Below, piece by piece: positions 1 to 64,000 of a stretch of 64,000 nt of DNA; the first letter of the stretch is position 1, and each line of letters opens with the position of its first letter. The stretch lies in contig CM037593.1 of assembly GCA_021018995.1 (NCBI GenBank), positions 20,064,810-20,128,809 on the forward strand, read 5' to 3'. The notes under the pieces are model-generated. The model made no database searches and was not told where the DNA came from. It saw nothing but the letters and a program-made list of their open reading frames with translations. Origin of the DNA: Chloranthus sessilifolius. Lineage: Eukaryota > Streptophyta > Magnoliopsida > Chloranthales > Chloranthaceae. A program made the translations under genes and the position numbers.

Positions 1-701
1 TTCCCCTGTACGAGTTGCAAAAATTGGATCTCTATCTGATTTCACACAACCTCGGGGAAGTATTGCTTATTAAATTTCTCAACGAATTCATCCCATGTCC
101 AGGGCATATCTGGAGTCTCCTGAGCCCTAGTCTATGAAACGGACTTCCACCAAGGCCCAGCCTCTCCGTCTAGCATGTAGGCTGCCCAACGAACGCTCTC
201 GTCCTCCGTGCACGTCAGTACACTAAATACTTTCTCCATCTCACTCAGCCAATGCTCTGCCACTATAGGCTCTCCCTGTCCAGAAAAGCTAGAAGGTCTC
301 ATCCTCCTAAACTCAGTAAAAGCAGAAGATGTTGGCGGTGTCGGAGCCACTGGAGGTGTCGATGGCTGATGCTGCTGATGGGCAGTATGAGCTGCCAAGG
401 ATGCTGCCTTTTGAGCCATAGCAGCTGTCATGGTCTCCATGATGTGCATCATCCTTTGACGCTCTTCTCTGTCCTCATTTCGTTCTCTAACCCTCTCTTA
501 TTCTCTTTGATCTTGATCTTGACGATCTCGATCACGATTCTCTCCCTGATCTTGGCTCCCTTGGCCACCACTGCCAGAAGCCCCTCCATCTCCTATGGGT
601 ACTCTATTGGTATCCGAGATAAAATCATCTCGACTACGCAAGCTTCTACTATGACCGCCCATGGGTCGGCCCCTTCCTTTAGAAGATATAACGGTCTGCA
701 C
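1..701 (-). pseudogene. gag: Tekay-1 gag remnant (Ty3/gypsy chromovirus)
   Basis: Capsid-type Gag of a Ty3/gypsy retrotransposon, which would build the cytoplasmic particle that packages element RNA. Reading starts at the ATG at 701, about 80 bases inside the primer-binding site. The N-terminus is Gly/Arg/Asp/Gln-rich and low-complexity. It is followed by the retrotransposon Gag segment with FRRMRPSSFSGQGEP and, further on, YMLDGEAGPWW. An in-frame TAA at about 495-497 replaces the CAA (Gln) of the sister copy at 37.9-38.3 kb, a single C-to-T change. A second break follows near 132. The gene runs off the left window edge, so pol is not seen. The match to the sister copy makes the assignment firm, and the copy is non-functional. 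Confidence 0.9.
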
Positions 702-779
702 GTGAAAACAAAGTTTTCATTAGCAGAAGTCCCTATGTTTTGATAAAAGAATGATTGTCAGAGTTTCTAAAAGAAAATA

Positions 780-791
780 CTCTGATACCAA
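780..791 (-). promoter_or_regulatory. Tekay-1 primer-binding site (initiator tRNA-Met)
   Basis: Read on the minus strand this is TGGTATCAGAG, the common plant primer-binding site complementary to the 3' end of initiator tRNA-Met. It lies two bases beyond the LTR end, which fixes the element as minus-strand and the LTR at 793-3411 as the 5' LTR. Confidence 0.85.
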
Positions 792-2320
792 CTGTGACAG
801 CCCGGATTTTGACACCCCGAAACCCATGCCATCAGCACGATCCTCCAGACCGTGCCCCAAAGCTATGCATGGAACATTGGTATAATAAATAAAGCTAATA
901 ATCTCATAAAGCGAAAATAGTTAATATGCCCAACTAGCATATTCAAAAGACAGTTCTACTTTCATGCCACTGCATGAACAGAGAACCGACCCGATCCATC
1001 GGTGATAAACAGATCACCCCAGATGGTTCGCCAAAAGAATAATTCAATTTAATTACATGTTCAACAAAATAAAGGCTTAACATACCAAGCCGTAAAATTC
1101 TGCTCTCAAAACTACTCTCTGTCAAAGTACACAGCGGAGTCTCCTAGAAGAAGTCCTCGGGTGAAGGCTCCAACTCGTCTCCAGGCACGTAATTCGAATC
1201 ACCCGGATCTATGTCCCCCGAAGCCTCAGCTGCTGCTATCAGTGGACCTGCAACATATAGTCTAAAGGGTGAGCTACATCCTAGCTCAATAGGGAACCAA
1301 CACAATGAACATATAAATTAAAACTCACATATATTCCATGATACTCTAAGCATGATGTGTCTATGCAATTGCTAGAAAAAAATAGTTTTAAAAGCTGATG
1401 AATTGCATTCAAGTTTACTGGTAATGAGCATGTCTTACTTTACTGTTGATTTATCATGAATGACATTGAACAGGCCTAAAGCAAAACTTAAATCTTCAAC
1501 TTAAGTAATCCCCGAGCAATATAGCATCGAGCCCCGATGAGATACCCTTCATCGTCGCCTAAATAGATAGCTGTTATAAAGTATTCCCTGGGAATACGAC
1601 CCAAGCCTCTTTTCACTAGGCGGCGAGGTTAAAAACTCATCTCAACATCCCTGGGACGTGCGTACTGTTACGAATAAACCTCCGCACTGGTGTACGGATT
1701 GGCCGCCATACCGGTCACGGATATCCTGTCGCGTCAGTCGTGGGTATCCCGTCACGTCGGTGGGGTATCCTATAAAATCTCAAATAACAAAAATAACATG
1801 TGCTTTATATATAGTTATTCACCGTGTAAGAGTACTATCTTATATTAGTTAGGCCTCAATAGTAATTATTCAATCATATGTATACATCCCTGGGATGTAT
1901 ACATACCCGCATCACACCTGATGCCTTTATTACTTTCTCATCCCCTGGGGATGTCTCAATCTCATTAGATTACTTGTTCTTAATTACTTGCATCACACTG
2001 ATGCCTTTATCACATTTTTGGTGTCACACACGCACCCATTTTTACAAAGCTTTTCATAGTTAAAACATTTTCAATTCTGATAATTATATCACTACATACA
2101 TGCTCTTGCAATTAAAGTACATGTTCAAGGTATTCCCTACCTCAATTCTCTGAAGGTCCAAGCATCAAGGTCCCACGCGGCTCCTTGTGCTCGCTTTTAC
2201 ACGTACCACCTATGGTACATCATAACACATGCAATACATCACTAAAGATGTAATGAAAAAGTTCCTAGGCCTTCCATGAATCTCAAAGTAAAACTAGGAA
2301 GTTAAGCAAAACTGCCAAAG

Positions 2321-2840
2321 TCGATTAATCGATTCCCAAAATCGATTAATCGAAACCCAAATCGATTAATCGATTCTCAAAATCGATTAATCGAGATTCA
2401 AATTCGATTAATCGATCCTAAATCGATTAATCGAAGTCTCTAACATAATAAGGTCAATTCTCAAATCGAGTGGTCGAAAGTCTGAAATCGATTAGTCGAT
2501 CCCAAATCGATTAATTGAAATCCAAAATCGATTAATCGATTTCCCAACTCGATTAGTCGATTTCTCCAGGTCTCTTTTCTCTAGCCACTGGAGGTACCCA
2601 GTCGATTAGTCGATTTCTCCAGGTCTCTTTTCTCCAGCCACTAGAGGTACCCAGTCGATTAGTCGATTTCTCCAGGTCTCTTTTCTCCAGCCACTAGAGG
2701 TACCCAGTCGATTAGTCAATTTCCAAATCGACTAATCGAAATCCAAATCGATTAATCGAAATCGGGCTTTCATGACTTTTCAACTTCTTGGCCAAAATCG
2801 ATTAATCGAATCTTAATTTCGATTAATCGATTTGGCCAGA
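2321..2840. repeat. Phased TCGATTAATCGA palindrome array, Tekay-1 LTR
   Basis: More than twenty copies or near-copies of the 12-bp palindrome TCGATTAATCGA and the variant CGATTAGTCGATT. The first six start at 2321, 2342, 2362, 2383, 2404 and 2423, i.e. steps of 21, 20, 21, 21 and 19 bp. The A/T-rich spacers differ while the palindrome is kept. The array occurs at the same LTR position in the other two Tekay copies. Each palindrome has two CpG sites. Confidence 0.9.
2549..2711. repeat. 53-bp tandem triplication inside the Tekay-1 array
   Basis: The unit from TCGATTAGTCG through CTCCAGGTCTC and GAGGTACCCAG is repeated with starts at 2549, 2602 and 2655, and a partial fourth at 2708, so the period is 53 bp. 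The other two Tekay LTRs have one unit here (CCCCAG..TTTCATTTCTCCAG..GGAGC), so the expansion belongs to this copy. Confidence 0.9.
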
Positions 2841-3539
2841 TTCAGCCTCCTTTCGGGCTGTTCTTTCAAATCTTTCTCCTTTCTTTTCTATGCCTTCAAT
2901 CTACCCATTTAACCCTACTTGACTGAATTAAATTTGTCTATAATATATGCATTCACTTTAATTAAAACTCACCTCAATAATCCTTTCAAGGGATTGATTT
3001 GTTGGGTTTGATGGCTAGGGTTCCATCACTTGCTTCAACGATCCCCAATCGCTTTGAATTCGAAAATCAATGCTCTCTCCTCTTGATTTGCATTAACTTC
3101 ACTACCATAACTCCTCTTTACTATCTCTCTCTCTCTCTTCTTAACTCTCTCTTCAACAACCAAAGTAAAAAGAAACTAGGGTTATTAAAACCCTTATATC
3201 CTCTCTTGGCCTTGTGTGTTAAACACATACCCCAGAGATAAGTTAATGTGACTGCAACTTAACACAATACTCTACACTTAGGTCACACTAATCTCATATC
3301 AGTACATAACTTTATGAACTCATTGTTTGACCATCACCTGGTCAAACCTATGATCAATCGGGCACGGATCTCGAGGTTAAGGTCAAACGATCAATTTTTC
3401 GAGATATTACAGATCATATGCCCAAAACTAGAAAACAAAATAGAACAATCACTAAGTGGATGCTACCAAGAAGAAAAAAAAAAGAGACACTATGACATTA
3501 ATTAAACTAAAACTCGCCTAGAGGAACAGAAGGAAACCT

Positions 3540-4900
3540 CTGATCATCGCGACGCCCTGTCTCCGACGGTAAAGCTACTCATAGAGATACGCCAATGCGG
3601 CCGCACCCTACGCATAGGTGGAAACTCGATCCAAGTCCCCGAGAACCATCAAAAATAATTCAATGACGCATCCTCGAGTCAAAGAGGAAAAGAGTACCGC
3701 ACCAAGGAAGTGCATCAAGAATGCTCGAAGCACCCTATCCGCAGCCAACCCCGGCTCCACCATGGGCTCCCGGCCCGCCACTATCACACAACGCGCCTCA
3801 TAAGACGCCTTTGCCTCCGAGTGGCGCCTCGAAGGGACGAAGCCACTCGCAAACGTATCGAAGAACCAGGTGACTCAAACTACACCCAACCCTGATCCAC
3901 TCGATCTATACGACACACCCAAGATCTCCTCACACACCTCCAAATAATATCCTGCCATCCACCCTGTGATCGGCTCACCCTCGAAATGAAGACCGGTAAT
4001 GTGAACCCAGTCCTCTTGAGTCGGCAACATCATACCAACTGGAAAGAGAAGCGCCTGGTGCTCCTCCCTCCACCTCTCCAAGATCGGCACGATTAGGCCC
4101 CGATCGACCTGAAAGGGCTCCAGCACTAGGATCGGCCTGAAAATGAAAGATACCAGTCACGCCTGCTGAAACTCTGACAAGGCACGATACCAAGTATGAG
4201 ACTCAGCCCATGCCGACCCGATAGCCAGCTGCGGGGCCTCCTATTGAACGAAATATAAAATAATAACCTTAAGACTAACACATACTCATGATGAAAGATA
4301 AACGAATTTAAAACTAAAAGCAAGTCAAATATGCCCCAAATATAATAACAATTTACAACAAACACACAAAACGTGATAAGGGCAATTGAATAGAAACATG
4401 ACCTATCTCTAGATGCCATCATGGTATATGAGTGAGCACACAACCAAGGATCAATACAGGTTCCACATAAATTAGAAGGGTTTCCAGAACATAATGAGCC
4501 TATGTCATAACCTAAATGGATGAGAAAATGAAAGAACTCTTGCTCCTGGGTGCTTACCTGGCCTCTAGCAAAGAAATCCTCCAGTGGGAAGTGTTTGCGA
4601 TCTGGCTGCCCCTCACCCTGGTGCTGCTCAGACGCACCCTCAGCTCTCTCACCCTCAGCTCTCTCACCCTCAGGTATCTCATCCTCACCCTCAGCGACCC
4701 CCTACTCAATCTCGAGCACCTCCTCCCTGACCCCCGACTGGTCAACCTCTAATACCTCCTCTCTAACCACCTCCCCAACATCCACCTCCCCGACAATGTC
4801 GATTCGACCCTCAAAAGTCTCACTTATCTCTTCCCCTAACATCCTCTCTAACTTAAAAATAGTAAGATCGCACCTACCAATGCCCTCACCCTACATCCTA
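3540..4900 (-). pseudogene. Antisense additional ORF with plant mobile domain (PMD), decayed
   Basis: Similar in pattern to the plant mobile domain / PP7-long-form-like family. These proteins of uncertain biochemical role occur in nuclear genes and as extra ORFs of Tat retrotransposons. The best block is 4200-3875 (minus), with AESHTWYRALSEF, then ERWREEH, LLFPVGMMLPT and WVHITGLHFEGEPI. It continues after breaks with VTWFFDTF and, near 3720-3560, FLMHFLGAVLF and GAAALAYLYE. An acidic, Glu-rich first segment lies near 4900-4560 and includes a short tandem GERAE repeat. The 4240-4550 interval looks intronic. Several stops and shifts break the frame. No catalytic motif was seen. Confidence 0.6.
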
Positions 4901-4906
4901 GAATGA

Positions 4907-7340
4907 AGAACTTGAAAAACTGAAGAGAACGAAAGAAACAGCAACCAAAACGGATGGCCGAATAGCAAAATATCACGAAAACACGAAAATCAGAGCACAA
5001 AGAAACAAGAAAATAGAGAATCAAAGACTAAAACGGATCACGCGACAAAAATGAAAAGTTTTGAACTATTTATAAGACACGCCAAAATCGCGCGCTTAAA
5101 TTCCGGCTCTCAAACCAATCACGCACCACTCTCACCGTGCTTAATTCGAACTACACAACCGGTCATGAGCACGTAACCTAATCGTCGCCCGCTCAAACAA
5201 ACCCGACCATATGATTACGCGCAGTCTATTAAGCGCATAATCGCTTCAAGCGTCTACACAGTGGCACGCGAATGCCAATGATCACCCCTATAGTGACCAG
5301 CAACCGCCCTAATCACACGTCCGATACCACGCGTTTAACTTGGTCGAACGACTGGAAACTGGTGCTTAATGACATTCTGACGCTCTGAACACGCATGCAC
5401 CCTCTGGCGCGCAATTAATTTATGCACTCAAAGTGAAGCACGCAATTCCCCAGAAATAAAAAAATGCCCAAGATAGCACATTCACAAGCCTAAATAGGAG
5501 ACTTCCAACACTGATTACCAACCTAAACTACGCCCCTGTTAAGCCCAGTCCAAAAACACTTCTGGCGAAGAACATAAACACCCCAAAGCCAAAAATGATG
5601 AATGCCCCCCAACATCACCTACACACTCCAACTAAGACCAAGACTAAACAAAAAAACTAAAAAAATGCCCCCCATCATTCATTCACTTGAACCTAAACTA
5701 AGTTAAACCAAAAACTGCTCTCAGAACACCCCATATCAAAATAAATAAATAAATAAGATCAGACCAAATTTAAATAAATAAGCATTACACCAAGAACAAG
5801 TTGAAGGAAGCTATCAAAATAAACCAAACCAAATTTGCTAAATAAAGATTACCACAAATGAAATAGAAATATAATCATTTCATAAATAAATAAAATAATT
5901 ATAAAATACACCGAGGGCATACCCTCTGAATATACAACTTAAAACAAGAAACTTAAAATCCGCACGTTCAGGCAATGCATGAATCCGGATTTATTCGGGA
6001 AAATAAAAATTCCATCTTCCCCTCTTCCCTTATAGCATGACAGTAATTCGACTGCTACCTTGCATTCCCAATCCCGTCCATTCTCAATAATCCACTCAAT
6101 AAATACAACTCCTCGGGTCCAACATCCAGGATACAAAAAAGAAAGGAAGAAAAGACATTAATGAACAAGAAAATGCCCAAAATAAAAATGCCCCAAAAGT
6201 TTTAATCCCAAACTTGAAATAAAATTCAAAACAACAACCCAAAACTTTTAGCTCACACATTTATAAATTATACCCCCTGAAATATCAAATGACAAGTGTC
6301 ACACCTTTAAACCATTCCAATCTAATTAAATCCAAACCAAACACATACCCCCCTAAAGACCACAATCCATGACAAACCCAGATGAACCAATCATCACACA
6401 ACAGTTACCCTTTCAAGGAAACACAAATCCCAAAGCAAAGTAAACAAGCCAATAAGATTTAAACACTTAACACCCATCTAAAACTTTTGAAAGCTTGCAC
6501 CTTTTAACAAGTGTCACTTCAAATCAAACAAGAGACCAAAACAAAGAACCTTAAACATTAAACAAAAAAATTCTCTAAAGTAAGACCCTAACCTATTTAA
6601 AACCAGAAAAATGCCCCAAACTAACCAAACATAACCAAAAAAAAAAAAACTCTCTAAATAAAACCCGACAAAGCAAATAAGCCCTGAATAAATTCGAACT
6701 GAACCTCAAGTTAAACTAAATCCTAAAATAAGTCAAACAAATAAGATAAATCCAACTAATTCGCTAATACGTTTAAACGAATAAACAAACACGACAAAAA
6801 AAAGCCTCTTTATTTATAAATCAAAAGTTTTACAAGTATCACTGGAGGCATACCTCCTGAATTTACAACCTAAAACGAAAACCTAAAACTTTAACCTACA
6901 ACCCAAAACGAAGACTGGGTTCAAAACCGAGATGAAGCGAGGAGCAAATTCTGCTTGGAGCGTCCAATCAGAGAGTTCAGGGAGAATTGATTGGGAAATA
7001 CATCCCTCCACTTTTTACTCCTTCTCTTCCGCTATCTTCATCTCCTCCACCGCCGCCTTCACCGCTCTTTAAAAAGGACCGATGTGAAGGCTAACGCCCC
7101 CATTCCTAATATCGCCCACTCTCAGAATAATACCGTCCACGAGCATCACCTCGGGACAGAGATCACACGAAATAACAAATATAGGAAGAAATGGCATCTC
7201 AATTCGACGGTTAGATCGCCCAATATCACTAAAATACGAATTTTAAAATACAAGATATCCAGAAAAAGGTCAAAACTTGATACTAAACCAGAGAATGAAA
7301 AATAAATGAAAGCACTCTCGCTTATACAGAGTACAGACTC
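4907..7340. other. Tat internal spacer, A-rich, with a diverged ~0.9-kb duplication
   Basis: Mostly A-rich DNA without a convincing gene. Two parts resemble each other about 930 bp apart. One around 5905-5960 has GAGGGCATACCCTCTGAAT; the other around 6840-6890 has GGAGGCATACCTCCTGAAT. Upstream of each on the minus strand is a short coding-like stretch: 6136-5939, with EWIIENGRDWECKVAVE, and about 7170-6880, with VMLVDGIILRVGDIRNGG and two in-frame stops. I do not recognise either product. They may be exons or duplicates of another small antisense ORF. Confidence 0.4.
5067..5460 (-). promoter_or_regulatory. Tat module 1: TATA box with split-palindrome words, upstream of the antisense PMD ORF
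   Basis: A minus-strand TATAAATAG lies at 5067-5075, about 160 bp before the putative first coding segment of the PMD ORF. Directly upstream (5080-5460) are words made of inverted arms such as GATTACGCGC..GCGCATAATC and AATCACGCAC..CGTGCTTAATT. Similar words recur in the LTR U3. The layout suggests a separate promoter for the antisense ORF; transcription is not shown. Confidence 0.45.
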
Positions 7341-7700
7341 AATCACGTGCCAGAGCACAGGCGCTTAACCAAATCACGGGTCACACATGATGCGCACAAT
7401 CATAAATGCACGCCTTAACCCAAGCACGCAAATATGTCATCGCCCACACCAACGATGCAACGCTCTGATCGCGCGCACTCTATGAACCATGCAAATTTAT
7501 CAAATGGCATGCTACAGTCGCGCGACCTGAAAGGTCACCCATACACTGATCTAGTGATGCCTCGATCACGTGCTATAGTTGTAGAACATAACACAATCAC
7601 ACACATACTCAGACGCTCGTAAGCAGCCCCTCAAGCCTAAGATCGCACGCCTAAAAACAGGCGTGCAAGCGTATTGAGTGACCTAAAACAGGTGCGCAAT
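7321..7700 (-). promoter_or_regulatory. Tat module 2: TATA-like box with split palindromes
   Basis: A minus-strand GTATAAG sits at 7321-7327. On its upstream side is a run of GC-arm/AT-flank inverted words. The clearest are GCACGCCT at 7645-7652 paired with AGGCGTGC at 7659-7666 (perfect 8-bp arms), and ATTGAGTGACCT..AGGTGCGCAAT at about 7674-7699. Downstream lies the coding-like stretch near 7170-6880. Confidence 0.35.
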
Positions 7701-7814
7701 ACCCGAATTTGGAAGAAATCTACACCCTCAAACCTTTGTATCCCATTTTGGCCAAGATTCTTCAGTCCCATCACGTAGCCTCACAAGCTGTTTCGACAGA
7801 AAAGAAAGACCTAC

Positions 7815-8355
7815 TCACCCGTCCCATCGCATATCCTTGCGTGAGAAGGAAGCATTGACAGCACCCATCCCCATCGCGATAATGTGTACACATGCGATAT
7901 CACCTCAATATTCAGTCCCATCATAATAAATTAACTGTACCCTTATGTCCCATCGCGAGAAGCTGAAAGCAAATCTCTCGAGAATGCGAGCACACAACCG
8001 CTAACTACGCTCAATCGACATCCCATCGCGAACATCACTGCCTGAAAAAAAAAAAAAAAAAAAAGCTCAGACAGCACAGGCCACGCCGTATGACGAAAAG
8101 AGGGAAAGCTTGATTATGACTCATCGCTAAGGCGAAGATCTCTCTCTCTCTCCCGAGTTGATCCCCACGTCCCACCAGGACTCACCCAACACACAACCAA
8201 AGAAAGGGAGAATCCCCACATCTTATCGCGACATCATTCTTCCCAGGACATCACATCACAACCGCCAACCCCTCTTACAGAGGACCCAAACAAAAGGAAA
8301 AGAAGATATCTCCAAAGTCCCATCGCGGTACCGCCCCCAACATCCCACCAGTCCC
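7815..8355. repeat. Dispersed CCCATCGCG words in the Tat spacer
   Basis: TCCCATCGCG or close variants occur about seven to eight times in roughly 550 bp (for example near 7817, 7868, 7949, 8020, 8318 and 8350), with irregular spacing and unrelated DNA between. A 20-base A run lies at 8045-8064. No ORF was found and the function is unknown. Confidence 0.6.
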
Positions 8356-8820
8356 ATCGCGGACCACACAGGCTACACGCCATTCAGGTAAGTATCACTC
8401 CCAGGTAAGTGCTACCTGCCTTTTTTTATTTTACTCGATATTCCTCATAAATATAGTTAGCTATGATTAAGTCAAATATTTTCAAAACTATCTCTCTCGA
8501 CTCGCGAATCACTGTAGTCCTTCCATAAGAGACAATCATCAGTACTCACCGAGAAGGTTAGACGGAGTATCCGGCATGCCAAGTGTCGTCTTGACAACCA
8601 TAATAACGGTCAGGTCCATAAATCCCGTACTGGTGGATTTGCTCAGTGACGTCTCAGAAGCCACGCTTTGTATCATTTTACTATCGAATTGATCTTAAAT
8701 TAAAATCCCTAAAATTTCAAATTTTCAAAACCCCAAAAATTTTAAAATCCCCTTACCAAAAAAAAAAAGAAGAAAAGAATAGAAGAACAAAGCCATAAGA
8801 TAAATAGACCAAACTCACCT
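8356..8820. other. Tat spacer, no gene seen
   Basis: A/T-rich DNA between the CCCATCGCG cluster and module 3, with short A runs near 8758-8768. I see no coding frame, RNA gene or element end. Confidence 0.4.
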
Positions 8821-8823
8821 TTC

Positions 8824-9240
8824 TTTAAATACCAAAAAAAAAAAAGATTAAGTGCCCCATCACCCGCGTATAATAAATTACACTTAAACCTAACCTTTAA
8901 CTCCTAAGACCCCTGAACTCGCAATCAAGCACATATTCCACTGCGCAGAATTGGATCAAGCGCACACACCACTGCGTAGAATCATTTGTTTAGACATATT
9001 AGGATTAGAATCTCCAACTTAGAGGCTGACTCCAGATGAATCAAGCACGCGCGCCAATGTGCAGAATTCAATTAAGCATACCTCACAAGACCCTCACCTC
9101 AATTACCGGCCTAAACCAGCCATTCTCCTGGGAAGCCAAACATTGAGTATATTTAATCTAAGAATTTACAAATGCCTATTAAAAAAAGAACGCTTGACGC
9201 GCATTGGTGTGAGCAATGACGCGCCCGGTCTGATATGACT
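8824..9240 (-). promoter_or_regulatory. Tat module 3: TATA-like box with split palindromes
   Basis: A minus-strand TATTTAAAG lies at 8823-8831. Upstream of it (8930-9240) are further words of the family type, e.g. ATCAAGCGCACACACCACTGCGTAGAATC and ATCAAGCACGCGCGCC..TGTGCAGAATT. No open frame follows it on the minus strand, so this may be a decayed or non-coding module. Confidence 0.3.
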
Positions 9241-9529
9241 TGCAAAAGCCTTCAATATTATATAATAATTCATTTTATTATTATTAGTCCCTGGACCTTA
9301 TTTTAGACATTTGATTGACGCCTCGGTACCTCGATTGCATAAAATCCCTCTGTTAGCCCGTACCATGCGGCGGGATGCACCATGTACCCACATACCCGAA
9401 ATGTGCCCTTTGACAGCTACTATTTATCCTTCGAATGCTCTATTTTAGCTTGCACTGATAGATAAGAAAGCCAAGCATGCCATGCCAGCATCCCCAGTTC
9501 ACATTTGTGATTTTCCAAGAGAAACGAGA

Positions 9530-9603
9530 AGACACCTCGAATGAGGGGTGTCTACTTCTTCAACGCGTTCTTACTTCTCAAGAGCGCGTCGAAGAGGGGC
9601 ATC
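9530..9603 (+). promoter_or_regulatory. Tat polypurine tract with upstream hairpin
   Basis: GAAGAGGGGCATC at 9591-9603 directly precedes the LTR start and would prime plus-strand DNA synthesis. Just upstream, AGACACC (about 9530) and GGTGTCT (about 9547) form a stem around TCGAATGAG, followed by a second imperfect stem CGCGTTCTTACTTCTCAAGAGCGCG (9564-9588). Confidence 0.65.
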
Positions 9604-9669
9604 TGTAGACACTCCCATTTTGCCCTCTCAGAATATACAAATTTGTTCGGTCAACCTTTGACCTCATGA

Positions 9670-10163
9670 CCCTGATATGGGACCATATGCTAAAATAATA
9701 ATATATGGTTGGACACAGGCTGAAATAATAGTTCTGTGGCTCAGGCCCCATACCCCCAACGTGGGAACCATGCACTAAAACAATAGTACATGATTGAACA
9801 CAGGCTGAAACAATAGCTCTGTGACTCAGATCCCGACGTAGGGAGACTATATACTAAAACAATAGTATATAGTCAGGATGCAGACTGAAATAATAGTCTT
9901 GCATTTCAAACCCCGTTGCCCTGATATGGGACCATATGCTGAAACAATAGTATATGGTCGAACACAGGCTGAAACAATAGTTCTGTGGCTCAAGCCCCAT
10001 ACCCCCAATGTAGGGACCATGCACTGAAATAATAGTACATGACTGAACACAGGCTAAAATAATAGCTATGTGGCTCAGGTCCTGACGTAGGGAGACTATA
10101 TACTAAAATAATAGTATATAGTCGAAAAGCAAGCTAAAACAATAGCCTGACATTTCAAACCCG
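9670..10163. repeat. 249-bp tandem duplication with internal ~30-bp subrepeats
   Basis: CCCTGATATGGGACCATATGCT starts at 9670 and again at 9919, giving a period of 249 bp and two units. Within each unit a subrepeat of the form (C)TGAAACAATAGT followed by a copy of the preceding 5-6 bases recurs about eight times, e.g. CCATATGCTGAAACAATAGTATATGG and CTATATACTAAAACAATAGTATATAG. Each CTRAAAYAATAG core therefore sits in the loop of a short inverted repeat. Confidence 0.85.
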
Positions 10164-10169
10164 ATCCGG

Positions 10170-10616
10170 ACAACCCTGAATTAAGCGCCTAAAACCACGC
10201 ACTCAATTCAATTGCAAGCCAAATCACAAGCGCGCAATTAGTCCTTTCTTAGACCAGACTTCCTTTCCCTAGATCATCTCGAGACTCGATCACGCGCCTG
10301 ACACCAAATACACGATCGGATTGAGTGCCACATCACCGGTGCGTAATTGGCCTACGCCTGACCTAGTCTTACCGTCCTTGACCCCTAAGTTTCCTAGATT
10401 AAGCGCTTCGGAAGGAACATTTAATTAGATTACACACCTCACAATGGGCACGCAATTAGTTCTAACGTGGTTAGGACTAGAAAATTCGCTGAGCAAGTCA
10501 GCCGGTTGCTCACTGAGTCGGTGATCAACTCAAAACGATTACGCACCAGGAGACCAGTGCGTAATTTGATTAAACACCTGAAACAGGGCATTTAATTAGA
10601 AAAAAACCTATAAAAG
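10170..10616 (+). promoter_or_regulatory. Tat LTR promoter: split palindromes then TATAAAAG
   Basis: TATAAAAG at 10609-10616 is a strong plus-strand TATA box. Upstream are inverted words. ATTACGCAC at 10538-10546 pairs perfectly with GTGCGTAAT at 10557-10565. GATTAAACACCT..AGGGCATTTAATTAG lies at about 10568-10600. Further single arms (GCGCAATTAG, GTGCGTAATTGG, CACGCAATTAG) lie at 10220-10460. The same words recur in the element's internal spacers. Confidence 0.6.
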
Positions 10617-11344
10617 GTCTTTTTCTTGATTAACACAAGAGGCTAGAAAATTTTTGAGAGAGAACAGACTTTTTTAGGATTCCGAAACCAGAGAACTCTG
10701 AGAATGAGCACATAGAGCAACCTAATCATAACCTCGAAATTCAAGTTCAGAATCTTCGAGGTTTCTCTCCGCAGCCTCGATCCTAGGTAAAAATTTTAGT
10801 TTTAGACTTAGGATATTTCTCTTATCTTTAATTATAGATTTTAATTTTCAGTCCGAGACCGTAGCACCCTTTTTTGGACCGCAAATTTTCTATATCTGGT
10901 TCTAGTTCTCCAAATTTAAAATCAGTCCTTAATCCGATGGTTCGACACACCGATCCAAGGCTTTAATTCCGTTCTAAAATCTTAATCTCCAGTCCTATCA
11001 TTAATCTATGGTTCTAGGTCTTAGACTTTAGAACCAGTCCTTAATCATATGGTCTGATTTTCTGATTTCGGACCCGAATTCAGTCCTAAAATTTTAAATT
11101 ATGGTTTTAATTTCCTATTTTAATACCTCCAAAAATCTTAAATATTAATTTTAGTTTCTATAATTCTAGTTCATAATTTAATTCATAATTATCATTACGA
11201 AATCGACTCTGAAAAATCTAAAAATACAATTTCATAATCCTAAATTCAATTTATCTTTAATCTCAGCCACCCGATTTGCCGAAGGGAGCTTACGGAGGGT
11301 ACTCGGGAACGAGGCCAATCCTCCTTAGTATAGCGGGCTCAAAA

Positions 11345-12050
11345 CCCTTTTTTTTTAGAATTATTTAGTTGCTTTAATTAGGATTATAATATTAGTTCTA
11401 TAATTTCTTCTTAGAATTTTAGTATAGTTAATTCACATGCTTTATTTTAATTAAATCCTCAGAATAATTTCTTCGAATAGAGTTCCAATAAAACTAGTTC
11501 CTTTATTTTACGTAGATAATTCTAGCATAGTTAATTCCTCGCTTTATTAGACCTCAGTATCATTAATCAGTCCTTATTTTAATTAGAATCTTAATATCAT
11601 TAATTTATTGCTCTGATCATAATTCTAGTCAAATCAGTTCCTTTATTTTAATTATACTTTAGTATAGTTAATTCGTTGCCTTAATCAGAATTTTAGCAAA
11701 ATCAGTTTATGTACTTGAATTATAATTTTAATAAAATTAGTATATTTGCTTTAATTAGAGTTTTTAGTAAAATCGGTCTTTTATTTCAATTAGAATTTCG
11801 ATACAACTAGTATACATGCTTTATTTAAAATTTCAGTATAACTAGCATGCTTGGTTTAATTAAAGTTCCATTAAAATTGATACACCTACATTCCTAGTAC
11901 AATTAGAAGACCGATGTTAATTGGACTTTTAGTAGTATTAGGACACTATATTAATTAGAATTCTAGCAGTGCTAGGAAACTGAAATTACTTAGACTCCTT
12001 ATAGAATTAGAATACTAAATTAAATAAACTATAATAAATTTCTACACAAC
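11345..12050. repeat. Degenerate A/T-rich repeats, end of Tat LTR
   Basis: Loose repeats of a TTTAATTAGAATTTTAGTATARTTAGT-like word, with a variable period of roughly 30-60 bp. No coding potential. Confidence 0.55.
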
Positions 12051-12409
12051 TAAACTCACAACAGAATTGGGAAGTCTAAACTTATCAGAACTATAATAAT
12101 AACGGGAAATAAAAGGAAAATTAAACTATCTAAATTATAAGAAAAGACATAGCTACTGACGTTCACTGGCGGACGATTCAGCATAGAAGTAGCCCACACC
12201 GGCTCTAAAGCGTGATCATTGACTTGTTGCAGTATCGTTAAATATCTGCAGCTGGCAATCGCAAAAAGCTAGGAACCTTCCTAGAAAAACTCCTTTATTT
12301 TACCTCCACTATTTCTAACATTCCAAACGTTGCATCGCTAGAGTCCACTTGGACAAAATTAGAGCCACTGATTCAACAGGGACCGAGAGGAACCTAGAAA
12401 AAGCTCGCA

Positions 12410-12965
12410 CCAATAGGATCGACGGTCACTCCTTCTGCTGATACCACGTGGCCTAAGAAAGTCACTTGTTTAAGCTAAAATTTACATTTATTGAGTTTGG
12501 CATACAACTGGTGACCTTGGAGTGTCTGAAGTGCTAGACGCAGGTGTTCCTCATGGTCTTCCTTTGATCGTGAGTAGATGAGGATGCCATCTATGAATAC
12601 GATGATGAATTCATCAAGATACTGCCTAAATACCCGATTCATCATATCCATGAAAACAGCTGGGGCATTTGTTAGTCTGAATGGCATAACTATGAATTCG
12701 TACATCCCATTCTTACAAGCGAAAGTTGTCTTTGGAATATCTTCTTCTCACACTTTCAGTTGGTGATAACCCGATCTCAGATCAATCTTAGAAAAATACT
12801 TGACACCTTAGAGCTGATCAAACAAATCATCGATATGTGAAAGGGGGTATCAATTTCTTATGGTTATACTATTCAACTGACAATAATCGATACATAACCT
12901 CATTGAACCATATTTCTTCTTTACGAAGAGCACTGGGGATCTCCATGGTGACTGACTGCGTCTGA
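12410..12965 (-). pseudogene. pol: Reverse transcriptase fragment of the host chromovirus
   Basis: Part of a Ty3/gypsy reverse transcriptase, which copies element RNA into DNA inside the particle. Visible blocks are [20 protein letters not shown], then [31 protein letters not shown] and, after a stop, GVTVDP at 12412-12429, where the Tat LTR cuts in. The catalytic box normally reading Y/F-V/I-D-D is F-I-D-G here, so one catalytic aspartate is lost. Codons upstream to about 12965 give scattered finger-domain similarity with stops. The remainder of pol lies beyond the Tat insertion, left of the window. Confidence 0.85.
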
Positions 12966-13500
12966 TGAATTTCTTATATGACAGTTTCTTGAGTTATATT
13001 TCAAGTTTCTTTAATTTTGTAGGAGCTATCCGGTATGGTGCCTTGGCAATTGGTGTGGTCCCTGGGATCAAATCAATTTTGAACTCGATTTCTCGATCGG
13101 GTAGTACACTGGGTAAGTCTTCAGGAAATATGTCGACAAAATCTCGAACGGCTAAAATTTTGTAGGATCGACTATCTTGTCTTGCTCCTCGTCTAATGCT
13201 GCCAATAAAGGTGCTCCATTCCTTTTAATTCCTCAAAATCTGAATAGAGGCTCACCGAGTGGTTGGAAGGTGACCACTTTAGAGAAACAATCAACCGTGA
13301 CATGATATGTGGCTAGCCAGTTCATGCCCAAAATAATGTCGAAATCTTGAAATTCCAACACAATGAGGTATACCAGAAGATCATGGCTTTTAATATTAAT
13401 TATCATGTCTTCACAGATTAAGGTAGCCATCATGGTATTCTCGGATGGTGTCGAGATAGTCAATCTCTTTTCTAAGAGTATGGGAACAGCTTGAATTTCT
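12966..13500 (-). pseudogene. pol: Aspartic protease fragment of the host chromovirus
   Basis: The block 13463-13233 reads LEFQDFDIILGMNWLATYH, the conserved region after the flap of Ty3/gypsy retropepsins, which cleave the Gag-Pol polyprotein. The upstream active-site triplet region near 13500-13560 reads like FLVLIDSESTHSF, with the Gly of D-S/T-G replaced. The frame is interrupted by stops. Its place between the zinc knuckle (13.9 kb) and RT (12.7 kb) fits gag-PR-RT order on the minus strand. Confidence 0.8.
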
Positions 13501-13682
13501 TACATAAACCCTGGACTGATGAATGAATGTGTAGACTCTGAGTCTATAAGAACGAGAAATAAATGTTTAATGCCGCACTTATTCTGATAAACAAAGAGAT
13601 TACCTATTAGGATAAGGCGTGTTAAAATGTTTTCGAGTGTAATAAAAAGGTTTAAAGCTTTATTGAATTCATAAGAGAGATT

Positions 13683-14101
13683 TCACAAAATGAAAGTATA
13701 TGATAACAAACCTTGAAAAAGATAAAGAAAGATAACTTGATTCGAAGTAGTAAAGGTACCTTGAATAACTTCGTCGCTAGCCATAGTGTCCTGCTGCGAC
13801 ATTGTAAATATGGGGCCTTGGCTCGTAGGCTTCGCTTGAGTACTATATTGAGAGTCTGATACTAGAACTCTCTCGGGGCAGTCCTTAACCATGTGTCCCT
13901 TTTTCCGCATAAAAAATATTTTTCGGTGCCTTGCATGCATACTTCGGGTCTGTGTCTCTTGCTGCATCTCACGCAAGGTTCGTAGGGTGTGAACTCCCTT
14001 TGTAGCTGACATGGCTGTGGAACAACATTTATTCCTGGGAAGGTGGGAGCCACTTGGGTCTACGGGGGTGTGAGACAGGGCCTTTTATTTTCTGTATGGG
14101 C
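13683..14101 (-). pseudogene. gag: Gag nucleocapsid end of the host chromovirus
   Basis: The zinc-knuckle region of Gag is recognisable around 13990-13860, with a diverged second knuckle reading FFMRKKGHMVKDCPE (the first Cys of the CX2CX4HX4C pattern is altered). It joins the gag fragment at 28344 once the Athila-B element is taken out; both edges read in minus-strand sense. The Athila insertion duplicated the host bases GGGC, flanked by T on one side and A on the other. Confidence 0.8.
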
Positions 14102-15466
14102 TTATCGATTTTGAATGTACCCCTTGCAAGTGCACAAGATCGGTTGTAGCATGGTGAAATCAAGGCTATCGAACCCACAAGGAAGCCCATAATTAAATTA
14201 ATTTTAAAAGAGAAAAAGATGCCTAAGGAAGTACCAAGGGAGCGAAAATTGATTTGCTAAGCAATTACCACACAATACTAGAGCAATAAACGTAAATCAA
14301 TCTAAGGACAAATGATGACAAAGAAAATGACAATTTAAGAAATGATCAAGGAGTTTGCTAACCCTAGATTCGTAACTTCTCTACAATTAAATTCACAATT
14401 TCATACCATATCAAAATACCATTATTTATCAAGAAGAAAAATAAATTGTAAAGAACATGACTATTGATCCAACATACCCTATCCAAAAGCGATGACTCAG
14501 TCTTCTACGGTATGAATCATGTAAAAGGCATAGCGTATCTCAAAATTCTAAATCACGACAGTAAAGAAACAATCACTCTGTAGCCTAGATCGACCTGCAG
14601 GAACAGATCTAGATGGAATGACCCTTTTATGATTGTTGATAACCCAGATTAACGACTATAAATGAGCATTCGATGATATTCAATTAAGCACACACTTATA
14701 GTAAAATTATTCCATGACAATGCTAATAAATTATAGAATTAATGGTAAAGCAGTTACTTATCTAGGGGTCGCTTCCTCCTTGAACAAGAGGTTTTAGCCA
14801 CTCATCCTCTGTGTACAAGCTCATTATAAATCATAAGCCATCATCTTACACATGCACTTTTATTTATCAAAAGATTTCTCCTTACAATGCTTTGTTCCTA
14901 AATACAAAACTATCATTCAAAAGAAACTGTAAAGAAGAGCTATGAAAACCTTAGTACAATCTACCAACAGAAGAAGAACCTAAAGGAAAAAGAGAGAACC
15001 CTTAACCCTAAGCCATAGCTTTGTTTTTATAGGGAGCGAGCAAAACATTTTCCAAAAATATGCTCAATCGATTGAAAGTCCATTCTCAATCGATTGAGTC
15101 CAAATTTACCTTTTGGCGATCATATTTAAATTTGAATTCAAATTTAAAGTAGAGGGAAAAAGCTGTCTTTCTAGTCAATCGATTGAAATTTGGTTTTCAA
15201 TCGATTGACACATAAGGGTAAGGTCTTCATTCTCCTGGTAGATGTTGGGCCAATCAATTATTCTCACAGATTTCGATGCTTCTGCTGACTTCTTAGTCCA
15301 CTGTTCTTATGCAACCATTAATTATCCTCTTTTATGTTCTTTGAAGATCCAATGGTCATAAATACCTGAAATCGCTAAAACTATATAATAGTCGTCAAAT
15401 TCTTTCATCGGATAACAAAATGTAGGAATTAAGGTACAAAATATAGTTATATTTCGGCACAGATCA
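14102..15466 (-). repeat. Athila-B 3' LTR
   Basis: Aligns end to end with 26975-28343. The left end reads TTATCG where the partner has TGATCG (a TG-to-TT change); the right end is GATCA. A minus-strand TATA box CTATAAAAAC lies at 15023-15033. Upstream of it are four TCAATCGATTGA palindromes starting at 15064, 15086, 15175 and 15196, which form two dimers 22 and 21 bp apart. Confidence 0.93.
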
Positions 15467-15478
15467 CACCCCCAAACC
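15467..15478 (-). promoter_or_regulatory. Athila-B polypurine tract
   Basis: On the minus strand the bases before the 3' LTR read GTAGGTTTGGGGGTG, a G-rich tract adjoining the LTR start TGATC. It would prime plus-strand synthesis. Confidence 0.75.
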
Positions 15479-17090
15479 TACACTTTGCTAGTCCTCGAGC
15501 AAAGAGAATGAAAAAAAACTAACAGTTAATAAAAATGAATGCCACTTTTGTAGGGAGAACGATTGCATTTAGCCTATGCAACAAGCCTTTAAACCCCTAG
15601 GTGATCCCTAGTGGAAGAGTTATGTCTCCTGAAAGTTTTCAGTGAAGATACCTACAAACTTCATAAATTAGTAAATTACAGAATTATTGTCATGCCCTTA
15701 GGTAGTTAAATGTCCCTAAAATTTTTATAAGATGCTCTCGGCCATGCTAATTTTATTAATGCTCATTTAATTCAATCAATTGTTTTTCCAATAACTCATG
15801 ATTCATGCCTAGAGTGTAATGCATTTACCACGGCTAAAATTCTTTCATCAGGGAATAAGTTCAAACTAGGAGTCTTTAGATCCCATGTCTTGACTCAATC
15901 TTCACCGTAGGTATGCACTCAAAAATAAAATTATTTTGATGAATGATTTACTTTTTGCTCCCATGTGAGAGAAGGTTATAACATCAATAAAAGGTCGTAC
16001 ATGAAATAAGAAAGATGGTGCATCAAAGAATTAAAAAGAAGTCTCATGGTGAAAGATATCCGTATCCTAAGCACGTTATATCAAGCACCATAGACATTTT
16101 GCTATTACTCTCCACAAGGCATTTACCACTCATGATTGGATCAAAAAGGTCTTTCCCAAGGTTGTAACGGGGCTCGAGTAAAGGTTAAGAAAGAAAGGAA
16201 AATCAGATTCAAATTTCTCTGAGAAATCGAAAAAAGAAATACAATTTGATTTTCTAATTTTGCACTCTTTCTTTCTTGGATTTTTCAGAACTTTTATCAA
16301 CTTTTCTCCTTCTTTTTCTTTTTCTTATTATCACCACCTTCACATATTTCTCCTTTCTCTATGTTCTGCATAAAGATGTATTTTCTTTTTCTCTCCCCTT
16401 TTATTCACATATTTTTCTGCCATATTTTCCTTACAAGTATTATTGTCATAACTCTCTATTTCCTTTCTTGCTCTCATCCCTCTTTTCCAATTTCTCAGAG
16501 ATTTAGGGGTAAGATTTTCCAAATGTGTGGGGTATGATTAATATAGCTTAACAAGGAATATTTAGGGTAAAAAATTTTAATCAAGGCTCAAAGGGGGTGC
16601 AAAAAGATAAATCAATATAAGGTGGGGCATTTTGGGCACAAACGAGCCAAGGATGGCCTTTGATCATTTCCTCTCATGATGGTGATGATGCCTACTTGCC
16701 TTGAGTTTACACACAATGAGTTCTAGTGTAATGATATAAAACATGCGAAATTAACAAATCAAGATAAAGTAATAAGATTTTAACAATTAAGCATGGAATT
16801 CAAAGATACGCCAAAAATTTTCAGCACTCTTCAAAGCAAGGAAGAAGTTCCAAAGCTTACTGGTTTTTAGTCTTTCTTTAGGATTTTAGGATTCCAAGTT
16901 CTAGACTTGACTCTCAGATTTTGGAATTAAAGCATGGTGATCGTGCAAGATTTCCGGGACATGGATCATGAAAATCATCATTTAACTTGTATTAAAATCA
17001 ATGAGCATTTGTAGAATAAACATTGTGCGATGACAATTTCTTTACAAATTTTCGGTCATTAACACTTCAAGGGCATGAGACTACATTTCG
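15479..17090. other. Athila-B 3' non-coding region
   Basis: No gene recognised. It contains a pyrimidine-rich block at about 16265-16500, flanked by inverted CTCTGAGAAAT / ATTTCTCAGAG words (16218 and 16490). The rest is A/T-rich with stops in all frames. It would form the 3' untranslated part of the genomic RNA. Confidence 0.5.
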
Positions 17091-17092
17091 GA

Positions 17093-17400
17093 ATTTATAA
17101 GTTCGCAGGAGATCGGTCAATCGATTGACTAAATGTACTCAATCGATTGACTGATGATGCAAGATTCCAATAGGTTATAGGGTTGACAATTCTGCTATCA
17201 ATTGATTGATTTTTGTGAATCAATCGACAAAAATCAATCGATTGACAGTTCCTAACCTGCTGGATGTTTCTGGGCTAATGGTTATCAGTCGATCGATTGA
17301 GACAATGGTCTCAATCGATTAACTGATATACTTTTCAAATCCCGAGAACAATCCTAGATATACTTTTCAAATCCCGAGAACAATCGATTAACTGATATAC
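17093..17400 (-). promoter_or_regulatory. Athila-B module 3: palindrome dimers plus TATA-like box
   Basis: A minus-strand TATAAAT lies at 17093-17099. From 17118 upstream are TCAATCGATTGA-type palindromes in pairs, e.g. 17118 with its partner about 21 bp on, and TCGATCGATTGAG..CTCAATCGATTAA near 17288-17320. A local duplication of TATACTTTTCAAATCCCGAG occurs at about 17328 and 17357. No ORF follows on the minus strand. Confidence 0.5.
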
Positions 17401-17768
17401 TTTTCTAAATCAAATAAAAAATACTCTGAACAACTTCTCACCCCCAAACCTATTTAATCCAATGTCCTCATTGGCTTGATTTTTGGAAAATGTATGGGAC
17501 CCCCAAACCTATTAATTGCAATCAATAACCAAAAGACAGACTGGGTGAAAAATATTGTAGCTTGAGCATCAAAACATTTACACGAAGATTAAATTTTCAA
17601 TAATAATGTGCAATTTCCTACACTTATTGAAAACAAAAAGAAGCTATTGAAATGCCTTAATTCAAAGAACCTAATCTAAAACATTAAAAGGAACATAAAC
17701 TCCAAAGGACTCTAAAATCTAAATCCTAAACTAACTTCTATCCCTTAGTCATCATTGGTTGCCATTCC

Positions 17769-18005
17769 TCACTTTGGCTTTGGAAACATCAACCACCACA
17801 TCTCTTCTGTGATGTCGATGCCACCGAGTGGAGGAACTGGAGCATAAGGTGGTGATGGTGGCATAGGAGACGTTGATTCTAAATCAACGACCTCGAACTT
17901 TGACAAATCGAGAGGTGATCGAGGTGAGTGGTATCGAGTACGTTTTCGGGCTAGTTCCGCCAATCTCCTAACCACTGATCGGGTATGATACTTGATCGAA
18001 TCCAT
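17769..18005 (-). CDS. Small ORF of unknown function between palindrome modules
   Basis: A 78-residue open frame of unknown function. Its N-terminus is basic (RSVVRRLAELARKR, residues 9-22), the middle is Ser/Pro-rich, and an acidic-aromatic end includes EEMWWLMF. It begins about 75 bp downstream of a minus-strand TATTTAA box at 18081-18087, which has a TCAATCGATTGA array above it. Its position within Athila-B, after the extra ORF and before the 3' LTR, suggests a further element gene or the last exon of one. I know no family match, and it could be a chance ORF. Confidence 0.35.
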   Translation of the reverse strand: MDSIKYHTRSVVRRLAELARKRTRYHSPRSPLDLSKFEVVDLESTSPMPPSPPYAPVPPLGGIDITEEMWWLMFPKPK

Positions 18006-18079
18006 ATCACAATGTTTGAGGAGGATGATTGATTTTCTTGACTAAGGGAATGTTTTAGAAATTCTAACCTAAAGGATGG

Positions 18080-18600
18080 TTTAAATAAAGAAGAAGAAAA
18101 AAAACGTCCTAAAACACAACACTCAAAGATTGACTCGAATCTAGATTTTCAGGATGCATAACATATTCTTTTGGCAACTTCATCAGTCAATCGATTGACT
18201 CTTGAGTGTCAATCGATTTACACGTTATATCAGAAAGGCTCACTTGTACACGGCTAGAACTTTACTTTTTCTGAAAAACTTTTCGATACAAGCAATCGAA
18301 GCAAATTTGAAAACTTTCTGTTCCCGACAGAAAGAATTTTCTGTCCACCATAGCGTCAATCGATCGAAATTTTCACTTCAATTGATTGACACTACCCAAT
18401 GTGTACTGTCGGAATTAATTCAAAAGCCTGAATTCAGAAAGATTCTCATACAATGAATGTGAATTTTAGGTCACAATTGATCGATTGAAAAAGGCTTTTC
18501 AATCGATTGACAATTTTAATTTCCATGTGAGAATTCAGAAAGTTTTATTTCTCAATTGATTGAAAAGTTACTCTCAATCGATTGACTAATGAAATTGTGC
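18080..18600 (-). promoter_or_regulatory. Athila-B module 2: palindrome dimers plus TATA-like box
   Basis: A minus-strand TATTTAA box lies at 18081-18087. Upstream are dimers such as 18187/18209 (22 bp apart), about 18357/18378, about 18480/18500 and about 18553/18574. The interval also includes an unrelated A/T-rich stretch. The 78-codon ORF starts at 18005. Confidence 0.5.
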
Positions 18601-18785
18601 ACCAATCCAAACTTACACAGAAAAATAGCACACCAACATACCAAACTTTCATTCATTCAAATTGATTTTATTATAAAAAGTATTCCCTATCATTCCAGAA
18701 TCCAAATTACTAAAAAGGAAATCCTAACACAAACTATGATTAATTAAACACACAAAAGTAAAAACCACACAAACACAAACTCAAA

Positions 18786-19968
18786 CTCCTAAATCACACA
18801 TAAAATAAATAATAAAACAAATGGACTAAACATTATCATCATCTTCGGGATCTCCCTCTCCATCCATCGCCGCTCGTGCTCCTGCGATGAAGTCGTCGGC
18901 TTGCCCCGGGAATGACTCTCAGGCAATTCGCATGAGAAGGAAACTCTGAAACCGGGACCGTCGATTAATACCTCCAACTGTTGCACTCAACCCATCCATC
19001 CGCACCTCGAGGCAAGCAACTGCTGCCTCAGTGTTAAAATTAAAGACCTTTTCAGGACGTGGTTGGTGAATGCCGCCACGTTGGCGTTATGCGGGGTTTG
19101 GTCGGGGAGGAGGAGGAGGTATCTCATCAACATCGAAAGGTGGTGGCATAACCCTTAAAATGGCCTTAATTCTTTTGTCCCACACATTAGGACTATAGTG
19201 GTAAAATTGTATATCACCCATTTCCTCATCATCATAAATTGGGCACCCGACCTAGTCCAACAGATGCATGACATAGTGCGGAAAGTGGAGAAGGATAGCC
19301 GCCCGTTTGTGAGGCACAGTGGTGGTAGCGATGTTGTTGTGACACCTCCACATCTCTTCTAGCATCAAACCGGGCGCATCGAACCATGTGTTCATGTGGG
19401 CCGCATAGAGTGCTACCACCCAATTCTTTGTCCTCTCACTTTTGGTACCATGTGGAAGTAAGTTGTTGGACATCACTATGTCCCAAAATAGTATGTCCAT
19501 TTGTAGGGCCGTGCGCTTTGTCGACATTCCCGATCTGTGTCGTCCCGCACATATATTGTTTATCATTATCTCCTGGCTGAGATTGACGGTTGGATCGATA
19601 TGGTGGTTCAATGGGAGAACAACGTAGAAGTTCAATGCACGGGCGAGATCAACGGCATATAGAATCTACAACCAGTTATTGATCCCTAGGCGAATAAATG
19701 CAAAACCCGTCGGAGATTGCAGTGCCGACACCCACTCCATATTCTGGTAGAACAGGCGTATGACACACAATGAGACATCTATAGGAGGAGGTGCGAGCAG
19801 CATTTCTAGGCGCAAGGCTTCGATAAACTTGATTGAGTGTGAAGCTTCAGTGGTACGATGAAACGTTGAAAGATCGAAGACATTCTCGGTTTGACATTGC
19901 CGGTCCACGTACTCGTCGTTCGGGATGCGCATGGGGTTGTTGTTAGGACGGGGTGGTCGGTAGATCAT
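18786..19968 (-). pseudogene. Athila-B extra ORF (plant transposon-associated domain) after integrase
   Basis: Lies where Athila elements carry their third, 'env-like' ORF. The start is taken at the ATG at 19968 (MIYRPPRPNNNPMRIPNDEY), 105 bp downstream of a TATA box. Reading continues through in-frame stops near 19664 and 19250. The middle has LPLNHHIDPTVNLSQEIM and, near 19440, NLLPHGTKSERTKNW followed by LYAAHMNTWFDAPGLMLE. A Pro-rich stretch (PPPFDVDEIPPPPP, about 19130) and a charged tail follow. The central block resembles the extra ORF of Tekay-2 (32.1 kb). I see no signal peptide or clear membrane span, which argues against an envelope glycoprotein. Function is unknown. Confidence 0.65.
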
Positions 19969-20071
19969 TGTCCAGGTGCTACCATTTCGATCATACGAGG
20001 AAGAATGTTTGGAATAGATGTTTCGGTTGAGTTTGTAGGAAGCTTGTGAAGAAGGGGACCACGGCTGTTCC

Positions 20072-20640
20072 CTTTTTATATTTCTCTCGTCAATCAATTG
20101 AGTCATGGACTTCAATCGATTGACACTGAACCATGTCGCATAAATTGTAATGGGCATTTGGAATGTGGATGTGACGTGGTACAATCATTCGTGTACCCCT
20201 AATGTCGATCGATTGAGACACTAGTGTCAATCGATTGGCATGTAGCTTTTCATGAAAAGTCGCGACGTTTGACATCTTGGGAATTGGCAGAATTAAGAAG
20301 GATGTCAGGTCAATCGATTGAGGGATTAGTATCAATTGATTGACATTATGATGACTTTTGACTTTACCGCCACCAAAAAGATGCGACGATTGATGCTTCG
20401 ATTTCAAAAATCAGCAATTAATTCAGATTTTATGTCAATCGATTGAAATTGGATTTTCAATAGATTGACATCAAGTAGTGCCGATCGGTCTGGCAAGCAT
20501 TCATGAGGTGAGATGATGTTTTGAACTGAAACATCAATCGATTGAGGAAGATAATCCTCAATCGATTGAGCAAAATATAAGGTTAACCGATTGACTTTTC
20601 TCAAAATCAATCGATTGAGCAGACTCTCAACTTCTAACAC
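20072..20640 (-). promoter_or_regulatory. Athila-B module 1: palindrome dimers plus TATA box upstream of the extra ORF
   Basis: A minus-strand AATATAAAAAGG lies at 20073-20082. Dimers of TCAATCGATTGA-type palindromes start at 20090/20112, 20205/20227, 20310/20332 and 20435/20457, all 22 bp apart, and at 20534/20558 (24 bp). A last pair lies near 20585-20620. The 10-bp spacers differ, so the spacing appears selected rather than copied. The extra ORF begins 105 bp downstream. Confidence 0.7.
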
Positions 20641-20934
20641 AAAGAATCAAAAACACACTCGGTTACCTCCAAGGAAGCGCTGAGTTTATGTGTCGGCAGA
20701 TCGACCATTTTGTTTTTATCTTTCTAGGTCACTGAGGTACGTTGATTCAATCCTCATTTGGGTCATTGGTTCAAACATTGGTTTAAGTCGTTGCCCAGTC
20801 ACCTTAAAAATTTGATTATCCTTCAGATTTTAGACCTCAATTGCACCGTGTGCGGTAGTGCTTACGACCTGCAAGGGTCCTCCCCACCTTGACTTCAATT
20901 TTCCTGGATGGAGTTTAAGTTTTGAATTGAATAG

Positions 20935-22088
20935 CTAAACCTTTTGTCCTATGTGGAATTCTTTCCGAAGAATTGATTGATCGCGCAATTTCTGGTATTG
21001 ATCCATGTACATCCTTGAATTTTCATATGCCTCACAGCGTAGCTCTTCCAACTTGTTCAATTGTAACCTGCGATTAGACCCTGCCTCTTGCATATCGGAA
21101 TTAAATCGCTTTATCACCCAGAATGTCTTATGTTCCAATTCGACTGGGAGATGACAAGCTTTTCCATACACAATCCAGAATGGCAACATTCCAATCGGTG
21201 TCTTAAATGTAGTGAGATATGCCTAAAGAGCATTAGATAAATGATTTGACCAATCTTTCTTATCTGCTCACACCGTCTTTTCTAAAATCCACTAGTCTGC
21301 GAGTGGTATGGCATTATGACCTTATGGGTGACACCATATTTCCTCATTAAAGTGGCAAAGTGGCTGTTCCAGAAGTGTGAACCGCCATCACTAATGATTG
21401 CTCTTAGAATCTCAAATCTATTGAACACACTTTCTTTCAAGAATCAAACCACTACTTTATGATCATTCGATCTTGTTGTCATAGCTTCTACCCATTTCAA
21501 AACATAACTGAGGGCCATCAAAATGTATAGATAATTAAATGATGAGGAAAAAGGGCCCATGAAGTCGATCCCCCACACATCGAAAATTTTAACAACCAAA
21601 ATTGGGTTCAATGGCATCATATTCCTTTTCGAAATGTTTCCAAGCTGTTGATATCGTTGGCATTCTTTGCAAAATCTTGCAGTATCCCAAAAGACAGAGG
21701 GCCAATAAAATTCGCTTTCAAGAATTTTATGTGCGGTCTTTTGTCCTCCAAAATGGCCTCCACAGGCCCCAACATGACAGAAATTCATGATACTCAGTTG
21801 CTCTTCTTCTGGTATGCATCTCCTGATGATTTGATCAGAACAGAATTTGAACAAATGTGGCTCATCCCAAAAGTAGTATTTTATTTGAAAGAAAAAGAGA
21901 TTCTTATCATTTCTACCCCATCGCGTAGAAATTTTATCAGTGACCAAATAATTTATGATATTCGCAAACCAAGGAATTTTTGTAGCTGTTGTATCTATTG
22001 CCATTAATTGCTCATCCAGGAAAGTGTCACGGATGGTTTTCGACATAAATGATTCTTCAGGTAGAATTCGTGTCAAATGATCAGCCAT
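20935..22088 (-). pseudogene. pol: Athila-B integrase
   Basis: Integrase inserts the cDNA into chromosomal DNA. The zinc-binding HHCC region is at about 21800-21640 (CHVGACGGHFGGQKTAH followed by CKECQRYQQ). The first catalytic Asp is in FDVWGIDFMGPF near 21570. The second is lost: a V-D-Y-V motif reads L-S-Y-V. After a stop near 21440 the core continues with ISDGGSHFWN, and the C-terminal region (21189-20935) has LPVELEHKTFWVIK and LRDQSILRKEFHIGQKV. Stops, a frame change and the missing Asp mean it is inactive. Confidence 0.9.
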
Positions 22089-22582
22089 AATATTTTTAAC
22101 CCCTTTTTATCTTTGATTTCAAAGTTGAATTCTTGGAGGAGCAAGATCCATCGGATTAGCCTTGGTTTCGTATCCTTTTTCACCAAGAGATACTTCAATG
22201 CAGAGTGGTATGAAAATATCACTATTTTGGATCTGAGCAAATAAGAACGAAATTTATCCAGTGCATACACCACAGCTAATAATTCTTTCTCGATTGTGGT
22301 ATAATTCAGTTGTGCATCAATCAGTGTTTTACTGGTATAGTAAATCACATGAGGTAATTTGCCTACCCTTTACCCTAAGACCGCTCCAATAGCATAATTT
22401 GATGCGTCGCACATGAGTTCAAAGGGGAGCGAATAATCCGATGGTTGGATTATCGGAGCATTTGATAACAACTCTCACAATCTCAAAAAGGCTTTCATGC
22501 AGTCTTCATTAAATTCAAACGGAACATCTTTTCCAATCAAGTTGCATAATGGCGTAGTGACCTTACTAAAATCTTTGATAAA
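22073..22582 (-). pseudogene. pol: Athila-B RNase H
   Basis: RNase H domain of the pol polyprotein, which removes the RNA strand during reverse transcription. It is recognised by [34 protein letters not shown] and the terminal [21 protein letters not shown]. It follows the RT block and overlaps the start of the integrase frame. The N-terminal half (22350-22580) is broken by stops. Confidence 0.85.
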
Positions 22583-23430
22583 TCATCTGTAAAATCTAGC
22601 ATGACCCAAAAATGATCGAATTTGACGAACACTTTTTGGTGGAGACAGATTAGCAATTAAGTTAACTTTTGGTTTGTCGACTTCAATTCCTTTTCTTGAT
22701 ATGATATGCCCCAAAATTATTCCCTGTCGAACCATAAAGTGGCTCTTCTCCCAGCTTAGAACAAGATTGGATTCTACACAATGTTGCAATACCTGTGAAA
22801 GGTGTTGCAAGCACAATTTAAAGGTCTTCCCAAAGACAGAGAAGTCGTTCACGAATACCTCGATAAATTTGTCAATCATATCAAAAAATATGGCTAACAT
22901 ATATCGTTGAAAGGTGGTCGAAGCATTACAAAGGCCGAATGGCATTCTGCGATATACAAAAGTACCGTAAGGACACATGAACGTTGTCTTCTCCTGATCA
23001 GTTGGAAATACAGGCACTTGGTTGTACCCCGAATTTCCATCGAGAAAATAGTAGAACTCCTGCCCTGCCAGTTTCTCAAGAATTTTATCAATGAATGGAA
23101 GGAAAAAATGATCCTTTTTAGTGGTTGTGTTTAATTTTTGATAATCAATATACACGCACCACCCAGTAGTATCGCGAGTAGGCACCAACTCCCCTTTAGT
23201 AGTTTCTTTCACTGTAATCCATGACTTTTTGGGAACAATTTGAATTGGGCTTACCCATTCACTATCGGAGATCGCATAGATTATTTCAGTGTCGAGCAAT
23301 TTGATAATCTCTTTTAAAATGACTTCTTTCATGTTTGGATTAAGTCGTCTCTGTGGCTCTCTTGATGGTATGTTGTCATCTTTCAGATGTATTTTATTCA
23401 TACATACTGATGGATCAATCCCTTTTAAAT
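22583..23430 (-). pseudogene. pol: Athila-B reverse transcriptase
   Basis: Long RT block, open from 23401 to 22583. It has RRLNPNMKEVILKEIIKLLD, WVSPIQIVPKK, YIDYQKLNTTTKKDHFFLPF, YFLDGNSGYNQV and MPFGLCNASTTFQRYM. The catalytic box reads F-V-N-D near 22830, where Athila normally has F-V-D-D, so one metal-binding Asp is replaced. The thumb/connection has ILGHIISRKGIEVDKPKV and RQIRSFLGHARFYR. The frame is otherwise well kept for over 800 bases, which suggests a fairly recent loss. Confidence 0.93.
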
Positions 23431-23499
23431 TTGCTACAGTTCATTTGATAGCTTCCTTGTGATCCTTAAGCACTTTCAATAAATCATGCTTTTGCTTTT

Positions 23500-24410
23500 C
23501 CGATAATGTTGATGAAATTATTACCAAAAGCGTTTCTTGAGGTCTCAAGAAGGTATATTTGAGTGTCTCAGGCAGCTGTTTTAATTCAACGATTGGTGAC
23601 TACTGGATTGATGGAGTCATTTCGGCCTTTACCTCAATGGATAATGATTCCACCTTAGCTTTATTCTCCCATGACTTATCGTCTTGACTTGATGAGATCA
23701 TTCTCTTTTTTTCTGGGTGTTTCTCTTCACTTCTTTTTTCCTCATAGATGGCCAATAAAGTAGTTTAGAATTCTCCTTTGGTCAGCATTGACTGTAAAGC
23801 TTCATCCACTACTTCATCCACCTGATCGATGTAGAAACAATCAATCTCATCCTCATTGGGGAAATGGTTCACCGCAAAAAATATATTCAGCCTGACTTTC
23901 ATGTTTCTAAAAGAAACATCTATGAATCTCATTCAACAATTGATGCAGGCATTTACAGTTGTGAGAAACAGACGTCCAAGAATGATTGGAACTTGATTTT
24001 TTTATTTAACTGGTGGTTCCATATCTAAGACAACGAAGTCCACTAGAAAGATAAATTTATCTATTCCAACCAAAACATCCTCAATGATACCCCTAGGTCT
24101 TCTTTCTGACCTATTAGTAAGTTAGAGTGTGATAGCCGTGGGTTTCAATTCACCCAGCCCTAATTTCTCATATACTGAGAATGGGATCAGGTTGACACTT
24201 GCTCCCAAATCTAGTAGTGCCTTACAAATTGGTTGCCCACCTATAACACATGGAACGGTTGGGACTCCAGGGGTCCTTAAGTTTTTGTGGTGCTTCCAAT
24301 TACAATAGCAAACTGACTTGATTAGTTAAGAATACTTTCTTTGACACTTGCGTACATGCCCTTCTCTTACAGGTGCACAAATCCTTGTAAAATTTGGCGT
24401 ACTCAAGAAC
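23500..24410 (-). pseudogene. pol: Athila-B aspartic protease and flanking linker
   Basis: Retropepsin-like protease that would mature Gag-Pol. The minus strand at 24219-24160 reads ALLDLGASVNLIPFSVYEKL. The D-L-G-A-S motif is the normal Athila form of the active site, so it appears intact here. Downstream come LGLGELKPT, then DVLVGIDKFIFLVDFVVLD near 24070-24030. The frame is interrupted by stops near 24330, 24110 and 23600. The linker up to RT is Glu/Lys-rich. Confidence 0.85.
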
Positions 24411-26183
24411 TTACTTGATTGTTTCAAGTAATGAAAGATTTATCTTTACTTTTCTTAATGTTTCAAAGATTTCCTCCATTTTTGACGAACCCTTTCCCAT
24501 TCTAGATGGAGATGTCAAACAGTCAGGGAATGGTGCCTTTGGGGTATAAGGGTTGGATTTCAATTCTGGGTTTTCTTTAGATTCCAGTTGGACAATTTCA
24601 GGAGACTCCCTATCTTTTCTTATCTCTAGCTCTTTGTCTTTTACCGCTTCTTCTTTTTTAGATTCCACAAAAATTTCTACTTGATTATCGATCACTCGTC
24701 CACTTCTCAACACAGTGACAGCTTTCAACTGATGGCTAGTCGATGGTCCTTCATTAGACTGTGCTTGACTGCGAGGATTGTTGATGGGTTGGCTAGGAAG
24801 CTTGCCTTCCTCTCTTTGACTAAATTGATTAGCCAATTGACTCAAGTGGTCATTCATCATCTGCTGTATAGCTTGCATAGATTGTTGTTGAAAAGCTTGC
24901 ATGTTCCTCATAACCTTCTCTTCCAAATCAGAATCTTTTGAAGTGGTGGTATGAGATTGATTGAAATTCTAATTTTTTCGGTAGTCAGAATTTGGGTGAT
25001 GATAATAAGAATTCTGTTGAAAGTTAAAATTCTGCTATGGACAAAAGCCATGTTGTCCACTTGATGTGTTAGATCAGTACTGCTAGTTTGCCTGTCCGGT
25101 TTGGTTCGATCCTCCCCATCCTAAGTTAGGACGATTTTTTCATCTCGGATTGTAAGTGTTGGAGTACACATTCCTGTCATGTCGATGATATGACTAAGTC
25201 ACAGTCAACTGTTCTTGAGGAGTAATTTCTTCAGGAAAGATCATCAGATTGGTTGGACACTCATTAGCCATGTGACTTGGGTGTTCACAAATTGAGCAGA
25301 CAGTGGGGGTGGTAGGAGTTTGAGCTTGTTTTATTACAGCTAATAACATGTTCATCTGTTTGGACAACATATCAACTTTTGTTGATAAATCAGAGGTATT
25401 GTTGTTGACATCATACAAGCCACCTTTTGTCAACACATGAGATTTAGTTGTCATATTCAAGTTAGCTCTCCCCAAGGTCTCATTTTGTATTGAAGTTTGG
25501 CATAATCTCTCAAACAATGCCCAAATTTCATCAGCTTCTTTCGTAGCACATGATCCTCTACACAATGCATCCACCATACACCTTTCTTCTGGGATCAATC
25601 TGCTGTAAAAACTCTGAACTTGTTGCCACCTTTGAATATGATGATTAGGGTAACTTTTGACCATTTCTTTAAAACGTTCGCAGCATTCATGAAATATTTC
25701 AGTAGGTTGTTGGGCGTAGAGCAAAATTTTTTGGCGTAACTCATTTGTTTTGCTCATGGGAAAATATTTTTTCAAGAATTCATGTTGAAACTCCGTCCAA
25801 CTCTGGATAAATTATGGTTCTAAGGAATAGAACTAAGTTTTCGCCTTATCCCTTAAAGAGAAGGGAAAAAGTCGTAACTTCACTATCTCATCAATAACAT
25901 TATGAACACTGAATATTTTACACACCGCAAGAAACTCATTCAGATGAGTATGTGGATTTTCATTGCTCAACCCATTGAAAATTGACAACATTTGAATCAT
26001 TGCTAATTTAAATTCGTAATGATTTCCTGGGATGGGAGCATGCATGATGCTATCCTGATCTTCGTAAAAACTGGGATCATTGTATTCTTCCAATGTTCAT
26101 GGGCCCTCATCATGATTCTCATTTTCATTTCCATTATTGTTATCATGATTATTCTCATTCCGTCCTTGTCTTTGATCTACCAT
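24411..26183 (-). pseudogene. gag: Athila-B gag
   Basis: The start is the ATG at 26183 (MVDQRQGRNENN), followed by an Asn/His/Glu-rich stretch and a TGA near 26096. The capsid region is typical of Athila: FKLAMIQMLSIFNGLSNENP, then FLKKYFPMSKTNELRQKI and ERFKEMVKSYPNHH. The zinc knuckle CSICEHPSHMANEC (perfect CX2CX4HX4C) lies at about 25295-25254. After a stop near 25193, the block 24926-24411 is Gln-rich (MRNMQAFQQQSMQAIQQMM) and then charged, the usual Athila gag-protease linker. Three or more stops break it. Confidence 0.92.
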
Positions 26184-26363
26184 AATTTCAGTGTGATGAC
26201 ATTGAAGCCTATGGTTTCTATGATTCACTCTGCAAGACCTTTTGATCTCACAATTTAATGGTTGTAGATGTGGGTGATGAGATCAAGTAAAGCTCATGCA
26301 CCAACACACCCAAGACAAGGATTATCGAGTCCACAATAAACCCAATAATGTAAAAATTCAGAT

Positions 26364-26900
26364 TCAATCGATTAAATTTACGGACTCAATCGATTGAGGA
26401 AAACACAACAGTGATTCAACAGAAGACTTATCAGTCAATCAATTGATGTGTTAAAATCGATTGATTGAGGTTCAAAATCAGGTTGGTCAGAACAGGAGAT
26501 ACAGCTAAAATTATAAACAACAAAGGTTTTTGTCGATCGATTGAAACAGAAATGTCAATCGATTGACAGAAGCTTCAAAGGTTCCCACAGTGAACAAACT
26601 GGCAACTGATATCCCAATGCTCAATCAATTGATTTCTATAGTGTTTCTTTTTTTTAAAATTAAAATTCAAAATTTAACGTTTAAATTTCAAATTTTTGAA
26701 AATTTCAAATTTTCAAAATTCAAAATTCGGATTTTAAATTTTCAGAATTTTAAAATCAAACAACCCAAAACAATCGATCAATTGATTCTTTTAAATCAAT
26801 CGATTAATTGATTCTTTTAAATCAATCGATTGACAAGACAGTGAGCCACAAGCATAGAACCCAGTCGATCGATTGAAGAAGATATCTCAATCGATTGACT
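26364..26900. repeat. Palindrome dimers in the Athila-B leader, between PBS and gag
   Basis: TCAATCGATTGA-type palindromes occur in pairs 22 bp apart, e.g. 26364/26386 and 26533/26555, with others near 26433/26455, 26790-26830 and 26864-26890. They are separated by a homopurine/A-T block of TTCAAAATTT-type words (26640-26760). This is the 5' leader of the genomic RNA. I saw no TATA box between it and gag. Confidence 0.75.
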
Positions 26901-26948
26901 GTCAAATAAAACACACAAATCTCTTTACAAATTGATAAAATTGCGTCG

Positions 26949-26969
26949 CCTCCCCGACAACGGCACCTA
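26949..26969 (-). promoter_or_regulatory. Athila-B primer-binding site (tRNA-Asp type)
   Basis: The minus strand reads GGTGCCGTTGTCGGGGA. Athila elements typically have TGGCGCCGTTGCCGGGGA here, matching tRNA-Asp. It lies five bases beyond the LTR start at 26975 and sets the orientation. Confidence 0.85.
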
Positions 26970-26974
26970 AAATT

Positions 26975-28343
26975 TGATCGGTTTTAAATATGCCCCTTGC
27001 AAGTACACAAGATTAGTTGTAGCATGATAAAATTAAGGGTGTCGAACCCACAGGGAAGCACATAATTAAATTAATTTTAAAACAGAAAAAGATACCTAAG
27101 GAAGTATCAAGGGAGCGAAAATCGATTTGCTAAGCAATTACCACACAATACTAGAGCAATAAATATAAATCAATCTAAGTAAGGACAAATGATGACAAAG
27201 AAAATTATAATTTAAGAAATGATCAAGGAGTTTGGTAACCCTAGATTCGTAACTTCTCTATAATTAAATTCATAATTTCATACCATGTCAAAATACCATC
27301 ATTCATCAAGAAGAAAAATAAATCGTAAAGAATATGACTATTGATCTGACATACCCTATCCAAAAATGATGACTCAGCCTTCTATGGTATGAATCATGTA
27401 AAAAGCATAGCGTATCCCAAAATTCTAAATCACGACAGCGAAGAAATAATCACTCTGCAGCCTAGATCGGCTTGCAGGAACAGATCTAGATGGAATGACC
27501 CTTTTATGGTCGTTGATAACCCAAATCAACGACTATAAATGAGCACTCGATGATATTCAATTAAGCACACACTTTTAGCAGAATAATTCCATAACAATGC
27601 TAAAAAATTATAAGATTAATGGTAAAGCAGTTACTTATCTAGGGGTCACTTCCTCCTTGAACAAGGGGTTTTAGCCGCTCATCCTCTGTGTACAAGCCCG
27701 CTGTAAATCAGAAGTCAGCATCTTAAATATGTACTTTTATTTATCAAAAGGTCTCTCCTTACAATGCTTTGTTCCTAAATATAAAATTATCATTCAAAAG
27801 AAACTGTAAAGAAGAGCTATGAAAATCTCAGTACAATCTACCAATAGAAGAAGAACCAAAAGGAAAAAGAGAGAACCCTTAACCCTAAGCCATAGCTTTA
27901 TTTTTATAGGGAGCAGGCAAGACATTTTTCAAAAATAGGCTCAATCGATTGAAAGTCCATTCTCAATCAATTGAGTCCAAATTTACTTTTTGGCGACCAT
28001 ATTTGAATTTGAATTCAAATTTGAAGTAGAGGGAAAAAGTTGCCTTTCTGGTCAATCGATTGAAATTTGGTTTTCAATCGATTGACACATAAGGGTAAGG
28101 TCTTCATTCTCCTGGTGGATGCTGGGCCAATTAATTATTTTCATAGATTTCGATACTTCTGCTGACTTCTTAATCCATTGTTCTTGTGCAACCTTTAATT
28201 ATCCTCTTTTATGCTATTTGAAGATCCAATGGTCATAAATACCTGAAATCGCTAAAACTATATAACATCCGTCATATGCTTTCATCAGATAACTAAATGT
28301 AGAAATTAAGGTATGAAATATACTCACATTTCTGCACAAATCA
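26975..28343 (-). repeat. Athila-B 5' LTR
   Basis: Starts TGATCGG and ends CAAATCA. It aligns with 14102-15466 over its whole length with many scattered substitutions, mostly transitions. It has the same U3 layout: a TATA-like box near 27898-27908 and two palindrome dimers at about 27945-27980 and 28050-28086. One palindrome is mutated (TCAATCAATTGA). Confidence 0.93.
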
Positions 28344-29208
28344 AGGGCCTGAGGTAGTTGTGTTCTCTGGGTGAAAGTTGGCATGGGTCTTTGTTGGACA
28401 AAAGAGCCTATTTGAATAGCCTTGCCCTTTTGGACCTCCAATATAACATTTTTTCTGTTGAGCATTTCGCCTGATTCCCTTTTCTGGATCTGTGCATGAT
28501 CCACAAGCTCTCTATATGTTTCAATCTTTATAGCGGCTAACTTCTCGCAAAAGAATGGTCGCAAGCCGTTCTGAAATGCTAAGAGCTTATCACTTTCGTC
28601 CGCGATCAAATTCCTAACAAATCTGGATAGCTAGTCAAATTTGGCTTCATACGCAACCACAATTATGCTCCTTGACGTAGGTCCATGAATTTTTTCTTTT
28701 TCTAAGCTCTGGTGGCCCCAAAGAAATACTTTTTGAAGTGAGCTTCCCTGAACTGCTGCCACGTTCATTATTCTTTATTATTTCGATCAGCGACTCTCTT
28801 TGCTGCTTTCCACCAGTTCTCTACTTCTTGGTCTAGATAGAATACTGCCCACGTTACCTTTTCATGTTCTACAGGTGAAAAGATCCAGAAAAATTTCTCG
28901 ATTTTACTTATCCAATCTTCAGCAGCGACTGGGTCGAGTTGACCATGAAAATAGGAAGGTCGAGCTCTGCTAAATACCTAAAATCTGATAGGTGCGTATG
29001 GTGAGTTTTCCTATTGAGGTGTAGGCTAACGTTGATTGACAAGCTCTTGGACGACTTCTCTTGGTTGTTCTCTTTGCACTTCCATCTCACTAGTGTGACT
29101 ACGTCAGCTAAGACATTTACTGACTGAACGTGATCGCCATCTCACGCAATAGGCACATCGCTTCTGATTCTTGAGGACCTTCATGTGATGAGGCCTCGTT
29201 CATCTAAG
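28344..29208 (-). pseudogene. gag: Gag, N-terminal part, of the host chromovirus
   Basis: The start is probably the ATG at about 29208 (MNEASSHEGPQESEAM). A broken capsid region follows, in which FLWGHQSLEKEKI and AYEAKF can be read in shifting frames. The best block, 28609-28344, has LAFQNGLRPFFCEKLAAI and YRELVDHAQIQKRE, the C-terminal capsid signature of chromovirus Gag. It is cut at 28344 by Athila-B and resumes at 14101. Confidence 0.85.
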
Positions 29209-29307
29209 AGCTATTTGTTTCTTTGCATCGTGGAGCTATCAAATCCTGATTTCACAAAACATCGTCTGTTAGTGAATTCGTACGATATAGCCCCTAAAGG
29301 AAGTAAA

Positions 29308-29326
29308 GCCTGGGCTCGGATACCAT
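29308..29326 (-). promoter_or_regulatory. Host chromovirus primer-binding site (initiator tRNA-Met)
   Basis: The minus strand reads TGGTATCCGAGCC, one substitution away from the usual TGGTATCAGAGC primer site. It lies between the gag start and the candidate LTR start TGAAGACC at 29331. Confidence 0.7.
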
Positions 29327-29330
29327 CTCC

Positions 29331-29951
29331 TGAAGACCCAGACTCACATGCCACAATATTATCCGACTCTGAGCTTAGGTCCCCTCCCCGATTTTGTTTC
29401 TGACACAGGCTTAAGTCCCCACTTTCTTAACATCTTGTATCTTAATATATTCATATTTCATCTTTTCTTAAACTTAATTGAAATGGGTCATGGTACGATA
29501 GACTTCACTAAACCACGCTTTCCAAGGACATATTCCGTACTAACCTGGAGGTACTTCGTGTGACATCCCATACTATCATACAGAGTTGCATCCATACATG
29601 AATGCCTATATTCCAAGTTTCACGTGATCGTGAAAGAAATCCTACCGTGACGAAGGCTTATGTCATGTATCATGTCTTAATTCTTAACTTATCATGCTCA
29701 TGCTCTAAAGTAGTTTTTCTATATTATGCATGTCATATGACGATGGTGAACATATATAGGAAGGAAACTATCAAGCACCTAAACATTAAATACTCAATAA
29801 GAAAATTGACATAGATTATATATATTATAAAGCATTGAGTAAAACAGTAAATAAGAGATGTTTAACCCTATATTTGTTCTAAGATTTAAATATGAATCTC
29901 TATAGTATCATATTTAATGGGCATACCATTAAACTAGTATTATTTAATGTC
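29331..29951 (-). repeat. Host chromovirus LTR, partial
   Basis: Sequence beyond the primer site, beginning TGAAGACCCAG (minus-strand end ..TCTTCA). It has no coding potential. It includes a CACGTGATCGTG word (about 29622) and TGTGACATCCC at 29559. It stops where Tekay-2 LTR homology begins at 29952. Nothing to the right of Tekay-2 could be recognised as its continuation, so its length is unknown. Confidence 0.45.
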
Positions 29952-30972
29952 AAAGTCGATTAATCGATTTCCAAAATTGATTAATCGAAATGCAACTCGA
30001 ATAATCGATTCCCAAAATCGATTAATCGAATTCAAAATCGATTAATCGATTCTCAAAATCGATTAATCGAAATTCAAATTCGATTAATCGATCCCAAATC
30101 GACTAATCGAGGTCCCCAACATAAAGCAGTCGATTCTTAAATCGAGTAGTCGAGATCTCAAAATCGATTAATCGAAATCCCAATTCGATTAGTCGATTTC
30201 CCCAGATTTCATTTCTCCAGTGGCTGGAGCTTCCCAGTCGATTAGTCGATTTCCGAATCGACTAATCGAAATTCAAATCGATTAATCGAAATTCATTTCG
30301 ATTAATCAAAATCGGGCCTTCATGACTTTTCAACTTCTCAGACCAAATCAATTAATCGAAATCCCAAATCGATTAATCGATTTAGCCAAACTCAGCCCCC
30401 TTTTCGGGTTGTTCTTCCAAATCCTTCTCAAACAATTTTCTTTCTTTTTCTAAGCCTTTATCCTATGGTTTTAAGTGTTCTTAAATACAATTAAACCTCT
30501 ATAACCTATGCATTTAATTCACACAAAATTTACCTCGATCAAATCTCAATTTGATAAGATCTCAAGGTTGGGATGGCTAGGGTTCCAGCTTTAGCTCCAA
30601 AGGATCCTCGTCGCGTCGAATCCGGCTTTAAATGCTCGAATCCCCCCTTGGCTTGCATTCACTCCTTGCACAACAACCACTCTTAACTTCTCTCCCTCTC
30701 TCTCTCTTCTTAACTCTCTTCAACAACCAAACAAGAGTAACTTAGGGTTCTTTAACCCCTTTATACTCATTTGCCATGTGTTGAGCACATACACCCCAGA
30801 TGGGTGTATGTGGTTCCAGATTTCCCTCACACTCCACACGCTTGCATTAATTTCTCATCACATCCGTTCATCACTCCACAACTCAACTAGTGGACTCCTA
30901 CTTGGTCAAACCTATGACCAATCGGGCACGGATCCCGAGGTCACCGTTTAACATAAATTTTTGGGTTATTAC
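29952..30972 (-). repeat. Tekay-2 3' LTR, truncated
   Basis: Begins on the minus strand TGTAATAACCC directly after a polypurine tract and matches the other Tekay LTRs over about 1.0 kb. It includes the CGATTAATCG array (29957-30380), the CT-rich leader (30687-30712) and a TATA-like GTATAAAGG near 30762-30771. Homology stops at 29952, right after the first palindrome, so the distal 60% is missing. Details such as AAATTGATTAATCGAAATGCAACTCGA match the 38.4-41.0 kb LTR better than the other two, which supports pairing. Confidence 0.85.
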
Positions 30973-30992
30973 ATCCTCCCCACCTTAGAAAT
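30973..30992 (-). promoter_or_regulatory. Tekay-2 polypurine tract
   Basis: The minus strand reads AAGGTGGGGAGGA immediately before the 3' LTR start TGTAATAACC. Confidence 0.85.
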
Positions 30993-31231
30993 TTTCATCC
31001 TTGAAAATAACCCAAAGGTGTTCGCTTGGGTACCCCGCACACTAGGGTGTCGCGTACCCACATACCAAAGCAATTAGATACAATTAATTTATGCAGATAC
31101 ACAAAAGTTTTCTATATTTCATTGATTTTCAAAATTTACAACTTGTTGTATTACATCATTTCAATTACATCAAAAGTGTCAAAAATAGGCATACAAAAAG
31201 AACATCCTCATCTCGGTCTTATGTCATCCTC

Positions 31232-32396
31232 CTAAGCGATCCGATTCTGGGAGCGGCTGCTCCATCCTGTGGCGAGGCATGGGGCTGGTTGGTCATTGGT
31301 CTGTGGTAGCGGCGGCTGTGAAGTCTGGGCTGGCTGCTCCGGTGGCTGTGGTGCCGAGCTCACTGCGTCGGTAGCCGCGGTGGTCGGATGGAAGACTGGA
31401 CCCCTATGGAAGGCGGTCCGTCCCGCGGTCCACTCCTCCTCCTGAGCTAGGCGCCGCTAGTAGTCCAACGGGTAGATGTAGCGGAGCGTATGGAACATAA
31501 GGAAGTCCATCATCCGGTTCATCCACTCGTTGTTAGCCTCCACGCGTGCCAACACGTCCTCAATGGTAAGACCAGAGTGAGGTGCTCGGCGGCAGTAGGA
31601 TGAAGTAGGTGTCGCCGCGGCTGATCTTGATGGTGGTGTAGCTAAGGTGGTGGAAGGTGGCACAATGGGCTGCTGCCCGGCTGACACTGAGGGGTGAGCT
31701 GGGGCTCCCTCAGGTGGTGGAATGACTGGTGGGGTGTCCCCCACTGGTGGTGCTCCCCTAACGGGTGGATCCTACTGTGGTGGTGGGGGTGGTGGTGGTG
31801 CGACCACTACTGGTAGGGTCTTCTTGAGAAGATTGTAGCTACCGCGCCATGAAGCAATGGAGAATTGCTTCACGCAATCTGTAGCCCTCACCTCGTGAGG
31901 CGATACGGCATAGGCGGGGGCATCGGAGTAGCACTCCAACATGCTCGAGATGAGCCGAGCATATGGCATCCTCTCCTTGGGCCTTAAGTTGCCCTTCATC
32001 AATTTTCCTTTTATGTACCTCATCCCCTCGAGGATGAGCATGGTGGCATCAAACCATCAGCCACAGAAGGCTGCATAAAATGCCTGCTGCACCTTTTCTA
32101 CGCGCTCCGTGTCGTGGCGCATGGGGTAGAGGTTACACTTGATTATTGAATCAAGCATCCACATATAGTGGGGAAGGTCGACCCTCCCTGATGGAGGATC
32201 CCGACCCCGTCTTCCCGTTGGTCATACGAGCGACGATCTCCTCAAACTTAACCTCTTCCTCGAAGGGTGGAAAGAGGGTAGTCTCTGGTGTGAAATCAAG
32301 GTAACACTCGAGTACCTCGTGTATGTGGCGACGGGTGATCGTGTATTCCCGACCCTCAATCTTGGTGAAAACAATATCTTCGGTAGGGCCGTCCAT
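31232..32396 (-). pseudogene. Tekay-2 extra ORF (plant transposon-associated domain) after pol
   Basis: An additional ORF between pol and the 3' LTR, unusual for a chromovirus. The start is the ATG at 32396 (MDGPTEDIVFTKIEGREYTI). A frame change lies near 32170 and a TGA near 32058. The centre (32150-31830) reads MWMLDSIIKCNLYPMRHDTE, then FYAAF..WFDATMLILEGM and LISSMLECYSDAPAYA. This resembles the Athila-B extra ORF in motif order (N-L-x-P, E-R, Y-A-A, W-F-D-A, L-E). A Pro-rich tract follows (APPPPPPP, about 31780), then a Ser/Pro/Thr-rich part and IEDVLARVEANNEWMNRMM, a possible coiled coil. After a TAG at 31457 the frame stays open to 31232. Function is unknown. Confidence 0.65.
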
Positions 32397-32562
32397 TAGG
32401 GTTTACCTTAGGTTTCGATGCGACGATAGGCGATCTCGGTCAGAAATCGACGAAGAATGCTCAAAACCCTAGCTATCTCGGTCGGTTGGAGAAGAGGAAG
32501 AAGAAGGCGCGCAAAAATGAAACTCCAAATGTTTTCGAATGGGGTGAAAAACCCATCGATTC

Positions 32563-33170
32563 ATATATATAGGCTCCGGCTCAATTAATCAAAATCCAAA
32601 ATTGATTAATCGAGATTCAAAACTAGGTTAAGCCGCGCGAAATCGATTAATCGATTCCCAAAATCGAATCGATTAGTCGAAACTCAAAATCAATTAATCG
32701 AAATCGTATCTGTTAAAAATTTAAAGTTTTAGAGCTCATTGGCGTAAGCCAGTCGATTAATTGAAATCCATTTTGATTAATCGAAATTTCAAAATTGATT
32801 AATCAAAATTTCAAAATCGATTAATCGAAATTCACTTCGATTAATCGAAATCGTGCAGTCCTTCCAAAATTTTCAAAATTTCTTAAGTTACTCGATTAGT
32901 TGAGCTCCAGTTCGATTAATCGAAATTTCAAATCGATTAATCGAATTTTTCTTCGATTAATCGAAATCACAAAATTCTTCAAAAAAATTTTATTTTTTTT
33001 TTCAAAATTCAAAATCGATTAATCGAAATTTAAATCGATTAATCAAAATTTCCCTTCTTTCATTTTCTGAGTCATCATCAATTTTCCAGTCACTGGCACA
33101 TGCCAGTCGACTAATCGAACAAAATCGATTAATCGAATTTCCAAATCGATTAATCGATTTTGATCAGATT
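32563..33170 (-). promoter_or_regulatory. Tekay-2 module: TCGATTAATCGA array plus TATA box upstream of the extra ORF
   Basis: A minus-strand TATATATA box lies at 32563-32571, about 165 bp before the extra-ORF start. Directly above it (32582-33170) are some twenty copies or near-copies of TCGATTAATCGA in single, non-identical sequence. The array lies downstream of the integrase stop, so it is not needed for pol. It parallels the layout in Athila-B (20.07-20.64 kb) with a different palindrome. Confidence 0.65.
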
Positions 33171-33374
33171 CTGTAGATTTTTGAAATTTTTTGTCTACTT
33201 GATTTCTTTTGGTAATTTATGATCAATTGCTCATTGGTTCTTCAAAACACATCATCATGGCCATGTGCGGATAAAAATTGTTTCTATTTCATACTTTGAT
33301 CAAAAATCTACAGTGGATTACAAGCATTGTTAAAAATCCACAAACATGCTTGCGAGGGTACAATTGACTCTCAA
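33171..33374. other. Spacer between Tekay-2 pol and the palindrome array
   Basis: A/T-rich, about 200 bp, with no feature seen. Confidence 0.4.
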
Positions 33375-34951
33375 GTTGTCGGAAACAAGGCCGGATATTG
33401 TTCCTTCACATCGGCCTCTCATTCCCATGTAGCTCCCTCGGTCGGATGATGCTTCCATCGGACAAGTACTAGTGGAATCACTTTCGTTCGCAACACTTGT
33501 TCCTTTCGATCCAAAATATCCACCGGCTCTTCGATCATGGTCATATCCTCATGCATCTCAAAAGCTTGACCGCTCAACACGTGCTCAGGGTCATTAAGGT
33601 ACTTCCTAAGCATAGATACGTGGAAGACATTGTGTACTGGATCGAATAACGGTGGCAATCCAATGCGGTAAGCAACTTCCCCTACTCGATCCAAAACTTC
33701 AAACGGTCCAAAATAGCGGGGACTTAGCTTCCCTCTCTTTCCAAATCTCATGACACCCTTCATAGGTGACACTTTCACAAACACGTGTTCACCCACCTTG
33801 AAGTCTACACTCGTCCGCTTGATATCGGCATAGCTTTTCTGTCTGCTCTGAGCTGCTTTGAGTTTTGCCCTTATCATCCGAACATAGGTGGCATTATCTT
33901 CAAGTATTTCAGGTCCCAAAACAAACTTCTCACCCGTTTCTTCCCAATTAATGGGCGATCTACATCGTCGTCCGTAGAGTGCTTCATATGGTGCCATCCC
34001 AATGCTCGTCTGCAAACTGTTGTTATATGCAAACTCAATTAAGGGTAGATGTTGATCCCACGATCCTTGCAATTCCAACATACACGCCCTAAGCATGTCC
34101 TCAATGATCTGATTAACCCTCTTAGTCTGTCCGTCGGTTTGCGGATGGAATGTCGTACTGAAATCCAATCACGTTCCTATTCCTTCTTGAAATTTCTTCC
34201 AGAACTTTGATGTATACAATGGGTCACGATCTGAAATAATGCTACTCGGAATCCCATGCAAACGGACAATCTCCTTCATATATAACTCTGCTAGTCTTCC
34301 CGCTGTGTACATCGTGTTGTAAGGCAAGAAGTGCGCTGACTTGGTCAATCGATCGACCACTACCCAGATGGCATTGTACTTCTTCGCAGTATGCGGGAGT
34401 CCAATGATGAAGTCCATAGAGATCGATTCCCACTTCCATTCTGGTATAGGTAGAGGTTGCAATAGACCTGCGGGAAGTCTATGATCGATCTTCACTTGTT
34501 GGCACGTCAAACACCGCGACACGTACTCTGCCACATCCTGTTTCAAGCCTCTCCACCAGTAGTTCTTTTTCAAATCTTGATACATCTTTGTGCTTCCTGG
34601 GTGGATAGCATAGCTTGACTTGTGTGATTCATCAAGAATGGTTCGTCGTAGATCGGCGTTATCCGGAATACAAAGGCGGCCCTTGAACAATAAGGAACCA
34701 TCCTCCTTGATTGAAAACTCAGATGTAATGCCTTCAGTTACATCTTGAAGAATCTTTGTTAGTGCCGGGTCTTTCATCTGTAGCTCATGGATATGCTCAA
34801 ATATCATCGGTCTCACTGAGATGTTAGCCAAGAAGGCTCCTGTAGCTTGAGACTCAATGTTTGCATCGTATAGGGCCAGATCTTTAAACAATTTCCATCT
34901 GTGCATACCCAAAATTAAACTAGTCAATTGAGCTGAACTCTTCCGACTCAA
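33375..34951 (-). pseudogene. pol: Tekay-2 integrase with chromodomain-like tail
   Basis: HHCC zinc domain: HPGSTKMYQDLKKNYWW, then CLTCQQVK near 34500. Catalytic core: first Asp in SISMDFIIGLPH, second in VVVDRLTKSAHFLP. The third residue, a Glu in the usual GQ-x-E-R motif, is Lys here (FHPQTDGQTKRVNQ, about 34140), which would abolish strand transfer. A TGA lies at the 34169 junction. The C-terminal part has YGRRCRSPINWEETGE, KGKLSPRYFGPFEVLDRVG and the chromodomain-like IPLVLVRWKHHPTEGATWE, then, after a TGA, EADVKEQYPALFP. Chromodomains are thought to target integration to marked chromatin. Confidence 0.93.
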
Positions 34952-35766
34952 GGCGTCGGCTACTACATTAGCCTTGCCTGGATGGTACTATATGGAACAG
35001 TCATAGTCTTTGAGAAACTCCATCCATCTGTGCTGCCTCATATTTAGTTTCTTTTGTGTAAACAGATATCTAAGGCTCTTGTGGTCGGTGAAAATCTCAA
35101 AAGTCTCACCGTACAAATAATGTTTCCAAACCTTTAGTGCGAAAATGATCGCTGCTAATTCTAGGTCATGTGTCGGATAATTCTTCTCATGCTCTTTCAA
35201 CTGTCTCGACCCATACGCTATCACCTTTTTGTGTTGATTAAGCACACAGCCCAAACCGATGCTATCGATCGCTTCTATACACGCAAACCCTCCGCCTAAA
35301 GGTATTGCTAATCGAGTCAAGTGAGTCTCTTCTTGAGTTTTGGAAAACTCTTCTCGCATGCCTCACTCCATTCAAACCTTGCATCTTTCCGTGTAAGTCA
35401 CGTGAGTGGTCCTGATATTTTTGAGAAACCCTCAACGAAATGTTAATAGTAACCCGCCAATCTAAGGAAACTGTGGATGTCAGTCACTGTCTTTGGTTGC
35501 TCCCAATTCACTACTGCTTCGATTTTTACTGGATCTACAGTGACACCAAGCTTTAAGACAACATGTCCCAAAAAGCTAACTTCTTCTAACCAAAACTCAC
35601 ATTTGCTGAGCTTGGCATATAACTGGTGTTCACGTAGAGTCTGTAGGGCTACTCTCAAGTGTTTCTCACGCTCTTCTTCTGACTTTGAATAGATCAGGAT
35701 GTCGTCAACAAACACTACGACACAAGTATCTAGGTGTGGTTTAAACACCCTATTCATCAGATCCAT
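34952..35766 (-). pseudogene. pol: Tekay-2 RT C-terminal half and RNase H
   Basis: The block 35766-35443 carries the intact RT catalytic box [19 protein letters not shown] and [20 protein letters not shown]. The block 35359-34988 is RNase [41 protein letters not shown] and the tail [19 protein letters not shown]. Frame breaks lie at 35767 (a stop replacing a codon in ASA-FMD), between 35443 and 35360, and before HPGKANVVADAL near 34985. Confidence 0.93.
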
Positions 35767-36285
35767 GAATTACGCCGAGGCATTTGTCAACCCAAACGGC
35801 ATCACCAGAAACTCATAGTGTTCGTATCGAGTCCTGAATGCAGTCTTCTGAATATCTTCTGCCTTGACCCTCAACTGATGATATCCCGATCTTAGATCGA
35901 TCTTTGAGAAATACTTTGCTCCTTGCAGATAATCAAGCAAGTCATCTATCCTAGGCAAAGGGTATCAGCTCTTAATAGTGAGTTTGTTTAATTATCGATA
36001 GTCAATGCACAGATGCATTGACTCATCTTTCTTCTTTACAAACAAGACTGGTGCTCCCCATGTTGACACGCTCGGTCTAACAAAACCCTTGTCCATCAAC
36101 TCTTGTAGCTGCTCTTTCAACTCCTTCAACTCAGCAGGAGCCATTCGGTATGGTGCTTTAGAAACAGGTTCCGTTCCTGGTGCTAAGTCGATGGCGAATT
36201 CTATTTCTCTCTCTGGAGATAATCCAGGTAACTCCTCCGAAAATACATCGATGAAGTCTCGCACAACTGCTATTTCAGAGATCAC
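35767..36285 (-). pseudogene. pol: Tekay-2 RT N-terminal half
   Basis: Reads [20 protein letters not shown], then [38 protein letters not shown] and, in a second open block, [18 protein letters not shown] and [13 protein letters not shown]. These are the finger and palm segments of a Tekay-type RT. One stop separates the two blocks near 35959-35990. Confidence 0.93.
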
Positions 36286-36300
36286 ATTCTTCTCCTCTTT

Positions 36301-36729
36301 TTACTCCTTCAAAAATGCTAAGTATCCGCTACACCCCTTTCTGATCAATCGCTCGGCCCTGACTGCCAAAATAAGTGGTAGGTGTGTCGACCTCTCTCCT
36401 CGAAATCTAAACGATCTCCTCGTGTTGGGTCTGAAGATGACGACTTTATTCTTGCAATATACCGTCGCACAATGGGTCGATAACCAATCCATGCCAAGGA
36501 TCACGTCGAATCCTTGCATGTCCAAAAGGATTAGGTTCGCCGATAGCTCAAAGACATCTCCATCCATGATCCTCACGATCACGGAGTTACAACCCCTCTC
36601 GATATCAACCGCTTTCCCAGTAGGAACTGTTACGGTTAAAACGAAGTCTAACTCTTCTGGGTCAACTTTCATCCTTTTGGTTAAGCGAGGTGTAACAAAT
36701 GAGTGGGTAGACCCCAGGTCTATTAACAC
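36301..36729 (-). pseudogene. pol: Tekay-2 aspartic protease
   Basis: An open 142-codon block. The active-site region reads LIDLGSTHSFV, where related elements have LIDSGSTHSF; the catalytic Asp is kept and the adjacent Ser is Leu. The second signature is FDVILGMDWLSTHCATV. It lies directly upstream of RT on the minus strand, as expected for gag-PR-RT order. Confidence 0.9.
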
Positions 36730-38334
36730 TCAAGCTTCGTATGTTGCGTCGCTTCCCTTCTTGTATATTTGTAACGTACCTACTCATGCATACACATATA
36801 TATAGTTTCTATCATTATACTAGAATTTATCACATGCAAGCTTTTTCTTATGTTTTCTATATATAGATGCACCTTCTCTATCTAAATTACAAGAATTGAA
36901 ATTCTTTATTTAAAAGAAAGTTCACCTTGAATGACATCGTTCAGGTTCGAGCCTCTGTTTGTGGATCACAGAGGCTCTTCCTTGGACGATCGGCTTCCTT
37001 GCTTGTATCAGTCGTGGAATAGGTACTGAAGCCATCTTCCCTTTGTTCACCTCAGGGCATTCTCTAATCAAGTGGCCCACCTTGCCACATAGAAAGCAAC
37101 CCCGAGTGCCTACCCTACAGTTCGATGTCTTGTGAGGCTTGCCACACTTGGCACAAGTCTCACATGGAGTGGAAGAAGCTGCTCGAGAAGCCCCCTGTGT
37201 GACTGTAGCGCCTGTAGTAATAGCAGGGCTCTCTTAGCGCATCGGTCTACCCGACGCGAGTAATGGAAATCTCTGCTGGTTGCTCTACTGCGTCGGTCTC
37301 CCATAGCCTCCTTGAAACAGTGGCTTCTAATTGTTTGGTATGAACCTTGGCTTTTTGTTCACCGGTTCATAATTTCCCGTTCTGCTCTGATCAGAGTTCA
37401 ACCTTCCCTGTTGCTCCCTTTAGCGGTATTTGTTATTATTTTCTTCTTCTACCACCAAGGCCTTACTCATGACCTCTCCATAGGTCCTCAGCTAGAATGG
37501 TGCTACTCCTCTCCTCACGTCTGATCTCAGCCCTTGCTGAAACCTTTTTGCTCTCATCATCTCCATGATGACGTAGTCAGGCGCAAAGCGAGCGAGTCGC
37601 ATGAACTCCACTCCATAATCTCTCATTGTCATCTTCCCCTGAGTAAGCTGTAAAAATTGGATTTCCATTTGGTTCCTTACTACCTCAGGGAAGTACTGTT
37701 TGTTGAATTCCTCAACGAATTCGTCCCAAGTCCATGGCATATCTGGGGTCTCCTGAGCCCTAGTCCTAGAAACGGACTTCCACCAAGGCCCAGCCTCCCC
37801 GTCCAACATATAAGCTGCCCAATGGACGCTCTCGTCCTCAGTACATGTGAGCACACTAAATACCTACTCCATCTCACTCAACCAGTGCTCTGCCACTATG
37901 GGCTCTCCCTGTCCAGAAAAGCTAGGAGGTCTCATCCTCCTAAACTCAATAAAAGAAGATGATGGTGGCGGTGTCGGAGCTACTGGAGGTGTCGGTGGCT
38001 GATGCTGCTCATGAGCCATGTGAGCTGCCAGAGATGCTGCCTGTTGAGCCATAGCAGCTGCCATGGTCTCCATGGTGTGTGTCATCCTCTAACTCTCCTC
38101 TCTATCTTCATTTCTTCCTCTAACTCTTTCTTGCTCTCTTTGATCTTGATCCTGACGATCTCGATCACGGCTCTCTTCCTGGTCTTGGCTTCCTTGGCCA
38201 CCACTGCCAGAAGCCCCTCCATCTCCTATAGGTACTCTATTTGTAGGAGAGATGTACCCATCTCCACTACGTAAACTTCTACTATGGCCGCCCCTGGGTC
38301 GGCCCCTTCCTCTAGGTAACATCACGGTCTGCAC
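36730..38334 (-). pseudogene. gag: Tekay-2 gag
   Basis: The ATG at 38334 (MQTVMLPRGRGRPRGG) lies about 80 bases inside the PBS. The N-terminal Asp/Arg/Gln-rich stretch is interrupted by TAG at about 38086. The capsid region has FRRMRPPSFSGQGEPIVAEH, YMLDGEAGPWWKSV, FNKQYFPEVVRNQMEI, MTMRDYGVEFMRLARFAPDY and KRFQQGLRSDVRRG. The nucleocapsid at about 37150-37040 has C-A-K-C-G-K followed by the full CCHC knuckle CFLCGKVGHLIREC. The last 300 bases before the protease (36730-37040) are degraded. Confidence 0.93.
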
Positions 38335-38410
38335 GTGAAAATAAAGTTTTCATTAGCAGAAGTCCCTATGCTCTGACAAAAGAATGATTGTCAAAGTTTC
38401 TAAAAGAAAT

Positions 38411-38422
38411 GCTTTGATACCA
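38411..38422 (-). promoter_or_regulatory. Tekay-2 primer-binding site (initiator tRNA-Met)
   Basis: The minus strand reads TGGTATCAAAGC, one change from the usual TGGTATCAGAGC. It starts two bases inside the LTR end at 38425. Confidence 0.85.
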
Positions 38423-38424
38423 AC

Positions 38425-40954
38425 TATGACAACTCGAATTTCGACACCTCGAAACTCGTGCCATCAGCACGATCCTCCAGATCGTGCCCCAAAACTTAGC
38501 ACGGAACATTGGTATAACAAGCACCACATAATAAATGAAGCAAATAATCTCATTAAAGCGGAAAATGTTAATATGCCCAACTGGCATATTCAAAAGACAG
38601 TTCTACCTTCATGCCACTGCATGAATAGAGAACCGACCCGAACCATCGATGATACACAGATCACCCCAGATGGTTCGCCAAAAGAATATCTAGTTTAATT
38701 ACATTGCTTCAAAATAAAGGCTTGACATACCAAGCCGCACTACTCTGCTCACAAAACTGACTCTCTATCAAAGTGCTCAGCAGAGTCACCTAGAAGAAGT
38801 CCTCGGGAGGAGGCTTTAACTCGTCTCCAAGTACGTAATCCGAATCACCCGGATCCACATCCCCCGAAGCCTCCATTGCTGCTATCAATGGACCTGCGAC
38901 GTATAGTCAAAAGGGTGAGCTACATCCTAGCTCAATAGGGAACAACGCAATAAACATATAAGTCAAAACTCACATATATTCCATGATATTCAAAGCATGA
39001 TGAATCTATGCATTTGCTAGAAAATCAATTAAAAACAGATAATTTATACTCAATTTATTGGTAAGATGCATGTATTACTTTACTGTTGATTTAATCATGA
39101 ATGACACTGAACAGGCCTAAAGCAAAACTTAAATCTTCAACTTAAGTAATCCCCGAGCAATATAGCATCGAGTCTCGATGAGATACCCTTCATCGTCATC
39201 TAATTAGACAGCTGTAAAAACATGTATTCCCTGGGAATACGACCCAAGCTCCTTTCTCACTAGGCGGTGGGGTTAAATATCACACAACATCCCTAGGATG
39301 TACTTACGGTCAAGGATAAACCTCCGTCTTTGGTATGCGGATTGCCGCGTGCAGTCACGGATATCCTACCGCGTCAGTCGTGGGTATCCCGCCATGTCGG
39401 TGGGGTATCCTCCAAACCTTAAATAACAAAAATATCATGTGCACTATATATAGTTACTCACCGTGTAAATGTGCTATCTTATATCAGTTAGGCCTCAACA
39501 GTAATTATTCAATCACATGTATACATCCCTGAGATGTATACATACCCGCATCACACCTGATGCCTTTATTACTTTTTCATCCCCAGGGGATGTCTCAATC
39601 TCATTAGATTACTAGTTCTTAATCACTTGCATCACACAGATGCTCTTATCACATTCGTGGTGTCACACACACACCCATTTTCACAAAGCTTTTCATGATT
39701 TAAAACAACTTCAATTTAATAATTATATCACTACATAAATGCTCTTGAAATTAAACTACATGTTCAAGGTGTTTCCTACCTCAAGTCTTTGAAATTCTAA
39801 GCATCAAGGTCTCACACGGCTCCTTGTGCTCATGCTCATACGTACAACCTATGGTACCACATAACACATGTAACTCATCACTAAAGATGTAACAAAGAAG
39901 GTCCAAGACCCTCCCTGAATCTCAAAGTCAACTAATAAAGTTTAAGCAAAACTATCAAAGTCGATTAATCGATTCCCAAAATTGATTAATCGAAATGCAA
40001 CTCGATTAATCGATTAATCGATTCTCAAAATCGATTAATCGATTAATCGATTCTCAAAATCGATTAATCGAGATTCAAATTCGATTAATCGAGGTCCCCA
40101 ACATAAAGCAGTCGATTCTTAAATCGAGTAGTCGAGATCTCAAAATTGATTAATCGATCCCAAATCGATTAATCGAAATCCCAATTCGATTAGTCGATTT
40201 CCCCATATTTTATTTCTCCAGTGGCTGGAGCTTCCCAGTCGATTAGTCGATTTCCAAATCGACTAATCGAAATCCAAATCGATTAATCGAAATCGGGCCT
40301 TCATGACTTTTCAACTTCTCAGACCAAATCGATTAATCGAAATCCCAAATCGATTAATCAATTTGGCCAAACTCAACCCCCTTTTCGGGTTGTTCTTCCA
40401 AATCCTTCTCAAACAATTTTCTTTCTTTTTCTAAGCCTTTATCCTATGATTTTAAGTGTTCTTGAATGCAATTAAACCTCTATAACATATGCATTTAATT
40501 CACACAAAATTTACCTCGATCAAATCTCAATTTGATAGGATCTCAAGGTTGGGATGGCTAGGGTTCCAGCTTTAGCTCCAAAGGATCCTTGTCGCGTCGA
40601 ATCCGGCTTTAAATGCTCGAATCTCCCCTTGGCTTGCATTCACTCCTTGCACAACAACCCCTCTTTACTTCTTTCCCTCTCTCTCTCTTCTTAACTCTCT
40701 TCAACAACCAAACAAGAGTAATTTAGGGTTCTTTAACCCCTTTATACTCATTTGCCATGTGTTGAGCACATACACCCCAGATGGGTGTATGTGGTTCCAG
40801 ATTTCCCTCACACTCTACACGCTTGCATTAATTTCTCATCACATCCGTTCATCACTCCTCGAGTCAACTAGTGGACTCCTACTTGGTCAAACCTATGACC
40901 AATTGGGCACGGATCCTGAGGTTATCGTTTAACGTAAATTTTCGAGTTATTATA
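38425..40954 (-). repeat. Tekay-2 5' LTR
   Basis: The left end reads TATGACA (TG changed to TA) and the right end GTTATTATA (C changed to T in the usual TTACA); both fit a single transition. It is collinear with the LTRs at 793-3411 and 53762-56299. The TCGATTAATCGA array lies at 39960-40370 and includes two places where palindromes run directly together (CGATTAATCGATTAATCG). A minus-strand TATA candidate ACTATATATAG lies near 39445-39456 and GTATAAAGG near 40738-40747. Confidence 0.92.
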
Positions 40955-41778
40955 ATACGTCTTCTGCCTTCTTCCTTTCGCCATTTTGCCTAAACACGGA
41001 AATCATCGAAACCACTTTTATTTGTTTATAAACCTTGTTTCCTTGGGCTTCCCGGTTTGGAGACTGGAAATTTCTGCCATTAGGGGAGTTCTTAAACCTA
41101 TTCATAGCACCGAAAGAAAGCATTTTTTGTTTGTTTTTTACTACATGGGTATTCAGGCCTCTTAGAGCACCAGCTTAATCTTGGGCACATGTGCATCCTA
41201 AATTCAGCACATGTCAGATCAGCACGGGATATAAATCCCTAGAGTGGCCTCAAGGGAGGGAGGGGATTCGAACTCAGATCTCCTGCTTTTAAAAGCAAGT
41301 ATCTGGCCAACTTGCCTAACCCCTTAAGGTTCGAAAGAAAGCATATTGCATAAAATGGTGGAGCATCAGCAGTTGTAAATAACGGGGTCCCGTTTGATGT
41401 TGAAGAAATATGTGCTACCACCACTACAGATGGAAGTCGCTAAGCCCCTGGTATTCATATTGAAATCCAAGGTTCCATGTAATCTGAAACTTTTTTATTG
41501 AAAGAATTTTTTCCATTGGTTCTATTGCACCCCAATCTCTACATTGAAGATGTTAAGGGAGGCGGTATTCATGGAGCTTTCACAACGGAATTCATGGGCA
41601 TCAATTGTATTCCACATCCTATAAATGCACGCACAATAGATACATCATACAAGATTCACTAATCAATTCAATTCAATTGGCTCGTAGTTATGATCAATGC
41701 TAACCATATACAAGATCTATGTCATAGACCAATAGGTATTTCTAGGTCAACAACCTCAATGATCTCAGGTATTGTTTC
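40955..41778. other. Unassigned DNA between Tekay-2 and the copia element (holds SINE-1)
   Basis: Apart from the SINE, no gene or element is recognised. With the SINE removed, the minus strand has a roughly 60-codon open stretch (MLSFGAMNRFKNSPNGRNFQ and on to about 40960) running into the Tekay-2 edge. It may be a fragment of a gene or older element; I cannot place it. Confidence 0.3.
41124..41331 (-). mobile_element. SINE-1, tRNA-derived, with 13-bp target duplication
   Basis: A short element flanked by perfect 13-bp direct repeats CGAAAGAAAGCAT (41111-41123 and 41332-41344). The left end is T-rich, i.e. a poly(A) tail on the minus strand. Read on that strand it has an A-box-like TTAGGCAAGTTGG near its 5' end and a B box GAGTTCGAATCCCC (41264-41277), the internal RNA polymerase III promoter of tRNA-derived SINEs. 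Length is about 208 bp. A diverged relative lies at 52.56-52.74 kb. SINEs use LINE enzymes for movement; no LINE is in the window. Confidence 0.88.
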
Positions 41779-42144
41779 TGTTGGTTTGAGTGGCTGAGAT
41801 GCCACTTATACAACCCCTAGGGTGCGAGTGATATACATCGTATAACAACTATATTAGAGTTACCTATTAATATATGGCTTTAGAGATTGTAACTTACGGG
41901 TGTGAAACTCTTCTTTCTTACAAGTTCTCCCTTCTCTAATTTAAAATCCTAGAGTTGTGATTATCCTTCTACGGTGCCATCAATCGCAGTCGAATCCATG
42001 TGGCGTGAAGATAACGTCATCTTCTCTGATAGTTGACAGCTTGGATCAACAAGTATTAAATTATCTTGGCTTTTCTTGAAGTGTATAGAATCAATTGCGA
42101 TCCACCCATTACTTCCGCGCGATTAGGGATCTCAAATCCCAACA
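41779..42144 (+). repeat. Copia 5' LTR
   Basis: 366 bp, TGTTGGTTTGAG...CCCAACA. It aligns with 49042-49410 with scattered transitions. A TATA-like TATTAATATATGG lies at about 41865-41877. Confidence 0.95.
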
Positions 42145-42145
42145 G

Positions 42146-42157
42146 TGGTATCAGAGC
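42146..42157 (+). promoter_or_regulatory. Copia primer-binding site (initiator tRNA-Met)
   Basis: TGGTATCAGAGC, a perfect match to the usual plant site, one base after the LTR. Confidence 0.93.
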
Positions 42158-42570
42158 AATCATATCGATTTCTCCGCTTTTGTAAGTACAATTTTTTTTT
42201 TCTTATTTTATGATTAGATTTCGATAATTTATTTTTATCTAATCTTATGCCGGTTATCAATATTAAAAGAGGGAATGGGTGATGAAGGGAAAGAATAAAA
42301 AATATATATATATTTGGTACCCGCCGGCGATGTCACCGACCGGAGTTGGTCGGTCGCTGGCGATGTCGCCGGACGGACATGGTCGGCCACCGATGATGTT
42401 GCCGAACAGACTTAGTCGGCCACCAGCCGGCCACCAGGTTGCCATAACTGGATATGCTTTCCCCTTCCCGTTCCTTCTTTCTTGTGTGCTAGGGTGGTCC
42501 TAGTGCACATGATTTTTGAATAGTGGATCTGTCGGGTCTGGTCTATATCGGATATAGTTGGGCCCGGCTC

Positions 42571-42840
42571 AATGCTAGACCGGGTTCTTGATCGGGTCTA
42601 GATCTTTTTGGGTTGGGTCCATTCGGGTAGCTATTGGGTTGGATCTAGATGGGTCTTATTCAATGCTGGACCGAGTCTAGATCGGGTCTGGACTGTTTTG
42701 GGCCAGGTCCATTCGGGTAGCTATTGGGTCATATTTGGATGGGTCTTGGTTCAATACTGGACCGAGTCTAGAACGGGTCTGGGCCCATTTTTTTTGGACC
42801 ACTCGCCAACAATTTTTTGGGCTGGATCCAACGAGTCTGG
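42571..42840. repeat. 91-bp tandem repeat in the copia leader
   Basis: AATGCTRGACCGRGT starts at about 42571, 42662 and 42753, a period of 91 bp with roughly three units. The shared GGTCCATTCGGGTAGCTATTGGG block at 42615 and 42706 confirms it. Units are rich in GGGTC words. Confidence 0.85.
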
Positions 42841-42903
42841 TAAGGGTCCGAACCAGGTCTGTTAATTTGTCTAATTCAAATGTATAAATGTAAAATGTTT
42901 TTG

Positions 42904-42945
42904 GAGGTAGGGGGATTTGAACCCCCAACCTCTTCCCCAAGAGGT
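42904..42945 (-). other. tRNA-like T-arm remnant / hairpin
   Basis: On the minus strand GGGGGTTCAAATCCCCC has the shape of a tRNA T-arm and polymerase III B box, next to the perfect inverted repeat ACCTCTT/AAGAGGT. No acceptor stem pairing or A box was seen, so this is probably a fragment of a SINE or tRNA copy. Confidence 0.3.
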
Positions 42946-44226
42946 AGTATAAAATTATATAATCTGTTTCAATATAAACGTATATATATTGAACACTTAC
43001 AACTACTTTTTGGGTTGTTTTGAAGTTTTTTTTAACATTGAGTTTTTTCTATTTTATAAAATATGAGCCGCTAGATAGTATGTCCTCTTGCTGAACTACC
43101 TTCTGATAAAATATCACATATTTTAATAATTTTAATGGTCCAATCTGATCAGTCAAATGTGCGCACCAGCGTAATTTTTAAAACTGTAATAGTTTGACTG
43201 CGTCTTTATTTTGACAATAACTTCCTCATTACTTATCGGATTTAGGCCCATAAGTAATTAATTTTGATCTACTTGATGAGATCTATAGATTAGATCAATC
43301 GGATTTATTTTTTGACGATTTGATCCGCTCAAAAATTTATAAATATCATTCATAATATTTAATTATGATATTTAATTATCGACATCCCCGATGATTAAAA
43401 AATTTAATTTTTTTATTCTATTATAAGATGTGAATGAGTGATCATTTACAGTTGATTGGTTGTGGTTTTATGCACATCGTTGTGTTAGCGAGTATGACAT
43501 GCGTCTTAGGATGTTTTATTAATTGATCAAATTGTATTAGATTGAGTCCATTTTTTTTTCTTCTTTTATAAATTAGTGAATACATGAATACGAACTTGCA
43601 CCCTTATGGAGATATACCTATGATACAAACGATCAAAAGGCGAGATGGAGCTCTTAGGAGATGCATGCCAATTGACGTGAAGGAGTAGTTCCATTAGTTT
43701 TATAGGGTGTTACATTCATATAATAACTTGAGTTGTAATAAATGGTTTTAGTTATGGAAGAATAGTTTTAGGGCGTAAACTATAGATCCACATGGGAATT
43801 ATTCATGGGCTCAAGTTATTTCAAGATTACTCGATAACGTAACTTTGTGTTCGTGAATATTTTATCTTATTATTTTCTGTGAGATGTAATTTGTTGAATG
43901 ATTGACTCATTTATCTTGATAATCTTTGATGATCCTATTGAGATTATCTTACGTAATTTATCCATCATATACTTTGATACACACATATATGAGTAGGTCA
44001 TGTTTGTCATTGAGACTATTAATGGTGAAATACTCAACAGTTATGTGATTAATCTTGATTATTTTTGTAATACCCAATCTGGTATGTGATACTTTCAGAC
44101 CGATTTAATAACTGCTAAAGTCATCTCAACATCGAGAAATTCCTTTGCCATTTTGGAGAATACTGATGGAGATTGTGCATAAAATATAATATTATTATCT
44201 AATAATTAACACAAATAGTGATAAAA

Positions 44227-45140
44227 ATGGCTGCCAAATCCCTATTTGTTGACTTGATTAAGACTGAGAAGTTAGATGATAATAATTATGATGATTAGTC
44301 TCGTCTGATGAGAATCCTCCTAGATGAGGAGGATATCCAATATGTCATAAAAGATATCATAGACAAGCTTAATGAGGATGTACCCATTGTGATTATGAAA
44401 GCTGCAGACAAGAAATATCAAAAATGACTAAAACATAATCACACAGCCCAGAACCTTATCCTTCTGAGTCTTCACAAAGAACTCCTTCATACATATGAGT
44501 CTTATCCTACAAGAAAGAGTTATGGGACACTCTTTACGAGGCGTATGCTAAAAAATATGATGCAAGAATTCGTGTTATGGAAATAGAGTTTCAAGCATAT
44601 CGTATGTCTCAAGGGTGTACGATTAAAGGCCACATTCATAAGATGAATAAGATGATAGCAGACCTTAGGAGTGCGGGGAGTAACTTGAGTGAAAATTAGA
44701 AAATCAATACCATGTTAGGCTCATTACCCTCCTCTTAGGATCTTACTAAGAAAATTCTCAATCGCAATGAATCTATCAAAACTTTCAGAGATTTATGTCG
44801 TCATATGGAGCACGAGATAGAAATGAACATAATTCTACCAAAAGCTCCTCTTATCCATTACACCGAGGATCGAAAATGTAAAGCTCCCACTGATAAATTT
44901 CGAAAGAATAAGAAACCTCGAAAGGATAAGAAGAAAGATGACAGCAATCCTCCTTCATCTACTAACGTAAAACCAAAGAATCGTCCTTACAATAAGAATA
45001 AGTCTCGTGATCAAATCAGGTGTTTCATCTGCGATGAGGCCGACCATTATACCAGAGAGTGCAAGATGAGAAAAGATGTTGTAAAGGTTATATCTGTCCT
45101 TTGTCCTCCCATTTATTCCTTTGTTCTGAAGTTCTTATAG
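44227..45140 (+). pseudogene. gag: Copia gag
   Basis: Starts at the ATG at 44227 (MAAKSLFVDLIKTEKLDDNN). A TAG near 44299 probably replaces the conserved Trp (NYDD-stop-SRLMRILLDEED). Later frames shift near 44510. The C-terminal block from 44805 is basic (KFRKNKKPRKDKKKDD) and ends in a perfect CCHC zinc knuckle CFICDEADHYTREC at 45021-45062. Gag forms the particle and the knuckle binds element RNA. Confidence 0.9.
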
Positions 45141-46022
45141 TTGATACTTCATCATTTCAATGGATTATAGAATCTGGAGCAACCAAGCATATTGCAAGGG
45201 ACCGCGTAGGATTTTCTAACTTTCATCCCGTTGTGATTGGTAGCTACAAAGTCTATATGGGAAAAAACTCGTCCGAAGACGTCCTTGGATTTGGTACATA
45301 CCACCTTCAAACGTGTATTGGACAAACGTTGATTCTTCAAGACACTTTATATGCGTCAGGGATGAGAATAAACTTAATATCTATTCCTTGTTTAGTTGAG
45401 ATGGTTTCAATATTAGATTTTATCATTCTAGAGTGTCCTTTCATAAAAATAATATTTTATTTGGTTGGGGCAATTTAGTTGGGGGCCTCTTTATTTTAGA
45501 CATTACTGATTCATCTATTATTAATTCTTCATCTTTACTTCCTGTTGTTGCCTTATTTGATGCCTTTATCACTTTTGAATCCCTTAAATGGCACACTAGA
45601 TTAAGTCATATAGGTAGAGATCGAATGATTAGATTGGTCAAAGAAGGTCTTTTGGGTTCTTTAACTAAAATTAATTTGCTCACTTGCAAGTACTGCATAA
45701 TTGGTAAGTCCTCTAGAAAACTCTTTCCTAAGGCAATCAGATCTCAAGGTCTTCTTCAAATTGTGCATACAGATATATGCGGACCTTTCAATATACGTGC
45801 CAGAAATGAATGTCATTACTTTATAATTTTTATTAATGGTTTTTCTCAGTATGGGTATGTATTTCTTATATCACACAAATCTGATGCACTTGTGTGTTTT
45901 CAAAAATATAAAACTGAAGTTGAAAATCAATTGGACCATAGAATCAAAGTGCTTAGATCAGATAGAGGTTATAAATACACTTTTGAAAATTTTAAACTAT
46001 TTTGTGAAAGTGTTGGCATCCT
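45059..46022 (+). pseudogene. pol: Copia protease and integrase, N-terminal part
   Basis: The protease active site reads QWIIESGATKHI at about 45158-45193, with Glu where copia proteases have the catalytic Asp (D-S-G-A). After a frame change, the block 45433-46029 holds the integrase HHCC region (WHTRLSHIGRDRM, then CKYCIIGK) and core (VHTDICGPF for the first Asp). The second site reads FINGFSQYGY, with Asn for the catalytic Asp, and LRSDRGYKY follows. It ends at a stop after VGILR. Both enzymes would be inactive. Confidence 0.92.
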
Positions 46023-46600
46023 TAGGTAGTTCACCATGGTTTGTACTCCATAGCAGAATAGAGTGGCTGAGAGAAGGAATAGAACTCTTCTTGACATGGT
46101 CAGATCGATGATGGCACATGTTAATCTCTCTACGAGCTTTTGGGGTGACGCGCTGCTAACGGTTGTCTATGTCATGAATAGAGCCCCTTCTAAGTCGGTT
46201 CCAAAATTTTCGTATGAACTTTGGACATGAAGGCCACCTTCTCTATGCCCATGGGGATCTCTAGGTCATGTACTGATCCATGCGCCCAATAAAAGTAAAT
46301 TGGATAGTCAAATTATCAAGTGTATTTTTGTACGCTATTCAGATAATTCAAAGGGTTATATCCTAGTCCATGAAGAGCGTGGAGGTTTAATTGAGGTTGA
46401 ATCTCGTGATATTACCTTTATAGAAGATAAATATCCTAGCAGGAAGCGTCTCAGGATCGATAGTGAGTTATATGAATTACCGGACGTAACTCTGGATAGT
46501 GGGAGCTCATATGAAATTAATGAGAATGCTCATGTTGATCTCATAAATAGTAGGAGCATTCTTCAAGGTGATCTTTAGGTTCAAAAGAGTACACGTGATA
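46023..46600 (+). pseudogene. pol: Copia integrase, C-terminal part
   Basis: Continues with stops: QNRVAERRNRTLLDMVRSMM (about 46058-46115) holds the conserved Glu-containing motif, then SFWGDALLTVVYVMNRAPSK. The block from 46300 (CIFVRYSDNSKGYILVHEE, then VESRDITFIEDKYPS) is the usual copia integrase-RT connection. Confidence 0.88.
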
Positions 46601-47730
46601 GAATTCCTCGTAAATTTTTGGAGATTGAACGAGAATTATTCTCGTGTGTAGCTATAGATGATAATGAACCTGAAACTTATCAGCATGTCATGACTTTTCC
46701 TAATTGCGACGATTGGGTAATTGCAATGAATGAAGAAATGGAATCCATGAGAAAGAACCTTGTATGAGAGTTTGTTGATTTACCTCTTGATCGTAAAGTC
46801 ATTGGTAATAAATGGGTCTTTAAAATTAAGAGGAATGCAGAAGGTTCTATAGATAAATTTAAGGCCCATTTAATTGCCAAAGGATTCACGCAGATTGAGA
46901 GAATTGATTATGATGAAATATTTTCTCCTATGTCTTGATTTCCCTCAATTCGAATGAACTTATCTTTGGTTGTGTGCATGAACTTAAAACTCCATCAGAT
47001 GAATGTTAAGACCGCTTTCCTAAATAGTGACCTAGAGGAAGAGATTTTTATGCAACAACCTCTTGATTTTATCGAGAAGGATTAGACCTCCAAAGTGTGT
47101 AGACTTTTAAAGTCTCTTTATGGGTTGAAACAGTCCTCTAGACAATGGTACATGCATTTTCATACGAATATTATCTCGTTTGGCTTCCTTATGAGTGAGA
47201 AAGACAACTGTGTGTATATTAAACGGTCTAGTAGACATTTCATCATTTTGTCATTATATGTCGATGACATTCTCTTAGCTAGTAATGATAAGTGCTTACT
47301 TGCTTCTATAAAATAATGGTTGTCTTCTAACTTTGAAATGAAAGACTTAGGTGAGACCAATTTCATTTAGGCATTAAAATCATTAGAAATCATTCTAAAA
47401 GGTTTTTAGGTTTTTCTCAGACTTCTTACATAGAAAGAATCCTTGAGCGTTTTCGTATAAGTAATTCCAAACTGATAGAGACTCCAATGGATAAATATGT
47501 AAAGTTGGTGAAGGATATGTGTCCCAAAATAGATGCTGAGAAATTGGCTATGTGTGCTGTCTCTTATGCTAGCGATATTGGCAGTCTCATGTATGTCATG
47601 GGGCACACGTCCTGATATCTATTATGCAGTTAGATTAGTCAGTCGTTATCAGAGTAATCCAGGCCAATTACATTGGCATGCTGTCAAACAGATATTTTCA
47701 TATCTTAGAGGCATATGAGTTTATGTAGAC
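46601..47730 (+). pseudogene. pol: Copia reverse transcriptase; RNase H missing
   Basis: RT blocks in order: NCDDWVIAMNEEMESMRKN, VIGNKWVFKIKRNAEGSID, HLIAKGFTQIERIDYDEIFS, HQMNVKTAFLNSDLEEEIFM and SLYGLKQSSRQWYMHF. The intact catalytic box LYVDDILLASND lies at 47257-47268. The connection has TRPDIYYAVRLVSRYQSNPG and HWHAVKQIFSYLRGI, followed by stop. At least six stops and two shifts occur. The RNase H domain that should follow is absent; non-coding DNA fills the space to the 3' LTR. Confidence 0.93.
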
Positions 47731-49041
47731 TTTGAGTGAGTAGACTCAAAGTTGTGCAGGTGTTAGTGGGATTTATAGTTCCATTACTATTTCATATTTT
47801 TCATTTATACATGGTTGTTATTTATTGGACACAGACATTATTTTATGATTACGTTTTATTTTTATAATATATTTTTTAGTGTTTATGTGTAATATGGATA
47901 ATTTATTATCGTTTTCAGTATTTATATATATATATTCTTATGCTGATCATTGAATGATTGCGCGAGTAGGTGGGATCACCTCTACGTGAGAAAAATGATC
48001 TTTTGTCAACAGGCCACTTGCTCACTCACACGGGCTAATCGCAAGTCTAGAGTAGCAGAAAGCGATAGGTTACACGAGCAGGTGATAACAACCTCCAAAC
48101 GACTCCATACGAGAGTAGCAGCGGTTAAATACCATTGCACATGGGTGTGAGCTACGTTTAGGGATGAGACCTACAGTCGAATGACGCATTCACTGGTATA
48201 ATCTAGTGTTGATGTCATGGCCTAAATGGGAACTAGGATAGTGTTGTTGATAGATATCAGTTAGCTTACGTATTGTAGAACTGACGAGCACTGATTGAGT
48301 TTCGTTTATTTACTTTACGGTGTGGATGAATGATCACGTGTTCGGAGCATCGAGTGCTCCTCGACTTCCTTACCTACTGTTGTCTGATTCAATCTTATTA
48401 GTGCATAGTGCGAACTGCCAGTCACGTAGGTGACTCTGGTGCCCTTAGCTACCCACTTTTATGTATATGAGGATCAGATTAGGTGTCGCTACTTTAGTGT
48501 ATAATGACAATGATTGTGACTAATATGATCAGGTGCATGTACTACTAGGAAAGCGGCTAAGTCGAAATCTGAACTACGTAGTTGTGTGGGGAAGTTCCTT
48601 CACATCAACACCAGGCTCATAGGGCAAATGATACGCACTTGTAAGATTTATCTGTCGGCATCATAAATTACAAAAGATTTAAACGATAGTTTTTTTTTTT
48701 AAATGTATATTTATTAAATATTTTATTTTTAAAATGGATTCAAAGAAACTATTTCAAAATTCTTTTAATAAGTTAAATAAGTACGTATAGTATGAGAGTT
48801 TAGATCGAAAGTCGTATATTCCAGTGTGGTCAAGCAAACTAGGGCAGGCATAGGAAAGTTTAGGTGATGGCGCACTAGAAAGATGGCAACTTAGTGTGTG
48901 CACACCTGTGTGAGAGATATACAATCTCGGCTGGTCCCACTCCACAGGTCCTTTGTTATGTAAGGACTATCACGATTCTATTTTTGAGCTCTAGAGAACT
49001 TATTAATCATGACACTATTCCATATGGGATTGAGTGAGAGA
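47731..49041 (+). other. Copia 3' region without genes
   Basis: 1.3 kb of non-coding DNA where RNase H and a short 3' untranslated region should be. No domain was recognised on either strand. A purine-rich GGGATTGAGTGAGAGA at about 49026-49041 abuts the 3' LTR as the polypurine tract. The deletion-plus-filler suggests replacement rather than simple loss. Confidence 0.5.
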
Positions 49042-49410
49042 TGTTGGTTTGAGTGGTTGAGATGCCACTTGTACAACCCCTAGGCTGTGCGTGATATACA
49101 CTGTATAACAATCATATTAGAGTTACCTATTAATATATGACTTTAAAGATTATAACTTACGAGTGTGAAACTCTTCTTTCTCATAAGTTCTCCCTTCTTC
49201 TTTAAGCCAATATCCTAAAGTTATAATTATCCTTCTACGGTGCCATCAATCACCGTCGGATCCACGTGGCGTGAAGATAACGTCGTCTTCTCTGGTAGTT
49301 GACAATTCTGATCAACGAGTATTAAATTATTTCGGCTTTTCTCGAAATGTGTAGAATCGATTGCAATCCACTCATTGCATCCGCGCGATTAAGTATCTCA
49401 AATCCGAACA
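49042..49410 (+). repeat. Copia 3' LTR
   Basis: 369 bp, TGTTGGTTTGAG...CCGAACA, the partner of 41779-42144. It is followed at once by the target duplication GTTTC. Confidence 0.95.
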
Positions 49411-49559
49411 GTTTCTTAATCTGCCCCACTTGTACAAAAAACAAATGGATTAGTTTTTCTCTTCTGATCTTTGCTTCTACACGGCTGATCTTTGCTTTTA
49501 CACGGCTGGATAGTGTCACTCATATGGAGAATTCTGAGCTAAATAAATTTGGGCACAGA

Positions 49560-52030
49560 ATCTGATCATGGATGATCAGATCACATATGGAGAAATCCAC
49601 GTAGGTTGTCCACAAAATTTTGGACACATAATCTGACCGTAGATGCGTCGCATAGTTGGTCAACAAAAATCTGGGAACATAATCTGACAGTAGATGTGCC
49701 GTGTAGTTTGTTCACAGAAATATGAGCACAAAATCTGTTCGTAGATGTGCCGCATACAAAATCTTGCCGTAAATGTGCAGTGTAGTTGGTCCACAGAAAT
49801 CTAGGCCACATAAATTAGGGCACATAATCTGACTGTATAGGGTATGAGGACAAAATCTAACCAGAGATGGCATGGGCACAAAATATGGCCATAGATGTGC
49901 CGCTTGGTTGGTCTACAGAAAATTGAGCTACATTAATATGGGCACAAAATTTGACCGTTGATGAGTCGCATAGTTGGTCAACATAAATCTGGGCACATAA
50001 TCTGACAATAGATGTGTCATGTAGTTGGTTCACAGAAATATGAGCACAAAATCTGACTGTAGATGTGCCGCATAGTTGGTCCACATAAATCTCGGCATAT
50101 AATGCCCGTAGATGGTTTGGGTATAAAATCTTACCCTAAATGTGTAGCCTAGTTGGTCCACGTAAGTTTGGGCACATAATCTGACTGTAGATGATTTGAG
50201 CACAAAATCTAACCATAAATGGTCTGTGCACAAAATCTGGCCATAGATGTGCCGCATTGTTGGTTTGCAAAAAATTGGGCTATATTAATTTGGGCACATA
50301 ATCTGACTGAATGCATCACATAGTTCGTCAAAAGAAATCTGGGCACATAATCTAACAGTATATGTGCCATGTAGTTGGTTCACAGAAATTTGAGCACAAA
50401 ATCTGACCGTAGATGGTCTGGGCACATAAATTTGGGCACATAATATGTCCAAAGATAGTTTGGGCATAAAATCTTACCGTAAATGTGCAGCTTAGTAGGT
50501 CCACAGAAATCTTGGCTACATAAATCTAACTGTAGATGGTGTGAGCACAAAATCTAACCTTAGATGGTCTAGGCACAAAATCTGGTCGTAGATGTGCCGC
50601 CTAGTTGGTCGACAGAAAATTGAGCTACACTAATCTGGGCACATAGTCTGATCGTAGATGCGTTGCATAGTTGGTCAACAGAAATCTGGGCATATAATCT
50701 GACAGTAGATGTGTCGTGTAGTCGGTACATAAAAATCTGAGCACAAAATCTGACCGTAGATGTGCCGCATAGTTGTTCCACATAAATCTAGGTACATAAT
50801 CTGTCCGTAGATGGTCTGGGCACAAAATCTTACCGTAAATGCGGCAACGTAGTTGATCCACACAAATTTGGGCCACATAAATATGAGCACATAATCTGGC
50901 TGTAGATGGTATGAACACAAAATCTAACCATAGATGACCCAAAATCTGGCCGTAAATGTGCCGTCTATTTGGTCTACAGAAAATTGGGATACATTAATCT
51001 AGGCACCTAATCTGACCATAGATGTGTTGCATAGTTGGTCAACATAAATCTGGGCACATAAACTGACAGTAGAAGTGCCGTGTACTTGGTTCATAAAAAT
51101 CTGACCACAAAGTCTGACCGTAGATGGTCTGGGCACAAAATCTGACGGTAGATGTACCGCATAGTTGGTCCACATAAATCAGGGCACATAATCTGTCCAT
51201 AGAAGCTCTAGGCACAAAATCTTATCGTAAATGTGCAGCGTAGTTAGTCCACAAAAATCTGGGCACATAATCTGACAATAGATGTGTCGTGTAGTTGGTT
51301 CACAGAAATCTGAGCACAAAATCTGACCGTAGATGTGCCGCGTAGTTAATCCACATAAATCTGGGCACATAATTTGTCCGTAGATGGTCTGGGCACAAAA
51401 TCCTACCATAAATGTGCAGTGTAGTTGGTCCACAGAAATCTGGGCCACATAAATCGGGGCACATATTCTGACTGTAGATGGTATGAGCAAAAAATCTAAC
51501 CATAAATGGCCTGGACACAAAATCTGGTCGTAGATGTGCCGCGTAGTTGGTCTACAAAAAATTGGGCTACATTAATCTGGGCACATAATCTGACCGTAGA
51601 AGAGTCGCACACTTGATCAACAGAAATCTAGGCACATAATCTGATAGTAGATGTGTCTTGTAGTTGGTTCACAAAAATCTAACCACAAAATTTGATCGTA
51701 GATGGTCTGGGCACAAAAACTGACCGTAGATGTGCCGCGTAGTTGGTTCATATAAATCTAGGCACATAATCTGTCCGTAAATGGTCTGGGCAGAAAATCT
51801 TACCGTAAATGTGCAGTGTAGTTGGTCTACAGAATTCTGGGCCACATAAATCTGGGCACATAATCTGACTGTAAATGGTATGAGCACAAAATCTAACCAT
51901 AAATGACTTAGGCACGAATTTGGCCGTAGATGTGCCGCGTAATTGGTCTACATAAAATAAAAATTGGGCTACATTAATCTGGGCACATAATCAGACCGTG
52001 GATGACCTTGGCACAAAATCTAATAGTAGA
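49560..52030. repeat. 51-bp minisatellite with ~345-bp higher-order period
   Basis: About 2.5 kb of tandem DNA. The main unit (51 bp) is a GGGCACATAATCTGACCGTAG half followed by an ATGTGCCGCGTAGTTGGTCCACAGAAATCT half. Shorter units of about 30 bp lack the second half. The landmark GCATAGTTGGTCAAC lies near 49645, 49968, 50315, 50667 and 51027, about 320-360 bp apart, which shows a higher-order unit of several monomers. Because 51 is a multiple of three, the minus strand shows long open frames with a repeated 17-residue pattern (e.g. VDQLCGTSTVRFCAQI). These are a by-product of the repeat. Confidence 0.92.
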
Positions 52031-52136
52031 TTTTGCTATTTTCGGTAGCTGTATTTGGCGGCAACTTGATGGTTGGCAGATTTGTAAATAGTAGCACAAT
52101 GCTAACTATAGCAGAATAATAATAAAATACTTATAA

Positions 52137-52545
52137 GAGAGCCATTACTTGCACACGCTTTTTTAGTGATTGCACAGATTGCATTGACTTTTTAAAAAGA
52201 CTTGCATATTTGGCGACCTCTACTATATAAAAACACAATCTAAGCGGTTTGATTTGAAGACCATGATTTAAAGATATCAATTGTAAAAGATTATAACAAA
52301 ACATAATTTTCATCATTTAATTAAATGGAGTTAAAGGCTATTATGTAATTCAACAATTAACTATAATAGATCATATGACAAGTATCGTGTTTTGCCCCAA
52401 TTTTATGTACCAGAGATCTATTGATCATGAACTTCAAATCAGATGGCCCATATTACATTTTTACCTATGACATGTCCCTAAAATACCAAGTCTTCTTTTA
52501 AATTCAGTCCTTCTTGAATTTTTGCGCTAATAAGTAATTAGGCCC
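52137..52545. mobile_element. MITE copy B (Mutator-like family), degraded
   Basis: Reverse-complement relative of the 402-bp MITE at 56674-57075. The left end is GAGAGCCATTACTTGCACACGC. The interior shares TTTGGCGACCTCTACTAT and CATGATTTAAAGATATCAATTG, and ATTTTATGTACCAGAGATCTATT. The right end is decayed (GTAATTAGGCCC for GTAATGGCTCCC). No target duplication can be read. Confidence 0.82.
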
Positions 52546-52559
52546 TTCTCGAAGGAGAT

Positions 52560-52735
52560 TGACCGGAGTGCCGCTGTTGGCATTCAGGTCAGGTACCTTA
52601 TCCAAGGGACATGTAAGGACACATACTGTGTTAACACGGATTATAAATCCCTATAGTGGCCTCATGGGGGGATTCAAACTCCGGTATCCCGCTTCGTGGG
52701 ACGGGTACCTGGCCATCTCGCCAAAACCCGTGAAG
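52560..52735 (-). mobile_element. SINE-2, relative of SINE-1
   Basis: Shares with SINE-1 the order GGCATTCAGG, TATAAATCCCTATAGTGGCCTCA, GGGGGATTCAAACTCC (a B box with one change, GTTTGAATCC on the minus strand) and CTGGCCATCTCGCC. It has no clear poly(A) tail or target duplication, so it is older or truncated. Confidence 0.75.
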
Positions 52736-53761
52736 TGAAAAAAAGGTATTTACATGGATATCAACCAATTTGCTAGTTCGGATAGTTTTTACGTGGATAT
52801 CAACCAAGGATCTGTTGGATCACTCAGAATCGGCCGATTCCAACTGATATTTAAGTTGGATCGCCAATCCACCGATAAAAAGAGTTTGTAGACCAAAACA
52901 ATATGGTATGATTTACAGCGGATATAAATTTTAAGGGATAATGGCTCATGACCAATGTCTAAATACCAGCTAGTGTTTAAACTATCTACCACCATTAAAA
53001 TAGTATTTTTGATCTTACACCTTTGAAATGTGATTCACTATTATTATGCCATGTGGCAATGTGGCATAGATTTATGATCAATATAAATTGTTCAGGCGGC
53101 AATCCATCATTGAGAAATGTTATAGCCAAAAAATATGTCCACAAGTGGACCTAAACCATCCATCCGATTAGCGAATTTAAATATCAACCCTTAAAACTAA
53201 ACACAACAATCAATGGTTAAAATCTCTCAAAAAATATGATTTTGGGGCCACTGCCTTTCAACTTATGATCTATCACTTTGACGGTGTGATTACTGACTTC
53301 TTAATCTCATCCATTTTGGTGCCTAAATGACTGTCAAGAGAGTCGTGCACACATTTTAAAGTAAGAAAAAATGTAACTCAAATCTTTTAAACCCCTAGCC
53401 TAATGCCATCTTCTGAGATGTCTCCTTCCATTTGCATAGACTTCTTCTTACCATCAAATTTCATATAAAAATGAGGGGGAGAACAATAACAAAATTATCT
53501 TCAGAGCCCTAATATCTAAATGTTTCAAAGAATTCTAGTGGAAGGTAATTCTGGAATTTGTCCAAATGTACCGCCAATGGACTTCCATATAAATTGGAAT
53601 TATCAACGACTGATTTCAACAACTTATTTGGCAACTTACACTGAAAAATGTTAACTTATTTTAATTTTCACCCTCAAAGTTCTTTTTTGTTAGGATCACC
53701 CGATCCAATCCACCGATACTGATCTAGATCGGTTTAGGCTGACCAATCTAGTGACTGATTC
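52736..53761. other. Intergenic DNA, no feature identified
   Basis: A/T-rich with a repeated TTACATGGATATCAACCAA / TTACGTGGATATCAACCAA word (about 52750 and 52790). The 53100-53350 stretch resembles generic MITE-like or regulatory sequence, but no inverted ends were found. Confidence 0.35.
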
Positions 53762-55996
53762 TGTGACAACCCGAATTTCGGTACCCCGAAACCCGTGCCA
53801 TCAACATGATCCTCTAGACCGTGCCCCAAAACTTAGTACGGAACGTTGGTATAGCAAGCACCAATAGATAAATAAAGCAAACAATCACATTAAAGCGGAA
53901 AACGTTACTATGCCCAACTGACTTATGCAAAAGACAGTTCTACTTTCATGCCACTGCATGAACAGAGAACCGACCCGAACCATCGGTGATAATCAAATCA
54001 TCCCAGATGGTTCGCCAAAAGAATAATCTAGTTTAATTACATTGTTTCAATAAAATAAATGTTTGACATACCAAGCCGCACTAATCTGCTCACACAACTG
54101 ACTCTCTATCAAAGTACACAGCAGAGTCACCTAGAAGAAGTCATCGGGAGGAGGCTCCAACTCGTCTCAGTGCAATCAATCCGAATCACGGATCTCGTCT
54201 CCGAATCCTCCATTTCTTGCTATCGGTGGACACACATGGCGTATAGTCTAAAGGGTGAGCTACATCCTAACTCAATAGGGAACAACACAATGAACATATA
54301 AGTTAAAACTCACATATATTCCATGATACTCAAAACATGATGAATCTATGCATTTGCTAGAAAACCATTTAAAGGTAGATGATTTACACTCAATTTACTG
54401 GTAAGTTGCATGTATTACATTACTGATGATTTAATCATGAATGACACTGAACAGGCCTAAAACAAAACTTAAATCTTTAACTTAAGTAATCTCAGAGCAA
54501 TATAGCATCGAGCCCCGATGAGATACCCTTCATCGTCATCTAATTAGACAGTTGTAAAAAATATATTCCCTAAAAATACGACTCAAGCCCCTTTCTCAAT
54601 AGGCGGCGGGGTTAAATATCACACAACATCCCTGGGATGTACTTACGGTCACGGATAAACCTCCGTGCTGGTGTACGGATTCGCCGTCGTACCGGTCACG
54701 GATATCCTGCCGCGTCAGTCGTGGGCATCCTCCAAACCTCAAATAACAAAAATAACATGTGCTTTACATATAGTTGTTCACCGTGTAAGTGTGCTATCTT
54801 ATATCAGTTAGGCCTCAACAGTAATTATTCAATCACATGTATACATCCCTGGGATGTATACATACACGCATCACACCTGATGCCTTTATTACTTTCTCAT
54901 CCCCTGGGAATGTCTCAATCTCTTTAGATTACTGATTCTTAATCACTTGCATCACACAGATGCCCTTATCATATTCTTGGTGTCACAATACGCACCCATT
55001 TTCACAAAGCTTTTCACGATTTAAAACAACTTCAATTTGATAATTATATCACTACATACATGCTCTTAAAATTAAAGTACATGTTCAAGGTGTTCCCTAC
55101 CTTAATTCTCTGAAATTTCAAGCATCAAGGTCCCACGCGGCTCCTTGTGCTCATACTCACACGTACCACCTATGGTACAACACAACACATGTAACTCATC
55201 ACTAAAGATGTAACAAAGAAGGTCCAAGACCCTCCCTGAATCTCAAAGTCAAACTAAGAAGTTAGGCAAAACTGTCAAAGTCGACCAAAATCGATTAATC
55301 GAAATACAATTCGATTAATCGATTTCCAAAATCGATTAATCAGAACCCAAATCGATTAATCGATTCTCAAAATCAATTAATCAAAATTCAATTTCGATTA
55401 ATCGATCCCAAATTGATTAATCGAGATCTCCAATATAAAGCAGTCGATTCTTAAATCGAGTAATCGAGATCTCAAAATCAATTAATCGATCCCAAATCGA
55501 TTAATCAAAATTCCAATTCGATTAGTCGATTTCCCCAGGTTTCATTTCTCTAGTGGCTGGAGCTTCTCAGTCGATTAGTCGATTTCCAAATCGACTAATC
55601 GAAATCCAAATCGATTAATCGAAATTCGGGCCTTCATGACTTTTCAACTTCTCAGATCAAATCGATTAATCGATATCCCAAATCGATTAATCGATTTGGC
55701 CAGACTCAGCCCCCTTTTCGGGTTGTTCTTCCAAATCCTTCTCAAACAATTTTCTTTCTTTCTCTAGGCCTTTATCCTATTGTTTTAAGGAATTTTGACT
55801 ACAATTAAACCTCTATGATCTATGCATTTAATTCACATAAATTTTACCTCAATCACATCTCATTTTGCTTGGATCTCAAGGTTGGAATGGCTAGGGTTTC
55901 AGCTTTGGCTATAATTGATCTTTGTCTTGTCGAATCTGGCTTTTGTTGTCCAATCTCCCTTCCAACAAGCCACAATAACTCCCTTGCATTAACTAG

Positions 55997-56038
<42 letters not shown>

Positions 56039-56299
56039 TTACTCTCCTTAATAATCCAATAAATGACTTTAGGGTTCTTTAACCCTTATATCCCTACTCT
56101 CTTTCTGTTGAGCACATATACCTAGATAGGTGTATGTGACTCCAGATTCACACTACACTCCACCTACTTACATCGTATTCACATCATATCCGTTCATCAC
56201 CTCTCTAGTAAAATAGTAAACTCCTTCTTGGTCAAACTTATGCCCAGTCGAGTACGGATCCCAAGGGCACCATTTAACGAAAATTTTCGGGATATTACA
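53762..56299 (-). mobile_element. Tekay-3 solo LTR
   Basis: 2538 bp, TGTGACAACC...GATATTACA, collinear with the other two Tekay LTRs. It is bounded by a perfect 5-bp target duplication GATTC (53757-53761 and 56300-56304). This proves insertion of a full element followed by recombination between its LTRs. The palindrome array lies at 55280-55700 and a (CT)n run at 55999-56035. A minus-strand TATA candidate (GGATATAAGGG) lies near 56082-56092. Confidence 0.95.
55280..55700. repeat. TCGATTAATCGA array, Tekay-3 LTR
   Basis: Same array position as in the other Tekay LTRs, with more worn palindromes (e.g. AATCAATTAATCA). Losses are mostly G-to-A or C-to-T at the CpG sites. Confidence 0.85.
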
Positions 56300-56304
56300 G
56301 ATTC

Positions 56305-56664
56305 CGATATTTGAAACCGTAGTTTTCTGAGACCCCTACAACCTGCTGCCACATTTGACTCCTGTCTCGCTGATTATCCAACTTACGCAACCAAGGTCTA
56401 AACTCCAGTCTCGCTCCTATTTATTTTAAGATTGAGAGTAAGTAATTATTCTTATTCAAGTTATAATTTTTTTTTTTCATTTTTTTTTTCTATTTTACCA
56501 ATGAGTTAATATGGATGGATGTTCATGCTGCAAAACTCCCACATAAGGAACTTTTGCATGAAGATATGATCCAACTTTGGTGGGCTAGAAAAGAGCGCGG
56601 TAGGGGTAAACGATCGTATGATTATGTGGGTAAAAATGAAAAAATCAAGATATTGTATCTCTAT
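56305..56664. other. Intergenic DNA, no gene identified
   Basis: Flank of the solo LTR up to the MITE. The minus strand of 56310-56400 is open and weakly Gag-like, but too short to assign. The A/T-rich rest has T runs near 56467-56490. Confidence 0.3.
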
Positions 56665-56673
56665 TTCTTATAC

Positions 56674-57075
56674 GGGAGCCATTACTTGCACACAATTTTC
56701 AAGTGATTGCACCGAATTTAAAAAAATACGTGATATTTTAGGGACATGTGATATCGAAAAATGTAATATTGGCCGTTTGATTTAAAGTTCATGATTAATA
56801 GATCTCTGGTGCATAAAATTGGAGCAAACCACGATACTGGTCATATGATTTATTGTAGTCAACTGTTGAATTATATAATAGCCTTTTGATTACATTTAAT
56901 CAAATGATGAGAATTATATTTTGTTCTAATCTTTTGCAATTGATATCTTTAAATCATGGCTTTCAAATCAAACGGCTTAGATGGTGCTTTCACATAGTAG
57001 AGGTCGCCAAACTTACAAGTCTTTCTTTTAAATTCGGTGCAATCACTTGAAAAGCGTGTGCAAGTAATGGCTCCC
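56674..57075. mobile_element. MITE copy A with 9-bp target duplication (Mutator-like)
   Basis: 402-bp non-coding element. Its ends are inverted repeats of about 50 bp (GGGAGCCATTACTTGCACAC at left, its complement GTGTGCAAGTAATGGCTCCC at right, then CAAGTGATTGCACCGAATTTAAA on both sides). It is flanked by the perfect 9-bp direct repeat TTCTTATAC (56665-56673 and 57076-57084). Long terminal inverted repeats with 9-bp duplications are the mark of Mutator-type elements. There is no ORF, so it would have been moved by a transposase from elsewhere. Confidence 0.95.
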
Positions 57076-57125
57076 TTCTTATACCCAACATTTTCTTTTC
57101 AATAACCAATATATTGCATCTCTAT

Positions 57126-57302
57126 CATGGTATCAGATATCGGCCGATCCCGATACTTATCGGTTTTTCGGCAAACTAATACGTATCGGCTCTGATACAT
57201 ATCAAGTTTCAACTTCGTCCGATATCAATCGATACGAGTTGATAGTTGATACGTGTCGGTTGCGAAAACCGTCGTGTCGATCGACCAATATTTGATACCA
57301 TG
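57126..57302. mobile_element. Small foldback element
   Basis: 177 bp with 15-bp inverted ends CATGGTATCAGATAT (57126-57140) and ATATTTGATACCATG (57288-57302), one mismatch. The interior is dense in ATCGG/CCGAT words (TATCGGCCGATC, TACGTATCGGC, GATATCAATCGATAC). No target duplication is evident. The class is unknown. Confidence 0.6.
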
Positions 57303-58317
57303 TGTGGCACACATTTGAAGAGTGGGTTTAAAGTTGAAGAGGTGAGGATGGTGGATCTCTCCAACCATGCTCTTCAAATCCCTCGCTTAAATCGAAGCTT
57401 AAGAAATTAGGGTTTAGCGTCTCGGAATGGCAATTGGCCGGCCAGAATAGGAGTACAGCTCATCTACCATTGAGGGTTGAAAATGGGGATTTCAACCATA
57501 GAAAGAGTTGGTGGCTTTTTAACAAATCAAAGAGATTGGTTGAAGGAGCACAAATTGACAGTTAGAATTAACCTCAACAATTCTCTCTCCTTTTAAGAAC
57601 TATCATGCCCATTATAAATTGTTTATAATTCTCTTCGATTTTTTTCATTGTGGATTGCTAAGGTATGAAGAAGATGATGATGCATATATATTATACAACT
57701 CTAGGCCTTCTTGGAATTGGGGCAAAGAAATTGTTTATGTGTAACTTGTTTTTCATAGAAATTTCATTTTTAGGAGATATTTTCTTGGCCAATTGCAGAT
57801 AAACAACTCCTAATTTCTCCTCCAATTTTTTTTTTTAAGCTTTGATAGTCAATTCTTGACACTTGGATAGAGGGGATAACTAGGACGCATCAACTAACAG
57901 CACCGTGAATTAATGTGGGTAATTGTGATAATTTTATTATCTTTTAGCGATAATGTATACATATTAAGCAAAAACTTTTGAATGTTGATGTGTGTTTGCT
58001 TTTATTTGTTTATAATTCTCATATATTATCATCTATGTGCGGAGATATATATTTGTCTCAAGGTTGAGAAAATGGTATGCTATCCCACAATATCTCATAT
58101 TATCATCATGTTTTATTAATTTTCTTTCAATAATATACTTTTATCTGTAACAGGATGTTATTAAATGCAGTGTAGATCAGACGAGTCACTTTACTGGTTC
58201 ATTTTCTATCCCATAGAGGAAAAGCATTATAACGACATCCTTCGCCCCTCTTCTCGAATTGATTAAAGTGTAGTATAAAAATTTAAATTTTTGGATTATC
58301 GAGCACTTTGATATATC
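57303..58317. other. Upstream part or introns of a decayed gene, no ORF
   Basis: Includes an AGGGTTTAG telobox-like word near 57411 and an inverted CTCTTCAAA / TTTGAAGAG pair (57315 and 57371). Mostly A/T-rich. It may hold the promoter and first introns of the pseudogene that follows, but no splice-linked exon could be shown. Confidence 0.3.
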
Positions 58318-58566
58318 GTGTGGACTCTTAGTTGTGGGGACAAGAAAATTAAATTTCAAAAGTTCGAAATCAGTAGAGCCCTTGGTCTAAAAGTAGCAAG
58401 TCACACTACTGAGGAAGATACTTATATCAACGATAATGAGGTAAAAATATTTATTTCAAAATACTTTGGTAACAAAACAGTGATTAACAGTTATGATATT
58501 GGAATGATAGTTTTTCTTATAGATTCAAAGGAATATATTAGGGATTTCTTAAGGCTCTCACTTTGA
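58318..58566 (+). pseudogene. Putative exon of a decayed plant gene
   Basis: An 82-codon open block with composition like a real protein: KKIKFQKFEISRALGLKVAS, then YINDNEVKIFISKYFGNKTV and IGMIVFLIDSKEYIRDF. I do not recognise the family with certainty. The style resembles N-terminal parts of transposon-associated plant proteins (mobile-domain or Ulp1-protease types). It is followed by a stop, and the sequence continues in another frame (ALTLNSMGRNTFIWSII). The predicted exons at 59.06-59.48 kb lie downstream on the same strand. Confidence 0.4.
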
Positions 58567-59060
58567 ACTCAATGGGAAGAAATACTTTTATATGGTCTAT
58601 CATATAGAAAAATTAGCTAGGGGAGATCTAGTCGTTTATTATTTAATCAAGTCAATTAGTACATGTGTAATTTTCCTGACCAAAAGCAATCGTGTGTTTA
58701 GAGGGATGTGCATTTTCCATCCACTCTAGGTGATTCCCTCTCAAACGAATAGTTTGAATATAGTTATAGTTCAAATTATTGATTATTGCATTTGGTATAT
58801 GATTTGTCTCTAATGTCATGGCAAATTTGAGTGTTTGAGTACCTTCGCAGCTTAGCTCAACCTTGGACTAGTACAATTCATCCAAGGTACCTTCGGTATC
58901 CCAAAATAATAAAATACGAGTGAGTCTTTTATGATTTTGCTATTAAAAATTCTACGGTATTAACTTATATGACCATGTTTATGTTACATTCAATTTTTCA
59001 CAATATTTTCAAGTTTAACCATAGTTATTTGACATGTTATTTTCAAAATCTCTTTCAAAG

Positions 59061-59475
59061 GTGATAAAGAAGCTTAGCATGTCATTCGTGAAGTCCACAC
59101 TAAGAGAAAGGATGTTAAAGACTGTCGCACTCAAGAATGTAAGGCCTACAAGGGTCACAAAAATCGCATCCTTCAATTAAAAAAGTCAAGAGAAAGAGTT
59201 GCAGATGAACGGATGGTGCTTAGCAATCCCATCAAAGTGTTAGAGGGTCAAGCTGCGAACTTATTAGTAAGAGTATTTGCATATAGACTTTCATAGAGAA
59301 TGTTAATTTAATACCTTTTATTTGCAGAATCTATTCTTTAATTTCTTTTTAGAATGTTGTTTCGAAGAACCGTAGGGGTGGAAGGATTTCTTCCCCACGT
59401 AAGCGACCCATTCCATCCAAAACCTTCTCTAAGCCCTTCTCTCCCTTAGGTCCTATCATAGAGGAGGAAGAATAA
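59061..59475 (+). pseudogene. Two 3' exons of a decayed plant gene
   Basis: Exon 59061-59266 follows an acceptor (CTTTCAAAG) and reads, after an in-frame TAG at codon 6, HVIREVHTKRKDVKDCRTQE and LQLKKSRERVADERMVLSNP. It ends before a consensus donor GTAAGAG at 59267. An 86-bp intron ends TTCTTTTTAG at 59352. Exon 59353-59475 continues in frame with NVVSKNRRGGRISSPRKRPI and ends in EEEE and TAA. The protein is highly basic with heptad-like charge pattern, possibly a nuclear or coiled-coil tail. The early stop and lack of a clean upstream exon mark it as a pseudogene. The family is unknown. Confidence 0.5.
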
Positions 59476-60327
59476 GATAAGTATTTGAATAAGAAGGGTG
59501 TTAAACTTGTTTCTAGTAACCATTATTTGTTGTTTCTGGGAATCCGGGTCTATCAGCAAACCAAAACATACTAGAGTTTAATTGAGTGTAAAAAAAGGTA
59601 TTGCGCTGGCAAGAAGTCAAGAATGGATAACACATGAGATGATGAGATAATAACAAATTATATTAATAATTTTCATTTCAAGTTATTTTTCTATTTTTAA
59701 GAATCTAATTTGTTTCAATTTTAATATTTACTTGTATTTTATCGCATTTTGATGATTTTCATAATCCTAAACAACCACTTTTTCCTAAAGATGTGGCAAA
59801 TATTTTATCTTATTGGAATAACCCAAATGATGAGTAAGAGTAGTTTATTAAAGTCATTTCGTACTTACTACTGTGATTTTATACGTATAAGAATTCATGA
59901 TGTGTATATAATAATAAAATCATTAATGTCAAACAAATTGGTTTCTTCAATGTTGACTTTTGAAGTCACTAAAACCTCGCGGACATGTTGTTGGAATGGT
60001 AATCGGACCCTTTATATTTGTTACCACATATATTCTCAGTTCAAGTTTAGTGTCCCATTTAAATATTTTTCTTATTCATATTTGAATACAACTGGTAAAT
60101 GTGTACTTCTAGCTATTGAAGACATTGGAAGGCCATCGTCCTACTAAGTATTGATATGCCACTTCCTCCCATCGTATTATCTTGTGAGTACACTATAATT
60201 TTCTTTTTATTTATATTTATTCAATTACTTTTTTAGGTTTCAAATCTTCTACCCGTTATTGATCATATTTAGGATTTTTGGTACATTTATTGAATGACTA
60301 TAATACATGGCAAGAGAGACATAAAAA

Positions 60328-60399
<72 letters not shown>

Positions 60400-61074
60400 T
60401 GGCATGCGTGTATGCACGTGCGCAACTTAGAAACCGAGACCAAGTACCAAGTTGTCTTATACACACTTCATTACGTACCATTAGTATTTCGTAAACTAAT
60501 ATTTGAAAGTACATATTTATATGATATAAAAATTAAATTAATGATAAATTAGTAGTTGTAACCCCCTATATATTATATGTACCCGTGTTTAGTGGCAATT
60601 TGCGTATGTGGTTGACACCTTAACCCAAGCGCGACTCTAAATCTAGACCTGACCCAAGCCCTAAAGTAAAATAAAATAACTAAATATACTTGTGTATGTG
60701 CATCTAAGTCCATGATGAGGTGTGGATTGTGCGTGAGATAGAAATTAAAATATATATATATTATAATATTGGGTGCCCTTAGTGATAAAGCATATGTGCT
60801 AGAGGCACTCACATCTCCTTGTATATGTAGGTGGGTGCAAGTATATGGCTAAGTGGCACAAGTGCACACACCCAACTTTAAGTGTTAGGGACTAAAAAGA
60901 GAGCTTCTATCTTGTGTTAAAAAAAAGGAGAAAATAAAAGGGGGAGGGGCTAACATGTTGCTAGTGCTTGGACCCAAGTGTCTCAATTATAAGAGGACTC
61001 TTAGTCTCTAAGTAACTAAACAAATAAATAATATACAATATACTTATGTGCGTAAGTGGATGTGTGGGTACTAG
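59476..61074. other. Intergenic A/T-rich DNA
   Basis: No gene accepted. An open stretch at 59749-60147 (plus) has no recognisable domain. It contains the (AT)n run described separately and TGTGTATGTGCAT-type words at 60690-60850 and 61040-61070. Confidence 0.35.
60334..60397. repeat. (AT)n microsatellite
   Basis: About 32 uninterrupted AT dinucleotides. Confidence 0.95.
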
Positions 61075-61079
61075 ATGCA

Positions 61080-62851
61080 TGATGTGATATTTTTAATGTA
61101 ATATTTTACTCGCAAGTGCACGAATCGGTTTGTATATAGTGGGTGCGGAGTACGAGATCGTTCCCACGAGGATTAATTTTGAAATACCTAAAATAGACAA
61201 GCAATTCTAGAAATCTATTAAGATCTAACAGTATTCTACCAGTTTTATGATTTAAGTGGTTGATGGTAATTAATGACTACAAACTAAAATTCAATTGATG
61301 ATTCACAAATAAAAGTGAAGATGATGATAAAGACGAAGATACTAAATCCTCCCATCTTTGGTCCGTTCTTCCTATAATATAAATCTAAGGATTAAATTAT
61401 GAGATATTTCATTGGTAACAAACATCTTTTATGGAAGATCAATGGTCAACACCCTAATAGGTTCCACGTTGCATCCCTGCAATCAGGACTTAGATGATTT
61501 TCATATATCTAGATCTGGGATCAAGGGCACGGCTAAACGCATGATCTCGAGGTTCAAATAAAATCATCCCCAAGGTGGGTGAAAATTCCAACAAGAATAC
61601 CACTTACAAATCAAATCAAGGGCATGGCTCGGCACACTTTATTGATTAGGGATATTTAAGATAAAATTATTATTCTAGAACCAAGATCCGAGCATGGCTC
61701 GGCACTCGATCCCGAACATAATAAATCGTAATTAGATCCACACAACACAAAGACCATAACAATGATAGTGGTAAAATTACCGTCAGATCTGAGATCCCGG
61801 GCATGGCTCGGCACACGCGATCCCGGTTAGTGGCGGGGATTTCATCCGTTCATGATAGCACAACAACCATAAAAATAAAATCTCATATTTTAATCCTAAA
61901 TTTATATTATTAAAAGTACATCCCTCGAATGGGAATCATTAGATCCCCATCCCTATAAATTTAGCCACACATATTGTAAGTAAATGACATAAATAAATAA
62001 ATACGGGAAAATAACATTAATTAAAATTACCTCAAACTTCAAAATAAATTACGTTGATCCACACGGATGATGATCTTCAGAAACGAAATAAATGCAGGAA
62101 TAAACTTTGAACAAAATTTATAAACTGAAGAAATGAGTACTGAAAAATTAAAGGGAATAAAGCTCTCAAAAAGAAATAATAAAACTTCCCTATTTCTAGG
62201 TCTAACTATGAAAAATAATGGCTAAAAACTAAGAACACTAAAAACTAAAACTCTCTAAAAAAAAACTCTAATTCTAATCTCCTCTTCCCCGAAGTGTTTG
62301 AGTCACTTTAAATAGACCCGTCGTGCGGAGGTCTCCTAATCCTACTTTTCCGGGTCGATTAATCGACCAATGGATGTCGATGCATCGAGCCGACAGAGAG
62401 TCCCAAAAAACAGGTTCACAGTGTCATATTCGTGTCAAACTTAAACTCTGGCTCGATTAATCGACCCCAGAAATCCGTGAAATTCAGCACTTCTTCTTGG
62501 TTCAGATACTGCTTCGGTATTTTGGCCATAACTTTCTATCTCGAACTCGGATTGAGACGATTCTTATGCCATTGGAAAGCTGACGAAAAGATCTACAACT
62601 TTCATGTTTTGACAATTTCGTAATTCGACTGTCTTGAAGGTCCAAATTTAGCCGCAAGTCGTACCAAGTTCTTGATTACCCGAAGTTGCAGTGTTTTGAC
62701 ATTATATTCAGAATTCTTGTACTGTTTTCTATACTTGGCTTGTATTTACCTGAAACACTTCAAATCTAATCAATCTCATCAGATAGCCTTCATCGGACAG
62801 CTAAATATAGGTATTTAGGGGTGAAATATCCTCATTTTTCAGTACTCATCA
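61080..62851 (-). mobile_element. Athila-C solo LTR
   Basis: 1772 bp, TGATGTGATATTTTTAATG...GTACTCATCA, flanked by the perfect 5-bp target duplication ATGCA (61075-61079 and 62852-62856). It is related to the Athila-B LTR by CTCGCAAGTGCACGAATCGG near the left end and by ACCTGAAAC..CATCGGA..CTAAAT..GGTATTTAGG near the right end. The minus-strand TATA is TATTTAAAG at 62306-62314. Upstream of it are the palindromes GGTCGATTAATCGACC (62353-62368), TCGATGCATCGA (62377-62388) and TCGATTAATCGA (62453-62464). A GGGCATGGCTCGGCAC word recurs near 61525, 61620, 61688 and 61799. Confidence 0.93.
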
Positions 62852-62856
62852 ATGCA

Positions 62857-63748
62857 CCCACACAGTTTTTTGGTATAAGTGACCAACAAGGGAGAAATAT
62901 CTCCTATTTACACATGTTGCTAGAGATATGTGGCAACTCGAGAGCAACCCACCTACTTCCGTGGTACTCATCCACCTCCACGTCTCTCCCTAGTCTCGTA
63001 GTATAGTGGAAGCCACCAAGCACCTAGCATCTTCATCTCTCCGAAGCTTTGTGCCATCAAGACTCATCCTCTTGATTAAAGTAAATTAAGTCACTTTCTC
63101 TCTCTAGAAAAATTACTCTTTATCTCTAACTCTTACAATTCTCTTCCAATTTGTCTCTTTTTCTCTCTAGAAAATTACTCTTTCTCTCTAACTCTCACAA
63201 TTCTCTTCCAATTTATCTCTTTCTCCCTCTAGAAAATCATTTCCCTCTCTAAAAAATTACCTTCTCTCTCTAGAAAACCTCTTTCTCTCTCTAGAATATT
63301 TATACTGCTACTTCGACATGGTGCACTCAGCAGCCCCCTTGCTGTTGGACTTAAGGAAGAGAGATCGCCGCCTCCAAGTCTATTTCTGCGTCGATTCGAC
63401 GTCCCGAGTTTGTGGCAAATCGTGCCAATTTTCTTAGAATTCGCAACTGAACAGCGTTACGTGCCGATTTACATCGTGAATCCATCAAAATAGGTGAGTG
63501 CCTTCATATTGACTCCAATCTATATGGTTTCCTCGTAATTGAATCGTATTTTGATAATATAAGTATTGATTTTAGAAATTTTAAAATAAAGGCTTCGGGG
63601 ACCCTTCTTTCGATTATGTGATCAACACATTGATCCCATGACTAAAACTATACGATTGCATAAATTAGCACCCATGATAGATCGTGATAAATCGGGATTG
63701 TAGAGGAGTAAGGTCACAATTAATCGTGACCTAGGACAATTGCAAAAT
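62857..63748. repeat. CT-rich repeats and unassigned DNA
   Basis: 63080-63300 is an imperfect tandem of CTCTCTAGAAAATTACTCTTTCTCTCTAACTC-like units (period near 70 bp, then shorter). A GC-richer part (63320-63500) ends in AAATAGGTGAGTG, which could be a splice donor. This may be the promoter-leader part of another LTR element or a gene running off the window, but no end signal was found. Confidence 0.35.
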
Positions 63749-64000
63749 CACGATTGTAAAGTAACGATTGCAAAGTCACGTTTGCAGAATCACGATTGTA
63801 AAGTCACGATTATAAAATCACGATTGCAAAGTTACGATTACAAAATCACGATTACAAAGTCATGATTGCAGAATCACGATTGCAAAGTCACAATTGCAGA
63901 ATTACAATTGCAAAGTTACGATTACAAAGTTACGATTGTAGAATCACGATTGCAAAGTCATGATTGTAAAGTTACTATTAAAGAATCACGATTGCATGTG
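63749..64000. repeat. 14-bp minisatellite (CACGATTGCAAAGT)n, 18 units, open at the window edge
   Basis: From 63749 to the end the sequence divides into eighteen consecutive 14-mers of the form (C/T)ACGATTRYARARW, without one insertion or deletion. Units ending AAAGT and GAAT/AAAT are mixed. Changes are almost all transitions. The array continues past the window. Confidence 0.95.

Follow-up and report, generated by a model that had tools for sequence, protein, structure and literature searches.

Family-specific palindromes before the extra gene and, in two families, in the LTRs suggest that retrotransposon families of a plant genome each encode a protein recognising the family's own DNA

Elements and palindrome arrays in the window

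The window, that is, the whole 64-kb stretch of DNA analysed, holds the elements Athila-B and Tekay-2, two further Tekay-like LTR copies and a Tat region (Table 1). The window elements carry gag and pol and are Ty3/gypsy by their domains (RVT_1, integrase H2C2 and SH3_Tf2-1). The LTR pair of Athila-B matches at 91.4% over 1270 bp. The broken extra ORF of Tekay-2 resembles that of Athila at 33.8% over 65 aa, and the 78-aa protein of the Athila-B small ORF has a basic N-terminal half and an acidic/aromatic C-terminus.

Table 1. Features of the window, with window coordinates
Element	Feature	Position	Strand	Remarks
Tekay-2	5' LTR array (TCGATTAATCGA)	39961..40361	-	
Tekay-2	gag	37492..37854	-	PF03732
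Tekay-2	integrase zinc-binding and SH3_Tf2-1 regions, 2 ORFs	33419..34951	-	rve under cut-off
Tekay-2	internal array	32602..33157	-	16 palindromes (≤1 mismatch)
Tekay-2	TATATATA box	32564..32571	-	30 bp past internal array; single copy only
Tekay-2	extra ORF, broken	31460..32396	-	pieces 32154-32396, 32060-32221, 31775-32056, 31460-31771
Tekay-2	3' LTR array	29956..30380	-	
Tekay-like	array in second LTR copy	2321..2830	-	
Tekay-like	array in third LTR copy	55291..55694	-	
Tat-associated	plant mobile domain ORF pieces	3608..4126	-	PF10536, E 5e-10; second piece under cut-off
Athila-B	5' LTR array (TCAATCGATTGA)	27941..28085	-	TATAAAAA at 27901-27908
Athila-B	5'UTR array	26364..26898	-	no TATAWAW nearby
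Athila-B	gag piece	25194..25775	-	PF03732, E 6.5e-4, under cut-off
Athila-B	reverse transcriptase	22583..23401	-	RVT_1
Athila-B	integrase zinc-binding region	21444..22088	-	
Athila-B	array upstream of main extra ORF	20090..20618	-	11 palindromes (≤1 mismatch), mostly 22-bp-spaced pairs
Athila-B	TATAAAAA box, main extra ORF	20073..20080	-	TATAWAWW, same column in 8/8 copies
Athila-B	main extra ORF	19087..19968	-	2 in-frame stops; PF20167-like
Athila-B	array upstream of small ORF	18187..18585	-	CAATCGATTG x7 de novo
Athila-B	TATTTAAA box, small ORF	18080..18087	-	TATTTA in 7/8 copies
Athila-B	small ORF, 78 aa	17769..18005	-	relatives in 8 loci
Athila-B	third array	17117..17322	-	found in 6 aligned copies; TATA not conserved
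Athila-B	3' LTR array	15064..15208	-	TATAAAAA at 15024-15031

Each element has its own palindromic word, which is found both in its LTRs and upstream of its extra ORF. The Athila-B word, TCAATCGATTGA, occurs in 23 exact copies in the window and the Tekay-2 word, TCGATTAATCGA, in 46, against 0.01 expected for each from dinucleotide composition. The words are near-exclusive, with one one-mismatch copy of each inside the other element (26800 and 34345). The earlier note had placed arrays before the main and small ORFs of Athila-B and before the Tekay-2 extra ORF, and all three hold: a de novo palindrome search of the preceding 1 kb recovers CAATCGATTG 11 times (from 20090) and 7 times (from 18187) in Athila-B and CGATTAATCG 16 times in Tekay-2, counts attained in 0 of 60 shuffles. 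Among random array-free segments of the window, 1 of 40 attained 4 copies. LTR and internal arrays have the palindromes alone in common; the spacers, once the palindromes are masked, do not align. Throughout the genome, paired-word counts for three words were 6320+6274, 2194+2201 and 7347+9747, with many places counted twice (on both strands), while the reversed controls gave 0.

The Tat region does not belong to this set. The words at 5080-5460, taken by the earlier note for an array, are accompanied by TATAAATAG at 5067-5075 and by the minus-strand PF10536 ORF, but the de novo search finds no palindrome array there, only a weak word, ATTAAGCGC, in five copies, a count matched by 1 of 50 shuffles. 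Likewise, the supposedly similar arrays at 7321-7700 and 8824-9240 are at chance level, their palindromes being matched by 34 and 31 of 50 shuffles.

TATA boxes beside the arrays

A coding-strand TATAWAW lies at most 150 bp downstream of 6 of the 11 window arrays, against 0.088 at random positions; these arrays are not independent, the LTR pairs being duplicates, and one of the six cases (29824) is a TA-repeat outside the shared LTR end. The genome copies of Athila are the stronger evidence. In the promoter of the main extra ORF, TATAWAWW occupies a single column, 9 bases past the last palindrome, in all eight genome copies, and the small ORF promoter has TATTTA in seven of eight. In the Athila LTRs, TATAWAAW is found nearby downstream of the palindrome cluster in 9/9 aligned rows, which are a selection from more loci with LTR matches (those in L004, L005, L007, L008, L013 and L015 were left out). 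L015 was omitted from the promoter and small-ORF alignments as well.

The adjacency is not general. The array-plus-TATA layout proposed for 17093-17400 stands as far as the array is concerned, but the 5 further copies aligned with it do not preserve the TATA at 17099, and no shared ORF was seen by eye in that alignment. TATAWAW is absent within 130 bp of the Athila-B 5'UTR array and of four Tekay-type LTR arrays; the nearest one to the Tekay LTR arrays is 507-508 bp off in two copies. Hence the suggestion that LTR and internal genes draw on one promoter type, built with the family's own palindrome, fits Athila, in its LTR, main ORF and small ORF alike, and fits Tekay-2 in part: the LTR and internal arrays there have a common word, but the LTR array has no adjoining TATA.

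Conservation of the arrays and one word per ORF clade

The palindromes are conserved above their spacers. Compared with the reference copy, Athila copies (n=8) retain an identity of 0.93-0.96 in the palindromes and 0.48-0.66 in the spacers, and CpG retention is 0.78-0.88 and 0.41-0.57, respectively. Tekay-type LTRs (5 rows) give 0.92-0.95 for palindromes versus 0.68-0.82 for spacers. Across 36 copia-type loci, the commonest base reaches 0.92 in palindrome columns versus 0.74 in spacers, a partly circular comparison, as the columns were selected by motif. Three unrelated words have a common register of 20-22 bp, with 19-23 bp gaps making up 175/321, 115/252 and 58/88 of their gaps. The extra ORFs are under coding constraint: differences at the three codon positions are 0.16/0.11/0.43 in 5 Athila ORFs, a count that leaves out three small-ORF copies, and 0.22/0.13/0.43 in 8 copia-type ORFs.

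ORF type and palindrome type are correlated within the same genome, a check that the earlier note had set beforehand. From 150 scored hits of 13855 candidates, 43 loci (L024-L066) were picked solely on a match to PF20167 (Pfam); most of them lack internal stops, and their frame lengths vary. At least three copies of one word lie upstream in 40 of the 43 (37 with ACGGACGTCCGT, the word of the copia-type ORF clade, 1 with GTGGTTAACCAC and 2 with GCCTCGCGAGGC, the words of other distinct clades), the words having first been found in those same loci; the other words are present there in 0-1 copies. At the arrayless L024, L036 and L066, the upstream sequence is pol, gag or another element, and the word count of L066 covers the first 400 upstream bases. 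The shuffle test, uncorrected for multiple testing, is passed by 38 of the 42 loci to which it was applied. Its strict exact-palindrome form is failed by L015 (TCGATYRATCGA-like), L063 and L065; within 2 mismatches, L065 has 6 copies and L063 has 7. TCAATCGATTGA occurs 10-12 times upstream of the Athila ORFs in 8/8 distinct copies, seven of them chosen by that word: L001-L023, among which L003 and L023 are one copy, were picked by a TCAATCGATTGA pair, and its presence there is selection. The pattern comes from one genome and five or six clades, in which each promoter is inherited together with its ORF.

The copia-type loci, so labelled from their pol domains, sit after a copia pol (RVT_2 with E 4e-61 in L024; the RNase H end by eye in L033). 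Copia-type L033, L051 and L063, as well as L062 and L065, score 52.6-64.6 bits against PF20167, above the Pfam cut-off of 45 bits. The Athila-type proteins do not reach this cut-off (23.6 bits for the window piece, 18.1 for L020, none for L014), and the piece at 19252-19635 of the Athila-B main extra ORF matches PF20167 with E 5.5e-5, under the curated cut-off. In profile comparison, the Athila type gives 98.3% with L064/L065 and 0.2% with the copia type. The Tekay-2 pieces had no match to PF20167 in the profile search; compared as profiles, piece b gives 65% with Athila and piece c 66% with L065, all other pairs being at most 9%. The extra ORFs of Athila and Tekay are no more than weak PF20167 relatives.

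Proposed self-recognition, its rivals and known systems

The family-specific palindromes before the extra gene and, in two families, in the LTRs suggest that each family makes a protein directed at the family's own DNA. We give slightly better than even chances to the reading that the extra protein binds the palindrome of its own family; the element would thereby find its own copies, switch on or un-silence its kin and auto-activate the binder. The clustered palindromes of each family would then be the putative sites of a sequence-specific, probably dimeric DNA-binding protein, as 10-12 bp palindromes spaced by about two helical turns and located upstream of the internal extra-gene TATA boxes, within LTRs and, for Athila, also at other non-coding positions. 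The likeliest binder would be the element's own PF20167-type (Transposase_32) product, in Athila possibly aided by the small basic protein.

Host transcription factors might bind the palindromes instead, with host-regulator sites taken up by each family in both LTR and internal promoters and the extra ORF having another role (env-like, or particle helper). We regard this as unlikely, though it deserves serious weight. It is textbook knowledge that LTR promoters can take over binding sites of host factors. Array, TATA and ORF make up an ordinary promoter unit, and env-less Sireviruses also have LTR palindromes (PMC2829016). However, a single family of binders is the simpler explanation for five distinct words, all palindromic and each tied to a clade of PF20167-type ORFs, three of which keep the same 19-23 bp register; in addition, one array sits where the TATA is unconserved. 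The same anatomy, with sites closely upstream of TATA boxes, is equally expected if the extra protein is a repressor that binds the family palindromes and shuts the promoters as a copy-number control. Sites upstream of the TATA or start, rather than over them, are more usual for activators, and we consider repression improbable.

The palindromes could also act as RNA or single-strand hairpins, such as siRNA sources or replication signals, since copies 22 bp apart can pair and adjacent palindromes are complementary to each other. Hairpin and siRNA roles of the maize Sirevirus palindromes are reportedly under discussion. Among TCAATCGATTGA pairs with both facing positions changed, 6/10 are complementary, an outcome that CpG decay in the two arms also yields. 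Against this, compensated changes number 6 versus 138 substitutions in 178 TCAATCGATTGA pairs and 2 versus 119 in 137 CGGACGTCCG pairs; the word itself is conserved, beyond mere complementarity, and the hairpin explanation seems very improbable to us. Tandem repeats are frequent in Retand non-coding regions (PMC11963269), and the arrays could in principle be a neutral product of tandem-repeat slippage, to which we assign hardly any probability. Slippage would duplicate spacer and word jointly, yet spacers from different arrays cannot be aligned once the palindromes are masked, and across the copies of Athila, of the copia type and of the Tekay-type LTRs the words are kept while the spacers decay; both observations contradict it.

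The proposed self-recognition by the extra protein has a parallel in the VANC proteins of VANDAL elements, for which motif binding and demethylation have been shown (PMC5735166, PMC10398659). In both cases, an element-encoded protein family would go with short motifs, one for each member, densely clustered in non-coding DNA (PMC5735166, PMC10398659); the likeness is drawn from layout rather than from a VANC-PF20167 sequence comparison, and binding in the present elements is presumed. For VANC21 the motif is a 9-mer that is not a palindrome and forms arrays of a single orientation (Hosaka 2017, PMC5735166; Sasaki 2023, PMC10398659), and the hosts here are LTR elements with gag and pol, unlike VANDAL, which are Mutator-like DNA transposons. 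More tentatively, and at somewhat less than even odds, the extra genes of plant LTR elements, known as envelope-like or orphan genes, may across both superfamilies (copia-type, Athila, Tekay) form one fast-evolving, PF20167-centred self-recognition family, each member specific to its own palindrome in LTRs and internal promoters and lifting silencing or activating kin alone, VANC-like but independently evolved. We hold this lower because of the 0.2% between Athila and copia-type profiles. If true, it would account for extra ORFs diverging until seemingly unrelated. Binding of these proteins to their own family's palindrome, if it occurs, would account for unrelated words sharing one array geometry and would give plants, besides VANC, another and independent example of elements that recognise themselves by sequence. 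The extra ORFs of plant retrotransposons are "envelope-like" by long usage, and palindrome binding, if true, would make their function testable.

The earlier note regarded such a pair as new for LTR elements, which needs correction on two counts. Palindromic repeats upstream of the TATA box in the LTRs, and again before the env-like gene, were published for Sireviruses in 2010 (Darzentas et al. 2010, PMC2829016), and a 2026 paper citing VANC already asks whether extra ORFs of LTR elements shape their epigenetic state (PMC12844716). What appears new is the palindrome extension to Ty3/gypsy and the link with PF20167, for which we found no earlier report among open-licence papers. In sunflower, an Athila sense ORF is partly similar to PF20167 and is predicted to localise to the nucleus, and the Tekay ORF is found at the 5' end, unlike that of Tekay-2; the accessible parts of these accounts describe no palindromes (PMC11728184, PMC12844716). 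Grande gene23, which has a promoter of its own and yields a nuclear product (PMC7264820), and the Retand ORFs, including TRP28, for which DNA binding has been proposed (PMC11963269), lie between pol and the 3' LTR, as the extra ORFs do here, but they are antisense, belong to other protein families and have tandem repeats instead of family palindromes (PMC7264820, PMC11963269).

The Sirevirus case is close in layout, with high-copy, family-specific palindromes in the LTRs and before an extra gene between pol and the 3' LTR (PMC2829016). That study dealt with Ty1/copia, whereas the window elements are Ty3/gypsy, and it termed the motif a Sirevirus-specific feature; its accessible text gives no PF20167 link, Ty3/gypsy member, clade-by-clade coupling or 21-bp register (Darzentas et al. 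2010, PMC2829016). A Sirevirus-like LTR cluster upstream of a nearby TATA occurs in Athila, not in Tekay. The copia-type ACGGACGTCCGT has the CGG-CCG core of the Sirevirus palindromes, and the Tnd-1 word ACAATCGATTGT has the core CAATCGATTG in common with the Athila-B word (PMC2829016).

Palindrome arrays of the two Ty3/gypsy elements

Exact copies of TCGATTAATCGA and TCAATCGATTGA number 46 and 23 in the window, as compared to 0.01 expected for each, and they are clustered rather than scattered. The TCAATCGATTGA arrays are carried by a minus-strand Athila-like Ty3/gypsy element with RVT_1, an integrase zinc domain and a weak gag piece, and the TCGATTAATCGA arrays by a Tekay-like element with gag, an integrase zinc domain and SH3_Tf2-1. 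The lineage names, taken from the initial sequence reading, are consistent with these domains and should be read as probable assignments by domain content. When any repeated 10-base palindrome was sought de novo in the kilobase upstream of three window ORFs, the same two words were recovered with 7 to 16 copies per region, equalled in none of 60 shuffles, while 1 of 40 random array-free window segments attained 4 copies. The arrays of these elements (Athila-B and Tekay-2) exceed chance, and the earlier note's proposal that each element has its own palindrome is borne out for both. Once the motifs were masked, LTR and internal arrays did not align, although LTR-LTR controls did; only the palindromes are common to them, and the arrays are therefore not recent copies of each other.

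Arrays, ORFs and other repeats, in window coordinates unless a locus is named
Feature	Position	Observation
TCAATCGATTGA arrays, Athila-like		both LTRs, 5'UTR, before main extra ORF, before small ORF, third site
Third Athila array	17117-17322	found in 6 copies
Small Athila ORF	17772-18005	conserved, 78 aa; basic cluster and acidic, aromatic end (by eye); has an array of its own and a TATTTAAA box; 8 loci hold relatives
TCGATTAATCGA arrays		both Tekay-like LTRs, before extra ORF, two further LTR copies
Isolated TCGATTAATCGA words	62355-62453	two exact
Paired TCGATTAATCGA words, elsewhere in genome	G000:C1:9250877-9259506	two places ~8.3 kb apart; 22 bp spacing where letters shown; as if LTRs, with Athila-type spacing yet the Tekay word
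TTGATCGATCAA array, PF20167 locus	L066:1-400	8 copies when up to 2 mismatches are allowed; belongs to another element, which adjoins a truncated copia-type PF20167 ORF
Tandem duplicate	9661-10158	249-bp unit, 86% identity, beside Tat-like region
Satellite-like block	49600-51935	dense repeat family, spacing about 51-79 bp
14-bp tandem repeat	63708-63987	ACGATTGCAAAGTC-like; 15 register copies of 84-base reference among the matches listed

Conservation among genome copies

Copies were taken from the window's own genome (2.17 Gb). In eight Athila copies, the palindrome positions, defined in the reference copy, show 93-96% identity in the others and the spacers 48-66%, and CpG is retained in 78-88% of comparisons in palindromes vs 41-57% in spacers. 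Tekay-type LTRs (five rows) show 92-95% identity in palindromes and 68-82% in spacers, with no clear contrast in CpG retention.

The TATA box before the main Athila ORF occupies a single alignment column in 8/8 copies, 9 bases past the last palindrome in each. The same plan recurs in 9/9 LTR rows (five or six elements), and the small-ORF promoter has a TATTTA box in 7/8 copies, so that the proposed sharing of one promoter plan between LTR and internal genes is supported for these three Athila promoters. It does not extend to the third array, whose suggested TATA is not conserved although the array itself is kept; arrays are therefore more than promoter parts.

Words and extra-ORF clades

Within the main Athila ORF, one piece shows weak Pfam similarity to PF20167 (Transposase_32). 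Frames of up to 391 codons are open among Athila copies. Read by eye, the longest of them contains a linker rich in proline and a heptad-like stretch, and its tail is acidic. Codon-position differences are highest at the third position in both the Athila ORF (0.16/0.11/0.43, five ORFs) and the small ORF (0.25/0.21/0.46, five ORFs).

A PF20167 search gave 150 scored hits from 13855 candidates, and 43 loci were fetched for inspection of upstream DNA. An array lies upstream in 40 of them: 37 copia-type loci carry ACGGACGTCCGT, one GTGGTTAACCAC and two GCCTCGCGAGGC, and the window's words have at most one copy there. In the other three, gag, pol or another element replaces the promoter. The shuffle test was passed by 38 of 42 loci tested and failed by L024, L036, L063 and L065. 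L024 and L036 are rearranged, with copia RT or Pol_BBD sequence joined to the PF20167 ORF and the internal promoter missing. With the window included, five distinct words accompany five ORF clades in this one genome, as the suggested correlation of ORF and palindrome type would have it. A looser sixth word at L015, a locus whose ORF is 36-38% identical to that of Athila-B, is unsupported by shuffling.

Profile comparison linked copia-type ORFs to L062 (99.8%) and Athila to L065 (98.3%), L062 and L065 being non-copia-type PF20167 loci. Copia-type and L065 gave 28.7%, although both exceed Pfam's cut-off, and Athila and copia-type compared directly gave 0.2%. Athila appears connected to copia-type ORFs indirectly. 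Tekay pieces reached 65-66% at best, a tentative link to other PF20167-type ORFs.

A putative binder and array geometry

A 2010 study (PMC2829016) describes palindromes in Sirevirus LTRs, where they precede a TATA box, and also upstream of the env-like gene; here, arrays also occur in Athila-like and Tekay-like Ty3/gypsy elements. VANC-type recognition is established in VANDAL elements, and a 2026 paper asks something similar about the extra ORFs of LTR elements. Searches of open-licence papers turned up no earlier description of palindrome arrays for either Athila or Tekay, and none of a coupling to PF20167.

The likeliest mechanism is that a family-specific protein, most likely the PF20167-type product, would bind the palindromes and work through LTR and internal promoters. 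Co-segregation of word and ORF is no proof of binding, because the promoter travels with its ORF. However, the recurrence of the same word in the Athila and Tekay LTRs, kilobases from the ORF, and the single geometry of unrelated words go beyond co-segregation. The protein might either activate its targets or lift their silencing; the arrays without TATA weakly favour a chromatin role.

The palindrome step is 22 bp in Athila, 20-22 and 40-42 bp in copia-type loci and 20-21 bp in Tekay, and gaps of 19-23 bp make up 175/321, 115/252 and 58/88 for the three words. Outside that range of gaps, Athila arrays keep a weak helical phase (R 0.18) and those of the other two a moderate one (0.48, 0.55). 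A spacing of two helical turns would set dimers on one face of the DNA.
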